Source of the DNA: Dictyobacter formicarum
Lineage (GTDB): Bacteria > Chloroflexota > Ktedonobacteria > Ktedonobacterales > Ktedonobacteraceae
Direction of reading: 5' to 3'
DNA: 64,000 nt
NCBI RefSeq assembly: GCF_016587435.1
Contig: NZ_BNJJ01000028.1
Span: forward strand, 1 to 64,000
Every line of letters begins with the position of its first letter. Position 1 is the stretch's first letter. The translations under genes were made by a program, and so were the position numbers. Under the pieces are notes generated by a model. The model was not told the DNA's origin. It saw nothing but the letters and a program-made list of their open reading frames with translations, and searched no databases. Shown here one piece after another: positions 1-64,000 of this stretch.

Positions 1-2
1 TA

Positions 3-977
3 GTCAAACAACTGGAATCCAATGCCCGCGCGGCCCTGGAATGGATCGATATCTATGGAGACCGCAATGGCGATGGCTATGTCGAATACAATCGTCGCAA
101 CAAAGTAACGGGACTAGTGAACCAGTGCTGGAAGGATTCCTGGAACTCCATCCTCTTCGCTGACGGCACCAACTCACGCCTCCCGCGTACGCTCTGCGAG
201 ATCCAGGGCTACGTCTACGATGCCAAGAGACGCTGCGCCCGCCTGGCGCGCGACATCTGGGGTGATCCAACCTTTGGCGCGCAGTTGGAGCGCGAGGCGG
301 CCGAACTGAAGGAGCGCTTCAATCGCGATTTCTGGCTTGCGGACAAGGGCTACTTCGCGCTCGCCATCGATGGCAATGGACGCAAAGTGGATTCCTTGAC
401 CTCAAACATTGGCCACCTGCTCTGGAGCGGCATCGTGGACGACGACAAAATCGAATCCTGTGTCCGGCACTTGATGGGTAAGCGCCTCTTCTCAGGCTGG
501 GGCGTGCGCACCATGGCCGAAGGCGAAGGCGGCTACAACCCCATCGGCTACCATAATGGCACCATCTGGCCCCATGATAACTCTATCATTGCCTATGGAC
601 TGGCGCGCAATGGCTATTGGCAAGAGGCCAGCCAGATTGCCATGGGTATTTTAGAGGCGGCCATCTACTTCAATTACCGGCTGCCCGAAGCCTTTGCCGG
701 CTACGAGCGGTCCATCACCGACTATCCAGTTGAATATCCAACGGCGTGTAGTCCACAGGCCTGGGCCACGGGGGCGCCATTACTGCTACTGCGCGCCATC
801 CTCGGACTTGAGCCAATCGGCGACCATCTGATCGTCAATCCGCACCTCCCCGAGGAATTGCAGGAATTGATGATCTTCAACATTCCAGGTCGTTGGGGAA
901 GGGTTGATGCCTTTGGTCGCAGCAAAGGTAACGATCTACACATAAAGCGGGGCTTACACTCCTTGCGGCATACGTAA
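3..977 (+). CDS. Glycogen debranching-type glycosidase (amylo-alpha-1,6-glucosidase family), 5' end cut by window
   Basis: The reading frame is open from the first bases of the window, so the start lies outside; 324 C-terminal residues are visible. The visible part is the (alpha/alpha)6-barrel catalytic region typical of bacterial amylo-alpha-1,6-glucosidase/debranching proteins of roughly 700 residues: YGDRNGDGYVEY followed by NQCWKDSW, LCEIQGYVYDAK, an NGTIWPHDN segment and the C-terminal PTACSPQAWATGAPLLLL helix. Family members release glucose at alpha-1,6 branch points or act on related glucosides in the cytoplasm; the exact substrate cannot be read here. A REP-like repeat begins 35 bases after the stop codon. 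Nothing in the visible part looks broken. An alternative GTG within the frame at 117 lies inside the conserved domain and is not a plausible start. Confidence 0.8.
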   Translation, partial: VKQLESNARAALEWIDIYGDRNGDGYVEYNRRNKVTGLVNQCWKDSWNSILFADGTNSRLPRTLCEIQGYVYDAKRRCARLARDIWGDPTFGAQLEREAAELKERFNRDFWLADKGYFALAIDGNGRKVDSLTSNIGHLLWSGIVDDDKIESCVRHLMGKRLFSGWGVRTMAEGEGGYNPIGYHNGTIWPHDNSIIAYGLARNGYWQEASQIAMGILEAAIYFNYRLPEAFAGYERSITDYPVEYPTACSPQAWATGAPLLLLRAILGLEPIGDHLIVNPHLPEELQELMIFNIPGRWGRVDAFGRSKGNDLHIKRGLHSLRHT

Positions 978-1011
978 ACCCGTGGAGTCCGCTCAACCGA
1001 AACCAGAACTT

Positions 1012-1163
1012 GTAGGTGCGCCCCTTGCGGGCGCTTAACTACTTCACGCTCAAAAAACCGCTCCTAAAATGCGATTGCGAGCGGTTCGAATCGATATATA
1101 ATGTTATCATTGTTTGTTTTTCAAGCGCGAAGGGTAAAAAGCGCCCGCAAGGGGCGCACCTAC
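1012..1163. repeat. Inverted pair of REP-like repeats (GCGCCC stem type)
   Basis: A plus-oriented copy at 1012-1036 (GTAGGT, stem GCGCCC, loop CTTGC, stem GGGCGC, TT) faces a minus-oriented copy at 1139-1163 with the same stem, about 100 bases apart. The sequence beyond the right copy (GGGTTTC...TTTCTTGTT) recurs next to other copies of this family in the window. The pair fills the gap between the glycosidase and the next gene; no coding sequence is evident between the arms. Confidence 0.8.
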
Positions 1164-1276
1164 GGGTTTCATCTTTCTTGTTACTTTATCTTATCATCTT
1201 CGCCTAAATCTCATCGCACAGAACTTCTGCTATGATATACTCATTTCATTACACATCTTTTACAGGAGCTTATTTT

Positions 1277-2455
1277 ATGTCAACTGACCAGGGAAGGTCG
1301 CTTTCAATTATCAAAATGCGGGTTGAAGAACTACTGACGGAGGTCTGGGGTAACGAGGTGCAACTTGCTCCGAATGCCGCTGATCTTAAGGCCAGTGGTC
1401 GCACCCAGGTTTATCGCTTCTCGTTCCTTGAAAAGCCGGTTGATGCCCCGCAGCACGTTATTGTCAAAGCCATGCCTATGATGGAAGGCATATCCGAAGC
1501 CTCCAACACAGCTCCAGAAAATTCTTTTCAGCTCTTCTTCAATGATTGGGCTGGATTACAGTTTTTAAGTGAGATCACACCTCATACAGCTCTGGCGCCG
1601 CGCTTCTATGCTGGAAACAAAGCGCATGGACTGATCGTCATGGAGGATCTGGGAACAGGAAACGGGCTGCACCAGCTGCTGCTCGCGGATAACCCTGAGG
1701 CGGCAGAAGAGGCAGCCGTACAGTATACAGCTACCGTGGGTAAGATGCATGCCGTCACGATTGGTAAGCAAGAGGCTTTCTACCACATTCGTCAGGAGCT
1801 TGGGCCAGTAGATATCCCCGACTATGCCTGGATTTCGTCAGCATTGTGGGAGACCATTCATACACTGAATGTCGTACCAGCTGCTGGCATCAAGGATGAA
1901 TTGAAACAGCTTACTTCCATCATGGAAAATCCAGGGCCATTCTCAGCGTATACGCATGGCGATCCCTGTCCCGATAACATCCTTATTGGCACATCCGGAA
2001 AGTTGTTGGACTTTGAATTCGGAGCGTATCGTCACGCACTCATCGAAGGTGTCTATGCTCGCATGCCATTCCCTACCTGCTGGTGCGTCAGTCGGCTTCC
2101 TGCTCACATCATTCATCGTATGGAGACAAGTTATCGTATGGAACTGGCAAAGGGCTGCCCCGCAGCACATGATGACAGGCTATTTACGCAGGCCGTTGCT
2201 GCTGCCTGCGCCTACTGGACAATCGATGATTGTCGCTTTCTGCATCGTCATCTGGAGCAAGATTGGCAGTGGTCGCCAGGCCTTGCAACAGCTCGGCAGC
2301 GTTTCCTGCTGCGCTTCAATGTGGCAAGAGAAGCCATTGAAGCCAGCGAGTACTTGCAAGCTATTGGTGAGACATTTGAGCGGATTGCGAGCAGATTGCG
2401 TCAGCTCTTGCCTCTCGAAGCAGATCAGATGCCTTATTATCCAGCATTCCGCTAG
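1277..2455 (+). CDS. APH/choline-kinase-type phosphotransferase
   Basis: A 392-residue protein of the aminoglycoside phosphotransferase (APH/choline kinase) fold. The catalytic loop THGDPCPDNIL lies near residue 225 and the metal-binding LLDFEFGAYRHAL about 20 residues later, so the histidine, catalytic Asp, Asn and second Asp are all kept. An N-terminal lobe with VIVKAMP and VMEDLG (hinge) precedes it. Such proteins transfer the gamma-phosphate of ATP to a small hydroxylated substrate; the substrate is not predictable. The ATG at 1277 is preferred over an in-frame upstream ATG at 1232 because AGGAG at 1264-1268 sits 8 bases before it. Monocistronic; the neighbours do not suggest a pathway. 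Two other APH-type genes occur in the window (18858 and 37138). Confidence 0.8.
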   Translation: MSTDQGRSLSIIKMRVEELLTEVWGNEVQLAPNAADLKASGRTQVYRFSFLEKPVDAPQHVIVKAMPMMEGISEASNTAPENSFQLFFNDWAGLQFLSEITPHTALAPRFYAGNKAHGLIVMEDLGTGNGLHQLLLADNPEAAEEAAVQYTATVGKMHAVTIGKQEAFYHIRQELGPVDIPDYAWISSALWETIHTLNVVPAAGIKDELKQLTSIMENPGPFSAYTHGDPCPDNILIGTSGKLLDFEFGAYRHALIEGVYARMPFPTCWCVSRLPAHIIHRMETSYRMELAKGCPAAHDDRLFTQAVAAACAYWTIDDCRFLHRHLEQDWQWSPGLATARQRFLLRFNVAREAIEASEYLQAIGETFERIASRLRQLLPLEADQMPYYPAFR

Positions 2456-2666
2456 CAATGATCATTGACAGACAAGTAGGCTTTTGGGGGTGTGGCCTAC
2501 CTCAATCATCTTCGACCAGGTTAAAAGCATTGGGCACATTACCCGACGCAATCGGGCCCAGAGCAACGTTGACGGCAGGCTGCCATCCTGGAAAAAGCTC
2601 AGAAAACCGCTGTAGTTAGTGCTAACGCGACGTAGCTCAACAGATCACAAATTTTCTCGCATAAAA

Positions 2667-3491
2667 TCAAGCAATAATGGAGACGGCGCTGAAGAAAGGC
2701 AGCGCAAGGGCTGTGTTGCCCTGGGTGCTGGCCCGGGCAAGGGCCTGTTCTCTGGTGAGTCCTTTGGTGAGCAGGCACCAGGTCGTTTGTTGATCAATAG
2801 TGATGATGGCGGCAGGCTCAAAGGCTGTGTCCGTGAAAAGGGACCAGGCGGAATGATTGCGCATCAGGAACCAACTGCGTCCAGCCTCGCCGGTTATGCT
2901 TAGCTGGATGACCGTGTGCTCAGGCGCTTCGATGGCGCGAAACGTGTAGGGCAACGCCCGCATAAAAGTGTCCAGGACCGGCGTGAGAAAGGCTGCTTCG
3001 GTCAGCCCTGGTTGCTGAAGTGCTTCCCGAATGTGCTGCTGATGGTGCCAGCGCTCAGTGTACTCGCGGGCCACATCGAGCCAGATAGGAGCTGGTTCAG
3101 GACCCGCCCAGCTAACCGGACCTCCCATTTCCATCAGCGGACGGCTTTTGAAGTACTTCACAACCTCGTGTCCGGTACTATCCAATAACTCGCAGAGCAA
3201 CGGAGTACTAATGCGGCGCGTAGCTTCCACCCAGAGGGCATTATGTTCGTTAATGCGGCTAACAAGGTCAGGGCCAGGCTTCAGGCTATATGAAGTATCT
3301 TTATCGCGACCTCTGGAGAGCTGGCCCATCTCATCACCCAACAAGTGCAGAGCAATATCCTTGACGCTCCAGCCCTCACAAGGCGTAGGGCGTTGCCACT
3401 CAACTGCCGAGAGCTGGCGCAGCAACAACAAAAGGCGATCAAGCAATGGCTCAAACAGGTCCACCACAATAATTGGTTCAACTGGCTGCAT
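2667..3491 (-). CDS. DinB/maleylpyruvate isomerase N-terminal (MDMPI_N)-type protein
   Basis: A 274-residue soluble protein. The N-terminus WQRPTPCEGWSVKDIALHLLGDE matches the start of the mycothiol-dependent maleylpyruvate isomerase N-terminal/TIGR03083 group (four-helix DinB-like metal-binding bundle), where the pattern P-x-W-s-v-k-D-h-x-H-L carries the first metal-binding His. A second His-rich helix, YTERWHHQQHIREAL, follows near residue 145, as expected for the DinB triad. Family members bind a divalent metal and often use mycothiol, bacillithiol or similar thiols, but most are uncharacterised. AAGGA lies upstream of the ATG. It stands alone, convergent with the kinase gene at 1277. Confidence 0.75.
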   Translation of the reverse strand: MQPVEPIIVVDLFEPLLDRLLLLLRQLSAVEWQRPTPCEGWSVKDIALHLLGDEMGQLSRGRDKDTSYSLKPGPDLVSRINEHNALWVEATRRISTPLLCELLDSTGHEVVKYFKSRPLMEMGGPVSWAGPEPAPIWLDVAREYTERWHHQQHIREALQQPGLTEAAFLTPVLDTFMRALPYTFRAIEAPEHTVIQLSITGEAGRSWFLMRNHSAWSLFTDTAFEPAAIITIDQQTTWCLLTKGLTREQALARASTQGNTALALPFFSAVSIIA

Positions 3492-3653
3492 AACACTTTC
3501 CTTCCCGGATACACAAAAAATAATTGATACAGATCACGCTCAATCACATTATGCATAGAAAGGCAGATACAAATCAAATACATATTTAAGCCGCGTTGAT
3601 GTTTTACGCCAACACGCCCTTGAATCGCCCCCGTTTTTATGTGTCGGTGGGAA

Positions 3654-3988
3654 AATCGGACGCAAGGTTCGGACCTTGGCATGTGTGCGTTGGTGGTTTT
3701 ACGGTTCCATCATCACATGGCGCCGAACGAAACATCGGCCATCGAAACGCATCAAGAAAAGGGATATCCATAGGTTCGGCCCTTGCGTCCGATTTCATCA
3801 TCCACGCACGTAACGTCACCTATCGAATGTTTCGAGACGAAAAGCCAGGGCCGAACCTATGGATCGCTTTTATTGTTGCTTTTACGTATTGAAACAGAAA
3901 ATCGGACGCAAGGTCCGAACCTATGATTCACCTTTATTGTTGCTTTTGCGTGTTGGAACGGAAAATCGGGGGCGAGCCCCGAACCTAT
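3654..3988. repeat. Cluster of five REP-like repeats
   Basis: Copies: 3654-3677 (minus, mutated), 3770-3794 (plus, stem TCGGCC against GTCCGA, one mismatch), about 3847-3860 (minus, only the right half), 3900-3924 (minus, stem TCGGAC/GTCCGA) and 3964-3988 (minus, stem TCGGGG with loop CTCGC). Between them recurs TTTATTGTTGCTTTT, the outer arm seen beside other copies. The 3492-3993 interval between two minus-strand genes holds no supportable coding sequence; open frames here run through the repeats. Confidence 0.75.
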
Positions 3989-3993
3989 TTTTG

Positions 3994-4629
3994 TTAATTG
4001 TTTTGCATGGTGAAGGTGCCCTTTTCGTTGTGGAAGAGGACGTGTGTGCTATGGAATGAGATTTCCATGTCCTTCTGTTTGCTGTTGGTGGCTGATGGTA
4101 CGAAGCTGATGTTGATCGGGACCAGGTCGGCGTTATCGCCCCAGATTTGCGGGCCCATGAAGATGCGTGAATGGGCGGGATCGCCTCCGAGGAACTCGAT
4201 GATTTCAATGCGGCCATGGTCGTTAAGGGCGATAAAATGGCTAGGCGTCTGGCCGCTCTCATGTCCCACAAAGGCATCTGCTTGTACGGTGCGCGGACGT
4301 CCATAGAGCATGTCATCATATGCTGTCGTACACCAGTTGATTGCCATTTGTCCCAACCAGAATACGACGAGCATCCCGAGCATCGCTAAACCTGCTGGAA
4401 GGGACCAATGCATAGCGCTCAGGGGCCGCGCCGGCGGCTGTTGTAGCTGCCTGGTTTTGGTCAACTTATTGACGGCGGGAGGGCCGCCTGTCGTATGCGG
4501 CTCATGCTTGGTGCGCGTCAGCGACGCCCGTGGCTGCACGAAGCGCACCTCTTCAGTCGCAGGCGCGATCGGTCGATGGCGTAACGCGCTTTGCGGCGTA
4601 ATCTCCGATGTCTTCATGGTTGTTTGCAT
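3994..4629 (-). CDS. Uncharacterised single-pass membrane protein
   Basis: A 211-residue protein that I do not recognise. About 70 N-terminal residues are basic and Pro/Gln/Arg-rich (cytoplasmic or disordered), followed by one membrane helix (AGLAMLGMLVVFWLGQMAI) and an extracytoplasmic domain of about 110 residues containing DDMLYGRPRT, HFIALNDHGRIEIIEFLGG and DISFHSTHVLFHNEKGTF, which reads like an all-beta domain. Only one helix and no cleavage motif are visible, so an anchored protein with the C-terminus outside is the simplest reading. The start at 4629 is chosen because AAGGAG lies about 6 bases upstream; the frame stays open to 4767 but that stretch covers a DnaA box and has no ribosome-binding site. 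Confidence 0.6.
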   Translation of the reverse strand: MQTTMKTSEITPQSALRHRPIAPATEEVRFVQPRASLTRTKHEPHTTGGPPAVNKLTKTRQLQQPPARPLSAMHWSLPAGLAMLGMLVVFWLGQMAINWCTTAYDDMLYGRPRTVQADAFVGHESGQTPSHFIALNDHGRIEIIEFLGGDPAHSRIFMGPQIWGDNADLVPINISFVPSATNSKQKDMEISFHSTHVLFHNEKGTFTMQNN

Positions 4630-4759
4630 AGCAATTCTCCTTCTTGATACACATAAACATAGATGTGCGCGCTGAAATAAAGTAGAAAACTCGGAGATGT
4701 CCGCATGAACAATTTCTATAGAGGAGTATAGCGGATCAGCCTGCACGGTCACTAGAGGC

Positions 4760-4846
4760 TTATCCACAACTTTTACAGCAATTGTGTGGAAGCTTTGTGT
4801 ATAAGTGGCTGGCAGGTGTGTATAAACACCGCAACGCTGTGGATAA
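4760..4846. promoter_or_regulatory. Cluster of four DnaA-box-like 9-mers, three in exact 21-bp phase
   Basis: TTATCCACA occurs at 4760-4768 (plus strand). Its reverse-complement type occurs at 4796-4804 (TGTGTATAA), 4817-4825 (TGTGTATAA) and 4838-4846 (TGTGGATAA). The three minus-oriented boxes start exactly 21 bases apart, two helical turns. TTATCCACA is the consensus DnaA box; TTATACACA is a known weaker variant. The cluster lies upstream of the membrane-protein gene and downstream of the MFS gene. It could be a DnaA titration/regulatory site, a plasmid-type or minor origin, or operator copies for another regulator. No dnaA or dnaN is nearby. Confidence 0.55.
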
Positions 4847-4923
4847 CCTTATCATATGAGGAGAAAACAAACGATTATAACTGCGGCGGTAGCATAGTGT
4901 TCAAACAGTCCCATTGAAGGGAT

Positions 4924-4951
4924 GAGCGATGGATCAATTGATCCATCGCTC
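4924..4951 (-). terminator. Perfect palindrome after the MFS gene
   Basis: GAGCGATGGATCAA at 4924-4937 is followed directly by its perfect reverse complement at 4938-4951. It lies 10 bases beyond the stop of the minus-strand MFS gene, the place expected of a transcription terminator hairpin. There is no long U tract on that strand, so the termination role is inferred from location. Confidence 0.6.
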
Positions 4952-4960
4952 AAACGCTTT

Positions 4961-6214
4961 TTAGCCATCCGCTCGACGTATGTGCAGATTCAGAGTGGCT
5001 GAGAGGGCAATCAGCATCAGGCCGCCCGTAATGAGGAGGATGGTGAGCGTCGTACCAGCATTCTGGAGCAGAAACCCGGTTAGGGCCAGACTCACGGGGT
5101 TAGCACTAAAGACAATCAACCGGTATACACTATTGATGCGACCCTGCAAGGCATCAGGGATCAGCTCCATACGCCGGCTGCGCTGCACGACATCAAAGAT
5201 GGGGAAAAGAAAAAAGATAAGGACGAGAATGGTTCCAAGCCAGAACAGGTTGGGAGCCAGGATCAGCAAAGGCGAGAGAATAGCCTGTGCCCAGAGGGTG
5301 ACGATGGTGATCACAAAGAAGCTCAGATGGTGCTTGAGCCGCGGTGCTATCAGCGATCCTAGCACACCAGCAACGCCTGCGACGGCAAACAGGACACCAA
5401 GATCTACCGTCGAGGCATGCACGTGCTGGGACAGCACGATGCAAATCAACGTCATTCCCCCGTTCATCAGATTGAGGCCGCAAAGGATCAGTGCCAGCGA
5501 GCGAATAAGCCGCTGCTCCCATAGCCACTTCAGGCCCTCTTTGACCTCTATCCCCAAAGCGCGCGTGGTTCCTGTACGCTCCTGTTGAAACGGGGTCCGA
5601 ATGAAGAGGAGCGTGAAGACAGAGCAGAGATACGAGACGGTATCGGCGAGAAAAGGAAAGAGCCGACCAGCACTATAGAGGAGGCCACCTAGCGGTGAGC
5701 CAAGCAGCATCGCAATATTATAGGTCGCGATATTCTGTGCGCTGGCGGCAGGTAACTGCTCCTTCGAGACGACCTGGGGCAGGCTGGAGACCTCAGCAAG
5801 ATCGAAGAAGACAAAGAGGATCCCTTCAAGCAGGGAGACCAGATACAGTTGGACAATGGTCAGATGGCCAAGAAGCAGAGCCAATGGGATGCTTGCCATA
5901 CACAGGAAACGCCCAAGGTCGCAGAAGATCATCACCTGCTTACGATTCCATCGATCCAGCAGGGCGCCTGCGGGCAAACTAAGAAGCAGATAAGGAATGG
6001 TACGCAGCGCTGCAGCGATGCCTGCCTGAGCAGGTGAATGCGTTAGTGCAAGAATCAGTAGAGGAAAGGCCAGTTGCGATACCTGTGAACCAGTCACCGA
6101 GGCTACCTGACCGCCCCAGAGCAGCAAATAGTCCCGGTTACGCCACATAGGCAGAGGCGTGCTGACTGCTGTTATCTCTTCATTGATCTCGATTTGATCT
6201 TGATTACTTATCAC
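4961..6214 (-). CDS. MFS transporter (drug/efflux type)
   Basis: A 417-residue protein with about 12 membrane segments. The N-terminal half carries WRNRDYLLLWGGQVASVTGSQVSQLAFPLL and the cytoplasmic loop-2 motif GALLDRWNRKQVM, the G-x-L-x-D-R-x-x-R/K-K signature of the major facilitator superfamily; the order and length fit MFS exporters of the macrolide-efflux/enterobactin-exporter type. The substrate is unknown. The start is taken as GTG at 6214 because AAGGA lies 9 bases upstream; an upstream in-frame ATG at 6334 would run through a GATA-type simple repeat coding for an unlikely Ile/Tyr-rich leader. Transcribed divergently from the kinase gene at 6717. Confidence 0.8.
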   Translation of the reverse strand: MISNQDQIEINEEITAVSTPLPMWRNRDYLLLWGGQVASVTGSQVSQLAFPLLILALTHSPAQAGIAAALRTIPYLLLSLPAGALLDRWNRKQVMIFCDLGRFLCMASIPLALLLGHLTIVQLYLVSLLEGILFVFFDLAEVSSLPQVVSKEQLPAASAQNIATYNIAMLLGSPLGGLLYSAGRLFPFLADTVSYLCSVFTLLFIRTPFQQERTGTTRALGIEVKEGLKWLWEQRLIRSLALILCGLNLMNGGMTLICIVLSQHVHASTVDLGVLFAVAGVAGVLGSLIAPRLKHHLSFFVITIVTLWAQAILSPLLILAPNLFWLGTILVLIFFLFPIFDVVQRSRRMELIPDALQGRINSVYRLIVFSANPVSLALTGFLLQNAGTTLTILLITGGLMLIALSATLNLHIRRADG

Positions 6215-6231
6215 GAGAACCGTTCCTTTTT

Positions 6232-6262
6232 TATAGATAGATAGATAGATAAATATATAGAT
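6232..6262. repeat. Short ATAG tetranucleotide repeat
   Basis: Six to seven near-perfect ATAG units lie immediately upstream of the MFS ribosome-binding site (18 to 48 bases before its GTG start). Simple tetranucleotide tracts can slip in copy number; here a change would alter the leader but not the reading frame if the GTG start is right. Confidence 0.7.
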
Positions 6263-6637
6263 CGGTAAAATTGTACAGGAATATACCGTACATAGAGTGT
6301 TTGTGGAATGCGAATAATAGCGTGGTTGATGCATCTAAAATCAGGCCGATCTGAGGGCTGATAGGATTCCAGACCGAGGACAGCTCAATGAGGTGAACGT
6401 GCAGGGATGTCTTAGCAAGTTGCTGGCGTGCCCAATCAGGAAAGGATGCACCAACTTTTGATATATGAAAATTGCTGCATAGTAGTGCCCCTTTCTATTG
6501 GATAGATAACGTTTTCATGACGCAGTATAACATATTAGCTCGTCCATTACCAGGGTATAGGAGGGCGTGCCTGGCATTGTGATCCTGGTGTGGATATATG
6601 CAGGGCTTACATTTAGGACATGTGAGGGGTTAAAAGA

Positions 6638-6667
6638 TTGACAACTATTTTTATGGCGTGTTATTGT
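6638..6667 (+). promoter_or_regulatory. Likely sigma70-type promoter of the kinase gene
   Basis: TTGACA at 6638-6643 and TATTGT at 6662-6667 are separated by 18 bases. This would start transcription about 40 bases before the kinase ATG. The remainder of the 500-base divergent gap (6215-6716) shows no further gene. Confidence 0.45.
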
Positions 6668-6716
6668 TAGTGCGCTATTAAAATCATTTATTTCTTTAAA
6701 TGAAACGAATTAATAT

Positions 6717-8876
6717 ATGAATGCTTCTGTACGGTTTTGCGATAATTGCGGGACGACGAATCGGCCCGATGCAAAGTTCTGCTATGCGTGTGGTCAGCCA
6801 CAGATTTCGTATGCGACTACTAATACAGTTACGGGCCTGCTGACTTCTGCTTATGAATTAAAACAGCGCTACCATATTCTACAAAAGCTGGGGCAGGGCG
6901 GATTCGGGGCGATCTATAAAGCGGCTGATCTGCTCTTTAATGATACTCCCCGGGCGGTGAAGGAGATGGGTATGCGGGGTCTGGATGAGCAGGAGACAAA
7001 AGATGCCATCGTGGCTTTTCGCAATGAGGCGACGTTGCTGGCCAATCTCTCTCATCCCAATCTGCCGCGCATCTATGATCATTTTGAAGAGCATGGTCGC
7101 TGGTACCTGGTGATGGATTATATCGAGGGCGAGACGTTGGAGAAGCGGCTGGAGCAAGCTCCGGGCGGCTATCTGCCACTCAAAGAGGTGGTGGAACTGG
7201 GTATACAGCTGTGTACGGTGTTGAGCTATCTGCATAGCCATGAGCCGCCGATCATCTTTCGCGATCTGAAGCCGGATAATGTGATGCTGACGGCGGATGG
7301 GCAGGTCTATTTGATCGATTTCGGTATCGCGCGCTTTTTTAAACCTGGACAGACCAAGGATACGATGAATCTAGGTACGCCGGGCTATGCAGCTCCTGAA
7401 CAATATGGACGTATGCAGACCACGATTCGATCAGATATCTATAGTCTGGGCGCCACACTCTACCAATTGATCTCCGGTATTCATCCAGGTCTGACACCAT
7501 TTCTGCAGCAGCCGCTCGATCTGGATGCGTCGCAGCCTGCCAATGTGGCCCTGGAGAAGTTGGTGATGCAGATGCTGGAGTTGAAAGAGGATCAGCGGCC
7601 CCGCGATGCCCAGGTAGTCAAGCAAGAGCTACAGAACGTGCAGCAGATGTTGCAGAGCGCCAGCGTCAAGCGTATCGTTCAACCCATTGCAACAGCCATC
7701 CCGGCGAGCACGACGACCGCGCTCAGCCAGGCTACCAGGCTGCTAGCAACGCAAGAACCTCGGCCGAGTATTGTGGTAGCTCAACAGGGCGGCGACTATA
7801 CCTCGCTGAGTGAAGCAATACAGCAAGCCGAGCCGGGCAGCTTTATCTTTGTACGCGAAGGGCTCTATAAAGAAAATATCATCCTCGATAAGCCGGTCGA
7901 GATTATTGGCAATGGACCACGCGCTCAAATTATACTTGAAAGCAGCAACACCGACTGTATCGTTATGCAAACTGCAGCCGCTACCCTGCGCGGCCTGACT
8001 ATCCGCTGTCTAGCCGGCTCAATGGGCAAAGCAGCCTATGCGCTGCATATTAGTCAGGGCGAGCTCTTCATCGAAGATTGCGACATCACATCCTCCTCAT
8101 CTGCCTGCATCTCCATCACCAGCGTCAACGCCAATCCCACTATTCGCTACTGCACTATCCATGATGGAGCGGGATATGGCATCACCATCTCGCAAAATGC
8201 GCGGGCCACCATCGAATACTGTGAGATCTTCAATCATCCCCGCGCCGGGATACATATCACGACCGGGGCCGATCCAATCCTGCGCCACTGCAATATCTCT
8301 AACAGCGAGCGCTACGGCCTGTTTATCATTGAGCAGGGGCGCGGCACCTTTGAGGACTGTGATATTCATCATCATGGCTATGCGGGCGCCACGGTCAGTA
8401 CGCTGAGCAATCCACTGTTGCTGCGCTGTCAGCTACACGACAACTTGAAATACGGCGTCGAGGTCCTGCAAGAGGGGCAGGGCTCCTACCAGGACTGCGA
8501 GATCGCGGGCAGTGGCGTCGATAATGTGTCGATCACAACTGGCAGCACGCCCTACTTCTACCTCTGCCGCATCCACGAGGCGCAACAGCACGGCGTCAAG
8601 GTCAGTGACAATGGTCGCGGCATCCTGGAATACTGTAATATCTCTGCCTGCCAGCAAGCAAACGTCGCTATCAGCAGCGGAGGCGACCCACAGCTCCAGC
8701 GCGACACGATCAGCCACAGTCAGCAGTATGGCGTCGCTGTCTTCGACGGTGGGCACGGCACGATCGAGCACTGTATCTTGACCGATAACGCCCGGGGCGC
8801 GCTCTCCATTGAGCGGGGCTGCGAGGTCGTCAACAAACAAAATACCCTGCACTCAATGGCAAACAGGCATCCGTAG
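6717..8876 (+). CDS. Zinc-ribbon Ser/Thr protein kinase fused to a right-handed beta-helix
   Basis: A 719-residue soluble protein with three parts. Residues 8-25 form a zinc ribbon (CDNC and CYAC). Residues about 50-310 are a Hanks-type kinase: glycine loop GQGGFGAIYKA, VKEM lysine near 81, catalytic RDLKPDNVML near 182, DFGIARFF at about 201, and GYAAPEQYG in the activation segment; all catalytic residues are present. From about 350 to the end lie repeats of about 22 residues such as PTIRYCTIHDGAGYGITI and PILRHCNISNSERYGLFI, the pattern of pectate-lyase/NosD-like parallel beta-helices. No membrane segment links them, so the helix is probably cytoplasmic and may be a scaffold or binding surface. 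Bacterial kinases usually carry PASTA, WD40 or TPR sensors instead. No ribosome-binding site is visible before the ATG. The TAG stop is part of a REP repeat. Confidence 0.85.
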   Translation: MNASVRFCDNCGTTNRPDAKFCYACGQPQISYATTNTVTGLLTSAYELKQRYHILQKLGQGGFGAIYKAADLLFNDTPRAVKEMGMRGLDEQETKDAIVAFRNEATLLANLSHPNLPRIYDHFEEHGRWYLVMDYIEGETLEKRLEQAPGGYLPLKEVVELGIQLCTVLSYLHSHEPPIIFRDLKPDNVMLTADGQVYLIDFGIARFFKPGQTKDTMNLGTPGYAAPEQYGRMQTTIRSDIYSLGATLYQLISGIHPGLTPFLQQPLDLDASQPANVALEKLVMQMLELKEDQRPRDAQVVKQELQNVQQMLQSASVKRIVQPIATAIPASTTTALSQATRLLATQEPRPSIVVAQQGGDYTSLSEAIQQAEPGSFIFVREGLYKENIILDKPVEIIGNGPRAQIILESSNTDCIVMQTAAATLRGLTIRCLAGSMGKAAYALHISQGELFIEDCDITSSSSACISITSVNANPTIRYCTIHDGAGYGITISQNARATIEYCEIFNHPRAGIHITTGADPILRHCNISNSERYGLFIIEQGRGTFEDCDIHHHGYAGATVSTLSNPLLLRCQLHDNLKYGVEVLQEGQGSYQDCEIAGSGVDNVSITTGSTPYFYLCRIHEAQQHGVKVSDNGRGILEYCNISACQQANVAISSGGDPQLQRDTISHSQQYGVAVFDGGHGTIEHCILTDNARGALSIERGCEVVNKQNTLHSMANRHP

Positions 8877-8897
8877 GTTCGAGGCTTGCCCTCAATT
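8873..8897 (+). repeat. REP-like repeat overlapping the kinase stop codon
   Basis: GTAGGT, stem TCGAGG, loop CTTGC, stem CCTCAA (one mismatch at the base), TT. The TAG of the conserved TAGGT is the stop codon of the kinase gene. Confidence 0.75.
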
Positions 8898-8971
8898 AAG
8901 CAGGAAATGATCAAAAAGATGGCATATAAATCGTCGTTTCATCGCGTAAAAGCTCCAATAAGAGCGATTAC

Positions 8972-9164
8972 ATAGGTTCGGGGCTTGCCCCCGATTGTCG
9001 CCCGCCGCAGCGTGGCGACCCGGTTCCCGCACCGCTCGGTACCTATTACATCGACACCTTGGTCCACGCGGTGCCCAATTGGAACCTTCCCCTCCAAACG
9101 ATATCGCATTAAAATCGACGTCATCGTGGGGGGAGGGGAAATCGGGGGCAAGCCCCGAACCTAT
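8972..9164. repeat. REPIN-like element, about 195 bp
   Basis: Plus-oriented REP at 8972-8996 and minus-oriented REP at 9140-9164, both with stem TCGGGG/CCCCGA. The interior includes CACCGCTCGGTACC and CCACGCGGTGCCCAA, segments that recur in the elements at 16240, 36701 and 45453. No open frame of interest is inside. Confidence 0.75.
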
Positions 9165-9181
9165 GGAGAGGTACGGAATCA

Positions 9182-9310
9182 ATGAACCCGAATCTATACC
9201 CGCACCTGCTACAATGTTGGAAGAAACCAAGACAAGCGCTGCTGGTCCTGGCCCTCCAAATTATTGCTATGCTTACCGCATTTGCCCCTGTTTTCTTCCT
9301 CAAATTATAG
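9182..9310 (+). pseudogene. Possible relic of an ABC-exporter gene start
   Basis: A 42-residue frame starting with ATG reads MNPNLYPHLLQCWKKPRQAL followed by a membrane helix and stops. This looks like the first residues and first helix of an ABC exporter; a second frame downstream (LIDQQRNKELIRLVVPGLLI) resembles the following part of such proteins. It lies directly upstream of an intact two-gene exporter operon and might be the decayed remnant of a third exporter subunit or an old duplicate. The homology is judged by eye and is weak. Confidence 0.3.
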
Positions 9311-9432
9311 TTTCAAGCTCAACAAGCTGGCTTCACCTGATCGATCAACAAAGGAACAAGGAGTTGATCCGGCTGGTTGTTCCCGGTTTGTTGATACGCA
9401 GCATATTGCGTGTGCCAGGGTGTCATGTGAGG

Positions 9433-9461
9433 TTGACAGGGCCTGCCTCATCCTTTATTAT
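9433..9461 (+). promoter_or_regulatory. Strong sigma70-type promoter of the ABC exporter operon
   Basis: TTGACA at 9433-9438, a 17-base spacer, and TATTAT at 9456-9461. It is the best promoter match in the window and sits 46 bases before the first exporter start codon. Confidence 0.65.
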
Positions 9462-9492
9462 ATCCGCATATGATATATCGCAGTCGGATATA
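9459..9492. promoter_or_regulatory. Palindromic operator overlapping the exporter promoter
   Basis: TATATCCG at 9459-9466 is repeated in inverted form (CGGATATA) at 9485-9492 with 18 bases between. The left arm overlaps the -10 box and the right arm covers the expected transcription start, the geometry of a repressor site. A PadR- or TetR-type regulator would fit, but none lies beside the operon. Confidence 0.5.
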
Positions 9493-9506
9493 GTGAGAGA
9501 GAGAAT

Positions 9507-11261
9507 ATGGCACAATCTGAAGAACGCGTATCGTTCAGAGCTTCTGTCGCGCTGTTGAAGACCTATCTCAAGCCCCAATGGTTGAAGGTGAGCCTGCTGG
9601 CACTGCTGCTGTTTGCGAGCCTGGGGCTTGAGATTCTGGCGCCGCAGTTGTTGGGACGATTTATTGACTCGATTCAGGGTAGTATGGCTGTGCTTATGTA
9701 TCTTGCCCTGTTTTTTATTGGTCTTGTGATCGCCAACCAGCTTGTGACGGCCTTCGCCGGCTACATCAGTGAGGACATCAGTTGGAAAGCGACCAACGCG
9801 CTGCGGACGGATCTTGCGCTGCACTGTCTCAATTTGGACATGTCTTTTCACAAGAAGCACACGCCGGGCGAGCTGATTGAGCGGGTCGATGGCGATGTTG
9901 CTCAACTCTCTACATTTTTCTCACGCTTTGTCTTCTCCGTGCTCGCACGGGTGCTGCTCTTGATAGGGGTGGTAGCGCTCACGTTCGCAGTTGATTGGCG
10001 CATCGGGCTGCTCCTGCTGGCCTTTACGCTACTGATGATCGGGCTACTGCGCCCGTTACAGGGCATCGCGGTGCCACACTTTCGCGCGGCGCGGCAGGCG
10101 AGCGCTGAGTTCGCGGGCTTCTTAGAGGAGCGCATTTCCAGTCGAGAGGATATCGTCGGCAACGGCGCTCAAGCGTACGTGATGCTCAGACTGAGCCAGT
10201 TGGCGCGCCGCATGCTGCATACCGCGCGTTTGAGCAGCGTCACAGGGCTGTTCTTCTCCAGCGCCATTGAGATCACGCTGGCGCTGGCGGTCGCGGCCGT
10301 GCTGACATTGGGAGCCTACCTGCTACGCGGCGGCCAGATGAGCGTGGGGACGATCTATGTCACCTATTACTATACAACCCTGATCACACAGAGCCTCTAT
10401 GCGATTACCTATCAGATTGATCAACTGCAAAGCGCGACGGCCAGCATCCAGCGCATTACCGAACTGGCCCATATGCCCAGAGCCATCGTTGATGGTCCTG
10501 GCGTGCCGCTGCCAGAAGGGCCGCTGGCCGTTCGCTTCAATGATGTCTCCTTTGGCTACACGCCAGATAAAGAGGTGATACAACACCTCTCTTTTGCGCT
10601 AGAGGCTGGCAGAACGCTTGGATTGCTTGGAAGAACTGGCAGCGGGAAGACGACCCTGACCCGTCTGCTCGCCAGGGCCTACGATGTGCAGCAGGGAGCA
10701 ATTCGCCTGGGGGGAGTCGATGTGCGGCAAGCAACGCTCGACGAGTTGCGCAGCCAGATCGGGGTGGTGACACAGGAGGTGCAGCTTTTTCACGCGAGTT
10801 TGCGAGACAATCTGACCTTCTTCGATCCAGGCATTTCGGACGAGCGACTAGAGCAAGTGATAGAGAATCTCAATCTTGGGCAATGGTATGCTTCCCTGCC
10901 CGCAGGACTCGACACGCGGCTCGCTGGAGATGGAATGGCGCTCTCTTCTGGCGAGGCGCAACTGCTGGCTTTCGCGCGCGTCTTCTTGCGTGATCCGGCG
11001 CTTGTGATACTTGACGAAGCCTCTTCGCGTCTCGACCCGGTGACGGAGCAACTGCTCGAGGGGGCCATTGCCCGGCTGCTGGCGGGCCGGACAGGAATTG
11101 TGATCGCGCATCACCTGAAAACCGTACAGCACGTCGATGATATCTTGATACTGGAGGATGGGAAGATCTGTGAGTATGGTGAGCGGGCGAAACTGGCAGC
11201 GGACCCCAATTCGCGTTTCGCGCACCTCTTGAAAACCGGACTGGCGGAGGTTGTAGCATGA
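9507..11261 (+). CDS. ABC exporter subunit 1 (permease-ATPase half-transporter)
   Basis: A 584-residue type IV (B-family) ABC exporter half. Six membrane helices occupy roughly residues 25-300; the ATPase follows with Walker [10 protein letters not shown] near 375, Q-loop VTQEVQLF, signature ALSSGEAQ near 479 (not the usual LSGGQ), Walker B with catalytic Glu VILDEASS near 500, and H-loop IAHHLKT. The partner at 11258 has the reverse defects, so the two proteins are expected to form a heterodimer with one active and one degenerate ATP site, as in TM287/288 or BmrCD. Substrate unknown (drug, lipid or peptide). It begins after a strong promoter with a palindromic operator; its stop overlaps the next start by 4 bases (ATGA). 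Confidence 0.9.
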
Positions 11262-13030
11262 ACTTGCGTAAAGCGCTCTGGCAGATCATTGCATTTACTC
11301 CCTGGCTGCATGCATCCAATATCGTCTTGCAGCTCTTTCGCAGCCTCTTTCTGCTGTTACCTGGGCTGCTTATATCGGCCATCTTTAATATGATCAGCGC
11401 CAACAGGCCGGTTGGTTGGGATCTCTGGACGTTGGGCGCGCTGCTGGTGGGGGTTGCCATCGCGCGTGGCGCGGTGAGGCTGTGTAACAATGCAACGGAT
11501 GCAACGTGTGTTGGATACGCAGGCACCCTGATTCGGCGCAACATCTTTCAGCAATTGCTCACGAAACTGGGCGCGCGGGCGCTTCCGTGTTCGTCGGGCG
11601 AACTAATCAGCCGCTTCAACGTTGATATTACCACTATCACAGAAACAATTAGATACGCGAACGTTGTGTTTGGGTCCGCTGTTCAGGCGGTGGTAGCGGT
11701 GGTGATCCTGCTGACGATAAACCCGCTGATCACGCTCGTCATCTTTCTACCCCTGGTGGGAGCAAGCGTAGTGATGAACAGGATGAGCATCAAAATTCAG
11801 AGGTATCATCGTGAGAGCCGCAAGGCAGCGGGCGAAGTCAGTTCTTTCATTGGAGAGATATTTAACACGACCCAGGCCATTCAGTTCGCCAACGCGCAGC
11901 AGCGGGTCATAGCGCACCTGAACAAGTTGAACGACGAGCGCCGGCAAACAAGTCTCAGGAGTCTTTTCTTGACGGATGTGGTGCTTAACTCTGTCGTGCA
12001 GAATGCAGCGAGCCTGGGGACGGGGGTGCTGCTGCTACTGGCGGCGCAGGCAATGAAAAGTGGCGCTTTTTCCGTTGGCAGCTTCGCGCTCTTCGTGTCC
12101 TATCTTGACGAGTTCGCCATTTTCAGCGGGCTGTTTAGCCATAATCTCGCGCTGTACAGGCAGGCGTTGGTCTCTCTTCAGCGGCTCCAGGCGGCACTGC
12201 CGGTTGAAGTTCCCCAGGAGACAGTTGTAGAGCACGCGCCAGTATACCTGAGAGGGGCATACCCGTTGGTGAGGGAGCCACAGAGGCAGGCTGATCCTCT
12301 TGAGCATATGGAGATTCGGGGACTCACCTATCGTTATGAGCAGTCGGGCGGAGGGGTAGAGGCGATTGACCTGAAGCTGCGGCGCGGCACTTGCACAGTG
12401 ATTACCGGGCGGATTGGCTCAGGAAAAACAACGTTGTTGCGTGCGCTGCTAGGATTGCTGCCCAGACAGGCAGGCGAGTTTTTCTGGAATGGGCAGCGGA
12501 TCGAGCGGCCTGAGCAATTTTTTGTGCCACCGCAGAGCGCCTACACGCCTCAGGTTCCGCGTCTGTGCAGCGAGTCGCTCAAAGATAATCTGCTGCTAGG
12601 ATATCCTGAGGAGCAGAAGAAACTTGCAGCCGCCATTCGGGCCGCCGTGATGGAACAGGACATACGGGCTCTGGAGAAGGGACTGGAAACCCTGGTGGGG
12701 CCGAAGGGGACAAAACTCTCAGGCGGGCAGATTCAGCGGGTAGCAGCCGCAAGGATGTTTCTGCGCGACCCCGACCTGCTCATCTTTGATGACCTCTCAA
12801 GCGCGCTTGATGCCGAAACGGAGCAGCAGCTCTGGAAGCAACTATTCGCCAGGCAAGACCGCACCTGCCTGATCGTCTCCCATCGCCGCTATGCCCTGCA
12901 GCACGCCGATCATATTCTTGTGCTGAAGGATGGACGGATCGTGGCGCAAGGAACGTTGCAACATCTGCTGGAGACCAGCGACGAAATGCAGAAGCTCTGG
13001 CGAGGCGAAATCGAAGGGAGTCCAGAATAG
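11258..13030 (+). CDS. ABC exporter subunit 2 (permease-ATPase half-transporter)
   Basis: A 590-residue ABC exporter half, translationally coupled to the preceding gene by an ATGA overlap. Membrane domain roughly residues 15-320, then Walker [10 protein letters not shown] near 385, canonical signature KLSGGQIQR near 486, Walker [10 protein letters not shown] near 508 in which the catalytic Glu is replaced by Asp, and H-loop IVSHRR. In the heterodimer its Walker site pairs with the unusual LSSGE of subunit 1 (degenerate site) while its LSGGQ pairs with the intact Walker B of subunit 1 (active site). This complementarity is strong evidence that the two work together. A hairpin terminator follows at 13079. 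Confidence 0.9.
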
Positions 13031-13078
13031 ATAAATAGGCAAGAATATTTATTATCCCTTTTACATATAGAGATTGAT

Positions 13079-13102
13079 CGCGCAAGCTTTGCGCGCTTTT
13101 TA
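13079..13102 (+). terminator. Rho-independent terminator of the exporter operon
   Basis: CGCGCAA (13079-13085), a 3-base loop, TTGCGCG (13089-13095), then CTTTTTAA. It is 49 bases after the stop of the second exporter gene. The rest of the 13103-13516 gap is AT-rich and holds an inverted repeat GATCAATAA...TTATTGATC (13156-13164 and 13177-13185) of unknown role; no gene is seen there. Confidence 0.75.
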
Positions 13103-13516
13103 AATTTATGAAAATCGATTGAATTTTCAATGCATTTCGTTTAAAATGCCCATATGATCAATAAAACATGTATTGCTTATTGATCTCATTATCACCGAAT
13201 ATGTGGAGGAGTCGCAGAACGTCATTAAGTTTCCATTAAATATTATCCGGCTAATACTTCTGCCACGAATATTTCCGCTTTTTGCATCCATGTCTGGAAT
13301 AATACTTGTAAGCGCAAATTCATAAATTATGCGCTGTTACAAATCAAAGAGCCAGTCCGGCAAAGCAGAATAGAATCGAGTATAGTATTGTCGCAAACAG
13401 CATACAGTATCAGAACATGACTACCCCGCACGCTCACCCTTCAGGGAAGCGCGACATCTGTCATCCCCACACACTATCCCCCCGTGCATACAACACAGTA
13501 GAAGGAGTTTACAACA

Positions 13517-15184
13517 ATGAAAACTACATCCTTAAAAAGACTATATGACCAGCCAGCTGGCTCAGACATCGATAAGTGGGAACGAATCGATGCTAGCAGA
13601 AAAGAAGTCCTATTGAAAATTTGCTCGTCCGGCGTGGTCGCGCTATACAAAAAGATGCTGATGCAGGCCACTATTGAGCATACTGCCGAGCAAGGAATCA
13701 TCGCCGTGCTGACATGTTCCACCATACGGGCGCTGGCTCGCTCGTTACATCAAGGCTATGACTTCATCCTGCGCTGCATCTCCATTTTTAAGGCGCTGGG
13801 CCTGCTGCAACATGTTACCAGTCGTAAGCACGGCACCCGCCTCCATTTTCCCCTCGGCTCATATCTGCCGCTGGCCTCGTTGGCGACCCTCAACAACTTG
13901 ATTGTGAGTACGCGCAACAGGCTTAGCCGACTGGCCAGACAAACCAAAAATCTCTATATTCAACATTATGGAGATCCCGAGCGCTCTAGCTATTCCAACA
14001 CCATCCAGCAACTCAAGGCCGCCTGCGAACAACTGCTACAGGGTCCATTAAACCAGGAAAGTACACAGCTACTCTATGCACAGGTTTCTAACCTGGTCGC
14101 TTGTTTTCAGGATGCCCCGCAGCAGGGAGACCTGAGGGCCGTTATGGGAGACCCAAAACCCCAAACCGACCAGCATTGCCCCCGACCGCAGGGAGACTCG
14201 TCATCCCCAAACGGAGACTTTTACACCGCACCAGGGAGACCCGTTCTCCCAGCACTAGAAGACCCGTCGCCTCAAAAAGGAGACTTTTACACCAAAAAGG
14301 GAGACCCATCGCCTCAAAAAGGAGACTTTTACACCAAAAAGGGAGACTTTTATATCTCGAAAGAGGACTTTTATACGTCATTTGAGCTCAAAAAAGGAGG
14401 TAAAGTGGAAGAAGTGGAGACTCAAGTATCCTCTGTATCGATTAACGATATCGTAGATAATAATATAATATTAACTTCTTCTAGCTCTAACGATTACGTT
14501 ATCGATAGGGAGCTGGCGACGTTTCTCAAAAATGAGCCACCTGCCAATCGGCGTCTGGAGGCCGAGCAGATTCGCAGTGAAGCAATGGCCCTGGCCATGT
14601 TTGTGGAAAATACGCCCCGCAACGTGGCGTCGTTTATTCGCAAGCTGTCAAGCAATCCCCTGGCCACGCGGGCGGCGGTCATCGATCTACTGGTCCAGAC
14701 CTACATGCCCGACTATCAGGGCAAGCCGCGCAATCGAGGCGCCTGGCTGAACAGGGCCTACGCCCGCTATACTACCCCTGGCGTGCTCTTCCCCCTAATG
14801 GTCAAGCGCTGGCTCTACACCCAGGAAACCTGGCAGGAAATCGAGCAGACACTGGCGCAGGAGACAGGGCAGCAGAGTCCTCCCATCAGCAAAGCAGCTC
14901 CCACGCCCTCACAGCAACCTACCATCCCCCCACTTCCCCCCTCGGATCCCACCAAAAACTGGCTGGATGAGATCGACGCCATACAGCTAGCGGCACAAAT
15001 CGTTCACGATGGCGCCGAGCATGGCTATATGCTTCGCACCGAGGTCGTGCCCGACCAGGCGGTCTGGCTGGTGCGCGTCAGGTGGGCGGACCACACCCTG
15101 AGCATCAGCAGCCAGGAACATTGGCGCAGCGAGTTCGCGGAGATCCATGCCATGCTGCAAGCTCGCCGACGCATCCCCAATTAA
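13517..15184 (+). CDS. Putative DnaD/replication-initiation-like protein with internal repeats
   Basis: A 555-residue soluble protein without a family I can name with certainty. The N-terminal 170 residues look like a helical winged-helix DNA-binding region (STIRALARSLHQGYDFILRCI, FKALGLLQHVT). Residues about 195-290 are a low-complexity linker of GDFYTKK/GDPSPQK repeats encoded by two exact-length 42-bp units. The C-terminal part contains a helical domain (FIRKLSSNPLATRAAVIDLL, WLNRAYARYTTPG) and a Pro-rich spacer. Its partner 24 bases downstream is a DnaC/DnaI-like helicase loader, so a role in loading replicative helicase, as for DnaD or phage/plasmid initiators, is the best inference. GAAGGAG precedes the ATG by 9 bases. 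Both genes might derive from a plasmid or phage. Confidence 0.5.
   Translation: MKTTSLKRLYDQPAGSDIDKWERIDASRKEVLLKICSSGVVALYKKMLMQATIEHTAEQGIIAVLTCSTIRALARSLHQGYDFILRCISIFKALGLLQHVTSRKHGTRLHFPLGSYLPLASLATLNNLIVSTRNRLSRLARQTKNLYIQHYGDPERSSYSNTIQQLKAACEQLLQGPLNQESTQLLYAQVSNLVACFQDAPQQGDLRAVMGDPKPQTDQHCPRPQGDSSSPNGDFYTAPGRPVLPALEDPSPQKGDFYTKKGDPSPQKGDFYTKKGDFYISKEDFYTSFELKKGGKVEEVETQVSSVSINDIVDNNIILTSSSSNDYVIDRELATFLKNEPPANRRLEAEQIRSEAMALAMFVENTPRNVASFIRKLSSNPLATRAAVIDLLVQTYMPDYQGKPRNRGAWLNRAYARYTTPGVLFPLMVKRWLYTQETWQEIEQTLAQETGQQSPPISKAAPTPSQQPTIPPLPPSDPTKNWLDEIDAIQLAAQIVHDGAEHGYMLRTEVVPDQAVWLVRVRWADHTLSISSQEHWRSEFAEIHAMLQARRRIPN
14261..14344 (+). repeat. Two tandem 42-bp coding repeats
   Basis: Units 14261-14302 and 14303-14344 differ at one base; shorter GGGAGAC/GGAGACTTTTA fragments flank both sides from about 14120 to 14375. 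They encode the DPSPQKGDFYTKKG repeat of the DnaD-like protein. The 42-base unit keeps the reading frame, so copy number could vary without breaking the gene. Confidence 0.8.
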
Positions 15185-15208
15185 TAACTACGCAAGGAGA
15201 TTTTACTA

Positions 15209-16156
15209 ATGGAAAACAACAAAGACCTGATCAGCAACAAGTCCCAAGAGATCCAAATCTGTTCAAGCGTCTGGAGCAGCCGCGAGATAGTGGTTCCGGC
15301 TGGAGCAGCCGAGCTAGAGCTGGACGAGGAGGAAGACATAGACCATGAGCAAGCGGCCGCACGAGCGGCGGAGGTAGAATATAATCTGCGAGCCCATTTG
15401 AGCATCATTCACCCAGGTTCGGTGGCGCCAAAAGGATTGGTCAACTATCCAGTGGACGAGCAGTCAGAAGGTTGCCCGCAGTGCCATGGGCGGCGCTATT
15501 TCCGCCTTGATGTACCCTTTGAGCATCCCCTGTTTGGCAAGGCGGTCCCGTGCAACTGCCTGCGCGAGCACCAGCAAAAGTTGCAGCGCCAGTATCTGCG
15601 CCAGATCTCCAACCTGGACACGCTGGAAGAGTTTCGCACCAAAAGCCTGCATACCTTCGACGGCTTTATTCCTGGCTCGCGCATCGCTTTCCAGCAAGCC
15701 ACCGACTATGCCAATCAGCCCGAGGGATGGTTGATCTTCATTGGCCGCAACGGCTGCGGCAAAACACACCTGGCCGTTTCCATCGCCCGCTATCGTCTGG
15801 AGGCCGGAGACAGCGTCCTCTTCATGGTTGTCCCCGATTTGCTGGACTACCTGCGCGCCACCTACGCCCCCACTGCGAAGGTACGCTATGACAAGGTCTT
15901 CCAGCAGATGCGTGAGACGCGGCTGCTGGTGCTTGACGATCTAGGCACAGAGCAAAATTCACCCTGGGCCAGCGAAAAGCTCTTCCAGTTGCTCAACTAT
16001 CGCTACAACGCCCATCTGCCCACGGTGATCACCACCAACCTGATCGGACTTGAGGGCATCGAGCCGCGTATCCGCTCGCGCATGAGCGATAAGCGCCTGG
16101 TCCGCATCATCTCGATGGATAACGTTCCTGACTATCGTCAGCAGCCAACCAAATAG
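15209..16156 (+). CDS. DnaC/DnaI-like AAA+ ATPase (helicase loader)
   Basis: A 315-residue protein. Residues 1-60 are acidic; a zinc-binding part follows with CPQCHGRRYF and PCNC near 90-115, as in DnaI/DnaC-type loaders. The AAA+ core has Walker A GRNGCGKTHLA near 179, Walker B LLVLDDLGTEQ near 245, sensor-1 TVITTNL near 272 and an Arg-finger-like RIRSRMSDKR. Such proteins place the replicative helicase on DNA, or act as IstB-type helpers for transposases; no IS21-type transposase is adjacent, and the upstream DnaD-like partner favours the replication role. AAGGAG precedes the ATG. The TAG stop is the first part of a REP repeat. Confidence 0.8.
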   Translation: MENNKDLISNKSQEIQICSSVWSSREIVVPAGAAELELDEEEDIDHEQAAARAAEVEYNLRAHLSIIHPGSVAPKGLVNYPVDEQSEGCPQCHGRRYFRLDVPFEHPLFGKAVPCNCLREHQQKLQRQYLRQISNLDTLEEFRTKSLHTFDGFIPGSRIAFQQATDYANQPEGWLIFIGRNGCGKTHLAVSIARYRLEAGDSVLFMVVPDLLDYLRATYAPTAKVRYDKVFQQMRETRLLVLDDLGTEQNSPWASEKLFQLLNYRYNAHLPTVITTNLIGLEGIEPRIRSRMSDKRLVRIISMDNVPDYRQQPTK

Positions 16157-16177
16157 GTGCGCCCCTTGCGGGCGCTT
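16153..16177 (+). repeat. REP-like repeat overlapping the loader gene stop codon
   Basis: ATAGGT, stem GCGCCC, loop CTTGC, stem GGGCGC, TT: a perfect copy. Its TAG serves as the stop codon of the AAA+ gene. Confidence 0.8.
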
Positions 16178-16239
16178 TTACCCAAGATTTTTAGCCGAGC
16201 AGGAATTATGCCGTGATACGTGAAAAAATGAGAAAATCC

Positions 16240-16466
16240 ATAGGTTCGAGGCTTGCCCTCGATTTGCCCCACCGTTTGTGGGGCCCTGTGTCCTCGCCGC
16301 TCGGTATCTCGTGGCTCATACCTCGGCCCACGCGGTGCCCAAAAGGAAGGTCCGCTTTTGGGCACCGCGTGGGCCGAGGTAATGGGAAAAAGCGGAGCCT
16401 GGTCATACGGACACAGGGCTGCCACGCTGCGGCGGGCGGCAAGCGGGCGCTGAGGCCCGCACCTAC
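16240..16466. repeat. REPIN-like element, about 227 bp, with two different ends
   Basis: Left REP at 16240-16264 (stem TCGAGG/CCTCGA); right end at 16441-16466 in minus orientation (GCGGGC...GCCCGC then ACCTAC) with a different loop. The interior has GCCCACGCGGTGCCCAAAAG facing an inverted copy (TTTTGGGCACCGCGTGGGC) and GCCGCTCGGTATCTCGTG, shared with the other elements. The rest of the 16467-16685 gap up to the J-domain gene shows no gene. Confidence 0.7.
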
Positions 16467-16685
16467 GCATCGCTTTTCTTGGTGCGTTTTGTATGCTTTG
16501 TTATTAAATTGAATTTAAATTGTATCTTTCGCCCGATTTATTCTTTGACGAGCGATGCCGCTCCCAATCATATGGGGTTCTCGAGGCTAAAAGCCATATA
16601 AGCTAGAGAGAAAATGCAACCGGCGGGGGCTTCGGCCGTCTAAAGTAGTAGAGATCATTCAGCGAGGGATAACAATTCAAAAACT

Positions 16686-17444
16686 ATGGAAAATTTTACT
16701 GATTATTACGCTATACTGGGGGTTAAGCCCAATGCTTCGGCCGAGGTGATCAAGAAAGCATTCAAGCATCTGGCCTTGCAATACCATCCAGATGTCTATA
16801 AAGGTGAAGATGCAGAGGAGAAGACGCGCGAGATCCTGCTGGCCTATCAGACTCTGAGCGATCCCGAGCGACGGCGCAGCTTTGATTTGAGCCGTCGCAG
16901 GCATGTGCCTGGCAGCGTCGCGACAGCTGGCTCAGCCAGCACCACGTATGAAGAGCCGCGCAAGCCCAGCCGCGCCTTTGCCTTTCCTCCCCTTGATGAG
17001 CATTCCCCGGCGCAGATCGACCTGGGAGATATCACGTATCTGCTGTCGGCCCACGAGGTGCGCAAGCTCAAGGATCTGGGGATGTTGCGCGGCGCTAAAA
17101 TGCCATCGCATGGCGATACATATTATTGTCATCGCTGCCACCATCGCTGGCAGACCAAATCGCGTCCAAAGGTATGTCCGAATTGTCAGGCGCAGGACTG
17201 GAATGAATATCTGCTGCTGCGTTGCAAGCATTGTCAGGCCGTTTTTGAGAGCGAGCAGATTCGCAACGAGGTCGGCTCCATGCGCTACGGCGACGGCTCG
17301 CTCTGTCATCCCTACGAGCTCTTCCCGCTCTGCCCGCAGTGCGGCAAAGCCGAATGGTGTCCAGCTGAAGAGGAGCGCCTGTGGAACGTCCGCGATCGGT
17401 CCTCCCGCATCGCCAAGTGGCGCCGCCGCTTTGGTCTGGATTGA
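16686..17444 (+). CDS. J-domain protein with C-terminal zinc ribbons
   Basis: A 252-residue protein. Residues 4-65 are a classical J domain (DYYAILGVKPNASAEVIKKA, QYHPDVY with the HPD tripeptide, DPERRRSFD), which stimulates ATP hydrolysis by DnaK. Instead of the DnaJ Gly/Phe and substrate domains there is a variable linker and, from about residue 144, four CxxC-type pairs (CHRC, CPNC, CKHC, CPQC) that should form two zinc ribbons. It is therefore a specialised J protein that probably brings DnaK to particular clients. The ribosome-binding site is weak. No chaperone genes are nearby. Confidence 0.85.
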   Translation: MENFTDYYAILGVKPNASAEVIKKAFKHLALQYHPDVYKGEDAEEKTREILLAYQTLSDPERRRSFDLSRRRHVPGSVATAGSASTTYEEPRKPSRAFAFPPLDEHSPAQIDLGDITYLLSAHEVRKLKDLGMLRGAKMPSHGDTYYCHRCHHRWQTKSRPKVCPNCQAQDWNEYLLLRCKHCQAVFESEQIRNEVGSMRYGDGSLCHPYELFPLCPQCGKAEWCPAEEERLWNVRDRSSRIAKWRRRFGLD

Positions 17445-17548
17445 CGCGCTACCAGGATGCATGGATAGCATTACAAACGTCGTATGCGTCAGACTGCATA
17501 GGATGCAGATGGGGCGCGGCGTTCGACGACATCTAGAAAGATAGGCTC

Positions 17549-18865
17549 ATGTTACCTCTCACCGCACCGCTGCCGCTGACGACCACAGCGGCCGAGCTAC
17601 GCTCGGGCCAGCGTGACTTACTGACATATATTCATGCAATATGTGATCGCATTGATGCGCTTGAGCCGCAGATCCAGGCGCTTTTACCTGAGCCAGGACG
17701 CCGTGAGCGTCTCCTGATGGAGGCCACCAGGTTGCAACGGCGTTTTCCCTATCCTGAGCAGCGTCCGCCGTTGTATGGGGTGCTGCTAGGCGTCAAGGAT
17801 ATCTTCCGAGCCGACGGTTTTCCTACGCAGGCAGGATCACAGCTACCCACGGGCCTTTTTGAGGGTCCGGAAGCTAGCTGCGTCAGCAGGTTACGTGAGG
17901 CGGGTGCGCTCGTGCTGGGCAAAACCATTACAGCGGAGTTCGCATCAGACGAACCAGGGGCAACGCGCAATCCACACCACCTTGAGCATACACCAGGAGG
18001 TTCGAGCAGTGGTTCTGCCGCGGCCGTCGCCGCTGGCTTCTGTCCCCTGGCTCTGGGCACGCAGACCATGGGCTCCGTCATTCGTCCGGCCGCGTTTTGT
18101 GGCGTGGTGGGTTTCAAGCCCACCTATGGGCGTATTGCGACCGATGGCCTGATTCTCTACTCGGCCTCGGTCGACACCATCGGTATGTTCACCCAGGATG
18201 TAGCAGGGATCGCGGCCGTAGCCCCGCTGCTCTGTACTGATTGGCAGGAAACCGCTGTAGTAACCCACCCCCCGGTGCTGGCCGTCCCAGAGGGTCCTTA
18301 CCTGGCCCAGACAGAGCCAGAGGCGCTGCAGAGCTTCTGGCAGCAGGTATCACAACTTGAAAAAGCTGGCTATACCATCAAGCGTGTGGCAGCCTTCAAC
18401 ACTATTCAGGGCATCAAAGAGCAGTCTCGCTACCTGACCAGCGCGGAACTGGCCCAGGTGCATGCGCACTGGTTCGCCACCTATGAGTCGCTCTATCGCC
18501 CGCGTACGGTGGAGAAAATTCGCAGCGGGCAACAGGTAAGCCCAGAACAACTGGCACAGGCGCGCGCCGGACGCGCCGTCCTGCGGGCCGAGATGGAGGC
18601 ATTGATGCGGCAAGAAAGCTTCGATCTATGGATTTGCCCGGCAGCCATCGGGCCTGCACCAGCAGGGATCGCCAGCACCGGCGCCACAGTGATGAACTCG
18701 CCCTGGTCGTATGCAGGTATGCCCGCCCTGTCCCTGCCCGCGGGAAAGGCAAAAAATGGCCTGCCGCTTGGCTTACAGGTGGTCGCCCCAGCCATGGCCG
18801 ATGAACAACTCCTGGCATGGGCAGAGCCACTGGCTGAAGCGCTAATGGAGGATTATCATGTCTGA
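17549..18865 (+). CDS. Amidase-signature family amidohydrolase
   Basis: A 438-residue amidase-signature enzyme. The Ser-cisSer-Lys triad is visible: Lys in LGVKDIF near residue 78, and the glycine/serine stretch PGGSSSGSAAAVAAGFCP near 150 supplies both serines, followed by GFKPTYGR. The family includes GatA, fatty-acid amide hydrolases and many amide hydrolases of unknown substrate; the absence of gatB/gatC neighbours argues against tRNA amidotransferase. It overlaps the downstream APH-like gene by 8 bases, so the two are cotranscribed and may act on the same metabolite. Only a weak AGAAAG lies before the ATG. Confidence 0.85.
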   Translation: MLPLTAPLPLTTTAAELRSGQRDLLTYIHAICDRIDALEPQIQALLPEPGRRERLLMEATRLQRRFPYPEQRPPLYGVLLGVKDIFRADGFPTQAGSQLPTGLFEGPEASCVSRLREAGALVLGKTITAEFASDEPGATRNPHHLEHTPGGSSSGSAAAVAAGFCPLALGTQTMGSVIRPAAFCGVVGFKPTYGRIATDGLILYSASVDTIGMFTQDVAGIAAVAPLLCTDWQETAVVTHPPVLAVPEGPYLAQTEPEALQSFWQQVSQLEKAGYTIKRVAAFNTIQGIKEQSRYLTSAELAQVHAHWFATYESLYRPRTVEKIRSGQQVSPEQLAQARAGRAVLRAEMEALMRQESFDLWICPAAIGPAPAGIASTGATVMNSPWSYAGMPALSLPAGKAKNGLPLGLQVVAPAMADEQLLAWAEPLAEALMEDYHV

Positions 18866-19823
18866 TTTAAGAGCCATTGTTGAAACCGAGCAGGTGTTGC
18901 AGGTGCTCAGCCAGCATTTCTCCACACCCATCACTGACCTGGCTCCGGTCGAGGGCGGGTTGATATCACGTACCCTGACATTTCACAGCGATGGCGCTGA
19001 CTATATTATCCGCTTCAACAAAGATAATATGCTGAACTCCAACCTGCCCAAAGAGGCCTATCTCTATCAGAAACTGGCGCCGGCCGGGGTCCCGATACCA
19101 GAAATTCTATCCACCGGGCGCCTGGAAGAACACTATTATGCGATCTCGCGCAAGGCTCCGGGAAAGATGTTAGAGCAGCTTCCCATCAAGGAAGTTGAGC
19201 AACTGCTGCCCCAGGTAATTGAGATTGTGGACACCATTCATCATATAGATATCAGCAATACGACTGGATATGGAGGATTCAACTATCAAGGTAAAGCCTT
19301 AGCCAGAAGCTGGCGCGACGTGTTCTTGAAAGTTAGAGAAGAGGAGGATGACAAAGACTTCTTTGGCAAATGGCATCACTTATTCGACGATAGCTTTCTG
19401 GAACGGCCATTCTTCGATGAAATCTATCAGCACATGTGCCAGCTGCTCGACTTCTGTCCCAATGAGCGCTACCTGCTGTATGGAAATCCCTCTTTTCGCA
19501 ACCTGCTGGCCCAGGATGGCAAGATCACGGCGGCCCTCGACTGGGTAGATGCCATGTATGGCGACTTTGTCTACGACATCGCCTACCTGGATTTCTGGTG
19601 TCCTGAACTGCGCATATCCGACCGCTTCCTGGCCTATTACCAGCGGCAGATTCCGGTCCCCGCGTACGCGGAGCGGCTCCTCTGCTACCACTGCTATATC
19701 GCCCTCAGCGGCCTGCGCTTTTACGCCTTTACCAACAACGAACCCGCCTACCAATGGTTGCGCAACACCATCCAAACCAAACGTACAAGCGCACAAAAGC
19801 AACAAGAAAAGCGATTCTATTGA
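18858..19823 (+). CDS. APH-fold protein with altered catalytic loop (possible pseudokinase)
   Basis: A 321-residue APH-type protein: EGGLISRTLTF, YIIRFNK (nucleotide-binding Lys replaced by context FNK), YAISRKAPG hinge, and ALDWVDAMYGDFVYDIAYLDFW (metal-binding Asp kept). The catalytic loop, normally HGDxxxxN, reads YGNPSFRNLL near residue 206: His is Tyr and the catalytic Asp is Asn. It may be inactive as a kinase, or a binding partner of the amidase with which it overlaps by 8 bases. The last residues (TSAQKQQEKRFY) are encoded by AAAAGCAACAAGAAAAGCG, the outer arm that borders REP repeats elsewhere in the window, so the 3' end may have been remodelled by a repeat. Confidence 0.75.
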   Translation: MSDLRAIVETEQVLQVLSQHFSTPITDLAPVEGGLISRTLTFHSDGADYIIRFNKDNMLNSNLPKEAYLYQKLAPAGVPIPEILSTGRLEEHYYAISRKAPGKMLEQLPIKEVEQLLPQVIEIVDTIHHIDISNTTGYGGFNYQGKALARSWRDVFLKVREEEDDKDFFGKWHHLFDDSFLERPFFDEIYQHMCQLLDFCPNERYLLYGNPSFRNLLAQDGKITAALDWVDAMYGDFVYDIAYLDFWCPELRISDRFLAYYQRQIPVPAYAERLLCYHCYIALSGLRFYAFTNNEPAYQWLRNTIQTKRTSAQKQQEKRFY

Positions 19824-19903
19824 CTACTCACCATAATTCAATTAATATATTACATTATCTATTTAAGCCAACGTATGAAAATATATCGTGCAGAAAGGAT
19901 AGC

Positions 19904-20443
19904 ATGATGTTCGTACTTCAAAATCATCGCACAGCCCTGGCCACGATACAGCAGCGTTATCCTGGGGCCAGTATCATTGATGTGACATCCAAAGGGATTG
20001 AGCCATGGATACGCTTCAGTCCGTTTTATCCCCATGGAGGTATTCCGGTTCCTTTCTCACCCGGCTGGAGCAGCGCTAGCGTCGAGGGGATCTGGCAAGG
20101 ACTCAAAGTATTTGAACAGGCCGATGTGGATATAAGTAAGTTTGCTAACGCCACGATGAAAAGCCTCAAACGCACTGTGCGCACGTACGGCAAGGTGCTT
20201 GGACACCGCGCGGGCGTCAACGGCCAGGAGCTTTTACCCTATCTCAAAGCCCGTCAGCAGATCTATCTGCCCTCGTATCAATGGGTGCTAGACAACCACC
20301 TCCAGGAGCAACTGGCCGAGCTACGCAGCCTCGAACAGCAGCACGGGACAGTTGTCCTGCTCGACTATGAAACCAACAGCAACCTCAACGACAGCAGCAA
20401 ACCTCTCTCCCACGCCAGCCTGATCATCCGCCACTTAACATAA
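19904..20443 (+). CDS. DUF6939-like conserved hypothetical protein
   Basis: A 179-residue soluble protein whose opening (LATIQQRYPGASIIDVTSKG, PWIRFSPFYPHGGIPVPFSPG) matches my memory of the DUF6939 family; this assignment is from recall and not verified. It continues with SVEGIWQGLKVFEQADVDIS, a basic segment KSLKRTVRTYGKVLGHR and YLPSYQWVLDNHL, and ends in a polar helix. Function unknown; the fold appears mixed alpha/beta. AGAAAGGAT precedes the ATG at 19904. An upstream in-frame start at 19754 would overlap the previous gene and is rejected. It stands alone behind the APH-like gene. Confidence 0.6.
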   Translation: MMFVLQNHRTALATIQQRYPGASIIDVTSKGIEPWIRFSPFYPHGGIPVPFSPGWSSASVEGIWQGLKVFEQADVDISKFANATMKSLKRTVRTYGKVLGHRAGVNGQELLPYLKARQQIYLPSYQWVLDNHLQEQLAELRSLEQQHGTVVLLDYETNSNLNDSSKPLSHASLIIRHLT

Positions 20444-20509
20444 TGTTCTGATTCTTTAAAAATGCCATTGAGGAGGAGAAGCTGAATCGAAACAAGCAAG
20501 CCTCACCGT

Positions 20510-21073
20510 CTAGCGTGGTTCCCGAGACTCATTCCAGAGTTTCCCTGCAAATCGTGCCACAGCATCACCGATATCGATAGCTGGTGTAGAAAAATCACTA
20601 AGATTACAGATTTCCATAGCGCCGATACTCTTGCTCCATATGGGTCCCCATTCAGGAAGATACAAGCCCTTTTTTAGTGCTGGCGCATCTGGATGAAGCC
20701 AGGCAACCAGCACTAGCTTCTCTCGACCATAAAGTGAAGTTCGGCGCATAATACATATCTCTTCTACCTGCGACCACAAAATCTGGTGTTGACGTAATCG
20801 TGGCAGCGTCGACGTCGTCAGTCCCGAAGTGTCGATGCGAAGCCGTGGCGGCATGGGGATATAGATCAGCTCCATTATCCCAACCAGACCGAAGATCCCC
20901 GCGCCCCAAAACGCCAGCAAGGAGAAACACCCAACAAAGTGGGATATGACAATAAAGACGAGAGTAACACCAACGGCGATGAGGCAACGTCTCGTCCATA
21001 CCTTGCGCGAGGTTATGAAAACAGCTGATTCTCTCTCTGACAATGTAAGGTCGGCAACAGATTGATCCCTCAT
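20510..21073 (-). CDS. Small membrane protein of unknown function
   Basis: A 187-residue protein not recognised. After a polar N-terminus, two adjacent membrane helices (CLIAVGVTLVFIVISHFVGC and LAFWGAGIFGLVGIMELIYI) form a hairpin, then a cytoplasmic part containing PPRLRIDTSGLTTSTLPRLR and ILWSQVEEICIMRR that resembles the bacterial PH-like fold found after such hairpins. The role is unknown. Transcribed in the same direction as the SDR gene upstream but 50 bases away; the start shows a weak AGGATAG site. Confidence 0.55.
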   Translation of the reverse strand: MRDQSVADLTLSERESAVFITSRKVWTRRCLIAVGVTLVFIVISHFVGCFSLLAFWGAGIFGLVGIMELIYIPMPPRLRIDTSGLTTSTLPRLRQHQILWSQVEEICIMRRTSLYGREKLVLVAWLHPDAPALKKGLYLPEWGPIWSKSIGAMEICNLSDFSTPAIDIGDAVARFAGKLWNESREPR

Positions 21074-21124
21074 TCTATCCTATCCTTCGTTGTAATCATT
21101 TACAGAGGTAACGATCCACCATGA

Positions 21125-21919
21125 TTAATAGAGGGAGCGCACGAGGCCGCCATCGACCTGGATGGTGGTTCCGGTGATGTAGCCTGCGTGGCTCGACGAG
21201 AGGTAGGCGACCAGGCTGGCCAGTTCCTCAGGCTGACCCAGGCGGCCCATAGGAATATCTCTGGCCAGATCTTTCAGAGCCTCTTGCTCACTGATGCCCT
21301 GGTCGAGCTTCTGTTGCATGCCGGGTCCTTTGCGCAGGCGATCGGTCAAAATACGGCCCGGACAGACGTTATTGATGGTAATGTTGTCGGGCGCCAGTTC
21401 GCTGGAGAGCGACTTCGCCAGGCCGATCACGCCGGGTCGAATGGCATTGGAGAGCAGCAGTCCCGCGATGGGTTGCTTGACCGAGGTGCTGACAATGTTA
21501 ATGATGCGTCCGCTTCCACTTTGCCGCAGATGGGGTAACGCCAGGCGAATCAAACGGACGGTACTCAGCAAGGTCAGCTCGAAGGCGGCTTGCCACTGGG
21601 CATCATCGAATTGCTCAAACGAGCCGACCGGTGGTCCACCAGCATTGTTCACCACAATATCCAGGCGACCATATTCACGAATCGTCGCATTCACAATCGC
21701 AGCCAGATCCGCTTCCCGCCTCACATCGGTAGCCCTCATCAGGACAGGTACCCCGTAGCGCTCGCGTATCTCTCTGGCCGTCTGCTCCAGCATCTCCTGG
21801 TTGCGCGAACCCACCGCAATCGTAGCCCCCTCAGCCGCCAACGCCTCCGCGCAAGCGCGACCAATCCCTTTACTGGCCGCCATAACCAATGCGACCTTCC
21901 CCTGTAAGCCTAAATCCAT
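21125..21919 (-). CDS. Short-chain dehydrogenase/reductase, atypical active site
   Basis: A 264-residue SDR. The Rossmann cofactor loop reads VMAASKGIGRACAEALAAEG (T-G replaced by A-A), NNAGGPP is present near 90, and the region that normally carries Ser-Tyr-Lys reads STSVKQ and LLSNAIRPGVIGLAK, so Tyr and Lys are missing. This corresponds to the BKR-like SDR subgroup known to depart from the catalytic tetrad; activity is uncertain. NNVCPGRILTDRL and the C-terminal SHAGYITGTTIQVDGG are typical. Annotations usually read 3-oxoacyl-ACP reductase, which I would not trust here. TAGGAG lies 6 bases before the ATG. Confidence 0.85.
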   Translation of the reverse strand: MDLGLQGKVALVMAASKGIGRACAEALAAEGATIAVGSRNQEMLEQTAREIRERYGVPVLMRATDVRREADLAAIVNATIREYGRLDIVVNNAGGPPVGSFEQFDDAQWQAAFELTLLSTVRLIRLALPHLRQSGSGRIINIVSTSVKQPIAGLLLSNAIRPGVIGLAKSLSSELAPDNITINNVCPGRILTDRLRKGPGMQQKLDQGISEQEALKDLARDIPMGRLGQPEELASLVAYLSSSHAGYITGTTIQVDGGLVRSLY

Positions 21920-22041
21920 GACATTCTCCTATATCTTCATACATTGACACAATTCAATCAAGCATATAAGATGGCTTTAAAAGCTGCAATGGTTGCCACT
22001 GCAGCTCGCATTGCTTTTCTTGCTGCTCTTTGAGGTTTGGA

Positions 22042-22932
22042 ATGGATATCGTCTTTGGTTTACTCTCGGCACTGAACTTTGGTAGCGCAGACTTCATAGC
22101 TCGCTTTTCCACACGCACCCTGGGCGTCAATCGTACGCTCCTCTATATGCAAAGCTTCGGCTTATTCGTCCTGACGCTGTATCTACTTCTCACCGGTGAT
22201 CTTGTTCATTATACGACACAGGCGTCATGGCAGATCTGGTTCTGGGGAATTGTATGCTCCATAACTTATACACTGAGCTACCTCTGCCTCTATCGCGCCT
22301 TCGCTCTGGGGCAACTGGCGATAGTCGCCCCGATCGCCTCCAGCTACGCGGCCATCAGCGTGCTGCTTTCGGTGATCAGTGGTGAGCGACTGGTGCCACT
22401 CCAATGGCTAGGGATCGTCGCCGTACTGGTGGGGGTCGTGCTGGCCGCGCTACAGAGGTCCGAGACGCCACAGGAAGCAGATCAATCCAGACCAGCAACA
22501 ATGTCAGGGCGACATCTGCCAGCCGGAGTTTTCTGGGCCCTACTGGCCGCCGTTGGACTGGGCGTCACCTTCTGGCTACTGGGGTTCGCGGTCACACCCG
22601 GGATGGGAGTGATAGTGCCAGTCTGGTTATTTCGCCTGGTCGCGGTATGTGTGATCGCTCCCATGATGTGGTTCAGGTGCGAAAGCCTGGCACCGCCACG
22701 CGGGACAGCCGTTGGACTGGTTATTGGCATCGGCATACTGGATATGGGAGGTATAATCTTCAGCACCTTTGGCTTCGCCGTGGGCAGCATCGCCATCGTC
22801 AGCGTGCTCTCCTCACTCTACAGCGCCGTCTCGATCCTGCTAGCCTGGCTCTTCCTGCACGAACGGCTGCAAAAAATCCAGTGGTCAGGCATTGCCCTCT
22901 TGCTCACAGGCATCGCCCTGACCAATCTCTAG
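22042..22932 (+). CDS. EamA/DMT-family transporter
   Basis: A 296-residue integral membrane protein with about ten helices in two homologous halves, as in the EamA (drug/metabolite transporter) family: GLLSALNFGSADFIARFST at the N-terminus, YRAFALGQLAIVAPIASSYA closing the first half and SVLSSLYSAVSILLAWLFLHERL near the end of the second, where the conserved E-R follows. Substrate unknown (metabolite or amino-acid export). The ATG at 22042 is chosen because GAGG sits 6 bases upstream; a TTG at 22030 is possible. Single gene, divergent from the SDR. Confidence 0.85.
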   Translation: MDIVFGLLSALNFGSADFIARFSTRTLGVNRTLLYMQSFGLFVLTLYLLLTGDLVHYTTQASWQIWFWGIVCSITYTLSYLCLYRAFALGQLAIVAPIASSYAAISVLLSVISGERLVPLQWLGIVAVLVGVVLAALQRSETPQEADQSRPATMSGRHLPAGVFWALLAAVGLGVTFWLLGFAVTPGMGVIVPVWLFRLVAVCVIAPMMWFRCESLAPPRGTAVGLVIGIGILDMGGIIFSTFGFAVGSIAIVSVLSSLYSAVSILLAWLFLHERLQKIQWSGIALLLTGIALTNL

Positions 22933-22972
22933 ACGCAAGCAGACAGACAGGCAGGCGAAATTATAGGTGTAC

Positions 22973-23308
22973 CTATTTAATCTTATCGATAACCACCACG
23001 GCCACAATAAAAATTGTCAGGCAAGCGGCACAGAAACTGATCCAACCACCTGTGCCACCGACGATGATCAAGCAAATCACAGCACACACAATCAACGCCA
23101 CCAGTGTCATCCCAAATGCGATCAGGCGGAGCACATTCTTGTTATCGGGCACAGGTGGATATAGCTTACTGGCCGGCTCCTCGCGTAGGGGCCGCTGGTA
23201 GGACGACTCAAACTGCTGATACGCATAGGCGGTCTCGCCCTCATATTTACCATAGGTTGAATCTGCTTGCTCATGTAGCGGATCATTGGCTTCTTGCTGC
23301 GGCATCAT
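22973..23308 (-). CDS. Small two-helix membrane protein
   Basis: An 111-residue protein: a polar, Gln/Tyr/Glu-rich N-terminal half (YGKYEGETAYAYQQFESSYQ) followed by two membrane helices (LIAFGMTLVALIVCAVICLIIV and WISFCAACLTIFIVAVVVI). I do not recognise a family. A strong GAGGAG is 8 bases before the ATG, which supports a real gene. Convergent with the EamA gene, 41 bases between stops. Confidence 0.55.
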   Translation of the reverse strand: MMPQQEANDPLHEQADSTYGKYEGETAYAYQQFESSYQRPLREEPASKLYPPVPDNKNVLRLIAFGMTLVALIVCAVICLIIVGGTGGWISFCAACLTIFIVAVVVIDKIK

Positions 23309-23586
23309 ATATACTACTCCTCTGCCTAAAGCTTTTTAGCATCCTGCCTTTTCTCAAGAAGATACGCATGAAAGAACACAAAGTTGTACAGTACAGATTA
23401 CCCGTTACCGGCTTTGCGCACGCTAGAAAGAATAAAACATCTGTATTGCCGTGTTTACAGCGCCAGCGAAATGAAGAGAAACACAGCCATCACATATTTC
23501 GTCCGAGCAGAAAGTAGCGCAAGAATGGACCAGTGGAACGTATTTTCGTCTGCTATACTCCCACTATCACTGAAGAGGAGAGCACC

Positions 23587-24468
23587 ATGGACTATCTCAG
23601 GTGTATCCAGGACAGCATCGATTATATTGAAGAGAACCTGCAAGCTTGCATCACTGTTGATGAGCTAGCGAAGATCGCGGGCTTCTCGCCCTATCACTAT
23701 TATCGCGTGTTTAACGCTTATGTGGGTATACCTGTGGTGGAATACATGAGGAATCGACGCCTGGCCCATGCGGCAACCGAGCTGGCGTGCGGCCGACGTA
23801 TCAGCGATATTGCTATGGCCTACGGCTTCGATACCTATAACGGCTTTGCGAAGGCCTTTCGTAAAGTGTATGGCTGTTCTCCCGAAAAATATCGTATCCA
23901 TGTTTCGGGGCAGCCGCCCCAGAAAGTAAATTTGCTCCTTTTGGCGCAATATAATTTGAAAGGATCAATTGTCGTGGAACCAAAGATTGTGATGAAGCCA
24001 GCAGCCAGAATTGCAGGTTTTGAGCTCAAAACAACGTGTGCCGACGGCAGAAATATGCGCGAGATACCAGCCTTCTGGGGAAGCATGATGCCAGAAAAAT
24101 TTGACGTGTTGCATAAACAACTGCACGTCGTCCATCACAATGAGATCGGTGCATGCCTTCCACCCGACCCGACAACCGGCGACTTCTCCTATGTGATTGC
24201 GGTTGAGGTGCAGGACTACGACGGGGTCGCGCCAGACATGTTTCGCGGCGAGATACCAGAGGCGACCTATGCCGTGTTTAGGGTACCTCCCGTTGAGTCA
24301 ACAGAAGGACCAGAGTTCTCTAACGCAATCCAGGGAACGTGGAAATATATTCATGGCACCTGGTTCCCCAACTCTGGCTATGAGTTCGCGGAAGGGAAAG
24401 TAGATTATGAGCTCTATTACGAAGGCACCAAAGTTGAGATCTATATCCCGATCGTAAAAAAAGCATAA
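23587..24468 (+). CDS. AraC-family regulator with GyrI-like ligand domain
   Basis: A 293-residue transcription factor. The N-terminal 105 residues are two AraC helix-turn-helix motifs (IEENLQACITVDELAKIAGF, then RRISDIAMAYGFDTYNGFAKAF with SPEKYR). From about residue 125 a GyrI-like domain follows (SIVVEPKIVMKPAARIAGFE, EIPAFWGSM, YVIAVEVQDYDG, YEFAEGKVDYELYY), a fold that binds small cationic or amphipathic ligands as in BmrR and Rob. It probably activates efflux or detoxification genes after ligand binding. The ATG at 23587 follows GAGGAG; the frame is open from 23533 but without a ribosome site. TATACT at 23554 could be its -10 box. Confidence 0.85.
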   Translation: MDYLRCIQDSIDYIEENLQACITVDELAKIAGFSPYHYYRVFNAYVGIPVVEYMRNRRLAHAATELACGRRISDIAMAYGFDTYNGFAKAFRKVYGCSPEKYRIHVSGQPPQKVNLLLLAQYNLKGSIVVEPKIVMKPAARIAGFELKTTCADGRNMREIPAFWGSMMPEKFDVLHKQLHVVHHNEIGACLPPDPTTGDFSYVIAVEVQDYDGVAPDMFRGEIPEATYAVFRVPPVESTEGPEFSNAIQGTWKYIHGTWFPNSGYEFAEGKVDYELYYEGTKVEIYIPIVKKA

Positions 24469-24477
24469 TACAAAATA

Positions 24478-24530
24478 CAAAAGCAACAAGGATAGCGGTC
24501 CGTGGGTGCGCGCCCCATGGACGCTGCTGC
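24478..24530 (+). repeat. Decayed REP-like repeat
   Basis: CAAAAGCAACAAGGATAGCG (the outer arm seen beside other copies) is followed by CGTGGGTGCGCGCCCCATGG, which resembles a REP of the GCGCCC type with a rearranged loop. It lies just after the AraC stop codon. Confidence 0.4.
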
Positions 24531-24575
24531 CCTTCTCGCTCATACAATTATGATCCACAACGGAGAGTGTTTGTA

Positions 24576-25949
24576 ATGGATACTATTATCTTTTCCAGCA
24601 CCACCGAGCTGGCCGCCGCTATCCGATCCGGTCGCGTTTCAGCTACAGAGGTGCTACAGGCTCACCTGGCGCAGATTGAGGCCCACAACTCCATGCTGAA
24701 CGCAGTCATTACACTCGATGCTGAGCGCGCCTATGAAAGAGCTCGCGCAGCGGATGCAGCCCTGGCTCGCGGCCAACTCTGGGGACCACTGCATGGCGTA
24801 CCCTTTACGCTGAAAGATGCCCATGCAACAGCTGGCATGCGCACCACCACCGGATTTCCGCCGCTGGCTGACTACGTACCAGATAGCGATAGTCCCGTTG
24901 CCGCTCGTCTCAAGAAAGCCGGCGGTATCCTAATGGGCAAGACAAATGTACCTGTGATGCTATCCGATTACCAGACCAGCAATTCCATCTTTGGTCAGAC
25001 GAATAACCCCTGGAATAGCGAGCGCACGTCGGGTGGCTCCAGCGGTGGCGCCGCAGCCGCGCTGGCCGGTGGGATGACTCCTTTTGAAATCGGCACCGAC
25101 CTGTCAGCTTCGATCCGCATCCCGGCACACTTCTGCGGCATATTTGGCATGAAACCTACGGAACAGCGCGTCCCCCTAACTGGGTTGATCCCTGGTCTGC
25201 CCGGACCTCGGCCTATTCGTATCATGTCCTGTATCGGACCGATGGCGCGCACCAGCGAAGACCTGGCACTGCTCTACTCAATCATCGCGGGACCGGATGG
25301 ACAAGATACCGAAGTAGCACCTGTGCCGGTTGACGAGGTGCCGCAACTCGCGCTCAAAAACCTGCGCATCGCCATTGCACCAACTTTTCCAGGCATTCCA
25401 GTCGCGGCAGAGATACGTGCCGCGATCGAAGGGCTGGCGAAGCAGCTCGCCCCTCTGTGCGCGGCCGTTGAGGAAGCGAAACTACCACCAGTGGACATCA
25501 ATCAGGACCTCGCACGAGCCGGAGCATTGATCAGCATGATGACCGGCGCAGTCCAGCCTGGAGAGCAGGAACATCCTACGACGCTCGCGCAATACCTGGA
25601 GGCGCTTCACATGCGCGACCAGTCCATCCTCGCCTGGGAACAATTCTTCGACAAGTGGGATATGCTACTATGCCCGCCCTCAATGGTAACGGCGTTCCCG
25701 CACTGTCAACCAGGATCGCCACTACAGGTTGACGGGCAGGACGTCAACTACTATATGACCGCCGCTCATGGCACGGTGTTTAATTACACCGGCCACCCGG
25801 CAATCATACTCCCATATCAACGGAGCCACGAAGGATTGCCTATCGGCATCCAGATCGTAGGTAAACGCTGGAGCGAATCGCGCCTGCTAGCGATGGCACA
25901 GGCCCTCGCCGAAGTAACCGGCGCATTCCAACGCCCGGCTGGCTATTAA
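24576..25949 (+). CDS. Amidase-signature family amidohydrolase
   Basis: A 457-residue amidase. Triad: Lys in FTLKDAHAT near residue 79, serines in RTSGGSSGGAAAALAGG near 155, with the usual GTDLSASIRIPAHFCG (catalytic Ser region) and GMKPT. The C-terminus ends in the conserved LPIGIQIVGKRWSE. The enzyme hydrolyses an unidentified amide in the cytoplasm. The gene is only distantly similar to the amidase at 17549, so it is not a recent duplicate. GGAGAG lies 8 bases before the ATG; an upstream GTG at 24567 is possible. Monocistronic. Confidence 0.85.
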   Translation: MDTIIFSSTTELAAAIRSGRVSATEVLQAHLAQIEAHNSMLNAVITLDAERAYERARAADAALARGQLWGPLHGVPFTLKDAHATAGMRTTTGFPPLADYVPDSDSPVAARLKKAGGILMGKTNVPVMLSDYQTSNSIFGQTNNPWNSERTSGGSSGGAAAALAGGMTPFEIGTDLSASIRIPAHFCGIFGMKPTEQRVPLTGLIPGLPGPRPIRIMSCIGPMARTSEDLALLYSIIAGPDGQDTEVAPVPVDEVPQLALKNLRIAIAPTFPGIPVAAEIRAAIEGLAKQLAPLCAAVEEAKLPPVDINQDLARAGALISMMTGAVQPGEQEHPTTLAQYLEALHMRDQSILAWEQFFDKWDMLLCPPSMVTAFPHCQPGSPLQVDGQDVNYYMTAAHGTVFNYTGHPAIILPYQRSHEGLPIGIQIVGKRWSESRLLAMAQALAEVTGAFQRPAGY

Positions 25950-25966
25950 CGACCGACCGTTAATAG

Positions 25967-26033
25967 AAGCGCCCACGAGGAGCGTACCTACGCGTGGAGC
26001 GAGGTTTGAAGCGCCCGCAAGGGGCGCATCTAC
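25967..26033 (-). repeat. Two tandem REP-like repeats
   Basis: A mutated copy at 25967-25991 and a good copy at 26009-26033 (AA, GCGCCC, GCAAG, GGGCGC, then ATCTAC), 42 bases apart, both in minus orientation. They fill the gap between two convergent genes. Confidence 0.7.
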
Positions 26034-26054
26034 GGACGCCCGGCGATTGCGCGC

Positions 26055-27656
26055 TTAATACAGGCGCACGCCGTTCGCTTCATACCAATCGTATTGGGTG
26101 GTCTGGCCATCGAGCTGCCAGCTGGCGGGACAGGTGGTGTCGAGCCAGTCAAGCGGCTCGGCCGGGATACGCTCCTGGGCAGCCAGCGTAAAAGCCTGGA
26201 TCAGTGCTTCGCGCTGCGCGGGGCCCACAGCATCGGGAGCAGCCGACACAAACAGTGGTGTACCGCTACGGGCCAGCAGGTCGAGCCAGCGCTGGTTCAG
26301 TTCCCAGGGAATTTGATTGGTCAGCCCCACACAGTCGGCGTCAGCGGCAAAGAAGGTGTTGTGCTGCGGCATCCGAAAGGCGAGCGTATTGATGCCCATG
26401 AAGCGCGTACGCTCCCATTCACGACCGCTGGTGTCATCTCCCGTCCGTTGCAGCTCAAAGAGGCCAGCAGATAGATGTCCAATCGTGTTGCAGCCAATTA
26501 TCACGGAATCGGCGGACGCTTCAGCGATAGCGCGATAGAACGAGAGGATAATTTCGGCGCTGGTACGGCTGCGATCAGCGAAGTGCCAGCCGGGCTCAGT
26601 AAGCTGCGCTCCCATCTGGAAGCCCCAGCGACCAAAGAGATCGTAGGTGCTGAAATCATGTTTGATCAGCTCAAATCCCCAATCATGCAGGCAACAAATA
26701 TCTTCCTGCACATGTTCAAGCACTGCTGGCTGGCTGGGGTCCAGCACCAGCCCAACATTATTCTGAGAGCGATGCTCCACCTTCAGAATCCATTCCGCAG
26801 GCACTTTTTCCAGGGTAAGCAAGGGACGCATCCAGATGCCGGGACGAACGCCCATCTCACGCATCTCCCCGGCTAAGCGCCCCATGTCGGGAAAGAGATA
26901 GTTGCCCTGCCGCCAGGGTCCACCGTTATAACTTGAGAGGGAACAGAGCTGCCAGCCATCGTCGATAACCATATAGGGCCGGTTTTCCTGGTTGGGTGCC
27001 AGCTCGGCCAGCAACTTTGTATCCGCGAGGATCTCTCGATGCGAGCTGTTGCCATAGGCATAATACCAGTTGTTGCTACCATACACCGGCTGCTTCGGCA
27101 GCACCGGCCGCTCACAAAGCTGTGAGCAGAAAGCCCGGGCAGCCTGGAAGGCGCTTTCTCCAGAACGTCCCTCACGGCTCACGATCTCAGCTACCGGCAA
27201 CACGCGCTCGCCCAGTTCGACACCAGCGCCGCCATTGCGCACATCCAGCCACAGCGTCACCCCACTGGCATCAACCTGCCAGAAGCAAATGGCCCGTGCC
27301 CCCGTCTTCACGCCATAGCCATGAGTCTCCTGACCATTAAAGGTCAAAAAATACCAGGGCAACAGCCGCTCAGGTACCAGGCCGCGCCACTCCAGATCTC
27401 CATAGCCACGATCCCAATGATCGCCTAGAAAGCGCAGCCGCGACGAAACGGGCTGACGCCAGCGCAGCGCCACCCGCAACACCGCCATCCCCGGAGCCGA
27501 CAGGCTAATCGCCTGCTGCCCCTCCCGAAACTCCGTAAGGACCTCAATGCCCTGCTGCTGCCAGCGTTCCTCACCATGCTGCAGCAGCGACACCCAACTA
27601 TCCTCCAATTGCACCGTCACCGCATCTGGCACCCTTCTCACATCTAAATAATCCAT
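26055..27656 (-). CDS. GH36-like glycosidase (alpha-galactosidase-type)
   Basis: A 533-residue soluble enzyme. An N-terminal beta-rich domain (to about 190) is followed by a TIM barrel with MVIDDGWQLC near 240, IKHDFSTYDLFGRWG near 330 (K-x-D carrying the probable nucleophile Asp) and RTGDDTSGREWERTR near 410 (probable acid/base Asp). DDGW and KxD are hallmarks of clan GH-D (GH27/GH31/GH36), which release terminal alpha-galactosides or related sugars. The size is shorter than typical GH36 (about 720), so the exact family is uncertain. The ATG at 27656 has AAAGGA 9 bases upstream; the frame remains open to 27875 only across a REP repeat. Confidence 0.75.
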   Translation of the reverse strand: MDYLDVRRVPDAVTVQLEDSWVSLLQHGEERWQQQGIEVLTEFREGQQAISLSAPGMAVLRVALRWRQPVSSRLRFLGDHWDRGYGDLEWRGLVPERLLPWYFLTFNGQETHGYGVKTGARAICFWQVDASGVTLWLDVRNGGAGVELGERVLPVAEIVSREGRSGESAFQAARAFCSQLCERPVLPKQPVYGSNNWYYAYGNSSHREILADTKLLAELAPNQENRPYMVIDDGWQLCSLSSYNGGPWRQGNYLFPDMGRLAGEMREMGVRPGIWMRPLLTLEKVPAEWILKVEHRSQNNVGLVLDPSQPAVLEHVQEDICCLHDWGFELIKHDFSTYDLFGRWGFQMGAQLTEPGWHFADRSRTSAEIILSFYRAIAEASADSVIIGCNTIGHLSAGLFELQRTGDDTSGREWERTRFMGINTLAFRMPQHNTFFAADADCVGLTNQIPWELNQRWLDLLARSGTPLFVSAAPDAVGPAQREALIQAFTLAAQERIPAEPLDWLDTTCPASWQLDGQTTQYDWYEANGVRLY

Positions 27657-27763
27657 ACTCCAACATCCTTTGCTACAAATTTCGATTGCATAAACATACA
27701 CGCTCGATTGCCGCTCACCAAACATTATATGCACATGCATCACATTTTTGATAAGGAACCTCC

Positions 27764-27788
27764 ATAGGTTCGGGCCTTGCGCCCGATT
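27764..27788 (+). repeat. REP-like repeat (TCGGGC stem)
   Basis: ATAGGT, stem TCGGGC, loop CTTGC, stem GCCCGA, TT. It sits in the 335-base gap between the divergent glycosidase and epoxide hydrolase genes. The rest of this gap is AT-rich upstream sequence without a gene. Confidence 0.8.
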
Positions 27789-27991
27789 TGCCACTCTGCG
27801 CACGAAAACATTTTTAATCATGCATGATGTCCGAAAGAGAGTATAATCCATTGAAATATAAAAATGCTTGATCAATAAGTTTCCCTGTTAAACTTATACG
27901 TTTGGATGATATGATATTTGCTGGACAGGCTTATTTTGTGGCATGATGGGAAAGGAAGTATCAATAGCAGAGCGTAAAGTCGAGGAAATGT

Positions 27992-29128
27992 ATGGCAGTA
28001 CGGCCTTTCACCATTGAGGTTCCTGAAGCGGTTCTGCTTGACCTGCAGCAGCGCCTGGCTTTGACGCGCTGGCCGGATGAGATCGAGGATAGTGGGTGGG
28101 ATTATGGGACGAACTTGAATTACCTCCAACAGTTGGTCGCGTATTGGCGCGATGGCTTTGACTGGCGTGCTCAGGAGCGCTTGCTGAACTCTTTTCCCCA
28201 TTTTAAGACCGAGATCGATGATCAGGAGATCCATTTTATTCACGTAAAGGGTAAGGGTCCCAAGCCGCTGCCGCTGCTGATCTCGCATGGCTGGCCGGGC
28301 TCTTTCTTTGAGATGTACAAGATCATTGGACCCCTGACCGACCCAGGCTTCTATAGCGCCGATCCCCTGGCGGCCTTTGATGTGGTGGTACCCTCGCTTC
28401 CAGGCTATGGCTTCTCCGGTCGGCCTCGCAAACAGGGCATGAACGTGGCGCGCATCGCAGAGCTATTCAAGGATCTGATGACCAGGGAGTTAGGCTACCA
28501 GCGCTTTGGAGCCCAGGGCGGCGATTGGGGTAGCGGCATTACCCTGTGCCTGGGGCAAAACTATCCGGAGCACCTGGTTGGCGTGCATGTGAACATGGTG
28601 CCGCTCAATCTGGAATCGAGCGACGAGAAGCCAACCGAGGAGGAACAACGCTGGCGCGAGCAGTTGCAAGTCTTTCAGACCGAGGGCGCCGGCTATAGCC
28701 ATATCCAGAGCACACGGCCACAGACGCTAGCTTATGCCTTGAATGAGTCTCCGGTCGGGCTGGCCGCCTGGATCACCGATAAGTTTTGCGCCTGGAGCGA
28801 TTGCCATAACATGATTGAGCAGGTCTTTACACGGGATGAGCTGCTTACCAACATCATGATCTATTGGGTTACACAAACCATCGGTTCATCGATACGGCTC
28901 TATTATGAAGCAATCCATAGCGCTCACGTGCCTTACAAAGTTGAGGTGCCAACCGGCGTCGCGCTATTCCCAAAGGAGATTTCGACGCCCCCACAGACGC
29001 TGGCAACGCGCCAGTATAACATTCAGCGCTGGACCATCATGAAAGCCGGTGGACACTTCGCAGCTATGGAGCAGCCTGCGGCCCTGGTCCATGAGATCCG
29101 CGCCTTCTTTAAACGCCTCAGGCCCTGA
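27992..29128 (+). CDS. Epoxide hydrolase (EHN plus alpha/beta-hydrolase)
   Basis: A 378-residue enzyme. Residues 1-110 are the epoxide hydrolase N-terminal (EHN) domain (RPFTIEVPEAVLLDLQQRLA, RWPDEIEDSGW), followed by an alpha/beta-hydrolase core with oxyanion motif HGWPGS near 97, nucleophile Asp in GGDWGSG near 175 and the catalytic His in GGHFAAMEQP near 353. It opens epoxides to diols, as in juvenile-hormone/microsomal-type epoxide hydrolases; a detoxification or secondary-metabolite role is likely. The start has GAGGAAATGT just upstream. Single gene. Confidence 0.9.
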   Translation: MAVRPFTIEVPEAVLLDLQQRLALTRWPDEIEDSGWDYGTNLNYLQQLVAYWRDGFDWRAQERLLNSFPHFKTEIDDQEIHFIHVKGKGPKPLPLLISHGWPGSFFEMYKIIGPLTDPGFYSADPLAAFDVVVPSLPGYGFSGRPRKQGMNVARIAELFKDLMTRELGYQRFGAQGGDWGSGITLCLGQNYPEHLVGVHVNMVPLNLESSDEKPTEEEQRWREQLQVFQTEGAGYSHIQSTRPQTLAYALNESPVGLAAWITDKFCAWSDCHNMIEQVFTRDELLTNIMIYWVTQTIGSSIRLYYEAIHSAHVPYKVEVPTGVALFPKEISTPPQTLATRQYNIQRWTIMKAGGHFAAMEQPAALVHEIRAFFKRLRP

Positions 29129-29224
29129 CTGACTGAGCGCCTCGTTATCTTTATCCTCACGTCACCAATCATCTAGATTGACTGTTATTCGTATTTGATA
29201 TCCATCACCGTTCTGGAATGTTTC

Positions 29225-29842
29225 TTATCCAAAAGGATGGCGAATCACGGTGCGCATCTTATCCGGGGCAATTCTCCGTAGATCGTTCAGATAGATCTCG
29301 TGATGTTTCCCGCGAAAAGTATATCCATGTTCCTCCAGAAAACGGTCAAGCTTCTCGAGCGTTGGCCCTTCATCTGCAAATGGACCAACATGCATGATCT
29401 GGGCCGCTGTTCCCTCGTAGAAATGCTCCAGACGTATCTTCTCCAGTGCAGGCAGGCTCTTCTTTCGCTGCGCCTGCCTGCATGCCTCGGCAAACCAGAC
29501 ATCCGTCACACAATCCGGCTGCATAATCATCGTCGTCCATTGCCAGTTCTCGCGTGGAGCCTCCCGGCCACCATCAGCCCACCAGAGTCCCTCAAGGGGC
29601 ATCACAGGATAGTCAATAGCTGCTTCTTTCTTGAGCAAGAACCTGGTGGTATAGGCAACCGTATACAGTGCCTCAATTGCATCTTTATACTCCTGTGCCG
29701 TATTGGGATCGCCTTTTCCCTCCAGCATCAGAAACTGCATTGCAGGAACCTCTACGATCACGACCTCCTGCACAGGAGGGGTATAGAGGTGTTTCAGATC
29801 CGTTTTCAGATCCAGTTTGGTTGGCTCAATGTTTCTGCTCAT
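29225..29842 (-). CDS. GyrI-like small-molecule-binding protein
   Basis: A 205-residue stand-alone GyrI-like (SOUL/GyrI superfamily, COG4832-type) protein: LYTPPVQEVVIVEVPAMQFLML opens the first beta-alpha repeat, LEGLWWADGG lies near 105, and the second repeat carries AAQIMHVGPFADEGPTLEKL and EEHGYTFRGKHHEIYLND. Family members bind, and some hydrolyse, small hydrophobic or cyclopropanoid compounds. AGGAG is close to the ATG. It is divergent from the WYL regulator at 30043, which may control it through the shared 200-base region. Confidence 0.8.
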   Translation of the reverse strand: MSRNIEPTKLDLKTDLKHLYTPPVQEVVIVEVPAMQFLMLEGKGDPNTAQEYKDAIEALYTVAYTTRFLLKKEAAIDYPVMPLEGLWWADGGREAPRENWQWTTMIMQPDCVTDVWFAEACRQAQRKKSLPALEKIRLEHFYEGTAAQIMHVGPFADEGPTLEKLDRFLEEHGYTFRGKHHEIYLNDLRRIAPDKMRTVIRHPFG

Positions 29843-29962
29843 AAACTCCTACTTTCTGCGTGTTCTTTTCGCCCAAAAAGCGAGATGGACGCAATAATCA
29901 GGCGCTACTCCCAATGCCAGCAACGGCTCAACACGCTATCTTCATCTCATAAGATACCTGAT

Positions 29963-29989
29963 GCTCCCTGACATCTTTTGTCAGGGAGC
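29963..29989. promoter_or_regulatory. 11-bp palindrome overlapping the WYL promoter
   Basis: GCTCCCTGACA (29963-29973), 5-base loop, perfect complement TGTCAGGGAGC (29979-29989). Its right arm covers the -35 box of the promoter at 29978, the position of a repressor operator; autoregulation by the WYL protein is a natural guess. Confidence 0.5.
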
Positions 29990-30006
29990 GGAAGAGCTGG
30001 TACACT
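29978..30006 (+). promoter_or_regulatory. Promoter of the WYL regulator gene
   Basis: TTGTCA (29978-29983), exactly 17 bases, TACACT (30001-30006). The expected transcript would have a leader of about 30 bases before the ATG at 30043. Confidence 0.55.
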
Positions 30007-30042
30007 GAGTTGAAAATTCGGAAAAATCAGAGAGGAAGAGAG

Positions 30043-31008
30043 ATGAGAGCTGATCGTTTACTAACCATTTTGTTGCTGCTACAGGTACGAGGGCGCATGA
30101 CTGCCCAAGAACTGGCAGAACGTCTGGAGGTTTCGGAGCGGACCATTTATCGAGATCTTCAAGCGCTCAGCCAGGCCGGTATTCCTGTCTATGCAGAAGC
30201 AGGGACAGGAGGAGGATACTCACTCGTCGAACAATATCAAACGCGCTTGACGGGGTTCACGAAGTCCGAAGTACGTGCACTAGCACCTTCGCAATCGCCT
30301 GGACCTCTTCACGACCTGGGTCTGGGATCGGCTTTGGAAGCAGCATTCCTCAAACTTGAAGCAGTGCTCTCGCCGCATTGGCATGGAGATATGGACACAG
30401 TCAAACGATCAATCCACCTGGATTCTACAGGCTGGCTTTGGGCAAATGAGCCTGTACCGTTTTTACCTCTATTGAATGAGGCGCTCTGGCTGGGTCAGAA
30501 AGTGGAGGTTGACTACTGTCGCCACGATGGTCAAATCCGTCAGCGCATCATTGATCCGTACGGGTTTGTGGCAAAATCCACCGTCTGGTATCTGATTGGC
30601 GCGGTTGATGACCAGATTCGGCTATTCCGCGTTTCGCGTGTGCGCGCGGTGAAGCTCCTGGCAGAAAGCAGTCAGCGCCCGCGAGATTTCGATGTGCGGG
30701 TGTACTGGGAAACGTGGAAACGTACCTTGGAAGCGAGTTACACTCCCTATGTTGTTCGTCTTCGTCTTGCGCCAGAGGGAATCCAGAAACTCTTCGAGAT
30801 AGTAGATGAAACGGTACGAACCTCGATGAGAGAAGAGCCAATCGGCGACGATCAGGGATGGCATCTCATTTCGATGACGTTTAGTTCTCTTCTCCATGCG
30901 CAGGCAGTTGCTATGGGCATCGGGAATCTCCTGGAAGTCTTAGAGCCGTTGGAGCTTCGTGAGGCCATTCGCGCGCAGGCCCAGCAAATTGTTGCCCTCT
31001 ATGAATGA
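30043..31008 (+). CDS. YafY/DeoR-type HTH plus WYL-domain regulator
   Basis: A 321-residue transcription factor. Residues 1-60 form a helix-turn-helix (RADRLLTILLLLQVRGRMTA, ELAERLEVSERTIYRDLQAL). From about 130 a WYL domain follows; the signature appears as STVWYLIGAVDDQIRLFRVSRV near 185, and a C-terminal WCX-type extension runs to the end. WYL regulators sense ligands, sometimes nucleic acids, and are frequent beside detoxification and defence genes. GAGGAAGAG precedes the ATG at 30043. The divergent GyrI-like gene is the likely target, together with itself. Confidence 0.85.
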   Translation: MRADRLLTILLLLQVRGRMTAQELAERLEVSERTIYRDLQALSQAGIPVYAEAGTGGGYSLVEQYQTRLTGFTKSEVRALAPSQSPGPLHDLGLGSALEAAFLKLEAVLSPHWHGDMDTVKRSIHLDSTGWLWANEPVPFLPLLNEALWLGQKVEVDYCRHDGQIRQRIIDPYGFVAKSTVWYLIGAVDDQIRLFRVSRVRAVKLLAESSQRPRDFDVRVYWETWKRTLEASYTPYVVRLRLAPEGIQKLFEIVDETVRTSMREEPIGDDQGWHLISMTFSSLLHAQAVAMGIGNLLEVLEPLELREAIRAQAQQIVALYE

Positions 31009-31133
31009 GATGAAGGTGTAATAGGCGATCTTTCTGGATAAGGTGACAGGCATGGGAACGTGACATGGAACGCTTTCTGTGTTTTTCCTTCATTCAGTAT
31101 CTCTTCCCTGTCTATTTCGATCTGGACTGACCA

Positions 31134-32402
31134 CTAGGTAACGATAGGGGCCTCGGTAGGATAGCGTTCGTAGAGGCGCTCGACCACAATGTGTTTGAGC
31201 CGCTGGACCGTCTGGTGGATGTCGCGATAGGTGGTGTAGAGCGGGGTGATGCCCAGGCGGATGTTGTCGGGCGCCCGGAAATCAGGTAGGACATGCATGT
31301 CATTGATCAGAGCCAGATCGATACGCAGTCCTTCGGCGTGCCCCAGAGAGATATGCGAGCCCCGGTAAGCCTGCTCACGTGGGGACTTCAGCGTGAAGCC
31401 GAGCGGCTCCAGCTCTGCCTCCCAGAGATCGATCAGATAGCTGCTCTGGCGCAGGGATTTGGCGCGCAGCTGCTCAATACCTGCCTCACGCAGCAGGTCT
31501 ACGCCCGGCTCGATCAGGGAGAGCGAGACCACCGGCGGAGTCCCGGTCAGGAAGCGGCGCAGGCCCGGCGCGGGCTGATACTTCAGGTCAAAGCCAAACA
31601 GGTTCTGCTGCCCCATCCAGCCCGTAAGGGGATTAATGAGCCGCTCCTGCAGGTCGCGCCGAATATACAGAAACGCCGGCGCCCCTGGTCCACCATTCAG
31701 ATATTTATAGGTGCAGCCGATGGCCAGATCCACGTTGGCGGCATTCAGGTCCACGGGCACCGCGCCCACCGAATGGCTGAGATCCCACAACACCAGCGCG
31801 CCAGCATCATGGGCAGCCGAAGTCAGGGCGGCCATATCATACATATAACCACTCTTAAAGACGGTATGCGACAGCGTGAGCAACGCCGTCTGCTCATCCA
31901 GGCGCGCCCGCAGGTCCGCTACTGGACCATCGATACCATCAACCGAGGGAACCACCTGCAGCTGGTGCTGCTTATCCAGCATATCAATCGCGCCTTGCAG
32001 GATATAGAGGTCTGAGGGAAAGTTCAGATCATCGGTCACGATCTGCGAGCGGCCCACCTGGAAGCGTAGCGCCGCCACCACCAGCTTAAACAGGTTGACC
32101 GAAGTTGAATCAGCCACAATCACCTCGTCCGCCTGCGCCCCGATCAGGCTGGCGATCTTAGCCCCGATACGCTCAGGGGCCGTAAACCAACCTTCATTCC
32201 AGCTCCGAATCAGCCGACTCCCCCACTGCTGCCGCACCAGGTCAGCAGACTGATCCACCGTCGCATACGGAAGGCGACCCAGCGAGTTCCCATCCATATA
32301 AATCAGATCATCATCTTCGATCAAAAAACGCTCACGAAAATGCGCACAAGTATCCTGCGCATCCAGCTCCTCAGCATAGGCAAGATCATTTGAAACCGTC
32401 AT
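31134..32402 (-). CDS. kynU: Kynureninase
   Basis: A 422-residue PLP enzyme of fold type I that cleaves kynurenine (or 3-hydroxykynurenine) to anthranilate (3-hydroxyanthranilate) and alanine. Recognisable features: IYMDGNSLGRLP near 34, DSTSVNLFKL near 98, HTVFKSGYMYDM, LWDLSHSVGAVPVDL near 205 and the Schiff-base lysine K233 in TYKYLNGGPGAP. Length matches the family. AAGGGAT lies upstream of the ATG. It follows kynA in the same direction with a 122-base gap containing REP repeats, which may act as a processing or attenuation signal within the operon. No kynurenine formamidase gene is seen in the window, nor kynureninase-dependent NAD genes. Confidence 0.95.
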   Translation of the reverse strand: MTVSNDLAYAEELDAQDTCAHFRERFLIEDDDLIYMDGNSLGRLPYATVDQSADLVRQQWGSRLIRSWNEGWFTAPERIGAKIASLIGAQADEVIVADSTSVNLFKLVVAALRFQVGRSQIVTDDLNFPSDLYILQGAIDMLDKQHQLQVVPSVDGIDGPVADLRARLDEQTALLTLSHTVFKSGYMYDMAALTSAAHDAGALVLWDLSHSVGAVPVDLNAANVDLAIGCTYKYLNGGPGAPAFLYIRRDLQERLINPLTGWMGQQNLFGFDLKYQPAPGLRRFLTGTPPVVSLSLIEPGVDLLREAGIEQLRAKSLRQSSYLIDLWEAELEPLGFTLKSPREQAYRGSHISLGHAEGLRIDLALINDMHVLPDFRAPDNIRLGITPLYTTYRDIHQTVQRLKHIVVERLYERYPTEAPIVT

Positions 32403-32438
32403 AAACGTATTATCCCTTTACACATATACGAAAACACC

Positions 32439-32504
32439 GTAGGTTCGGCCCTCGCGGCCGATTGCGCCTCGCCGCACGATAACACACGGCCCTTGCGGCC
32501 GATT
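32439..32504 (+). repeat. REP-like repeat and half copy between kynA and kynU
   Basis: A full copy at 32439-32463 (GTAGGT, stem TCGGCC, loop CTCGC, stem GGCCGA) and a second stem-loop at 32485-32504 (CGGCC, CTTGC, GGCCG) that lacks the TAGGT. Both share a stem sequence different from other copies in the window. They lie within the presumed operon. Confidence 0.75.
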
Positions 32505-32524
32505 TCTCCCTTCACGTATGATAC

Positions 32525-33310
32525 CTATAATTGGGAACGAATCGCCCAGAGGTCGGGGAAAAATGGCTTAAGGGTGGTGCCCAGGTAGGCCGCGCCAGGT
32601 GAGCCACCGGTGCCGATCCTGCCACCGATGGTGCGCTCAACCATCTTCATATGCCGATAGCGCCATTCCTGCAGGCCTTCATCGATGTCGATCAGGTTTT
32701 CGCATACGTTGCTCACGGTAGTATTGTGGCGATAAACCTCGACCAGTTGTGCCTGAATCTCGGGAGATGCTTGCACGGGACACGTCACGTCGCGTTGCAG
32801 TTGTTGGGGCGGAATAGCATAACCGTTCAGCGATAAATACCGCAAGAATGCATCCCAGAGCGTCGGCTGCTCATAGCGCCTACGCAACCGCTGCAGAGCC
32901 TCCTCAACATCCGCCATATGCTCCATCATGTTTTCACGCTTATAGCCCAGGATAAACTCTAGCTCGCGGAACTGAGTCGACTGAAAACCGCTGGCCGATT
33001 CTAAAAATCCACGAAACGAATTAAACTCCAGTGGAGTCAGGGTCTCTAATATATCTAGCTGCGCCACCACTGTTTTGAGAATGGCCAGAATGCGCCGCGT
33101 CGTATGGGCGGCCCGACCCGCATCATTATCACACAACAACTTCTGCAAATACTCGATCTCATGCAGCAGTTCTTTAAACCAGAGCTCATAGACCTGGTGA
33201 ATAATAATAAACAGCAGCTCATCATGCTCTGGTCCGCTGCTTCTAGGTGTCTGCAACCGTAATAGCTCATCCACCCGAAGATAGTTGCCATAATTAAGGG
33301 CTTTCGACAT
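32525..33310 (-). CDS. kynA: Tryptophan 2,3-dioxygenase
   Basis: A 261-residue all-helical heme enzyme that opens the indole ring of tryptophan to N-formylkynurenine, the first step of the kynurenine pathway. Seen: NYGNYLRVDELLRLQ, the active-site stretch HDELLFIIIHQVYELWFKEL near 30-50, FRGFLESASGFQS near 105, and WRYRHMKMVERTIGG near 218 with the axial heme histidine, followed by GTGGSPGAAYLG. Length matches bacterial enzymes (about 270-280). It is the first gene of a kynA-kynU unit; a promoter is visible at 33381-33408. The AGAAAG ribosome site is weak. Confidence 0.95.
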   Translation of the reverse strand: MSKALNYGNYLRVDELLRLQTPRSSGPEHDELLFIIIHQVYELWFKELLHEIEYLQKLLCDNDAGRAAHTTRRILAILKTVVAQLDILETLTPLEFNSFRGFLESASGFQSTQFRELEFILGYKRENMMEHMADVEEALQRLRRRYEQPTLWDAFLRYLSLNGYAIPPQQLQRDVTCPVQASPEIQAQLVEVYRHNTTVSNVCENLIDIDEGLQEWRYRHMKMVERTIGGRIGTGGSPGAAYLGTTLKPFFPDLWAIRSQL

Positions 33311-33380
33311 GGCACATACATTCTTTCTATCGTTACATCATTGTAGAATGCGGCCGCGTAACGTTGCGCTCGCTATTTGT

Positions 33381-33408
33381 ATTGTACAATGAGAACTCAA
33401 TTTTGCAA
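33381..33408 (-). promoter_or_regulatory. Likely promoter of the kynA-kynU operon
   Basis: On the minus strand TTGCAA (33408-33403), a 16-base spacer and TACAAT (33386-33381). It is about 70 bases upstream of the kynA start. Confidence 0.5.
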
Positions 33409-33441
33409 TAAATTATGGGCGATGACGTACGGCGAGGATGG

Positions 33442-33621
33442 AAGCGCCCGCAAGGGGCACTACATTTCATTCAGGAGCAGGGCATATAAGCAAAAGCAAC
33501 AAGAAAAGAGAAAAACCCGTAGGTGCTGGCGAGGATGTCCCCGACATCCTCGCCAGCACCTACGGGTTTCATGTTTCTTCTTGCATAAATGAAATGTATT
33601 GCCCACAAGGGGCGCATCTAC
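33442..33621. repeat. Nested REP-like inverted repeats around a perfect 27-bp hairpin
   Basis: Outer copies: 33442-33463 (minus, shortened) and 33599-33621 (minus, mutated), each next to a stretch TACATTTCATT or its complement ATGAAATGTA. At the centre, 33513-33539 is the perfect reverse complement of 33543-33569, with only CCC between; it begins with CCGTAGGTGC and so looks like two REPs fused head to head. Outside it, CAACAAGAAAAG faces TTTCTTCTTG. The whole 33409-33642 stretch is therefore a large imperfect cruciform, with no gene. Confidence 0.75.
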
Positions 33622-33642
33622 GGCGGCGGTATGGCAACGAAT

Positions 33643-33945
33643 TTATTTTGCTTGCCGATAATTTTCGATGTAGACTTCAGTGTAGCGCTCAAACGTAGCT
33701 GGCTTAGGAAGTCCCGAACGAGCCTGCGCTTGCTGTACCTCCGGTCGTTGCGTGAACGCCTGCGCACCTTCGATGGATTCCCATATATTGATGGTGATAA
33801 GACCATCGGCCTTTCTGGCTGTAATACTCGTGATTGCTCCATATTCAGGTGCAATCTGATTTACAACCGGGTCCATATATTCCTGCTTCTTCTGCAGCAG
33901 ATCATCTGGATTACCGGAAAGTGTATGGATGGAAAGAAATGGCAT
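33643..33945 (-). CDS. ABM-type (antibiotic biosynthesis monooxygenase-like) small protein
   Basis: A 100-residue protein with the dimeric ferredoxin-like fold of ABM/heme-degrading monooxygenase domains: PFLSIHTLSGNPDDLLQKK, VNQIAPEYGAITSITARKAD, LITINIWESIEGAQAFTQRP. In this family the pattern I-x-x-W/E-s-x-e is the core of the second half. The function of single-domain members ranges from quinone or heme oxidation to non-enzymatic binding. ATG at 33945 is preferred; a TTG at 33972 would add nine residues, and GGAGG lies between the two. Single gene. Confidence 0.7.
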   Translation of the reverse strand: MPFLSIHTLSGNPDDLLQKKQEYMDPVVNQIAPEYGAITSITARKADGLITINIWESIEGAQAFTQRPEVQQAQARSGLPKPATFERYTEVYIENYRQAK

Positions 33946-34098
33946 AGGAATATCTTGCCTCCAATTCTGCAAATTTAACTCATCCGTAACTTATCTTTGT
34001 CAGTATAACATAGTTCGTATGTTCTAAGCAAATCTTTTTAGTACTTATTACTCCACAGCTGCTTTCTCTGCTTCGATTGCTCAATGCTGCTCCTCGAA

Positions 34099-34713
34099 TT
34101 AATGTTTGCGTTTCCTGGAGGAATGAGAGACGCGACCACTGACTTTGATTTTGCTCCTGGAGGTAATCTGCTGGCCCGCAGGCGCGGTCGACAGCAGACG
34201 TTGAGCCAGTTTGAGGGCAGCCTCTGCATCCTCTACCTCTGGCGCCTGAACCGTCACCTTCTTGCCATCGACTTCAACCACAAAAGTAATGCCCTGCGAC
34301 TCCCCTTCAGGCTGTTTCTTCTGCGTATCCTTGAGCTGTTTCAATAGGGAAATAATACCTGTACATACAGAGATAGTGGTACCCGTATACTCCAAACCCT
34401 GCTCGATCGCTGCTCGTTGCTCCCAGAGATAAGTAGCAGCATTGGTCAGCTCCATCAACACGTGTACGACAAAGCTATCAACGCCACGCACCTGCTCATC
34501 GCCATCGTAAAGCACAGTATAATCGCTGGCTGGTAGCGCCCGGATAAAATTCTGCCCGAGCCTGCTAACGTCTAGCGTTCTCCATTCATCAGCATTTTCA
34601 GGTTCCAGCTCAATAGTTATAGGAAAAGGGATCTTCCATGTCTCATCATGTGTGTCGGCCACAGGTCGCTCCTTCTTATCCATGATCAATGGAACTATAG
34701 TTGTATTGTGCAT
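34099..34713 (-). CDS. Uncharacterised protein with EACC1-like C-terminal part
   Basis: A 204-residue soluble protein. The middle contains DSFVVHVLMELTNAATYLWE and a helix with SVCTGIISLLKQLKDTQ; the C-terminal part (GITFVVEVDGKKVTVQAPEV then DAEAALKLAQRLL) resembles the beta-hairpin/helix ending of small effector-associated constant components (EACC1) described in bacterial conflict systems. That resemblance is by eye. The tail is basic (SRKRKH). No effector gene such as a peptidase or STAND ATPase is adjacent, so the link is weak. The ATG at 34713 lacks a clear ribosome site; ATG at 34680 is an alternative. Confidence 0.5.
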   Translation of the reverse strand: MHNTTIVPLIMDKKERPVADTHDETWKIPFPITIELEPENADEWRTLDVSRLGQNFIRALPASDYTVLYDGDEQVRGVDSFVVHVLMELTNAATYLWEQRAAIEQGLEYTGTTISVCTGIISLLKQLKDTQKKQPEGESQGITFVVEVDGKKVTVQAPEVEDAEAALKLAQRLLSTAPAGQQITSRSKIKVSGRVSHSSRKRKH

Positions 34714-34848
34714 CAAACATATCTTGCGACAGGGCGGGGCTGGCTACATGCATCTTACATAGCACAATAATGTAATGCCCACATAAAAAGAAACGTAAAC
34801 AAATCCATTATTACAAATGATGAGCTAACGAAAAAAAGCATATCGTCG

Positions 34849-35466
34849 TTAGCGATAAACTTTTGATGCGAGGATATAGAAAGCTCCCAGAGTAAGCGCA
34901 ATAATTATAAAGGAGAAAAAGATATTAACGCGAAGAGCCATCAAAGCCATCGCCAGGCCAATACCACCAAGAAAGAGGCCATAATAAAGGCGTCCAATGC
35001 TTCTATAAAGATAATTTATGCGGTGGACACGCTGGCGTCTCTTCACCTGCTGCAAATATTGCATAACCTCAGGCGCATAAGTATCCGAGGGATCTAACTG
35101 CTGAATTGTCTGATAGATAGGTAGAGCTTCTTCATAACGTTGTAGAGTTAGCAAGACACGCCCTTTATTTTTGTAAGAGGCCAGATCAGCAGGATCGAGC
35201 TGCACAGCCTTTTCAAGGGCAAACAGAGCTCCTTCTAAGCGTTGCAGGCGTATCAAAATAACGCCTTTGAGCCTATAAATGGAGGCTCTTTCTGGCTCTA
35301 GCTGCCTTGCTTCTTCAGCAGCCACCAACGCTTCCTGGTAACGCTCAAGCTTATACAATGCGGCCGCCTTTTCATAAAAAGTTCGCCCGCTGGCAGAACC
35401 AGCTACGATACCGCTCTCACATGCGGCTAATTTCTTCTCTAATGCCTGTGTATACGTTTCATCCAT
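34849..35466 (-). CDS. TPR protein with C-terminal membrane hairpin
   Basis: A 205-residue protein. Three tetratricopeptide repeats are visible between residues 28 and 130 (FYEKAAALYKLERYQEALVA, YRLKGVILIRLQRLEGALFA, YKNKGRVLLTLQRYEEALPI), each about 34 residues. A basic stretch QQVKRRQRVHRIN precedes two membrane helices (LYYGLFLGGIGLAMALMAL and FFSFIIIALTLGAFYILA). It is probably a membrane-anchored cytoplasmic adaptor. No partner is evident; the gene is single. Confidence 0.75.
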   Translation of the reverse strand: MDETYTQALEKKLAACESGIVAGSASGRTFYEKAAALYKLERYQEALVAAEEARQLEPERASIYRLKGVILIRLQRLEGALFALEKAVQLDPADLASYKNKGRVLLTLQRYEEALPIYQTIQQLDPSDTYAPEVMQYLQQVKRRQRVHRINYLYRSIGRLYYGLFLGGIGLAMALMALRVNIFFSFIIIALTLGAFYILASKVYR

Positions 35467-35617
35467 GATACGTTTAAAAGTCCTTTTCTTTTATATACTT
35501 TAGATTACATTCTATCGTACCTTATCTGATATGATGTATTAGATCAGCACATTTACTGGCGCCGTGATGACTGGCTTTTTGCAGGGAAGGCCCAATTTAG
35601 CCGGGCCGGTGCGCCGA

Positions 35618-36559
35618 TTAGATAAAGCGGGACAAAAACTGTTCGCTCCGGCAGGCATAAGCATCAGGGTCGACGTTGAAGGCCAGGCCATGGCCGGCCT
35701 CGGGCACCAGGAATATTTCTTTATAGCCCGGGCAGGCCGCATAGAGCTGGTGCACCATCGCGGTCGGCACAAAGGTATCCTCTTCACCGTGGATGAAAAG
35801 AATGGGGAGATCGGTCTTCTGGACCTGTTTCAGGGCAGACGCCTCTTCAAAAAAGAAGCCGGAGCGCAGCTTACAGACCAGGCTGGTCATGGTCACGAAG
35901 GGGCAGGCAGGCAGGTGGTACATACGCTTACCCTGGTAGGCCAGAATCTCGTAAGCCGAGGTATAGGCGCAATCGGCCACCACCGCCTTGACCTGCTCGG
36001 GCAGCGACTCACCGCTGGTCATCAGGACGGTCGCCCCGCCCATCGAGATACCATGCAGCACAATCTGCACGTCCTCGCCCAGCCGCTGCATCAATAGATG
36101 AATCCACTTCACATAATCCAGACGCTCATGCCAGCCAAATCCAATATAGTTTCCTTCGCTCTCGCCATGGCCGCGAGCATCGGGCATCAACACATTATAG
36201 CCAAGCTGCTCATGATACATCTGGGCAAACGGCCCCATGTTCAATTTAGCGCTGCCCGTATATCCATGGGCCAGCACCACCGTCTTCGTAGTCGGCTGAG
36301 GAGCAGGCAAATAAAAACCACGCAGCAACAAACCATCCCAGGACTTCATCTCGATACACTCAAACGGCTGCTGCTCCACCCAGGGCACATCAGCGATCGG
36401 CAAATCCGAAGTCAAAATCTGCTGTAGATCGGGATTATCAACCAGAAAAGCCTTGGGCTGGCGATAGACCGCCACGCGATAAAAATACAAACTGGAAGCC
36501 ACCAATACCAGCACTACCAGCACAACTATAACCAGAACAACGATTCCAAAGATTGACAT
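35618..36559 (-). CDS. Membrane-anchored alpha/beta hydrolase
   Basis: A 313-residue protein with an N-terminal membrane helix (IFGIVVLVIVVLVVLVLVAS) that is probably an uncleaved anchor, then a serine hydrolase domain: VLAHGYTGSAKL near 95, ARGHGESEG, nucleophile elbow GISMGGATV near 163 (G-x-S-x-G), Asp in FIHGEEDTFVP near 253 and His in EAGHGLAFN near 286. The triad is complete. The group (peptidase S9/YqkD-like hydrolases) acts on unknown esters or lipids at the membrane. AAAGGAG precedes the ATG by 11 bases. Single gene. Confidence 0.85.
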   Translation of the reverse strand: MSIFGIVVLVIVVLVVLVLVASSLYFYRVAVYRQPKAFLVDNPDLQQILTSDLPIADVPWVEQQPFECIEMKSWDGLLLRGFYLPAPQPTTKTVVLAHGYTGSAKLNMGPFAQMYHEQLGYNVLMPDARGHGESEGNYIGFGWHERLDYVKWIHLLMQRLGEDVQIVLHGISMGGATVLMTSGESLPEQVKAVVADCAYTSAYEILAYQGKRMYHLPACPFVTMTSLVCKLRSGFFFEEASALKQVQKTDLPILFIHGEEDTFVPTAMVHQLYAACPGYKEIFLVPEAGHGLAFNVDPDAYACRSEQFLSRFI

Positions 36560-36673
36560 AAATGCCGCCGCTCCTTTAATTGAGACAAGTAAAAATTTAT
36601 ATTCATTGTTTCATAGTGCAAGCCAAAAAAATAAACGCTGGCAGTAGTATAATCCATCCATTCAAGAATATTC

Positions 36674-36950
36674 AACGCAACAAGAAAAGCGGAAAACCTC
36701 ATAGGTTCGGAGCTTGCCTCCGATTTGCCCCACCGTTTGTGGGGGCCCTGTATCCTCGCCGCTTGGTCCCTCGTGACATCACACCTTCCTCCACGCGGTG
36801 CCCAAAAGCGACCTTCACTTTTGGGCACCGCGTGGAGGAAGGTGGTGGGCAAGAAAGGAGTTCCGTCATAGGGATCCGGGGCCCCACAAACGGTGGGGCA
36901 AATCGGAGGCAAGCTCCGAACCTATGAGGTTTTCCGCTTTTCTTGTTCGT
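36674..36950. repeat. REPIN-like element with about 75-bp inverted ends
   Basis: The left arm begins CAACAAGAAAAGCGGAAAAC, runs through a REP at 36701-36725 (stem TCGGAG/CTCCGA) and GCCCCACCGTTTGTGGGG; the right arm is its inverted copy with the REP at 36901-36925 and GTTTTCCGCTTTTCTTGTT. The interior contains CCACGCGGTGCCCAAAAG next to its own inverted copy CTTTTGGGCACCGCGTGG. This is the best preserved element of the family. The gap 36560-37137 has nothing else apart from the relic at 37039. Confidence 0.8.
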
Positions 36951-37038
36951 TTCGATGGCTTGCTTTATAATATGTCCATGTTTATTGCTCTGCTAATTTT
37001 TTGTAGCGTTAAGAACTATTTATATAAGGAAACAATCA

Positions 37039-37131
37039 GGTAGAACCTGGGGCGAACGCAGCTATCGCGACCTCTCGGCGCGCATTCTGTCCTGGTTTGA
37101 TCAACATCTCAATACTTATGCAAGGAAATAA
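37039..37131 (+). pseudogene. C-terminal relic of an alpha/beta-hydrolase-type gene
   Basis: Thirty codons read GRTWGERSYRDLSARILSWF then DQHLNTYARK and a stop. The pattern looks like the final helix (ERSYRDLSxRILxWFDxxL) of a prolyl-oligopeptidase/esterase-type hydrolase. There is no upstream part: the frame runs into the REPIN element about 90 bases away, suggesting that the rest was deleted. Its stop is 6 bases before the next gene. Confidence 0.4.
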
Positions 37132-37137
37132 AATAGC

Positions 37138-38067
37138 ATGGATAGACAAAGTGCAGACATGATACTCAGGCAGGCAGGTTTTACGCCGGAGTTTGTGGCC
37201 GCGGGCATGGAAGGTTTCGTGTTTGCGGTCGGCAATGACATGCTGGCTAAAGTGTGGCTGCACAAAACTGAGGCAGAGGTGCAGCTATTAGCCACGTTTT
37301 ATGCCCAATTGCGTGAGCAGCTGCTGCCGTTTGCGACCCCACTGATACACAACGTTTTCAGCACATCTCAGGGTTATATCATCAGCATCGAAGAGCGACT
37401 GGCCGGAGTGCCGCTCAAGGGCATGCTTGAACGCGATCCTGACAACATCAGATTACGCCAGCAGGGCATGGCCGCAACGGTCGGCGTGGTAACCGCGCTC
37501 GCATCCGTCGAAGACCTACCAGCCGCCCGAGAGCTTGCCCTGATGGGTGAGCCCTCCTCATGGGATTATCATGCTAGCTGGGGCGCGATCCTGGGGGAGC
37601 TGGTAGAGAAGCGGGCCAGGCGCTATCAAACGATCCTTGAACGGGCCGTCTACAACTTCGAGTCTAAATTGACCACTGTGATAGCCGAACTCAACACCCT
37701 GCATATTCCCCGTACAGGCATCATCCATGGCGACATCTGTCCTGAGAACATACTGATCGATCCAGCCAGCATGGCTCCGATTGGACTGCTCGATTTTGGC
37801 TTCCTGACCACAGCGGGCGACCCCTGCTTCGACGCCGTCCTTGCCACATTATTCTTCGACATGTATTCGCCACACGCTCACGAGGCCCGGCAAGAGCTGC
37901 GCACCATGCTTGCCAACGCCAGCGATCCGGGTCCGCGCATCAACCAGCTCTATCCGCTCTACGCGGCCGCCTACGCCCTGGCCGGCAGCAACGCCTACTC
38001 CGAGGATGGTCAGGACGGCCATTTCCAATGGTGTATTGACATATTGAATCAGGTACTTCACGCCTAA
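37138..38067 (+). CDS. APH-type phosphotransferase
   Basis: A 309-residue kinase-like protein with full catalytic set: IIHGDICPENILID near residue 198 (His, Asp, Asn) and LLDFGFLTTAGDPCFD near 219 (metal Asp in DFG-like position). The N-lobe shows GFVFAVGNDMLAKVWL with the nucleotide-binding Lys. It phosphorylates an unknown small molecule. AAGGAAA lies 10 bases upstream of the ATG. Single gene, 300 bases before the P450 operon. Confidence 0.8.
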   Translation: MDRQSADMILRQAGFTPEFVAAGMEGFVFAVGNDMLAKVWLHKTEAEVQLLATFYAQLREQLLPFATPLIHNVFSTSQGYIISIEERLAGVPLKGMLERDPDNIRLRQQGMAATVGVVTALASVEDLPAARELALMGEPSSWDYHASWGAILGELVEKRARRYQTILERAVYNFESKLTTVIAELNTLHIPRTGIIHGDICPENILIDPASMAPIGLLDFGFLTTAGDPCFDAVLATLFFDMYSPHAHEARQELRTMLANASDPGPRINQLYPLYAAAYALAGSNAYSEDGQDGHFQWCIDILNQVLHA

Positions 38068-38380
38068 AACACGAAGATACCCCTGAGGCTGTCATTGAAC
38101 AACCAAATTGAAATGGTATATTTACCTTCATGCATTTGAGATGATAGCAATATGTTCATCGAGACGATAAATAGAGGCTGATTGCTGTATACCGTCTTGC
38201 ATCACCACGCGTCATTCTAGTAGAGAGAACTTCACTGTCGAGACAATATTGGGACCGATATTCCTTCAATTGTACATAACTGCTGACAAGCGAGTTTGAA
38301 TGAAGGCCAGTTCAACTTGCGCGTGTGTACATTCACAGTACAACGTTGGGAAATGCTGGAGACATGAAAGGAGCGTTCAC

Positions 38381-38623
38381 ATGAGAATTGTGGTTGATTT
38401 GACACGATGTCAGAGCTATGGACAGTGTGTGTTTCTGGCGCCAAAAGCCTTCCGCTTTCATGGCGAAGAAGCCCTCGAATATGACTATACCCCCGATGAC
38501 CAGATGCGTGAACAGGTCAGATGGGCCGCGGCGGCGTGCCCAGTCCAGGCCATTATGCTGGATTACCTCGATGAGCAACCTGAGACGGTTTCTCAACCAA
38601 AGGATGTTGGAGGCAAGGTATGA
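38381..38623 (+). CDS. P450-associated [3Fe-4S] ferredoxin
   Basis: An 80-residue ferredoxin. The cluster ligands are Cys11 and Cys17 in DLTRCQSYGQCVFLAP and a Cys in AAACPVQAI near 57: three cysteines with the middle position of the usual four-Cys motif filled by a non-Cys residue, as in the [3Fe-4S] ferredoxins that serve actinobacterial and Chloroflexota cytochromes P450. It passes single electrons from the reductase encoded next to the P450 encoded after it. AAAGGAG precedes the ATG; the stop overlaps the next start (ATGA). Confidence 0.9.
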   Translation: MRIVVDLTRCQSYGQCVFLAPKAFRFHGEEALEYDYTPDDQMREQVRWAAAACPVQAIMLDYLDEQPETVSQPKDVGGKV

Positions 38624-40134
38624 TGAGCAGCCCTCCCCCCTTATGGAACGGTGCCACCAATGGTCACGTGGTGATCGTTGGTGCCTCTCTGGCCGGTTTG
38701 CGCGCGGCGGAGACCCTGCGTGCAGAAGGCTTTACGGGGCATCTGACCTTGATCGGCGATGAACCCTACGAACCCTATGATCGCCCGCCCTTGTCCAAAA
38801 CGGTCCAGGAGGGATGGATCTCGGAGGAGCATACCACCTTGCCCCGGCGACGAGATATCGCGGCAGAATGGCTGATGGGTGCCCCAGCGACAGCGCTCGA
38901 TCTGTCCAACCGGCAGGTGCAACTTGCCGATGGGCCCCGGGTCCCCTTTGATCGCCTATTGATCACCACCGGCACCCGGGCGCGTCCCTGGCCGGACAAA
39001 GAGCAAGCCGCCCTCGACGGAGTGTTCACGCTCCGCACCCGTGACGACGCCGCCCAGCTTTATGCTCATCTGGCGGCGAGACCCAAACGGGTGCTGGTCA
39101 TTGGTGCTGGCTTCACCGGCTCTGAGGTGGCTTCTGTCTGCCGCGAACTCGGCCTGCAAGTCACCGTCACTGAGCGCAGCGCGACGCCGCTGGCTGGTGC
39201 CCTTGGCCAGGCAGCCGGGACCTTTGCCGCAAATTTACAGCGCCGGCACGGGGTGGATCTGCGCTGCAACACCACGGTTCTGGCCCTGGAAGGAGATGCC
39301 CAGAAGAGGCTCCGCCGCGCTCGGCTCTCCGATGGAGACGAACTAGACGTAGAAGTGGCCGTGGTGGCCCTGGGTTCCCTGCGCAATACAGAGTGGTTAC
39401 GGGGCGCCGGGCTGGCCGCCGACGGGCGTGGCGTGGTGTGCGACGCCGCTTGTCGTGCCTTCGATGCCGATGGGGTGGTCACCGATGACATTTTCGTCGC
39501 AGGGGATATCGCACGCTGGCCTCATTCCCTCTATGAGGGCGAGCTCCTGGTGGTCGAGCACTGGAGCAACGCCGTCACCCAGGCAGAGACCGCAGCTCAT
39601 AACATGCTGGCCAATGCAGCGACGCGACGCGCGCATAAGCATCTGCCCTCCTTCTGGTCTAACCAGTTCGGGGTCAATATCAAAGCGATTGGTTTGCCCA
39701 CCTTTGCTGATACGATCGTTCTCACGCAGGGATCAATCGAGGAGCGTCGCCTGGTCGCCGCTTACGGGCGAGATGGCCGCATCGTCGCGGCGGTTGCTGT
39801 CAACGCGCCCAGGTCCTTACCAGCCTATCAAGCGCTGATCGAGGCTCGTGCGTCGTTCCCGCCAGAGTTGCACGCCTCCGACGGGCCAGCCGAGCTGCAT
39901 CCCTTACCGGCAGGCTTCCCGAAACGCGGGCAGCCCACTCACGATCCGGGTGCAGCAATCACGGGAGCTGGCCCGAGCACGCCGGAACAGCGGGTTGGGG
40001 AAGAGGTGCTCAAGCTCTTGGATCCACGTGTCCCGCTTGGTGCGCCACCCCTCATAACGCAGCACGCGAATGAGATCGGCGTGGAGAAGAGATCCCTGGT
40101 GCAAGAAGTACAAACAGGAGGAACGCGCTCATGA
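38620..40134 (+). CDS. FAD-dependent ferredoxin reductase
   Basis: A 504-residue pyridine-nucleotide disulfide-type reductase. FAD-binding GASLAGLRAAETLR near residue 20, DEPYEPYDRPPLSK near 47, NAD(P)-binding VIGAGFTGSEVASVCRELG near 160, FVAGDIARWP near 293 (second FAD motif) and a reductase C-terminal domain (FWSNQFGVNIKAIGLP). An extra tail of about 90 residues, Pro/Gly-rich and ending in PLITQHANEIGVEKRSLVQE, exceeds the usual length of about 410. It reduces the adjacent ferredoxin with NAD(P)H. It overlaps its neighbours on both sides by 4 bases. Confidence 0.9.
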   Translation: MMSSPPPLWNGATNGHVVIVGASLAGLRAAETLRAEGFTGHLTLIGDEPYEPYDRPPLSKTVQEGWISEEHTTLPRRRDIAAEWLMGAPATALDLSNRQVQLADGPRVPFDRLLITTGTRARPWPDKEQAALDGVFTLRTRDDAAQLYAHLAARPKRVLVIGAGFTGSEVASVCRELGLQVTVTERSATPLAGALGQAAGTFAANLQRRHGVDLRCNTTVLALEGDAQKRLRRARLSDGDELDVEVAVVALGSLRNTEWLRGAGLAADGRGVVCDAACRAFDADGVVTDDIFVAGDIARWPHSLYEGELLVVEHWSNAVTQAETAAHNMLANAATRRAHKHLPSFWSNQFGVNIKAIGLPTFADTIVLTQGSIEERRLVAAYGRDGRIVAAVAVNAPRSLPAYQALIEARASFPPELHASDGPAELHPLPAGFPKRGQPTHDPGAAITGAGPSTPEQRVGEEVLKLLDPRVPLGAPPLITQHANEIGVEKRSLVQEVQTGGTRS

Positions 40135-41357
40135 CTCAGACAGTTATTATTCCTCCAGAGAAACTGTTTGCCCAGGTGCTCGACCCGGCCAGCCGGGCCA
40201 ATCCTTATCCACTCTATACCCGCCTGCGCGAGACGCCTATCTCGGTGCAAGAGGATGGGACCTATGTCGTCAGCACGTACCGGGAGATCAGCTTGCTGCT
40301 CCACGATCCGCGCATCAGTTCCGACGAGCGCAAGAGCGCGCACCCGGCTAGAGCCCTGGCTGCTCCGTCAGAAGCAACCACGCCGTCACTCATCTTTACC
40401 GATCCTCCTGAGCATACCCGGCTCCGCCGCCTGGTCATGCACCAGTTTACCCCGCAACGGATCGGGGGCATGCGAGAGGACATCGAACAGGTGGTCAATA
40501 CCTTGCTCGATGCCAGGAAGCAACAGAACCAGCTTGATGTGGTTCAGGATTTTGCGTATCCGTTGCCGGTTATGATCATCTGCCGGTTGCTCGGGGTGCC
40601 ACCTGAGGACGAACCGCGCTTTCGTGTCTGGTCCTCGGACCTGGTGCGCACGCTTGACCCGACAGAAAGTTTGAGTGAGGCGGAAGTGCAGCAGGCAGCG
40701 CAAAGCAGAATCCAGATGCGTGAATACATGAAACAGCTCAGTGAGACACGCCGCGCGCACCCCCAGGATGATTTGTTCTCTGGCCTGGTGGTTGGAGATG
40801 ACCCGGATGGCCGCTTGTCTGAGCCGGATCTGCTGGCCACTATGCAATTGCTGTTAATTGCCGGCCATGAGACGACCGTCAACCTGATCACGAACAGCAT
40901 GCTGACGCTGCTGCGTCATCCCGAAGTGTTCGATCGCCTGCGGCGCAACCCGGCACTGGCGATCCCGACGGTGGAAGAGGTGCTGCGCTACGATCCGCCG
41001 GTGCAGTTTCGCACACGCACGACTCTTACCGATGTGCCGATCGCTGGTGTGACCATCCCGCAAGGAGCTTCAGTCGTCCTATTGCTTGCGGCGGGTAGCC
41101 GCGACCCTGCTCGCTTTGTCGATCCCGATCGTTTTTGGCCTGAGCGCGATGACAATGAGCATCTTGGCTTTGGCGGCAGCGACCACTATTGTATTGGCGC
41201 GCCGCTTGCTCGGCTCGAAGCGGTGACGGCTTTGAAGGCACTCGCGCGCCGTCTCGAGGCTCCACGACTGGTCACCGACCTGCCCCCCTATCGAAAGAAT
41301 GCTGCCCTTCGTGGCCCGGAACACTTGCAGATCGCCTTCGATCATCTCAGCGACTAA
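40131..41357 (+). CDS. Cytochrome P450
   Basis: A 408-residue bacterial class I P450. I-helix AGHETT near 244 (oxygen activation), K-helix ExxR in EEVLRYDPP near 283, and heme loop FGGSDHYCIGAPLARLE with the thiolate Cys at 354; Ser replaces the common Gly at the fourth position. The B-C region and substrate cannot be inferred, though length and sequence resemble CYP105/107-like hydroxylases. AGGAGG is well spaced before the ATG, which overlaps the reductase stop. Together with the two upstream genes this is a self-contained monooxygenase system; a strong hairpin ends the operon. Confidence 0.95.
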   Translation: MTQTVIIPPEKLFAQVLDPASRANPYPLYTRLRETPISVQEDGTYVVSTYREISLLLHDPRISSDERKSAHPARALAAPSEATTPSLIFTDPPEHTRLRRLVMHQFTPQRIGGMREDIEQVVNTLLDARKQQNQLDVVQDFAYPLPVMIICRLLGVPPEDEPRFRVWSSDLVRTLDPTESLSEAEVQQAAQSRIQMREYMKQLSETRRAHPQDDLFSGLVVGDDPDGRLSEPDLLATMQLLLIAGHETTVNLITNSMLTLLRHPEVFDRLRRNPALAIPTVEEVLRYDPPVQFRTRTTLTDVPIAGVTIPQGASVVLLLAAGSRDPARFVDPDRFWPERDDNEHLGFGGSDHYCIGAPLARLEAVTALKALARRLEAPRLVTDLPPYRKNAALRGPEHLQIAFDHLSD

Positions 41358-41358
41358 G

Positions 41359-41395
41359 AGAGATCTCGCAATGCTGCGAGCATTGCGAGATCTCT
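41359..41395 (+). terminator. Perfect 17-bp hairpin ending the P450 operon
   Basis: AGAGATCTCGCAATGCT (41359-41375), loop GCG, perfect complement at 41379-41395. It starts one base after the P450 stop codon. There is no T run after it, so it may stabilise the 3' end or need a cofactor to terminate. Confidence 0.65.
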
Positions 41396-41461
41396 CCTCT
41401 ACCAGGCAGTCAAGCAATAGCCAACGTTCGTTAGAGAATGAAAAAAATATGCATGTATGCG

Positions 41462-42079
41462 TTAATCATTTTTGATAACAAGATCAAAAGATGAGCGCGG
41501 ACGAAGATGGGTGAAATAGTAATCTTCGGCGACATCCCATAACTGATGCCACCGATCCATGAAAGCCTGACCTTCTCGGGCAAGCAGGCGCTGGCGGCGC
41601 GTTGCATCGTCTACCTCGACCAGTATGGCCAGGTCAACCAGGTCGGCAAACTCGGGCCGCGCGGAGTATGCGCCATCCAGGAGAATCACCGGCGCCGGTT
41701 CGAGCCTGACGATCTCGTCTTTCCAGCCGATCCAGCCAACTCCGGGCTCGAAATCAAGCGGATGCCAATATGCTGGCTGGTTGGCAAGCAACGGCTCCAG
41801 CACCTGGGCGCGCATCCGTTGCCAGTCAATCACCCTGTCTACCTTCTCCCTGGCGCTGCACCCATACCAGGCATCGTCGTTGCCTCCGGCAAAGAAGTCG
41901 TCGCCCACCACGATAACGCTCTCGACGCGATCGGCGATCGCCTGCGCGATTGTTGATTTACCGGTGCCGCTACGACCATCGAGCGCCACCAGCAGCGGCT
42001 CCTTGCTCTGCAGCAGCCTGCTGATCTCAGAAATAATTGTGTCCAATTCGCTTTTTAGATTACTATTACTATTGTGCAT
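41462..42079 (-). CDS. Uridine kinase-like P-loop protein
   Basis: A 205-residue nucleoside-kinase-type P-loop protein: Walker A ALDGRSGTGKSTIAQ near residue 35, VVGDDFFAGG near 58 (uridine kinase-like DDFY position), DWQRMRAQVLEPL, VILLDGAYSARPE near 127 (Walker B-like) and a lid with RRQRLLAREG near 160. Related proteins phosphorylate uridine, pantothenate or similar compounds, but in this subgroup the substrate is undetermined. Convergent with the P450 operon. Confidence 0.8.
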   Translation of the reverse strand: MHNSNSNLKSELDTIISEISRLLQSKEPLLVALDGRSGTGKSTIAQAIADRVESVIVVGDDFFAGGNDDAWYGCSAREKVDRVIDWQRMRAQVLEPLLANQPAYWHPLDFEPGVGWIGWKDEIVRLEPAPVILLDGAYSARPEFADLVDLAILVEVDDATRRQRLLAREGQAFMDRWHQLWDVAEDYYFTHLRPRSSFDLVIKND

Positions 42080-42444
42080 GTGTCAGATAGAGCCTTACAA
42101 AATATGTGTAAATAACGTCTCAATAGCAGAGAAAGCGACCTGGGAGGCTATGCCCTGGCCCACGCCTCGGCAACCTTGAGCATCTAGAGGCCAGCCCGCT
42201 CCTGCCCCGCCTGTATAAGAAAAAGTCCAGTGGACATAGACTGAAGGAATCCCCATTGCCAGATGGCTTGGGAGTCAATTGTACAGTATCACACCCGCAA
42301 TCACAAGTTTTTATGTTAGCATCCAATAATATGTTCCACAGAGCACCCAAAACATCACGCATTTTTAACCGAATTTATCGAGAACCACCACTCTTTATAG
42401 AATGCACCAGATGGGTTTGCGCACCTGCCATGCTCAGGATATCC

Positions 42445-42500
42445 TTTTATTGTTAGTGCATCAGGCGCGTGAATACGCGCCTGATGCACTAACAATAAAA
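42445..42500. terminator. Perfect 26-bp hairpin between divergent genes (no gene ends here)
   Basis: TTTTATTGTTAGTGCATCAG... (42445-42470) is the exact complement of 42475-42500 with only GAAT as loop. The ends carry T and A runs, so it would act as a two-way terminator, yet the genes on both sides start outward. The 42080-42722 gap contains no gene I can support. It could mark the end of a small RNA or of a deleted gene. Confidence 0.6.
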
Positions 42501-42722
42501 AAGAGATTGGGGACGCCTGCGTTCCCCAGGCCCAGGGGGCGCTCAGAGGAACCAGGAAAACGAAAAGATAATTCTGTATAGCTCTAATACCTTCTGATGC
42601 GATACAATTCTTTTATAGAGAGGTCACTCTTATTTATATTCTGGTTTTTGCTTCTTAATGAGATCTATTTGGATATGTTATACTCAAGGTTACTTCAACA
42701 TCGATAGAGAAGAGGGAAAAAA

Positions 42723-44711
42723 GTGAGTCAGGAAGCATTAACGCCAGCTTCTTTGGGTTTTCTGCGTGTGGCAGCAGTTGCGCCCGAGTTGCAGGTGGCA
42801 AATATTCGTTACAATACTCGAGTAATTATTGATAGCTTGCAGCAAGCGGCTGCGCGTGGATGCCAGTTGGCCTTGTTTCCTGAGCTGTGTATCACGGGCT
42901 ATACCTGCGCCGATCTGTTCTATCAGTCTCTGTTACAGCAGCAGGCCAGAGAGGCGCTGCTGGAAATAGCCGAGGCGGCCGGGGAAGCGCAGATAGCGGC
43001 GGTCGTCGGACTGCCCTTTGAGATTGGTGGAAAGCTCTATAATTGCGCCGCGCTCGTCAGCGACTATAGCGTACAGGGTATCGTGCCCAAGACATATCTA
43101 CCTACCAACAATGAATATTACGAGGAGCGCTGGTTTACATCGGCCAGAGATTGTCCGCTGGATGTTATTCAGCTCGCCGACCAGACTGTTCCATTTGGCA
43201 CCGATCTGCTCTTCTCAGCGCTCAATTTTCCAGGGTGCATAATGGGCATTGAAGTGTGCGAGGACCTCTGGGCCGTGCAGCCACCAAGTGGGGAGATGGC
43301 CCTGGCGGGCGCTACGGTCCTGCTGAATCCTTCGGCAAGCGATGAGGTTCTGGGCAAGGCTGACTATCGGCGCGGCCTGGTACAGCAACAGGCGGCACGC
43401 TGTCTGGCCGCCTACCTCTATGCCGGAGCGAGCCCGGGCGAATCAACGACCGACATCGTCTTCTCCGGTCATTGCATGATCAACGAGAATGGCATTATGC
43501 TGGCCGAAACGGAGCGTTTCCATTTTTCGACCCAGATGGCGGTGGCAGATATCGATGTCCAGCGTATGAACCATGAGCGTCTGAGGAACAGCAGTTTCTC
43601 AGCCGCGCTGCCCAATCAGTCGTATCGCAACATTCCATTCAACCTGCCAATGGGAGCGGCCACCGCCGAGGCAGAGACACTGCTGCGACCAGACCTCTCG
43701 CCAACGCCCTTTGTGCCTGCCAATCCGGCGCAGCGCGCCAGGCATTGCCAGGAAATTTTCCATTTGCAGGCCGTCGGACTGGCCAAACGGCTCAAGCATA
43801 CAGGCGTCACACACGTCACGCTCGGCCTGTCCGGTGGGTTGGATTCGACACTGGCCTTGCTAGTTACGCAGCAAGCCTTTGAGATCCTGAAGCTGAAGCG
43901 GGAAGGGATCGTGGCCATCACCATGCCCGGCTTCGGCACCACCAGCCGCACCCTGAACAATGCTGAGCAACTGGCGAAATCGCTGGGCATCACCCTGCAG
44001 CAGATCCCGATCAAGGAAGCGGTCCTGCAGCACTTCAAGGACATCGGCCACGATCCCAACGTGCATGATATAACCTACGAGAATGCACAGGCCCGGGAGC
44101 GCACGCAGATTCTGATGGATATGGCGAACCAGATTGGCGGCCTGATGGTAGGTACGGGCGACCTCTCCGAGATGGCGCTGGGCTGGTGCACATACAATGC
44201 CGACCATATGTCCATGTACCACGTCAATGCTGGCGTACCAAAGACGTTGGTTCGCTACCTGATCGAGTGGAGTGCCGACAGCGTCTACAGCGGCACCACG
44301 GCCGAGGTCCTGAGGGATATCAGCGCCACACCCATCAGTCCTGAATTGCTGCCGTTGGGAGAGAACGATGCGCTGTTGCAGGAGACCGAGGCTACCATCG
44401 GCCCCTACGTCCTGCACGACTTCTTTCTCTTCTATGCCGTACGTCACGCCTTCGCACCGCGCAAGATCTTCTGGCTCGCCTGCCAGGTCTTCAAAGCCCA
44501 CCACACGCCAGCAGAGATCCTGGATTGGCTGCGCACATTTTACCAGCGCTTCTTCGCTTCACAGTTCAAGCGTTCAGCCATGCCCGATGGCCCTAAAGTT
44601 GGCTCGGTCGCGCTTTCTCCCCGTGGAGATTGGCGCATGCCCAGCGATGCCAGCAGTGCCCTATGGATACAGGAAATCGACGCCCTTAAAGAGCAGCTCG
44701 ACCACAAATAA
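42723..44711 (+). CDS. nadE: Glutamine-dependent NAD+ synthetase
   Basis: A 662-residue two-domain enzyme that makes NAD+ from nicotinate adenine dinucleotide, ATP and glutamine, the final step of NAD synthesis. The N-terminal nitrilase-like glutaminase has the Glu-Lys-Cys triad: FPELCITGY near 52, [17 protein letters not shown] near 121 and [10 protein letters not shown] near 178. The synthetase domain carries the PP-loop [11 protein letters not shown] near 370, GTSRT region in [11 protein letters not shown] near 405, and [16 protein letters not shown] near 478. Length matches the Mycobacterium-type enzyme (about 680). Start is GTG at 42723 after GAGGG. A TATACT at 42679 may be its -10 box. 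A hairpin follows the stop. Confidence 0.95.
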
Positions 44712-44723
44712 TCGTCCCCATAC

Positions 44724-44764
44724 AATCTACACCCGGCGCGTTGCGTACGCGCCGGGTGTAGATT
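44724..44764 (+). terminator. Perfect 18-bp hairpin after nadE
   Basis: AATCTACACCCGGCGCGT (44724-44741), loop TGCGT, perfect complement 44747-44764, 12 bases beyond the nadE stop. No T run follows. Confidence 0.65.
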
Positions 44765-44962
44765 CGATGCACATATACATATATAGAAATGGCATCACGT
44801 TTCACACCACCATGCAAGCCATCAAAGGCATCGCCAGCTTGCTACAACCAGCTTAACCCGAGCAGGCATATCAAGGCCTTTTATTCTGTGCTGAAATAGG
44901 CTACTATCATACATAACATCCCACAAAAAGCGAACAGAACAACAGAGATGGAGATATATCGT

Positions 44963-45424
44963 ATGACTAACGAATCCGAGGCCGTCCGCAAGCAGATTAA
45001 CAAACTAATGGCCCAGACCTTCGCGCTCGTCGAGGCCTGTCCCCGTGGCCGCGTGACAACGTACGGCTGGATCAGCAAGGCCCTGGGCTATCCACGCAGC
45101 GCCCGCATGATCGGCTGGTTTATGCATGAGGCCAGCGAACCAACGCCAGCACAGCGCGTAATCAACAGCAAAGGCGAGCTCAGTGGAAGCCGCGCCTTTG
45201 GACAGATCGGCCGCATGCGCCAGCTTCTGGAAGCCGAAGGCGTCACGTTCCTCGAAGATGGACGCGTAGACCTCAAACGCTACGGCTGGGACCCCTCGCG
45301 CGACCTGAGCGAAGAAGAGCGTCAGCAAATCCTGGAGGAAGCGACCGCGCACCCGGTAGAATCCAATGCCCGCACACTCAACATAGTGCTCACCGATCCA
45401 GCCTCGCCCTTCAAGAGCGAATAG
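44963..45424 (+). CDS. Alkyltransferase-like DNA-binding protein (MGMT family)
   Basis: A 153-residue protein with the winged-helix DNA-binding domain of O6-alkylguanine-DNA alkyltransferases: EACPRGRVTTYGWISKALGY and PRSARMIGWFMHEA. The active-site motif PCHRV is replaced by PAQRVINSKGEL, so the acceptor Cys is absent: an alkyltransferase-like (ATL) protein, a class that binds alkylated bases and passes them to nucleotide excision repair. A C-terminal extension of about 50 residues (KRYGWDPSRDLSEEERQ) follows, common in this group. GGAGA is 9 bases before the ATG at 44963; an ATG at 44948 would add five residues. Confidence 0.85.
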   Translation: MTNESEAVRKQINKLMAQTFALVEACPRGRVTTYGWISKALGYPRSARMIGWFMHEASEPTPAQRVINSKGELSGSRAFGQIGRMRQLLEAEGVTFLEDGRVDLKRYGWDPSRDLSEEERQQILEEATAHPVESNARTLNIVLTDPASPFKSE

Positions 45425-45452
45425 CTTCCAAACGGCGAACCGCAACAATACC

Positions 45453-45630
45453 GTGGGTGCGGCCTTCAACAGCCGCTTGTCGCCCGCACACGTGGCGACC
45501 TGGTGGCCGCGCCGCTCGGTTCCTCACTTGTCTGACACCTTGCCACACGCGTTACCCAAAAGAAACGTGAAAGAAACGTGCGCTGTAGCGCACGTTTTGC
45601 TTCAAAGGTTTCGTATTTCTTGTCGCATTC
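45453..45630. repeat. Decayed REPIN-like element
   Basis: CGTGGGTGCGGCC...GCCGC (45453-45478) resembles a worn REP; inside are GTGGCGACCTGG, CGCCGCTCGGTTCCTC and CCACACGCGTTACCCAAAAG, counterparts of the core of the elements at 8972, 16240 and 36674; TTTCTTGTCGCATTC marks the right side. An internal hairpin AACGTGCGC...GCGCACGTT (about 45573-45596) is intact. The remaining gap to 45877 is AT-rich with no gene. Confidence 0.55.
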
Positions 45631-45877
45631 TCTCGCTTGATGTTTGTAAAATGCATTGAGCACGAAAGACGCACACGCTTTTTGTATCTATTGCTGTATT
45701 ATCTAAAAATGAGGCTTTAAAAAGCTTGTTATCGTATTCAATAATAGATACAATTATATTTATGATTCTCTCTTCTTCGAGTTTACAAGATAACTGGGTT
45801 TTTTATAAAGTCACGCACCACTATGCATTTCGGAATTTGATCGAGTCAGCAATAAAGCAAGGATGTGAAATCAGTAT

Positions 45878-46789
45878 ATGAATCATTTTAGTAACACGGC
45901 CTTTACTCCAGAAGATCCGCAGATAACCACACAGAGCCAGATGCCAATCACAGTGCTATTAATTATGTATGGATTTATAATCGTTATAATGTGTTCCTCA
46001 GTGATAGGGTTTATAATAACGGCTTCTCCAAATCTAGCTAGCATCTTTGTAAATCGCACCTTCTTTAGAGATACGTTTCTATGTCTAATATTCTTATTAA
46101 ACTTCATCGCACTTCTACGTAACTCGTATTTGCCGTCACGTTACTGGAGCAGGTTGCAAAAAAAACGACAGCTAGCATTTTGGCAGCCAGAGCGCTATCT
46201 GGCCCTGCATCAACCTGTCGCATCGTTTGAGCTGCCGCAGCCCACCCGAGTTGCGGTCAATATACACATGAGTGTTTTTTTTCTAATCCTTTTACCGTAT
46301 TGCTTCATTTCAATGGCATTATTCTGCATATTATATATCGAATTGTCCTTATTCTATACTTTATTGATCAGCATTGGAGTCGCTCTGCTATTAAGTATAT
46401 TTCTACTCACTGTGACATATGTGCGGCGGAACAAGCCTAAATGGCCCTATGTGGAAGTGCATGAGGACGGCATCGCCGCCGCGCTGGATAAGATCGGGGA
46501 GCCATTACCATGGCAAGATATCTGCTTCTTCGCTACCTACAAGGGACCGCCCACACCATTCGCGATTGGTACCAACAAATATGCCCGCTATTATGAACTG
46601 GCCAGTCACCAGAGGATCATACGCTGGCGACACCACCCCAGGCTCTCGCCCTGGATGGCAACCCGGCCTGTACTAGACCAGGCCGCTTATAATCGCTGGC
46701 AGCAACAGTTGCTCGGCTATATCAAAGAACGCACCAGCCTGCCTCTGGTCGACCTGGACAGCGTACCGATGCCATCCGAAGAAAAATAA
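45878..46789 (+). CDS. Uncharacterised multi-pass membrane protein
   Basis: A 303-residue protein with four probable membrane helices: two near residues 24-50 and 65-85 (LLIMYGFIIVIMCSSVIGFI, LCLIFLLNFIALL) and two near 128-180 (FFLILLPYCFISMALFCILY, LLISIGVALLLSIFLLTVTY). A cytoplasmic C-terminal domain (WPYVEVHEDGIAAALDKIGE, LPWQDICFFATYKG, GTNKYARYYELASHQRIIRW) looks like the PH-like fold often paired with such helices. The 5' half is clearly richer in A+T than the neighbouring genes. Function unknown. No obvious ribosome site precedes the ATG. Confidence 0.6.
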   Translation: MNHFSNTAFTPEDPQITTQSQMPITVLLIMYGFIIVIMCSSVIGFIITASPNLASIFVNRTFFRDTFLCLIFLLNFIALLRNSYLPSRYWSRLQKKRQLAFWQPERYLALHQPVASFELPQPTRVAVNIHMSVFFLILLPYCFISMALFCILYIELSLFYTLLISIGVALLLSIFLLTVTYVRRNKPKWPYVEVHEDGIAAALDKIGEPLPWQDICFFATYKGPPTPFAIGTNKYARYYELASHQRIIRWRHHPRLSPWMATRPVLDQAAYNRWQQQLLGYIKERTSLPLVDLDSVPMPSEEK

Positions 46790-46885
46790 GAGCACTATGT
46801 ATGTCCACGTATGGATGGGAACTGGTTCATGTTTCGGAGGCGTGTGTGTTTATAGGTTATGTAATAAATGAAAGTGAGCTTATAT

Positions 46886-47749
46886 ATGGATAAGCAACAC
46901 ACAGACGGGAACGATACCATTGTGTCCTATCCGACGCCATATGCGGATGTCAATGCGGTGCTGCACGATTTTGCGGCTAGTTTGCAGGCGCTCTTAGGGA
47001 GTCACTTCAGGGGCATGTATCTGTATGGGTCGCTGGCCCTTGGTGATTTTGATCCGCACAGTAGCGACATTGATTTTATCGTCGTGACCGATGCCGAGCT
47101 TGCGGATGATCTCTTTAAGGGGCTTCAGGATCTGCACGAGCGCTTTGATCACAGTGGCTCACCGTGGGCGGGAAAGATAGAGGCGGCCTATATTCCACAG
47201 GATGCCCTGCAGCACACCACTGCAACCACTGCCTGCTATCCCCAGGTCGAGAAGGAGAGGCCGCTCTTCAAAGGTCCCCTCGAAATTGGCTGGAGTTTTC
47301 AACGTCATACCCTGCGCGAGCATGGAGTGAGAGTAGTGGGACCCAATCCACACCAGCTTTTTGCCCCCGTTGATCAAAGCGATCTATGGCAGGCGGCGGA
47401 TGCCATCGCGCGAAAGGAGTGGCTAGAGCGGGTAGATGATCCCGACTGGTTAGGCTGGGCGCGACAAAGGGGAAGCCAGTCCTTTGTCGTTTTGATGCTC
47501 TGTCGCTTTCTGTACACACTCGACACGGGTGGAGTAGCCTCTAAGCTTGTGGCTGCACGCTGGGTCCAACGGGCGCTGGGAAAACGCTGGTCCGTGCTGA
47601 TCGAGTGCGCCCTGGCAGGGCAACATGAGAGCGGCGAAGCGCCTGATAGCGACATGCAAGACACCATAGCCTTGATCAGATATACGGTCGATCAAATAGA
47701 GCACCATCATAGGTTCGGGGCTTGCCCCCGATTGTCAAGCCCATCATAG
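46886..47749 (+). CDS. Aminoglycoside adenylyltransferase-like nucleotidyltransferase, C-terminus encoded by REP repeats
   Basis: A 287-residue protein of the AadA type: nucleotidyltransferase motif LYGSLALGDFDPHSSDIDFIVV near residue 40-60 (G-S, D-x-D), followed by a helical C-terminal domain (DUF4111-like; GWARQRGSQSFVVLMLCRFL, YTLDTGGVASKLVAARW). Such enzymes adenylate aminoglycosides such as streptomycin or spectinomycin, or unknown substrates. The last 14 residues (RFGACPRLSSPS and the residues just before) are read through a REP copy at 47709, and the stop codon is the TAG of the next copy, so the gene's native end has been replaced. The start is either ATG 46886 or 46868, neither with a clear ribosome site. 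Confidence 0.75.
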   Translation: MDKQHTDGNDTIVSYPTPYADVNAVLHDFAASLQALLGSHFRGMYLYGSLALGDFDPHSSDIDFIVVTDAELADDLFKGLQDLHERFDHSGSPWAGKIEAAYIPQDALQHTTATTACYPQVEKERPLFKGPLEIGWSFQRHTLREHGVRVVGPNPHQLFAPVDQSDLWQAADAIARKEWLERVDDPDWLGWARQRGSQSFVVLMLCRFLYTLDTGGVASKLVAARWVQRALGKRWSVLIECALAGQHESGEAPDSDMQDTIALIRYTVDQIEHHHRFGACPRLSSPS

Positions 47750-47807
47750 GTTCGGGGCCTGCCCCCGATTGCCAAGCCCATCATAGGTTCGGGGCTTGCC
47801 CCCGATT
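47709..47807 (+). repeat. Three tandem REP-like repeats with 37-bp period
   Basis: Copies at 47709-47733, 47746-47770 and 47783-47807, all with stem TCGGGG/CCCCGA, separated by 12-base spacers nearly identical in sequence (GTCAAGCCCATC). The middle copy has loop CCTGC. They form the left side of a larger element that ends with an inverted REP at 48021. Confidence 0.85.
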
Positions 47808-48045
47808 GTCGCCCTCCGCAGGAGCGGCGACACGGTGCCCGGCCGGTTCGGCTCCATCACCGTCGTCCCCTCGACCAGAGAGAGGTCCCCGCGATGCCTT
47901 GGGGAGCACCCGCAGGACGTCGCCGCGAGGTGCGTTCGGAGGAACTCGTGCCCGGTGGCCGGATCATCCAACCCCAGCAAAGCGCCCGGATACGGGGCCG
48001 CTACTCTTGCGGAGGGCGGCAATCGGAGGCAAGCTCCGAACCTAT
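47709..48045. repeat. Long REPIN-like element
   Basis: Bounded by the tandem plus-oriented REPs (47709-47807) and a minus-oriented REP at 48021-48045 (stem TCGGAG/CTCCGA, i.e. not the same stem as the left side). The interior of about 210 bases begins GTCGCCCTCCGCAGGAGCGG and ends GCGGAGGGCGGC, forming a second inverted pair, but the centre differs from the other elements. No gene inside. Confidence 0.7.
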
Positions 48046-48264
48046 GGGCTTCGTTTCTCGGGTGCCTTCTCTCCTGCGCGTCCTTGTCGTCTGGATATTG
48101 TCTTTCCGAGGCTACCAGCGCTCTTTTTATAAACATCGGGCGCCCGAAATGGGTAAAGCCGGATAACAGGAAGATAGGGCCAACATATAAATAGTTTGAA
48201 GAACCAAAAGACAGGAATTCAAATTTTCGCATGTTGGTCTGCTTTTCCGACACAGCGAGAGCGC

Positions 48265-48945
48265 TTAATCAAGCTGTTGATGCAAGAACTCAATGGTACG
48301 TTCCCAGGCCACGCGAGCAGCCTCAGCGTCATACTCGGGGCGATTCTCCTCGAAGAACCAATGTTTGGTCCCTGGATACGTATGGACAGTGACCGGCCTT
48401 CCCGCAGCCTGGAGCTCCTGCTCCATCTGTGCAGACGACTCAGCCGGCTCGAAAGGGTCATCCTCCGCGAAGTGGCAGAGATATGCGGCCTTTGAGCCGC
48501 TGTAGTCCAATCCGCTGTAGGAGGCATAAAAGCTCACGACTGCGGCGATCTCCTCGGCCAGGTTGACAGACATGTCGAGCGCGTAGGCACCTCCCAGCGA
48601 GAAGCCGACGAGGGCAAGCTTGCCGCGACCGCCCGCCGGATGTGTCGCAGCGTGTTGGCGCAGAACCTGTATCGCTCCCGCGAGGTCGCCGCGCACCCTC
48701 TCCACATCCTGATTCAGTGCCGCGACCAACGCTTCCGCTTCCTCGACCGACGCGGTCGTCTTGCCGTGGTAGAGGTTGGGGGCGAGCGCTACAAAGCCTA
48801 CCTCCGCGAGCCGGTCGCAGACCCGTTTGAAGACGTCGGTGAGGCCCCACCAGGCATGCAGGACCAGCACCCCTGGTCCGCTGCCATGTTCGGGAACGGC
48901 CAGATAGGCGCTGATCGTTCTCCCATCAGCTTGGAATTCTCTCAT
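48265..48945 (-). CDS. Dienelactone hydrolase-family protein
   Basis: A 226-residue alpha/beta hydrolase of the dienelactone hydrolase family: VLVLHAWWGLTDVFKRVCD near 30, APNLYHGKT near 57, nucleophile elbow LVGFSLGGAYAL near 113, Asp in EDDPFEPAES near 168 and His in GTKHWFFEENRP near 200. The nucleophile is Ser, while classical dienelactone hydrolases use Cys, so an esterase activity on other substrates is possible. AAGGAG lies just before the ATG. Single gene. Confidence 0.85.
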   Translation of the reverse strand: MREFQADGRTISAYLAVPEHGSGPGVLVLHAWWGLTDVFKRVCDRLAEVGFVALAPNLYHGKTTASVEEAEALVAALNQDVERVRGDLAGAIQVLRQHAATHPAGGRGKLALVGFSLGGAYALDMSVNLAEEIAAVVSFYASYSGLDYSGSKAAYLCHFAEDDPFEPAESSAQMEQELQAAGRPVTVHTYPGTKHWFFEENRPEYDAEAARVAWERTIEFLHQQLD

Positions 48946-48959
48946 AACTACTCTCCTTA

Positions 48960-49558
48960 AAAAAGCAAGAAATACGGTGCTTCAAGGAGCAGAGAACACA
49001 TATTTTGTACACCGTTGTCCAAAACTTCCCTGTTTCTGGGCGGAAGCCATGAGCCGTGTTCGGTTCCTGCATCTCTCGACACCTGCCTGGCGCAACTCGC
49101 CGGACAGCAACCTATTCTCTCACGCAACGGCAAAAACGGTAACATGTGTAGCGTCATTTCCACGCTCAGGAATCCCTCCTCGTGGGAAGGGTCACTGTAG
49201 GGGAATGGCATTGATCAGCGTGTCACATGACGAGGGAGTAGCACGCCTGGTTTGCTTTGTCTTCGACATACGGTCAACCTCACTTCCACATGTCCACATC
49301 CCTGGTGGCGAATATGCGTACCTGCTCTGAAGTCAAGAGATCTAGTGGAATAATCTGCTACATCCGAGAGAACAAGCAAGCTAGCGCTTCGTATTCCCGG
49401 TCAGCCGCTTATGGTTGGGGTCAAGTGCTCATGTGTCGGCTCTTACACAATCCAGGTGAAGATCGTTTCAGCATCGGCCCCGCGCAGTGTGGTATAGTGA
49501 TCAGGTACAGATTGTCCAGCCATCAAACATACCGATGGCAAACCTCTCCAGGAAAACA
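48960..49558. other. 600-base gap without a recognisable gene
   Basis: Between the dienelactone hydrolase start and the GNAT start I see no convincing coding sequence, repeat or RNA. A TATAGT at 49494-49499 may be the -10 box of the GNAT gene. Several open frames exist in both strands but lack ribosome sites and any familiar pattern. Confidence 0.5.
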
Positions 49559-50161
49559 ATGCGAGATTCGATACAGATCAGACCAGCACAGCCAGGTGAC
49601 GCTGAGGTAGCAGCAGTTCTGCTTGCCTCAGCGTATACGCATACACCTGTCACCTATCCTCTGCGAGAAGAACACGAGAACGGGTGGATCAAGCGTTTAC
49701 AGGACTTCTTCCGCCAGGACGGCAATCGTTTTAGCTATCAAAACATCCAGATCGCCGAACAGGGCACAGAGGTGATCGGATTGATTTTGAGCTTTGGGGG
49801 TCGAGATGAGGCACGGCTCAACGCCGCCGCTGGCAGCTGGCTCAAACGTGAGGCTAAAGACGACGAATGGTATGTCGATGCACTCGCGGTGCTCAAAAAT
49901 TGGGGCCGCAAGGGGATCGGCACGCGCCTGCTGCACACTGCGGAGCAGCAGGCGCGCCAGCACCACTATCCCAAAATTGCTCTGAATGTCGCTCAAGGGA
50001 ACAAGCAGGCATTGGACCTGTATACGCAACTGCACTATGTTATCACCCAGCAGACCTTCCTCTATCAACGTCCCCATGTACGCATGGTAAAAACATTGGA
50101 AAACGGGGAACAGAGAAACGACGGCAATGTTAGCGAAGACGGGAAAGCAGCCTGGACGTGA
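49559..50161 (+). CDS. GNAT N-acetyltransferase
   Basis: A 200-residue acetyltransferase: IQIRPAQPGDAEVAAVLLAS at the N-terminus, WYVDALAVLKNWGRKGIGTRLL near 105-125 (acetyl-CoA pyrophosphate loop R-K-G-I-G-T), ALNVAQGNKQALDLYTQLHY near 145 (motif B). The acceptor is unknown. The ATG at 49559 follows AGGAAAACA; the frame is open from 49487 without support. The final 25 residues are polar and probably disordered. Convergent with the sugar ABC operon. Confidence 0.85.
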   Translation: MRDSIQIRPAQPGDAEVAAVLLASAYTHTPVTYPLREEHENGWIKRLQDFFRQDGNRFSYQNIQIAEQGTEVIGLILSFGGRDEARLNAAAGSWLKREAKDDEWYVDALAVLKNWGRKGIGTRLLHTAEQQARQHHYPKIALNVAQGNKQALDLYTQLHYVITQQTFLYQRPHVRMVKTLENGEQRNDGNVSEDGKAAWT

Positions 50162-50205
50162 TTAGCCAGGAAATCCACTATGTCTTGATCAAGTTTCATC
50201 TGGAT

Positions 50206-51060
50206 TTATTTGAATCCAGATGATTTGATCGACGTGACAAGCTGGCGCTGAAAGAGAAAGAAAAGTAACAGGGTAGGGAGAGCCGCTATCGTGGAAGCAG
50301 CCATAATATAATTCCAGGAGCCTGCATACTGCGTTTGAAAGTTTTCGATACCAATCTGTACCATCCACAGACTCTGGTTATTGGTAATCGTCAGAGGCCA
50401 GAGAAAACTATTCCAGTTCGCCAGGAAAAAGAAGACAGCGAGCGCAGCAAGAATTGGTTTGCTCAAAGGAATAATCAGACGCCAGTAGACTTGCCAGTGG
50501 TTGCAGCCATCCAGAATAGCCGCCTCGCCTAATTCTTTAGGGATGCCCAGGTAGAACTGCCGTAGCAGGAAGATCCCGAAGGCATTAAAGAGCGCTGGAA
50601 TAATCAGACCTCCAAAGTTGTTGAGAAGTCCAAGCATTTTCACCAGGATGAATAGTGGCACGAGAATCACCGGGAGAGAAACCAGAAAGGTCGCGAAAAT
50701 ACCCAGGAAGATGACATCTCGGCCAGGGAAGCGCAGCCACGACAACGCGTAGGCCGCCATTGAGTGAAAGAGCAGCGCCCCCATAGTTACACTACCAGCG
50801 ACAATAAAACTATTGAGCATGTAACTCAGAAACGGAACCTGGGTGAAGACGTAAATAAAGTTCGCCAGTGTAGGAGCAGAAGGAATCAGGCTCATACTCA
50901 TTTCATCTGACGACCCCTTGAACGCGCTGGATAACATCCACAAAAGCGGGAAAACGACCAGTATCGCCAGCACAGCAGTTAAAAGAAAGAGCCCGATCTT
51001 GCCAGGATGCAATCGAAAGGCCTGCGAACGAGTAGTCGTAGAGTGATTAATCAAACTCAA
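50206..51060 (-). CDS. CUT1-type sugar ABC permease, MalG-like
   Basis: A 284-residue inner-membrane permease with six helices. The cytoplasmic EAA loop reads LGEAAILDGCNHWQVYWRLIIPLSKP near 185, and the N-terminus GLFLLTAVLAILVVFPLLWM is typical of MalG-type subunits. It forms a heterodimer with the permease encoded upstream and imports a carbohydrate, powered by an ATPase that is not encoded here (probably a shared MsmK-like protein). The start is TTG at 51060 with AGGAGG 5 bases upstream, overlapping the preceding gene by 14 bases. Confidence 0.9.
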   Translation of the reverse strand: MSLINHSTTTRSQAFRLHPGKIGLFLLTAVLAILVVFPLLWMLSSAFKGSSDEMSMSLIPSAPTLANFIYVFTQVPFLSYMLNSFIVAGSVTMGALLFHSMAAYALSWLRFPGRDVIFLGIFATFLVSLPVILVPLFILVKMLGLLNNFGGLIIPALFNAFGIFLLRQFYLGIPKELGEAAILDGCNHWQVYWRLIIPLSKPILAALAVFFFLANWNSFLWPLTITNNQSLWMVQIGIENFQTQYAGSWNYIMAASTIAALPTLLLFFLFQRQLVTSIKSSGFK

Positions 51061-52006
51061 AGCGTCCTCCTTTGGTTACCGTGAACATGAGAATGGTAGC
51101 AACCAGCAGAATGACGACAAGAAATGAAGCCATCGCTGCGGCATATCCATAGTTACCGAATTGAAATGCCTGTTGGTAGATATAGAAAATACCCAGAGAA
51201 GTCGAATTGGCTGGTCCACCTTGCGTCATCACAAAAATCAGATCGAAACCCTGGGAACCAGCAACAGCCGAAACGAGAGACACAAGAAGCACAAAAAAGC
51301 TTGTAGGTTTAAGGAGAGGCCAGGTTACATACCTGAATGTGCTCCAATGACCTGCCCCATCTAAACGAGCGGCCTCGTAATATTCCGGAGATATCTCTTG
51401 CAATCCAGCCAGGAAAATCACCATGTAGTAACCCATCCAGAACCAGATGGTAACCACCAGAATGGTACCCAGAGCAAGCTTTGGATCGCCCAGCCACGAA
51501 TTGCCGCTGATTCCTACCATCTGCAAAAGTTGGTTGATCAGGCCAATCTTGTCGATCAGTAAGAACTTCCACACAAAACCAACGACGACAAGGCTGACAA
51601 CATTTGGTAGGAAGAACATACTGCGAAAGACGCCAACCAGAGGAATTTTCTGCTTGACCAGTATCGCGAGGAACAGGCTGCACACAAAAAGACCAGGCAC
51701 GAAGAGAAAAATGTAGAGTAAGGTGACGCGTAAACTTCCCATAAACTGCGCGTCGGAGAACATGGCCGTGTAGTTTTGCAGCCCGACAAAGGTGATGTTG
51801 CCAAAGCCATCGACATTAAAAAAGCCCATGCCCAGAGCCATTACCATCGGTATGCCCAGGAAGATAAGCAGTCCGAGCATATCTGGCAGCAGAAAGAAAG
51901 ACGCTGCAATCCATTCACGATGCTTACGTGAGAGGCCCCTGGGCCGGGAGCCTCTCACCGCTTGCATGTCTTCCTTCTCTTTTACTAGGAGAGATGGAAA
52001 GCTCAT
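51047..52006 (-). CDS. CUT1-type sugar ABC permease, MalF-like
   Basis: A 319-residue permease with six helices; EAA motif EYYEAARLDGAGHWSTFRYV near 220 and QGFDLIFVMTQGGPANST near 265, both typical for MalF/LacF/UgpA-type subunits. It pairs with the next gene product. The ATG overlaps the stop of the binding-protein gene by 4 bases, so the three genes form one operon. Substrate: a mono- or oligosaccharide, not predictable. Confidence 0.9.
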   Translation of the reverse strand: MSFPSLLVKEKEDMQAVRGSRPRGLSRKHREWIAASFFLLPDMLGLLIFLGIPMVMALGMGFFNVDGFGNITFVGLQNYTAMFSDAQFMGSLRVTLLYIFLFVPGLFVCSLFLAILVKQKIPLVGVFRSMFFLPNVVSLVVVGFVWKFLLIDKIGLINQLLQMVGISGNSWLGDPKLALGTILVVTIWFWMGYYMVIFLAGLQEISPEYYEAARLDGAGHWSTFRYVTWPLLKPTSFFVLLVSLVSAVAGSQGFDLIFVMTQGGPANSTSLGIFYIYQQAFQFGNYGYAAAMASFLVVILLVATILMFTVTKGGRFEFD

Positions 52007-53396
52007 AGAATCGCCGCTCCATTATATCCACTAAGAAAGCTGTCGATAGTCTTGGAAGCCGTCTCAGCCGCCTGGCGAGGATCAGCGCCGTTCAACATAC
52101 AAGATTGGATAGCGTCAGAAATAGCTTTGTAGACCTGCGCCGGGTAGCGCGGCTCGCCACGTGCCCCTGGGAAGACATCATCCTTAAAGACTTTCATCGG
52201 TCCGCTAGAAAAGGCTCCATTCTGAGTCGCCAGATCCATGACCGATTTGCGTGGAGCAACATCGGATTTCACTTTACTAATCCAATCTACGCCGCGCTGG
52301 ATGGAATCCGTTTTCGTTGAGGCTAGTGCCCAGGCGCAAAACTTCGCGGCTTCCTGCGGATTTTTTCCCTTCGCATTCACGACAAAGGCCCAGCCGCCAG
52401 CGACCGTCGTGTAGGTGCCCCCCGCAGGTATGGGAAGTTTGAACACGCCATACTTGAAGTGTGGAGCATTCGCCTTCAAGTCAGCAATTCCCCAGATGCC
52501 TACGTTTTGGATCGCGCAGTATCCGGCCGCAAGGTTCCCCACCAGATCACCTCCACCTGTACCCAGCGTTGTACGAGGCGAGATACCCTGTTTGACAGCA
52601 TCTTGCCACAATTTGAGCGCCTGGATCGTCCCCGGCGAATTGAAACTGCTTTTCTTCGTTGCCAGGTCGACCGCATCTGCTTTGCCTTGCCACATGAAGG
52701 GATACCAGGTGAAATTCTGATAGTAACCTGGAGCAGTCTCAAACAAGATGCCGTAGCGTTTGTTTGTTTTCAGTTTCGCGCCCACTTCGAGAAGCTGATC
52801 CCAGGTCTTCGGTATATCGCTTTCCGAAAGCCCGGCTTTTTCAAAAGCATCAATACTGTAATAGAAGGCCATTGGCTCAACTTCCATGGGAATACCATAG
52901 ATTTTACCATTGACCATGCGCGTCCCCATCACTCCTGCAACGAGATCCGACTGTGCGTCGCTGGCGATATAGGGTGTGAGGTCATAGAGTACTCCGCCAT
53001 TATAATAGCGCAAAAAGTCGCCGGGACTGATGAGGAAAATATCTGGCCCTGACCCGGAGGCAAAGGCGGTCTGAAGTTTCGATCCACCAACATAATCTGT
53101 CGTCGGAATGTATTGTAACTTGATCTGTGTCCTGTTCTGCTTGTTCCACGCGCTTGTCGCATCAACAAACCACTGACTCTGCGCCTTGACCTGTCCTCCA
53201 GGTCCATAGAAATTCCAGAATGATAGAGGTTCAGAAGACGCCTGCCCCCCGCACTTCCGCCACAACTGGTCAGCACGCTTGCGATGCTTCCTGCTCCCAG
53301 GGTGGCAATGCTGGCAGCCCTGCTGCCTTTCAAGAAATCTCGCCGCGAAAAATTGTTGTTTTTCAACTTTGAAAAGAGAGATACATCCGTATCCAT
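52003..53396 (-). pseudogene. Sugar ABC substrate-binding lipoprotein, split by a frameshift in a G tract
   Basis: Two frames together give a full extracellular solute-binding protein (about 460 residues). Starting at ATG 53396 (AAAGGAG 6 bases upstream) the first frame encodes NNNFSRRDFLKGSRAASIAT, a twin-arginine signal, and a lipobox VLTSCGGSAGG; the second frame continues with SSEPLSFWNFYGPGGQVKAQ to the stop at 52003. The switch falls on six C/G bases at 53245-53250: one extra G would read S-A-G-G-Q-A-S-S and join the two exactly. So either a one-base deletion, phase-variable slippage, or a sequencing error. The second frame has the maltose-type pattern (FASGSGPDIFLISPGDFLRY, VEPMAFYYSIDAFEKAGL). 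It heads the permease operon. Confidence 0.8.
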
Positions 53397-53454
53397 GCGT
53401 TCTCCTTTGTGGTAGTGGTGTCTTCCAACAAGAGAAGACAAATTACGAGTCCAG

Positions 53455-53487
53455 TCCGTATAACGAGCAATTTGCTCGTTATACGGA
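53455..53487 (-). terminator. 16-bp perfect hairpin after the propeller gene
   Basis: TCCGTATAACGAGCAA (53455-53470) and its complement at 53472-53487. It is 45 bases beyond the stop of the minus-strand propeller gene and separates it from the sugar ABC operon. Confidence 0.65.
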
Positions 53488-53531
53488 ATGCTGGATGTCT
53501 AAATGAGAAGAGGACCTTCTCCCCTTACTTA

Positions 53532-55805
53532 TTAATAGGCTCCGGAGAGAGCAGTGGTTTGCCAATAATTGTCGATGTTTTGCCAGCCGGTGATGGGCGG
53601 ACCTTGATAGAGCCAGATCGACCCATCGTTATGCAATTGGTAGAGGTCCCCATTGCCATCGGCGGCAATGGCAACGGCCGCTGGATTGTTATCCACCTCC
53701 AACCAGTTCGTCATGGGTGTGCTCTGGTACTTCCAGATCGATCCATCACTATGCAGCACATACAGGTTCCCCACGTTATCAGCAGCAAAGGCAATGTTGC
53801 CACTCCAGTTATCCAGTTCCTGCCAGCCGGTCATGGGTGTGCCCTGGTAGAGCCAGAGTGTGCCATCATTATGCAGTTGATACAGGTTGCCCTTGCCATC
53901 AGCTCCAATATCGATGGTCGCCGGATTGTTATCAAGCTGCTGCCAGCTATAGGGCGTGCCCTGGTACTTGTAGATCGATCCATCACTATGCAAGAGATAC
54001 AGTCCTCCCAGGCCATCAGTGGCCAGCTCAACGTTGCCGGACCATTTATCCAGTTCCTGCCAGCCGGTCATCGGAGGGCCCTGATAGAGCCAGACCGTTC
54101 CATCGTTATGTAATTGGTAGAGCTGACCTTTCCCATCGACGGCAATCGCCGTGGTAGCCGGGTTGTTATCGAGCCGTTGCCAGCCACAGAAACAGTTTCC
54201 GCTCATGGGAGGGCCTACGTACTTCCAGATCTCCCCGTCGCTATGTAACTGGTACAGCCCACCATTCCCATCAGCCGTAATGGCGACGGTTAGCGGGTTG
54301 TTATCAAGCTGCTGCCAGCTTGAAGGGGAACCATTATAGAGCCAGATCGACCCATCGGTATGCAACTGGTATCGATCTGTACCGAACTGACTAAAACCGG
54401 GCATATGATGAGTGGAACTCCCAGCACGGTTATAGAGAGTTGCGTCAAACTGATCGGTGTCAATGTTAATGGTCACGCCGTTATACGTTTCATTGTGACC
54501 CCCTTCGTATTGCTTAATGCGCTGATGATGTGACCAGTCCTGCGAAGGAATAGCTGAGTCGCTGGTGGTTGCAGCGCCATCCCACCTGGCAAAATAGATC
54601 GTATCAGGCTCTTGTATGCTCCCAGCATAGCTGATCAGATCACTGATGCCGGAGCTTACGCTACTATAGACACCGGAAAGGTAGTTTCTGGCATGCAACT
54701 CTTGTGTCCAGGCACTTAAGAAGGTCATGACTGTCTGGCTGCACGAACCGCCCCTGCTATAATTTTCCATATCGAATGTAATCAATGTACCAGTGGGCAG
54801 GCTAAACCCCCTCGCCAGGTTCACCGCATCGTCAGCCGCCTGACTTCCCTGCGCAGCGGCTTGATTGGGATCAATGGTGGCAAAGCTAGTACAAGGCGCT
54901 TGCAACCCAACGTAGAGCGGCATCAGGTTCCAGCCGTTGCTTGTCACTGTATCCACCCAGGAACTGGAGAGGTTCCCATCGCCACAAGCGCGGTTAGCTC
55001 CCCCAATATAAATGCCAATTGCTCGATAAGGAGAACTCAACCAGGCCGACATGGCTCCTGTCGAGGGAGCAGCACAGGTGTCAAACCCCTGGCCCTGATA
55101 CACACCTGAGTACTCATTGGGTGGGTTAACAACGTGCGGCTGCACGTGAGACCCTTTTTGCGTGGTCGTTGTCGACGTACTGGTGGACGGCACTGGCGTG
55201 CTGCTGCTCTGCGCGGAAACCTGCAATGTGCCTAAAATCTGCCGGGCCTGGTTGGGAGCTTGTTTATACGATACGTGTATCACCACGCCAGCGTTGGCAA
55301 GGACGACGATGAAGGTGTGGTTGAGGCGAGTGGACGGGTTGACTTTCGCCGGCACGTCAGCCACAGTTGTTGCAAGGGTTGCCGAGCTGATCGTGGCCGG
55401 GTTAGCCGTGGCCAGAGGCTCAATCTGGAGCGCCTCGCCCTTGCCAATAGCATGAGCAGGACAAAGAGCGTCTGGCCCCTGCTGCCCCAAATACATGGCG
55501 TGAACGTTGAAAAGCACGCAGCGTTTATGCTGAACGTTGAGATCATACACTGGCCAGGAGGCAGGGACAGCGAGACTGACGCTGCCATAGTGTACCGTTT
55601 GCCAGCCTCCAGGTGTTGGTTGCGGTGGGATAGGGAACTCAGACGAGGAAGACGGCTGGGAAGCCGCCATCGCTGACGCAGATATACTAAGATAGCTCAG
55701 CGTAAGGCATATGAGGAGAAATACCCTAAAAAGTCGAAAAGAAGGAGCGGATCGAAGCTTTTGTACAGCGTTACTGGACAGAAGCCTTGCAAAAATCTCA
55801 TCCAT
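53532..55805 (-). CDS. Secreted DUF1906-type glycoside hydrolase-like protein with seven-bladed propeller
   Basis: A 757-residue exported protein. Residues 24-50 form a signal sequence (FLLICLTLSYLSISASAMAA). A first domain to about 200 is followed by a Thr/Ser linker. Residues about 235-430 match DUF1906/Rv2525c-like glycoside hydrolase-like domains (GFDTCAAPSTGAMSAWLSSP, YRAIGIYIGGANRACG, TLITFDMENYSRG, YLSGVYSSVSSG). The end has seven repeats of about 45 residues of the type YQLHSDGSIWKYxGxPxxxW followed by LDNNPxxxAIAADGxGxL, i.e. a seven-bladed tectonin-like propeller, probably glycan-binding. It likely acts on cell-wall or environmental polysaccharide. AAAGGATG precedes the ATG. It follows a tiny secreted peptide gene with three LacI-type operators upstream. 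Confidence 0.8.
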   Translation of the reverse strand: MDEIFARLLSSNAVQKLRSAPSFRLFRVFLLICLTLSYLSISASAMAASQPSSSSEFPIPPQPTPGGWQTVHYGSVSLAVPASWPVYDLNVQHKRCVLFNVHAMYLGQQGPDALCPAHAIGKGEALQIEPLATANPATISSATLATTVADVPAKVNPSTRLNHTFIVVLANAGVVIHVSYKQAPNQARQILGTLQVSAQSSSTPVPSTSTSTTTTQKGSHVQPHVVNPPNEYSGVYQGQGFDTCAAPSTGAMSAWLSSPYRAIGIYIGGANRACGDGNLSSSWVDTVTSNGWNLMPLYVGLQAPCTSFATIDPNQAAAQGSQAADDAVNLARGFSLPTGTLITFDMENYSRGGSCSQTVMTFLSAWTQELHARNYLSGVYSSVSSGISDLISYAGSIQEPDTIYFARWDGAATTSDSAIPSQDWSHHQRIKQYEGGHNETYNGVTINIDTDQFDATLYNRAGSSTHHMPGFSQFGTDRYQLHTDGSIWLYNGSPSSWQQLDNNPLTVAITADGNGGLYQLHSDGEIWKYVGPPMSGNCFCGWQRLDNNPATTAIAVDGKGQLYQLHNDGTVWLYQGPPMTGWQELDKWSGNVELATDGLGGLYLLHSDGSIYKYQGTPYSWQQLDNNPATIDIGADGKGNLYQLHNDGTLWLYQGTPMTGWQELDNWSGNIAFAADNVGNLYVLHSDGSIWKYQSTPMTNWLEVDNNPAAVAIAADGNGDLYQLHNDGSIWLYQGPPITGWQNIDNYWQTTALSGAY

Positions 55806-55933
55806 GAGTTACATCCTTTTATCGTCCAATAATAAAACTATCTGCTAAAGCAGCATGCCGAATGCTCCAATGACGCGCAGGTAATTGCCTCCTTGATGTT
55901 CACATAAATTCATACAATAATCTGCATTCTGCC

Positions 55934-56083
55934 TCAGCCCCCTCCGTAGACCGTGGCAGTAACAATAGATGCGTTTCGTGAAGACATGGTCGCAACACGT
56001 GCTGCATGGGCACGTATGAAGAGGATGCCTACCATGACGACGAGCATGGCAGTACAGAAGATACCCGTAAGACATTTAATCAA
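55934..56083 (-). CDS. Small secreted peptide (49 residues, TTG start)
   Basis: A short frame begins with TTG at 56083, 6-7 bases after GGGAGG. The product starts basic/hydrophobic (LIKCLTGIFCTAMLVVMVGI), continues LFIRAHA, a plausible signal-peptidase site, and leaves about 23 residues (ARVATMSSRNASIVTATVYG then GG). It lies between a good promoter with operators and the propeller gene, same strand. No family recognised. It may be a secreted signalling peptide, or simply a leader peptide. The 128 bases between its stop and the propeller gene hold no other gene. Confidence 0.4.
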   Translation of the reverse strand: MIKCLTGIFCTAMLVVMVGILFIRAHAARVATMSSRNASIVTATVYGGG

Positions 56084-56102
56084 TGAAAGCCTCCCTGCTT
56101 AT

Positions 56103-56167
56103 TGAAAACATTCTCAACATTTACCGAAAACATTTTACACAGCTCTATGTGAAAACGTTTTCACATA
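56103..56167. promoter_or_regulatory. Three LacI/CcpA-type operator sites
   Basis: TGAAAACATTCTCA (56103-56116), CGAAAACATTTTAC (56125-56138) and TGAAAACGTTTTCA (56150-56163). The last is the centre of a 22-bp perfect palindrome (56146-56167). These match the LacI-family type (TGAAA-N-CG-N-TTTCA), and lie just downstream of the minus-strand promoter at 56181. Sugar-responsive repression of the peptide and propeller genes is the simplest reading. Confidence 0.65.
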
Positions 56168-56180
56168 AAATATCGTAAAA

Positions 56181-56210
56181 ATAGTACCCGATCATTATTG
56201 GATTTGTCAA
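56181..56210 (-). promoter_or_regulatory. Promoter of the peptide/propeller transcript
   Basis: On the minus strand TTGACA (56210-56205), an 18-base spacer, and TACTAT (56186-56181). The transcript would pass through all three operators before the peptide start at 56083. The rest of the gap to 56491 has no gene. Confidence 0.6.
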
Positions 56211-56491
56211 TAGATGTATGAAGCTAATTTCTTCATGATAATTCGCTTTTTTTCTCTGTTGAGCGGGATGTACATCTCTATTTATCCCGCGAAGAGGTGT
56301 ATGGATGCCAGGATATCATGAAAAGGATTTCTTATGTTTTTGCAGTCGGCGAACGGTTTGTCATAGCGCTTGATTTTTGAGAGGGTATTGGTTACGCTTG
56401 ATGCTAAGTACCAAGCTCGTTAAATGCCCTATGGTCGTCCATATAGTGAGTGAAACTTTGTCGCTGAAATTTCCACAGAGATGAAGGAACC

Positions 56492-57426
56492 ATGACAATG
56501 TCGCATGAGAACTCTAATGCCGTATCTACACGGTCTTCTATTCCACGCCTGAGCTATACTAGTGCTACCAGTGACACCCCCCTGCTCGGTTTGCCGATTG
56601 GCGATATGTTTGATCAAACAGTCGCGCTCTATCCCGATAATCCAGCTTTGATTGTTCGTCAGCAGCAGATCCGATTGACCTATCGCGAGTTGCAGGCGCA
56701 AGTCAATCAGTGTGCTCGAGCATTATTGCAGCTGGGTCTGACAAAGGGACAGCGTCTGGGCATTTGGTCTCCCAATCGTGCTGAGTGGTGTATAGCGCAG
56801 TTCGCTACCAGCAAGATCGGCGTTATCCTGGTCAACATCAATCCTTCGTATCGCCTCAACGAACTGGAGTATGTCCTCAAGCAGTCCGGTTGTCGGGCTT
56901 TGATCCTGGCTCCCGAATTTAAAAGTTCTCACTATATCGAGATGGTACAGATGCTGGCCCCTGAGCTCAGCACGTGCGAGCCCGGCCAGTTGCAGGCAGC
57001 GAAATTGCCCGCTCTGACCACCGTCATCCATATGGGCACACATGAAGTCGCGGGCATGTATCGCTGGTCCGACATGATGGCCCTGGGACATGAGGTTGAC
57101 GCCGTGCAGTTGGCAAGCGTGCAGCGGCAGCAAGAATTCGATGATGCAATTAACATTCAATATACCAGCGGCACCACTGGTTTTCCCAAGGGAGCGACCC
57201 TCAGTCATCATAACATCCTCAACAACGGCTATTTCGTCGCCCGGCTGCAAAACATCACCAACCAGGACAAAATGTGCATCCCGGTCCCGCTGTATCACTG
57301 CTTCGGCATGGTCATGGGCAACCTTGGGTGTATTACCCATGGAGCGGCCATGGTCTATCCCTCCGAAGGCTTTGAGCCGCTCGCGGTTTTACAGACGGTC
57401 CAGGAGGAACGCTGCACCTCCTTATA
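56492..57426 (+). pseudogene. Acyl-CoA synthetase, 5' part, interrupted by an insertion sequence
   Basis: About 311 residues of an AMP-forming acyl-CoA synthetase: LPIGDMFDQTVALYPDNPAL, the P-loop-like YTSGTTGFPKGATLSHHN near 225, and VPLYHCFGMVMGN near 270. The family activates fatty or other carboxylic acids to acyl-CoA via acyl-AMP. The frame is broken after C-T-S-L by the element at 57427; beyond it the reading runs ten foreign codons and stops. The part downstream of the element (59641) continues the protein exactly ([11 protein letters not shown]), proving that one gene was split. GAAGGA precedes the start. Confidence 0.9.
57422..57426. other. 5-bp target duplication, left copy (TTATA)
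   Basis: TTATA at 57422-57426 is repeated at 59641-59645 directly outside the right end of the insertion sequence. Removing the element and one copy restores the codons TTA TAT GGC of the synthetase gene. Confidence 0.85.
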
Positions 57427-59640
57427 CCCACGAGTTGCGCAACGAGCTAAGCCCAAGTAGCGCTCACCCCGAAAAATGTGCCTCCCTACGAAAGGAAATG
57501 GAAAAAACAACTCGCCTTTCCGTAAGGAGGACTCATGACCAGTATCGCGTATTCTTCGATCAACATCCAGTCCTGTGCTCAATCGGCTCCAGCGCAGCCC
57601 TGTTGGTTCGGCGAACTCACCGTGATCGTGCATCACATGCAGCGTCACGGCGTGCTTGCCGCCATTGAAGAGCAGGTGCGCTTTGCGCGTCGGCGTTTCG
57701 GCCACTACGACGTGATTGATTTTGTCGCCGTGCTCTTTGGCTACGCCATCAGCGGTGAGCGCACCCTCGAAGCCTTTTACGAACAGATGACTCCCTGGGC
57801 CAGCCCCTTCATGGCGCTCTTCGGGCGCGATCGCCTGCCTGCTCGTTCGACCCTGAGTCGCTTTCTCGCCTCCCTCGACCAGGCTCCCGTTGAAGCTTTG
57901 CGCACCCAGTTCCTCGCTGATCTGCTGGCTCGCCCTCTGACCAGCGAAGAACTGCCAGGTGGGTTGTGGGACCGGCAAGGGGACCATCTGCTGGTCTTTG
58001 ATGTGGATGGCACCCGAGAGGCGGCTCGCCAACGAGCCTTGCCGCAGACGGCGGATCGGCCCGCCCCAGTCCGACGACTCCAGCAGCTCTGTGCACCAGG
58101 CTACACGGGACGCAAGCGGGGGGAAGTGGTCCGCAGCCGAACGACCATCCTGCAAGCCCATACCCATCACTGGTTGGCCAGCTTTGGCAACCCGGGCAAT
58201 GGCCAGTACCGTCTCGAGTTGCGTCGGGCGCTGACGGCCATCGAGACCTATGCTCAGGCGATCCATCTGCCTCCTTCACGCCTGCTCGTGCGCCTTGACG
58301 GTCAATATGGCACCAGAGCGGTCCTCACTGATCTGGGAGAGATGCGCTACGTCACACGTGGCAAAGACTATCACCTCCTGGATCAAGCCGAGATCCAGGC
58401 ACGCCTTTGCCTGCCCCCCGATCAGCCGTTCACGCTGCCAGAAAGCGGGATGGTGCGCACGCTCTACGATTGCCCAAATCTGCCCCTGGACGGCGGCGGG
58501 AAGCGCTACCGGATCATTGTGGCCACCCACCCGGCAGGCACCACGAAAAGTCGGATTGGCATCACCCGTGATGGCGTGGTCTACGAGCTCTTCTTCACCA
58601 ATCTGGCACCGACAGCTTTCACGGCGGCAGATGTCATGGCGCTCTATCTGCATCGTGGTTCCTTTGAGCCAGCCCTGTGGGATGAAGATCTCGAGCAGGA
58701 CCCTGATCGTTGGTGTAGCCATGCCCCCTGGGGGCAAGAAGCCTGGCAAATCATCAGTCAATGGATCTGGAATCTGCGTCTGGAACTGGGTCAGCAGTTG
58801 CTTGCCGAGCCGGTCCGCACCACGGAGTTTGCGCCAGCCCACCAGGAGCAGGCGCCTGGTTCTGCTTCCGGCTATGCTCCCGCCACCGCCGCCTCGTCCT
58901 GGAAAGCGGGTCGTTTCTCAGGCAAGGACTTTGCGCGCCAGCCCGATGGGACCTTACGTTGTCCTGCGGGAGCGTCACTGGTGCTGCAAGAACGGCGCCC
59001 GGAGGCCAATGGGAGTCTGCGCCTGGTCTATGGAGCCAGTATTCGCAATTGTCGTCCCTGCCCGTTGCGAGAGCAGTGTCAGTGGGAGGGACATGCCACC
59101 GCGAAGCCGCGCCAGGTGAGTCTCCTGTTGCATCCCCGGGCGATCGGCGAAGAGCCGCTGCTGTGGCGGGATTGGAGTCGCAGGCGCTCGCGTCGAGCCT
59201 GCATCCAGTTGGTCCGTTATCAACGCCTGGATGTGGCGGTTCATCCTGCGCTTGTGCCTCCCTGCGACGCATCGTCGGGTGTGCTTTCTCGCGCCCAACG
59301 GGCGCATATGCGGCTGACCTTTCACGAACGGCGGGCTCGCAATGAACGGACCCCAACTGCGGCACTGGTAAGGATCACGCTCTTCGGCATTCCCGAGGCC
59401 TTTGCTGCGTTTCTCGGTCTTGAGAGCATGTAACGTTCGATCTCTGTCACCACGATGCTGTGCGTTCTCGGCGGAACGGCCAAGCATTCCGTGTGGAATT
59501 CCTGTGGCCTTTTTTCCTGGTTTCCCCGCTTTCACACTTCTTTTCGGTCATTTTTCTGCCAGGAAGCGTCATCTCCTCTCGGCTTTTATCTCATCTACGA
59601 GTGATAAACTCTTCTACAGGCTCATTGCGCAACTCGTGGG
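57427..59640 (+). mobile_element. Complete insertion sequence, 2,214 bp
   Basis: Terminal inverted repeats: CCCACGAGTTGCGCAACGAG at 57427-57446 and, inverted, CTCATTGCGCAACTCGTGGG at 59621-59640 (19 of 20 bases match). TTATA is duplicated on both sides. One transposase gene fills most of it; about 200 bases after the gene are non-coding. Five-base duplications and C-rich ends recall IS1380-type elements, but the protein also has features of IS4/IS1182-type enzymes; I leave the family open. The intact ends, duplication and open gene indicate a recent insertion. Confidence 0.9.
57535..59433 (+). CDS. DDE transposase of the insertion sequence
   Basis: A 632-residue RNase H-fold DDE transposase. 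An N-terminal helical region (HYDVIDFVAVLFGYAISGER, PARSTLSRFLASLD) is followed by the first catalytic Asp region VFDVDGTREAA near 158, YTGRKRGEVVRSRT, the second Asp region LVRLDGQYGTRAVL near 255, and YRIIVATHP/YELFFTNLAPT before the third acid. A C-terminal Cys cluster (CRPCPLREQC) precedes a basic tail. It is longer than most IS4-family proteins (about 400-480). AAGGAGG lies 5 bases before the ATG. All parts are open, so it is probably functional. Confidence 0.85.
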   Translation: MTSIAYSSINIQSCAQSAPAQPCWFGELTVIVHHMQRHGVLAAIEEQVRFARRRFGHYDVIDFVAVLFGYAISGERTLEAFYEQMTPWASPFMALFGRDRLPARSTLSRFLASLDQAPVEALRTQFLADLLARPLTSEELPGGLWDRQGDHLLVFDVDGTREAARQRALPQTADRPAPVRRLQQLCAPGYTGRKRGEVVRSRTTILQAHTHHWLASFGNPGNGQYRLELRRALTAIETYAQAIHLPPSRLLVRLDGQYGTRAVLTDLGEMRYVTRGKDYHLLDQAEIQARLCLPPDQPFTLPESGMVRTLYDCPNLPLDGGGKRYRIIVATHPAGTTKSRIGITRDGVVYELFFTNLAPTAFTAADVMALYLHRGSFEPALWDEDLEQDPDRWCSHAPWGQEAWQIISQWIWNLRLELGQQLLAEPVRTTEFAPAHQEQAPGSASGYAPATAASSWKAGRFSGKDFARQPDGTLRCPAGASLVLQERRPEANGSLRLVYGASIRNCRPCPLREQCQWEGHATAKPRQVSLLLHPRAIGEEPLLWRDWSRRRSRRACIQLVRYQRLDVAVHPALVPPCDASSGVLSRAQRAHMRLTFHERRARNERTPTAALVRITLFGIPEAFAAFLGLESM

Positions 59641-59901
59641 TTATATGGCGTGCCGACCATGTTCATCGCCGAGTTGAACCATCCTGATTTCTCGCAGTTT
59701 AACCTGACCAGTCTGCGCACCGGGGTCATGGCCGGTTCTCCTTGCCCCATTGAAGTCATGCGCCGCGTGATAGCGCAGATGCACATGGATGAAGTCGAGA
59801 TCTGTTATGGCATGACCGAAACCAACGCTGCGAAATCACTGCTCAAACCCCTCCAGGATATCTACGAGATGCTCCCCAATCTGAAGATGCTCCTCAACTA
59901 A
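59641..59901 (+). pseudogene. Acyl-CoA synthetase, 3' part, also truncated
   Basis: From 59641 the synthetase continues ([50 protein letters not shown]) up to about 59829, then changes abruptly to [24 protein letters not shown] sequence that is not synthetase and stops at 59901. The last 190-200 residues of the enzyme, including the catalytic C-terminal Lys, are missing, so the gene was also cut by a deletion that fused it to the end of another, unidentified gene. Whether this came before or after the insertion cannot be told. Confidence 0.75.
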
Positions 59902-60043
59902 TTCAAGGTGTACCGAGGCTGGCGCGGAAGGTTTACTATCGCTCATTTCAAATACGAATTCGTTGATTAGCAATATCTAATTTGGCATAGTATGCGTTGC
60001 GAGTAAGATATGCGCATACTTTTCTTATTTTTGGAGCAGCAAC

Positions 60044-60478
60044 ATGGCTAATATGGAGTTTAGTGAGAGTCAACGCGCCGCTTTTAATCATTTAATCGTC
60101 GAAGCCATGGCTGAGCGTGGTTGAAAGCAAAAGAATCTGGCAGAAGCTGCTGATGTCAATGAATCCCTGATCGGCATGTTTATTCACTCTATTTCTGAGC
60201 GAGTCTCTATCTCGACATTTGTTCCTCTCGTGCTGGCGCTGGACATCCCTCTGATGAAGGCCGCCCGCGTGCTCGGCTTAGATCGCCAGATCCGGCAGAA
60301 TATCGAGAACGGACAGCAAAATCTGTACCCGAACTACCTGACTGAAATCGCTGCTCTCTCCCTAGATGACGGTGAAAAGCTGAGTGAGCTAGATCAACTG
60401 CTAAGGGATGTGCCTGCGGATAGACGTGAGCTCTGTAAGAACGCTATTTATGCTTTGGTAGAAAGCTTCAAAAAATGA
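60044..60478 (+). pseudogene. XRE-type HTH regulator interrupted by an in-frame TGA
   Basis: With the TGA at 60122-60124 read through, the frame gives 144 residues: EAMAERG-stop-KQKNLAEAADVNESLIGMFI is a helix-turn-helix of the XRE/Cro type, in which Trp (TGG) is the residue expected at the stop position, so a single G-to-A change is likely. The rest (FVPLVLALDIPLMKAARVLG and the acidic KLSELDQLLRDVPADRRELC helix) is intact. GGAG precedes the ATG at 60044. A downstream ATG at 60176 lies within the helix-turn-helix and would not give a working protein. Part of the decayed zone behind the insertion sequence. Confidence 0.75.
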
Positions 60479-60808
60479 AGCGCATCTGGATGCATGGAAT
60501 AGCAAATAACGATGAGGCGGAAAAATAATGGTTTCCCAGACAGAAGACATTAAATATTTATCCCATTTCTTAATGGAACAGGGCTCATTCAGGATGATCA
60601 GTAAGGCATGTCGGGAGCAGGGGTGAAATTCTTGTTTGTTGTTCTGGATGGGTGGGGAGATAGATATTATAGCGAGCTCTGGGATTTCCTTACCAGGTTT
60701 ATGTCAGTATACTTGTATAGAAGGCATGGCTCTGATCGTTCTCTGAATACAAGTCATCCTACGTCTGTGAACGTCTCGCTTAGAACGTAGGATGACTCAT
60801 GCATCATA
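60479..60808. other. 330-base gap, small open frame only
   Basis: A 32-codon frame at 60528-60626 (MVSQTEDIKYLSHFLMEQGS...) follows a GAGGCGG-like site but has no recognisable features. Nothing else convincing is present except the hairpin at 60752. Confidence 0.35.
60752..60797 (-). terminator. Hairpin after the small-protein gene
   Basis: AGTCATCCTACGT (60752-60764) and its perfect complement at 60785-60797 enclose a 20-base loop. It begins 12 bases beyond the stop of the minus-strand gene at 60809. Confidence 0.55.
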
Positions 60809-61006
60809 TTACAAGCCGATGCCGCCAGCTACATCGGCCTGACCGATGACTTCGTGTACTTCTTCCATCTGCTTACGTACTTTGACCAATACGCGTACTT
60901 CTTCCGGTGTGAGTTGCTTGAGTGCTTCACGCTCGGCATCGGAGACGCGATCAAAAGAAAGTCCGGCATCTTCCAGGGCTTTGATTGGATCAAATTGGGC
61001 AGTCAT
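60809..61006 (-). CDS. Small acidic helical protein, possibly RiPP-precursor-like (aroma-sacti type)
   Basis: A 65-residue protein: TAQFDPIKALEDAGLSFDRV, SDAEREALKQLTPEEVRVLV, KVRKQMEEVHEVIGQADVAG then GIGL. The order D-P-x-x-A-L-x-D-A-G followed by L-T-x-E-E-V-x-x-L resembles small proteins named after aroma-sacti clusters in actinobacteria and Chloroflexota; the Gly-Gly near the end could mark a leader boundary but only a few residues follow, without Cys, Ser or Thr to modify. No radical-SAM, cyclase or peptidase gene is adjacent. An AAAAGGAGAATG ribosome site and a hairpin downstream support a real gene. Confidence 0.55.
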   Translation of the reverse strand: MTAQFDPIKALEDAGLSFDRVSDAEREALKQLTPEEVRVLVKVRKQMEEVHEVIGQADVAGGIGL

Positions 61007-61146
61007 TGCTCATTCTCCTTTTCATTGTTGATGCTGTAAATAGATGATTCGCGTTACAATGAAGGTTGCTTATCCCGTCATCCTGACGAAATATCGTCCT
61101 TCTAAGAGAAGTGTACTGGAACAACTTGCGTAAAGACAATAAAATA

Positions 61147-62124
61147 TTAAACAGGTCTGTATTCTTCCTGCACTCTGGGTGGCTGTTGGATACGCGCTGC
61201 CAGGAGATCAATCTCCATGCCCTCGTAGGCGGAGCGGGTAGAAGCAAACTGTTTTCGTGCCTGAGACTCTATCCAATCTAATTTGTCGTCATTATAGGAT
61301 GGATCGTGGTGAAACAAAATCAGTTTTGCGACTTCTGCCTTACGAGCCATTCCCACTGCCATTTCACTGGTACTATGGCCAAAACCATGTTTTGATGCTT
61401 GGTAATCCTCATATGTATACTGGGCATCATGGATTAACAGATCCGCGCCGCGTACAAAGTTGACGCAGGCCGAGGGATAATGATCTTTCCACTCGACATC
61501 GGTACAATAGACCAGGCTGCGACCAGCATATTCAACGCGATATATCATGAGTCCATCAGGGCCGTGGTTGGCCGTGTAGTGCGTCGATACGCGTATCTCG
61601 GTTGTGGCCCTATCATATTCGTTATGCCTGCCAATGCAAGGAGTGTCCTCTCCGTGATGCCAGGTAATGGCTTCACCCCGGGTCAGTGTATGAAACAGGC
61701 GAGTCGAAGGGAGTGTGCGCATATCTACCGGGAAATAGGGAGAAGACATAAGCGGGGTGATCAATTGTTCAACGGTCCGGCCCGCGAGTGAAGGTCCAAA
61801 CAGGTAAAGGGTGCTACGACCCTCAAATAAGGGCGCGAAGAAAGGGAAACCTGTAAGATGGTCGCCGTGACCATGGGTGAGCAACAAGGAGATAGTGAGA
61901 TTGCCGCTTGAGCGATGTAAAAGATCCCGCCCTAAACCAATAATGCCGCTACCAGCATCAAAGATAAGGATGTGTTTTCCTACCTGTACCTCGACACAAG
62001 CGGTATTTCCTCCATGCCGGATCGTATGTAATCCTGGTGTTGGATAGCTGCCACGCACACCCCAAAAGCGGACAAGAAAATGCGCTTGTTGCTCTGTCGT
62101 GATCAATCTGTATTCCTGTTGCAT
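61147..62124 (-). CDS. Metallo-beta-lactamase-fold hydrolase
   Basis: A 325-residue MBL-fold protein: FWGVRGSYPTPGLHTIRHGG at the N-terminus, FDAGSGIIGLG near 55, the metal motif LLTHGHGDHLTGFPF near 82 (H-x-H-x-D-H), a further His in TWHHGEDTP, DVEWKDHYP near 222 (bridging Asp) and ILFHHDPSYND near 290 (last His). This arrangement matches RNase Z/PhnP-like or cyclic-phosphodiesterase-type MBL proteins often annotated as phosphoribosyl 1,2-cyclic phosphodiesterase-like. The substrate is unknown. It lies 44 bases downstream of the regulator at 62169 and may be cotranscribed. Confidence 0.85.
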   Translation of the reverse strand: MQQEYRLITTEQQAHFLVRFWGVRGSYPTPGLHTIRHGGNTACVEVQVGKHILIFDAGSGIIGLGRDLLHRSSGNLTISLLLTHGHGDHLTGFPFFAPLFEGRSTLYLFGPSLAGRTVEQLITPLMSSPYFPVDMRTLPSTRLFHTLTRGEAITWHHGEDTPCIGRHNEYDRATTEIRVSTHYTANHGPDGLMIYRVEYAGRSLVYCTDVEWKDHYPSACVNFVRGADLLIHDAQYTYEDYQASKHGFGHSTSEMAVGMARKAEVAKLILFHHDPSYNDDKLDWIESQARKQFASTRSAYEGMEIDLLAARIQQPPRVQEEYRPV

Positions 62125-62168
62125 AACCTCTCCATGATCCTTCTTCAGATGTATGCGGCTTTACTGTC

Positions 62169-63998
62169 TCAATCATCGTTCAGGCCGATCTGCCCTTGCA
62201 GAAAAGTGATGGCCTCCTCCAGAGTCATGCGGCTTCCTGTTTCCCAGGCGCTCTTCGCTTCGTCTTCTCCCAGGGTAGACCAGGCCAGATCGAGTCTTTG
62301 TTTTCTTCCCTCTTCCCACCAGTCCGGGATAACGGTGAAGCCGAGATTGGTCCGTTGCGACATCACAGCACCTGCCAGGTAAAGCGCGGATTGTGCTTTT
62401 CCTTGAACGGATAGGGTCATGGCCAGCCCTTCAAGTGAGGACATGATATTCGCCATTTCTTTCAGTTCCCGGGCCAGTCTGAGGGCGCGTTTATAATAAG
62501 AGATCGCCACGCTATACTCTTCGTTCCAGAGCGCTGTATCTGCTAAACCGTGGTTGGTAAATATCTGAAGATAGGTGATGTTTAAGGTTGCAGCTATGGT
62601 GTGGGCTTGCTCGTATGCTGCGCGCGCTGCTGTAAAGTCGTGTTGACCACAGGAAGCCTGCCCGATATTGAGTAAGGTAAGACAGATCTGCTCTTCGTCT
62701 TTGACGGCTTTCTGCATATGCAATGCCAGCAACTCTTCAGCCCGCTGGCGGGCACTTGCATAGTCTCCCTGTAAGCGTTCAGCGGCGATCAGGCTTTGTA
62801 ACCCGCGCATGACAGCTGCGCTGTCTCCCAGTTCCTGCCAGATTTCCAGCCCTTGTTCGATCAGGGATTTGCCGGTCTGGAGGTCTCGCTGTATCAGGGC
62901 AAAATTTCCGGCACGGATTAAAGCTCGTGCCCGATTGATGCTACGACTGGATGGCAAAGCCAGGGCCGCTGTTAGATGTTCTTGTCCTTCCCTGATATGC
63001 AGGCGTGTCAGCCAGAATTCGCTGAGTGCGCCAGCTATTTGCAAGTATCTTTCGTCATCTTCACCATGTGTGTGTGTGCGTATATAACCGAGTGCGGCCC
63101 ACAGGTTATCGTGTTCTACATCCAGGTGTTGAAACCATGTCGCCTGTTGTTCGAGGTCTGAGGCACTGGCCTGCTCTGCCAGTGAGAAAAAGTAGGTAAA
63201 GTGTTTCTCCTGAATGGTTTCCAGTTCTCCGCGTTCAACCAGATGTTCATGAGCATATTCGCGCAATGTCTCGAAGAGGCGATAGCGTAACCCGCCCTGT
63301 TCGTCCTCTACTTTTACTACGAGCGACTTATCTACCAACTGGATAAGGAGATCGAGAACATCGATGTCCATCACAATATGATCGTCGATACATATGGTTT
63401 CCATGGCTTCCGAGTCCCATCCGCGAGCGAAGACCGAGAGGCGCGTGAAGAGTGTTCGCTCGGCTTCGCTGAGCAGGTTATAGCTCCAGTCGATCAATGC
63501 TCGCAATGTTTGTTGCCGTGGCAGTGCTGTACGGCTTCCTCCTGTAAGCAATTGAAGCCTTTTTTCAATCCGGCTGAGAATATGCTCAACGTTTAACACT
63601 TTCAATCGCACTACCGCTAATTCGATAGCGAGCGGAATGCCATCAAGCCTCAGGCAGAGCTGCGCCACGGCTGGCGCGTTCTGATTGGTCATCTGAAAAC
63701 CAGGCTGTACGGCTACGGCGCGTTCAATGAATAGCTTGACCGCTTCGTAATGCGTGAGCATTTCAGGCGAAGGCATATGGTGCAGATCTGGAAGCGAGAG
63801 GGGTGGAACAGGCCAGGTCATTTCGCCTGCGATACCGAACGCTTCACGACTGGATGCCAGGATACGTAGTTTAGGGCAGGTATGCAACAGGATATCCGCA
63901 AGCCTGGCACTGGCCTCGACCAGGTGTTCGCAGTTATCTAAGATGAGGAGCAGATGTTTGGTACGCAGGAAGTTTATCAATGTATTTTGCAGCGAGCG
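62169..63998 (-). CDS. AfsR/LuxR-like NB-ARC TPR regulator, N-terminus cut by window
   Basis: The frame remains open to the right edge, so at least the P-loop and any DNA-binding domain are missing; 609 residues are visible. Features: LLILDNCEHLVEASARLADI (Walker B of the NB-ARC ATPase), RILASSREAFGIAGE (sensor), LDGIPLAIELA (GLPLAL-type motif), then a winged-helix part and, from about residue 290, tetratricopeptide-like helices (YARGLAMTLS..., ARALIRAGNFALIQRDLQTG, EEYSVAISYYKRALRLAREL). This organisation is that of AfsR/LuxR-type STAND regulators, which integrate signals through TPRs to control transcription. The downstream metallo-hydrolase may be part of the same unit. Confidence 0.8.
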   Translation of the reverse strand, partial: RSLQNTLINFLRTKHLLLILDNCEHLVEASARLADILLHTCPKLRILASSREAFGIAGEMTWPVPPLSLPDLHHMPSPEMLTHYEAVKLFIERAVAVQPGFQMTNQNAPAVAQLCLRLDGIPLAIELAVVRLKVLNVEHILSRIEKRLQLLTGGSRTALPRQQTLRALIDWSYNLLSEAERTLFTRLSVFARGWDSEAMETICIDDHIVMDIDVLDLLIQLVDKSLVVKVEDEQGGLRYRLFETLREYAHEHLVERGELETIQEKHFTYFFSLAEQASASDLEQQATWFQHLDVEHDNLWAALGYIRTHTHGEDDERYLQIAGALSEFWLTRLHIREGQEHLTAALALPSSRSINRARALIRAGNFALIQRDLQTGKSLIEQGLEIWQELGDSAAVMRGLQSLIAAERLQGDYASARQRAEELLALHMQKAVKDEEQICLTLLNIGQASCGQHDFTAARAAYEQAHTIAATLNITYLQIFTNHGLADTALWNEEYSVAISYYKRALRLARELKEMANIMSSLEGLAMTLSVQGKAQSALYLAGAVMSQRTNLGFTVIPDWWEEGRKQRLDLAWSTLGEDEAKSAWETGSRMTLEEAITFLQGQIGLNDD

Positions 63999-64000
63999 TC

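Follow-up and report, generated by a model that had tools for sequence, protein, structure and literature searches.

A probable GTAG-type REP hairpin family, with many copies in head-to-head doublets, in the genus Dictyobacter

The window, a 64-kb stretch of DNA from the soil bacterium Dictyobacter formicarum analysed as a whole, carries 20 copies of a short dispersed hairpin between positions 1012 and 48045. Their layout is [A/G]TAGGT followed by a 6-bp stem, the loop CTTGC, the complementary stem and TT. Copies were accepted with a tag [AG]TAG[GA]T, a loop C[TC][TC]GC or CTCAGC and at least five of the six stem pairs. The tag is ATAGGT in 14 copies, GTAGGT in five and GTAGAT in one; the loop is CTTGC in 16, CTCGC in two, and CCTGC and CTCAGC in one each. 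Stems are perfect in 18 copies, those at 3770 and 8873 having one mismatch each. The pattern TAGGTN6CTTGC occurs 15 times in the window against 0.10 expected, a number reached by none of 100 shuffles. The first-pass annotation had reported at least 20 such hairpins and listed seven stem types, and both the copies and every one of these types were found. All 14 perfect 6-bp stems around CTTGC in the window are preceded by the tag and none is untagged. Tagged perfect hairpins with any loop number 20 in the window, 18 of them family members. None has a reversed loop, which had been considered as a mark of whole-hairpin inversion. An Rfam scan of the window gave no match at gathering score.

Twelve of the 20 copies form six head-to-head doublets (a + copy followed by a - copy) that span 152-263 bp. 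In the first doublet (1012-1163) a GTAGGT GCGCCC CTTGC GGGCGC copy (1012..1034, +) faces the copy at 1141..1163 (-). The second (3770-3924) joins the mismatched ATAGGT TCGGCC CTTGC GTCCGA (3770..3792, +) to a TCGGAC/GTCCGA copy (3902..3924, -). Doublet 8972-9164 is made of a TCGGGG/CCCCGA copy (8972..8994, +) and its partner at 9142..9164 (-), and doublet 36701-36925 of a TCGGAG/CTCCGA copy (36701..36723, +) and the one at 36903..36925 (-). Doublet 16240-16466 is mixed: its left half has the stem TCGAGG/CCTCGA (16240..16262, +) and its right half, GTAGGT GCGGGC CTCAGC GCCCGC (16443..16466, -), belongs to a type with a six-base loop that is frequent in D. kobayashii. The last one (47783-48045) pairs TCGGGG/CCCCGA (47783..47805, +) with TCGGAG/CTCCGA (48023..48045, -). 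The pairing of these 12 copies went unremarked in the first-pass annotation.

The other copies include TCGGGG CTCGC CCCCGA at 3966..3988 (-) and a GTAGAT-tagged hairpin with the stem GCGCCC/GGGCGC at 26011..26033 (-). A TCGGGG/CCCCGA copy at 47709..47731 (+) is the first in a direct array of three with a 37-bp period. Three copies provide the TAG stop codon of an ORF: the mismatched GTAGGT TCGAGG CTTGC CCTCAA at 8873..8895 (+) for ORF 6717-8876, the GCGCCC/GGGCGC copy at 16153..16175 (+) for ORF 15209-16156, whose D. vulcani orthologue lacks the repeat, and the copy with loop CCTGC at 47746..47768 (+) for ORF 46868-47749. With 21 of the 106 listed ORFs compared, 19 of the 20 copies lie outside ORFs or at their 3' end. 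The exception, TCGGGC/GCCCGA at 27764..27786 (+), is found within ORF 26055-27875, near its upstream end. The copy GTAGGT TCGGCC CTCGC GGCCGA at 32439..32461 (+) separates kynureninase and tryptophan dioxygenase genes; the corresponding site has a decayed copy in D. aurantiacus, and none was seen there in D. kobayashii and D. vulcani. No precise junction of repeat insertion was established. Degenerate additional copies have stems that start at 32486 and 33460, with a further one at 33601-33623. Between them, positions 33515..33567 (no strand assigned) hold a palindrome with 25-bp perfect arms, a 3-base centre and the tag CCGTAGGT at both arm ends, which is a form related to the REP hairpin or derived from it.

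The pattern, counted with no pairing required, occurs 248 times in D. aurantiacus, 59 in D. vulcani and 25 in D. kobayashii, against two, two and one matches, respectively, of the reversed-pattern control. The other 26 of the 29 family genomes have 0-3 matches each. Ktedonobacter was rejected as a host of the family: its three genomes give one, one and two matches against one, one and zero for the controls. The repeat is thus genome-wide in relatives, which excludes its confinement to the window, the outcome that the first-pass annotation, in proposing a scan of related genomes, had named as contrary to its claim. Like REPs, the hairpins have a high copy number (248 strict copies in D. aurantiacus) and lie mostly between genes, as judged from the 20 window copies. 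Sister types have their own distribution. The CTCAGC loop is amplified, among the 29 genomes, only in D. kobayashii (61 copies), and GTACGT hairpins are commonest in the same species (104 copies), with 14 in D. aurantiacus. In viral contigs the exact-core pattern had no match and an amidase query found no relative.

Pairing was assessed in 100 of the 248 D. aurantiacus copies, chosen regardless of pairing: 575 of 600 stem cells are paired, against 354 (sd 9) in letter shuffles. When tag and loop were the sole criteria of choice, 118 of 150 copies from the three Dictyobacter genomes had a perfect stem, and 851 of the 900 cells were paired. Addition of 19 window copies, which had been pre-chosen with at least five pairs, brings the count to 963 of 1014 cells against 557 when shuffled, with 19 distinct perfect stems. 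Members of the family thus carry alternative complementary residues in the stem, as REPs do. The stems covary strongly, as measured against letter shuffles in copies that are paralogues with a common history. The first-pass annotation had concluded that the hairpin, and not its sequence, is maintained; that this reflects selection for pairing is not proved, because template switching at quasi-palindromes, which copies one arm onto the other, also yields paired changes. The 169 stems fall into few amplified types (GCCGGG 29, GCGCCC 22, TCGGCC 22, GCTGGG 16), so that a small number of events may account for many of the paired differences. Template switching without selection is nevertheless a rather improbable source of the covariation, as 34 of the 169 stems carry mismatches and it gives no account of the invariant tag and loop, the spread, the doublets or the linkage to genes of REP-associated tyrosine transposases (RAYTs). 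It could operate in addition to the main explanation.

Pairing might also be kept in transcripts, where the hairpins would be terminators or mRNA stabilisers. Only one of the 20 window copies lies inside a compared ORF other than at its 3' end; this and the three stop codons would suit such an RNA-level element, and according to Di Nocera 2013 (PMC3733652) REPs elsewhere were proposed to participate in termination and mRNA stabilisation. However, at least six T in the eight bases past the stem are present in only one of the 20 window copies, and this T content does not support intrinsic terminators. The 169 copies have 16 G.T mismatches and 19 A.C ones, thus no excess of G.T, although an RNA constraint acting on the tagged strand would be expected to favour G.U, and the tag, the fixed loop and the RAYT linkage are left unexplained. 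An RNA-level element is consequently unlikely as the main explanation; a side role of the hairpins in RNA could accompany the main reading as REPs.

Doublets are frequent in the sister families too. Among the 100 listed of the 104 GTAC copies, 21 doublets are head-to-head and two tail-to-tail, 16 of the 21 having a spacing of 119-126 bp. The CTCAGC family has 19 head-to-head doublets and no tail-to-tail one, 17 of the 19 having a spacing of 188-201 bp. With tail-to-tail counts as comparator, these are over-represented inverted doublets of mostly constant spacing, as in REPINs or BIMEs. In the same 100 listed GTAC copies, perfect stems are found in 32 of 42 doublet copies versus 19 of 33 singlets, a difference that is not significant (p 0.13). 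Longer doublets, of about 190-225 bp, have a conserved inner sequence and A-rich sequence outside the tags. In one doublet class a second hairpin, by eye, lies immediately inside the first. Loops keep their orientation in the fetched loci (CTTGC 62 versus GCAAG 0; CTCAGC 37 versus GCTGAG 0), counts that carry little weight because most loci were chosen by their loop.

Matches to RAYT model NF047646 are present in all three Dictyobacter genomes and correspond to eight proteins. NF047646 is the best family for all eight, one of which passes its 80-bit cut-off. Seven have an intact HUH motif (HIY in L098), and a D. halimunensis relative is named REP-associated tyrosine transposase by NCBI. RAYTs with GTAG, ATAG and GTAC hairpins share 45-70% identity with the D. 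aurantiacus protein L096. Relatives of L096 at 60-70% identity that carry a species name are all from Dictyobacter, the next proteins being at 46-50%; these identities suggest that the Dictyobacter RAYTs form their own cluster.

Tagged perfect hairpins were found near nine of 19 RAYT-like loci, including six of the eight from Dictyobacter, and not near the other ten. About 110 bp past the stop codon of the L096 gene, on one side of it, lies a window-type doublet GTAGGT TCGGGC CTTGC GCCCGA; the first-pass annotation had suggested a search for a Y1 transposase flanked by the repeat. All three D. kobayashii RAYTs are adjoined by sister hairpin types: CTCAGC and GTACGT hairpins each adjoin one, and TTTAAC hairpins, two copies never amplified, are found at one. 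Hairpins on both sides of the RAYT occur only at L112 of D. vulcani and at L101 of genome G012. L112, the only RAYT detected in D. vulcani, lies between GTAGCG/TTCAC hairpins, another type whose two copies in that genome are both at the RAYT, and the 59 CTTGC copies of D. vulcani are not linked to it. In D. aurantiacus the vicinity of two of the four RAYTs (L098 and L113) contains no tagged perfect hairpin, and none of the 14 GTACGT copies of this species is beside a RAYT. D. vulcani and these two hairpin-less genes speak against a one-RAYT-one-REP rule. When three Dictyobacter RAYTs served as tblastn queries, no RAYT was detected in the window itself (best E 0.62). It is very improbable that the repeats are MITEs mobilised by an IS200-type or DDE transposase of the ordinary kind: the longer doublets are MITE-like, but tag, stem and loop have the layout of REPs, and none of the 15 IS200-type Y1 loci fetched (from 25 non-RAYT matches in the same three genomes) has a tagged perfect hairpin, while RAYT loci have them.

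When the first tag base is left free, it is G in 29 of 32 D. aurantiacus and nine of nine D. vulcani copies, A in 14 and G in five of 19 window copies, and A in 29 and G in 17 of 46 D. kobayashii copies, GTAC copies included. A GTAG tag or a near variant therefore precedes the palindrome, as in REPs. GTAG is the rule in D. aurantiacus and D. vulcani and the window has mainly the ATAG variant; most window copies (14 of 20) differ in this from the GTAG start named in the first-pass annotation. RAYTs beside ATAG and GTAC hairpins differ at the positions matching R104 and Q95 of the E. coli enzyme, residues that contact the tag. This parallel between tag drift and RAYT changes is suggestive only. 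It is a tentative idea that the tag was recoded naturally, to ATAG in one RAYT lineage that lost R104 and to GTAC in another with Q95 changed to K, each with its own amplified family. If so, the GTAC family should cut at GT or GA and not at CT, like engineered Marinomonas GTAC substrates. In 77% of 44 GTAC copies GA lies 18 bases past the stem, but in a stretch of A-rich sequence that is itself conserved, and the 48 GTAG copies showed no CT at a fixed position; this fixed-dinucleotide search is not diagnostic of the cutting site and decides nothing. A strict residue-tag code was rejected outside Dictyobacter: L101 has a GTAG tag yet C at position 104, and L111, which has a single GTAG hairpin, seems by eye to carry Q there.

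The repeats, observed directly as covarying tagged hairpins spread in Dictyobacter, in doublets and adjoining RAYTs, very probably constitute a GTAG-type REP family with many copies as head-to-head doublets (REPINs). The proposal of a REP-like family in a Chloroflexota genome is thus upheld by the copies in relatives, the covariation and the RAYT-adjoining hairpins. T. roseum is a member of the Chloroflexi. Its GTAG-23 family was described by Di Nocera 2013 (PMC3733652), and the GTAG families of that study share with the Dictyobacter hairpins the tag, compensatory stem variants, head-to-head dimers, RAYTs and phylum. Of the notable parallel announced in the first-pass annotation, the REP family in a Chloroflexota stands; its novelty is reduced by the earlier report of GTAG repeats in Chloroflexi (PMC3733652), in a main text that does not name Dictyobacter or Ktedonobacter. 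The hairpins look like a new family of a known kind, set beside GTAG-23 by its description. Judged by titles and beginnings of abstracts, none of the listed papers that join Ktedonobacter or Dictyobacter with REPs, RAYTs, palindromes or repeats is on the family.

CTTGC-loop REPs are known in Pseudomonas, such as Pflu1 of P. fluorescens SBW25 (GTGGGAGGGGGCTTGCCCCCGAT) and Pent2 of P. entomophila (GTAGGAGCCAGCTTGCTGGCGAA), from Nunvar 2010 (PMC2817692). As described there, they resemble the Dictyobacter repeats in having a tag (GTAG/GTGG), a short stem around CTTGC and a short tail on the 3' side, in their linkage to RAYTs and, in pseudomonads, in forming inverted doublets. Dictyobacter differs by its phylum, ATAG in most window copies, the GTAC sister family, the unpaired GT after the tag, the TT tail and, in several families, conserved A-rich sequence outside the tag. 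For REPINs the proposed unit of spread is likewise a pair of inverted copies separated by a spacer (Bertels and Rainey 2011, PMC3116915); the doublets of Dictyobacter come in two main sizes, the distance from one hairpin start to the other being about 124 or 195 bp. Group 3 TnpA-REP/REP systems of Stenotrophomonas and Marinomonas (PMC8266576) share the perfect short stem and loop-dependent recognition, Marinomonas REP also the two bases between tag and stem, and the enzymes D at position 100, present in seven of eight Dictyobacter RAYTs, which, by identity to L096 relatives, cluster separately.

By analogy with published TnpA-REP work, a repeat copy in single-stranded DNA would fold into a hairpin, and the RAYT, an HUH/Y1 nuclease, would bind the folded strand through the 5' single-stranded tag, intact stem and fixed loop, cut nearby and then move or copy the unit, usually as a doublet. 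With constraint only on folding, tag and loop, the stem sequence would drift with its pairing kept. In published assays of the group 3 enzyme from Stenotrophomonas, cutting is weakened or almost lost when the middle of the stem has a mismatch, replacement of stem bases by their complements has a smaller effect and a reversed loop impairs cutting severely (PMC8266576); the Dictyobacter stem and loop pattern is, by analogy, that of these assays.

The value of the finding is moderate, such systems being already known, this phylum included. It adds a genus of Ktedonobacteria to the range of the well-described REP/RAYT system; several families, distinguished by loop and tag, coexist in that genus. 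How the tag is read and how it chooses the cutting site were addressed with three REP/RAYT pairs (PMC8266576), and the natural GTAG, ATAG and GTAC families with their related RAYTs provide a test set for both questions.

The window has 15 matches to the strict pattern TAGGTN6CTTGC, where shuffles give 0.10. A wider definition of this family of repetitive extragenic palindromes (REPs) yields 20 copies between 1012 and 48045, which agrees with the first-pass annotation, where at least 20 were counted. All six pairs are intact in 18 of the 20, and ATAGGT is the majority tag (14/20). Across the whole window, perfect 6-bp stems centred on CTTGC carry the tag in 14 cases and lack it in none. When any loop is accepted the window has 20 tagged perfect hairpins, 18 of which belong to the family and none of which has the reversed loop. 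ARAGORN detected no tRNA and the Rfam scan gave no match in the window. Three ORFs (6717-8876, 15209-16156 and 46868-47749) end at the TAG of a REP tag, which is their stop codon (at 8874, 16154 and 47747, respectively). A 53-bp palindrome at 33515-33567, which has 25-bp perfect arms, a 3-base centre and the CCGTAGGT tag of the arms at both ends, is flanked by two degenerate REP copies (33444-33460 and 33601-33623).

Dictyobacter is a member of the Ktedonobacteria, in the Chloroflexota. A scan of related genomes, proposed in the first-pass annotation, located the strict pattern in three Dictyobacter genomes out of 29 of the family: pairing not being required, D. aurantiacus has 248 occurrences, D. 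vulcani 59 and D. kobayashii 25, with 0-3 matches in each of the remaining 26 genomes and 0-2 for reversed-pattern controls.

Stem pairing was assessed in 150 of these copies chosen by tag and loop only (100/248 from D. aurantiacus, 25/25 from D. kobayashii, 25/59 from D. vulcani). The stem is perfect in 118 of them and 851 of 900 cells are paired; D. aurantiacus alone has 575/600 paired cells versus 354 (sd 9) with letters redealt. Addition of 19 window copies, which had been chosen with at least 5 pairs, gives 963/1014 versus 557 (sd 12) in shuffles, and the 55 distinct forms give 280/330 versus 167 (sd 8). A further test used 42 of the 55 forms: every one of the six pairs has changed on both sides, and sliding the arms abolishes the signal. 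Of its five measures, the count of pairs altered on both sides (six) was reached in 163 of 500 shuffles and the remaining four in 0/500. The 42-form test leans towards pairing. The copies are paralogues from a few amplified stem types, so many of the paired differences may go back to few independent changes. Among mismatches G.T (16) is not in excess over A.C (19), so there is no sign of RNA constraint.

Window neighbours at most 350 bp apart are head-to-head in 6 cases, in the same direction in 5 and tail-to-tail in 0. The corresponding D. kobayashii numbers are 21, 15 and 2 for the GTAC family (100/104 copies) and 19, 5 and 0 for the CTCAGC family (61/61 copies). Spacing in the head-to-head doublets is mostly constant: starts are 119-126 bp apart in 16/21 GTAC doublets, and the spacing is 188-201 bp in 17/19 CTCAGC doublets. 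Direct arrays are found at 47709-47805 of the window and at loci L144 and L180. Outside the tag, copies from D. kobayashii and D. vulcani share an A-rich stretch resembling CAACAAGAAAAGCGAT, which is weaker in the window. By eye, the D. kobayashii CTCAGC doublets L115-L130 seem to have on their inner side a second hairpin, for example GCCGCCCCGGTAGGGCGGC, directly after the REP hairpin, also variable in its stem. In one GTAC doublet (L162, D. kobayashii) the spacer has become a short run of tandemly repeated units similar to GCTTGCCCCC. At L133 (near 386) and L123 (near 372), REP 5' halves break off in the loop or immediately ahead of it and are fused directly to another tag; the L133 junction reads ATAGGTTCGGCCCT then GTAGGT. 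These truncated halves might be strand-transfer products.

The NF047646 search for REP-associated tyrosine transposases (RAYTs) gave eight RAYT-like proteins, four in D. aurantiacus, three in D. kobayashii and one in D. vulcani, and the curated score is passed by one of the eight. Weaker NF047646 matches in the three genomes look IS200-type. Tagged perfect hairpins lie near 9/19 RAYT-like loci versus 0/15 IS200-type Y1 loci (one-sided chance 0.0018). In D. aurantiacus, the RAYT locus L096 has a GTAGGT/CTTGC doublet, the type of the window, 3' of the gene; L097 has a GTAGGC/CTCGC hairpin ~700 bp off and, closer in, two copies with loop CTCGC, one tagged ATAGGT (5/6 pairs) and the other, decayed, tagged ATATGT. 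The D. kobayashii RAYTs are accompanied by four ATAGGT/CTCAGC copies (L099), four GTACGT/CTTGC copies (L100) and a GTAGGT/TTTAAC doublet (L114), and the D. vulcani gene (L112) by GTAGCG/TTCAC on both sides. The scan of the two other D. aurantiacus RAYT loci, L098 and L113, found no tagged perfect hairpin. A tyrosine replaces the second histidine of the HUH motif in L098 (HIY); its D. formicarum relative P0006 retains HLH. Hairpins with a GCAAG loop, the complement of CTTGC, are present near RAYT-like genes in other family genomes (L105, L111).

Over the 29 genomes, the CTCAGC type numbers 61 in D. kobayashii and 0-1 in the others, while for the GTACGT type D. kobayashii has 104 copies, D. aurantiacus 14 and the rest 0-1. 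The TTTAAC type (D. kobayashii) and the GTAGCG/TTCAC type (D. vulcani) have two copies each, both at the RAYT, and 0-1 in other genomes. Judged by these counts (61 and 104 versus 2 and 2), two of the four RAYT-linked types were amplified and two were not. No RAYT matching the 59 CTTGC copies of D. vulcani was detected in that genome.

TnpA-REP 4er8 is the only PDB relative by sequence (E 0.0008), and the E. coli numbering (I93 W94 Q95 ... R104) was taken via this structure. Q95, D100 and R104 are described as the residues contacting the tag that show relative conservation within group 3 (PMC8266576). Position 95 is Q and position 104 is R in the proteins of GTAG-tagged L096, L114 and L112, and likewise in those of L098 and L113, which have no tagged hairpin. 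In ATAG-tagged L097 and L099, Q at 95 is combined with N or M at 104, and in GTAC-tagged L100 the two positions are K and R. In our reading of the alignment, the relatives P0003 (D. formicarum) and P0005 have N and K at 104. The ATAG case represents one event because L097, L099, P0003 and P0005 share a single clade (support 100/98), and the GTAC case comes from a single protein, L100. The rule linking residue and tag fails at least once outside Dictyobacter, at L101, where a GTAG tag is associated with C at 104. In Marinomonas, a GTAG to GTAC change is reported to give cleavage at GA and at GT, but not at CA (PMC8266576); since those GTAC substrates are cut at GA and GT, L100 would by analogy be predicted to cut at GT or GA.

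Best-segment identity of the window's kynureninase (31134-32402) falls from 92% in D. aurantiacus through 86% in D. kobayashii and 80% in D. vulcani to 73-74% in three Ktedonobacter, which places the window in Dictyobacter. A D. halimunensis relative of a window protein reaches 90%, among the 120 listed of 7,715. Compared by eye, the copy at 32439 corresponds to a decayed one in D. aurantiacus, and no counterpart was seen in D. kobayashii or D. vulcani. The copy at 16153 provides the stop codon of its gene; D. vulcani lacks this copy. No exact insertion junction was found at these two sites. The comparison of these sites shows turnover of hairpin copies.

GTAG repeats are already reported for Chloroflexi and for T. 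roseum (PMC3733652), a survey of RAYT enzymes lumps Chloroflexi with other phyla (PMC6006769), and CTTGC-centred REPs are known in Pseudomonas (PMC2817692). No publication on REPs in Dictyobacter or Ktedonobacter was found among the open-licence PubMed Central papers listed. The enzyme is already named in D. halimunensis, as NCBI labels one of its proteins REP-associated tyrosine transposase. The Dictyobacter hairpins are filed here as a further family within the known REP/RAYT kind.
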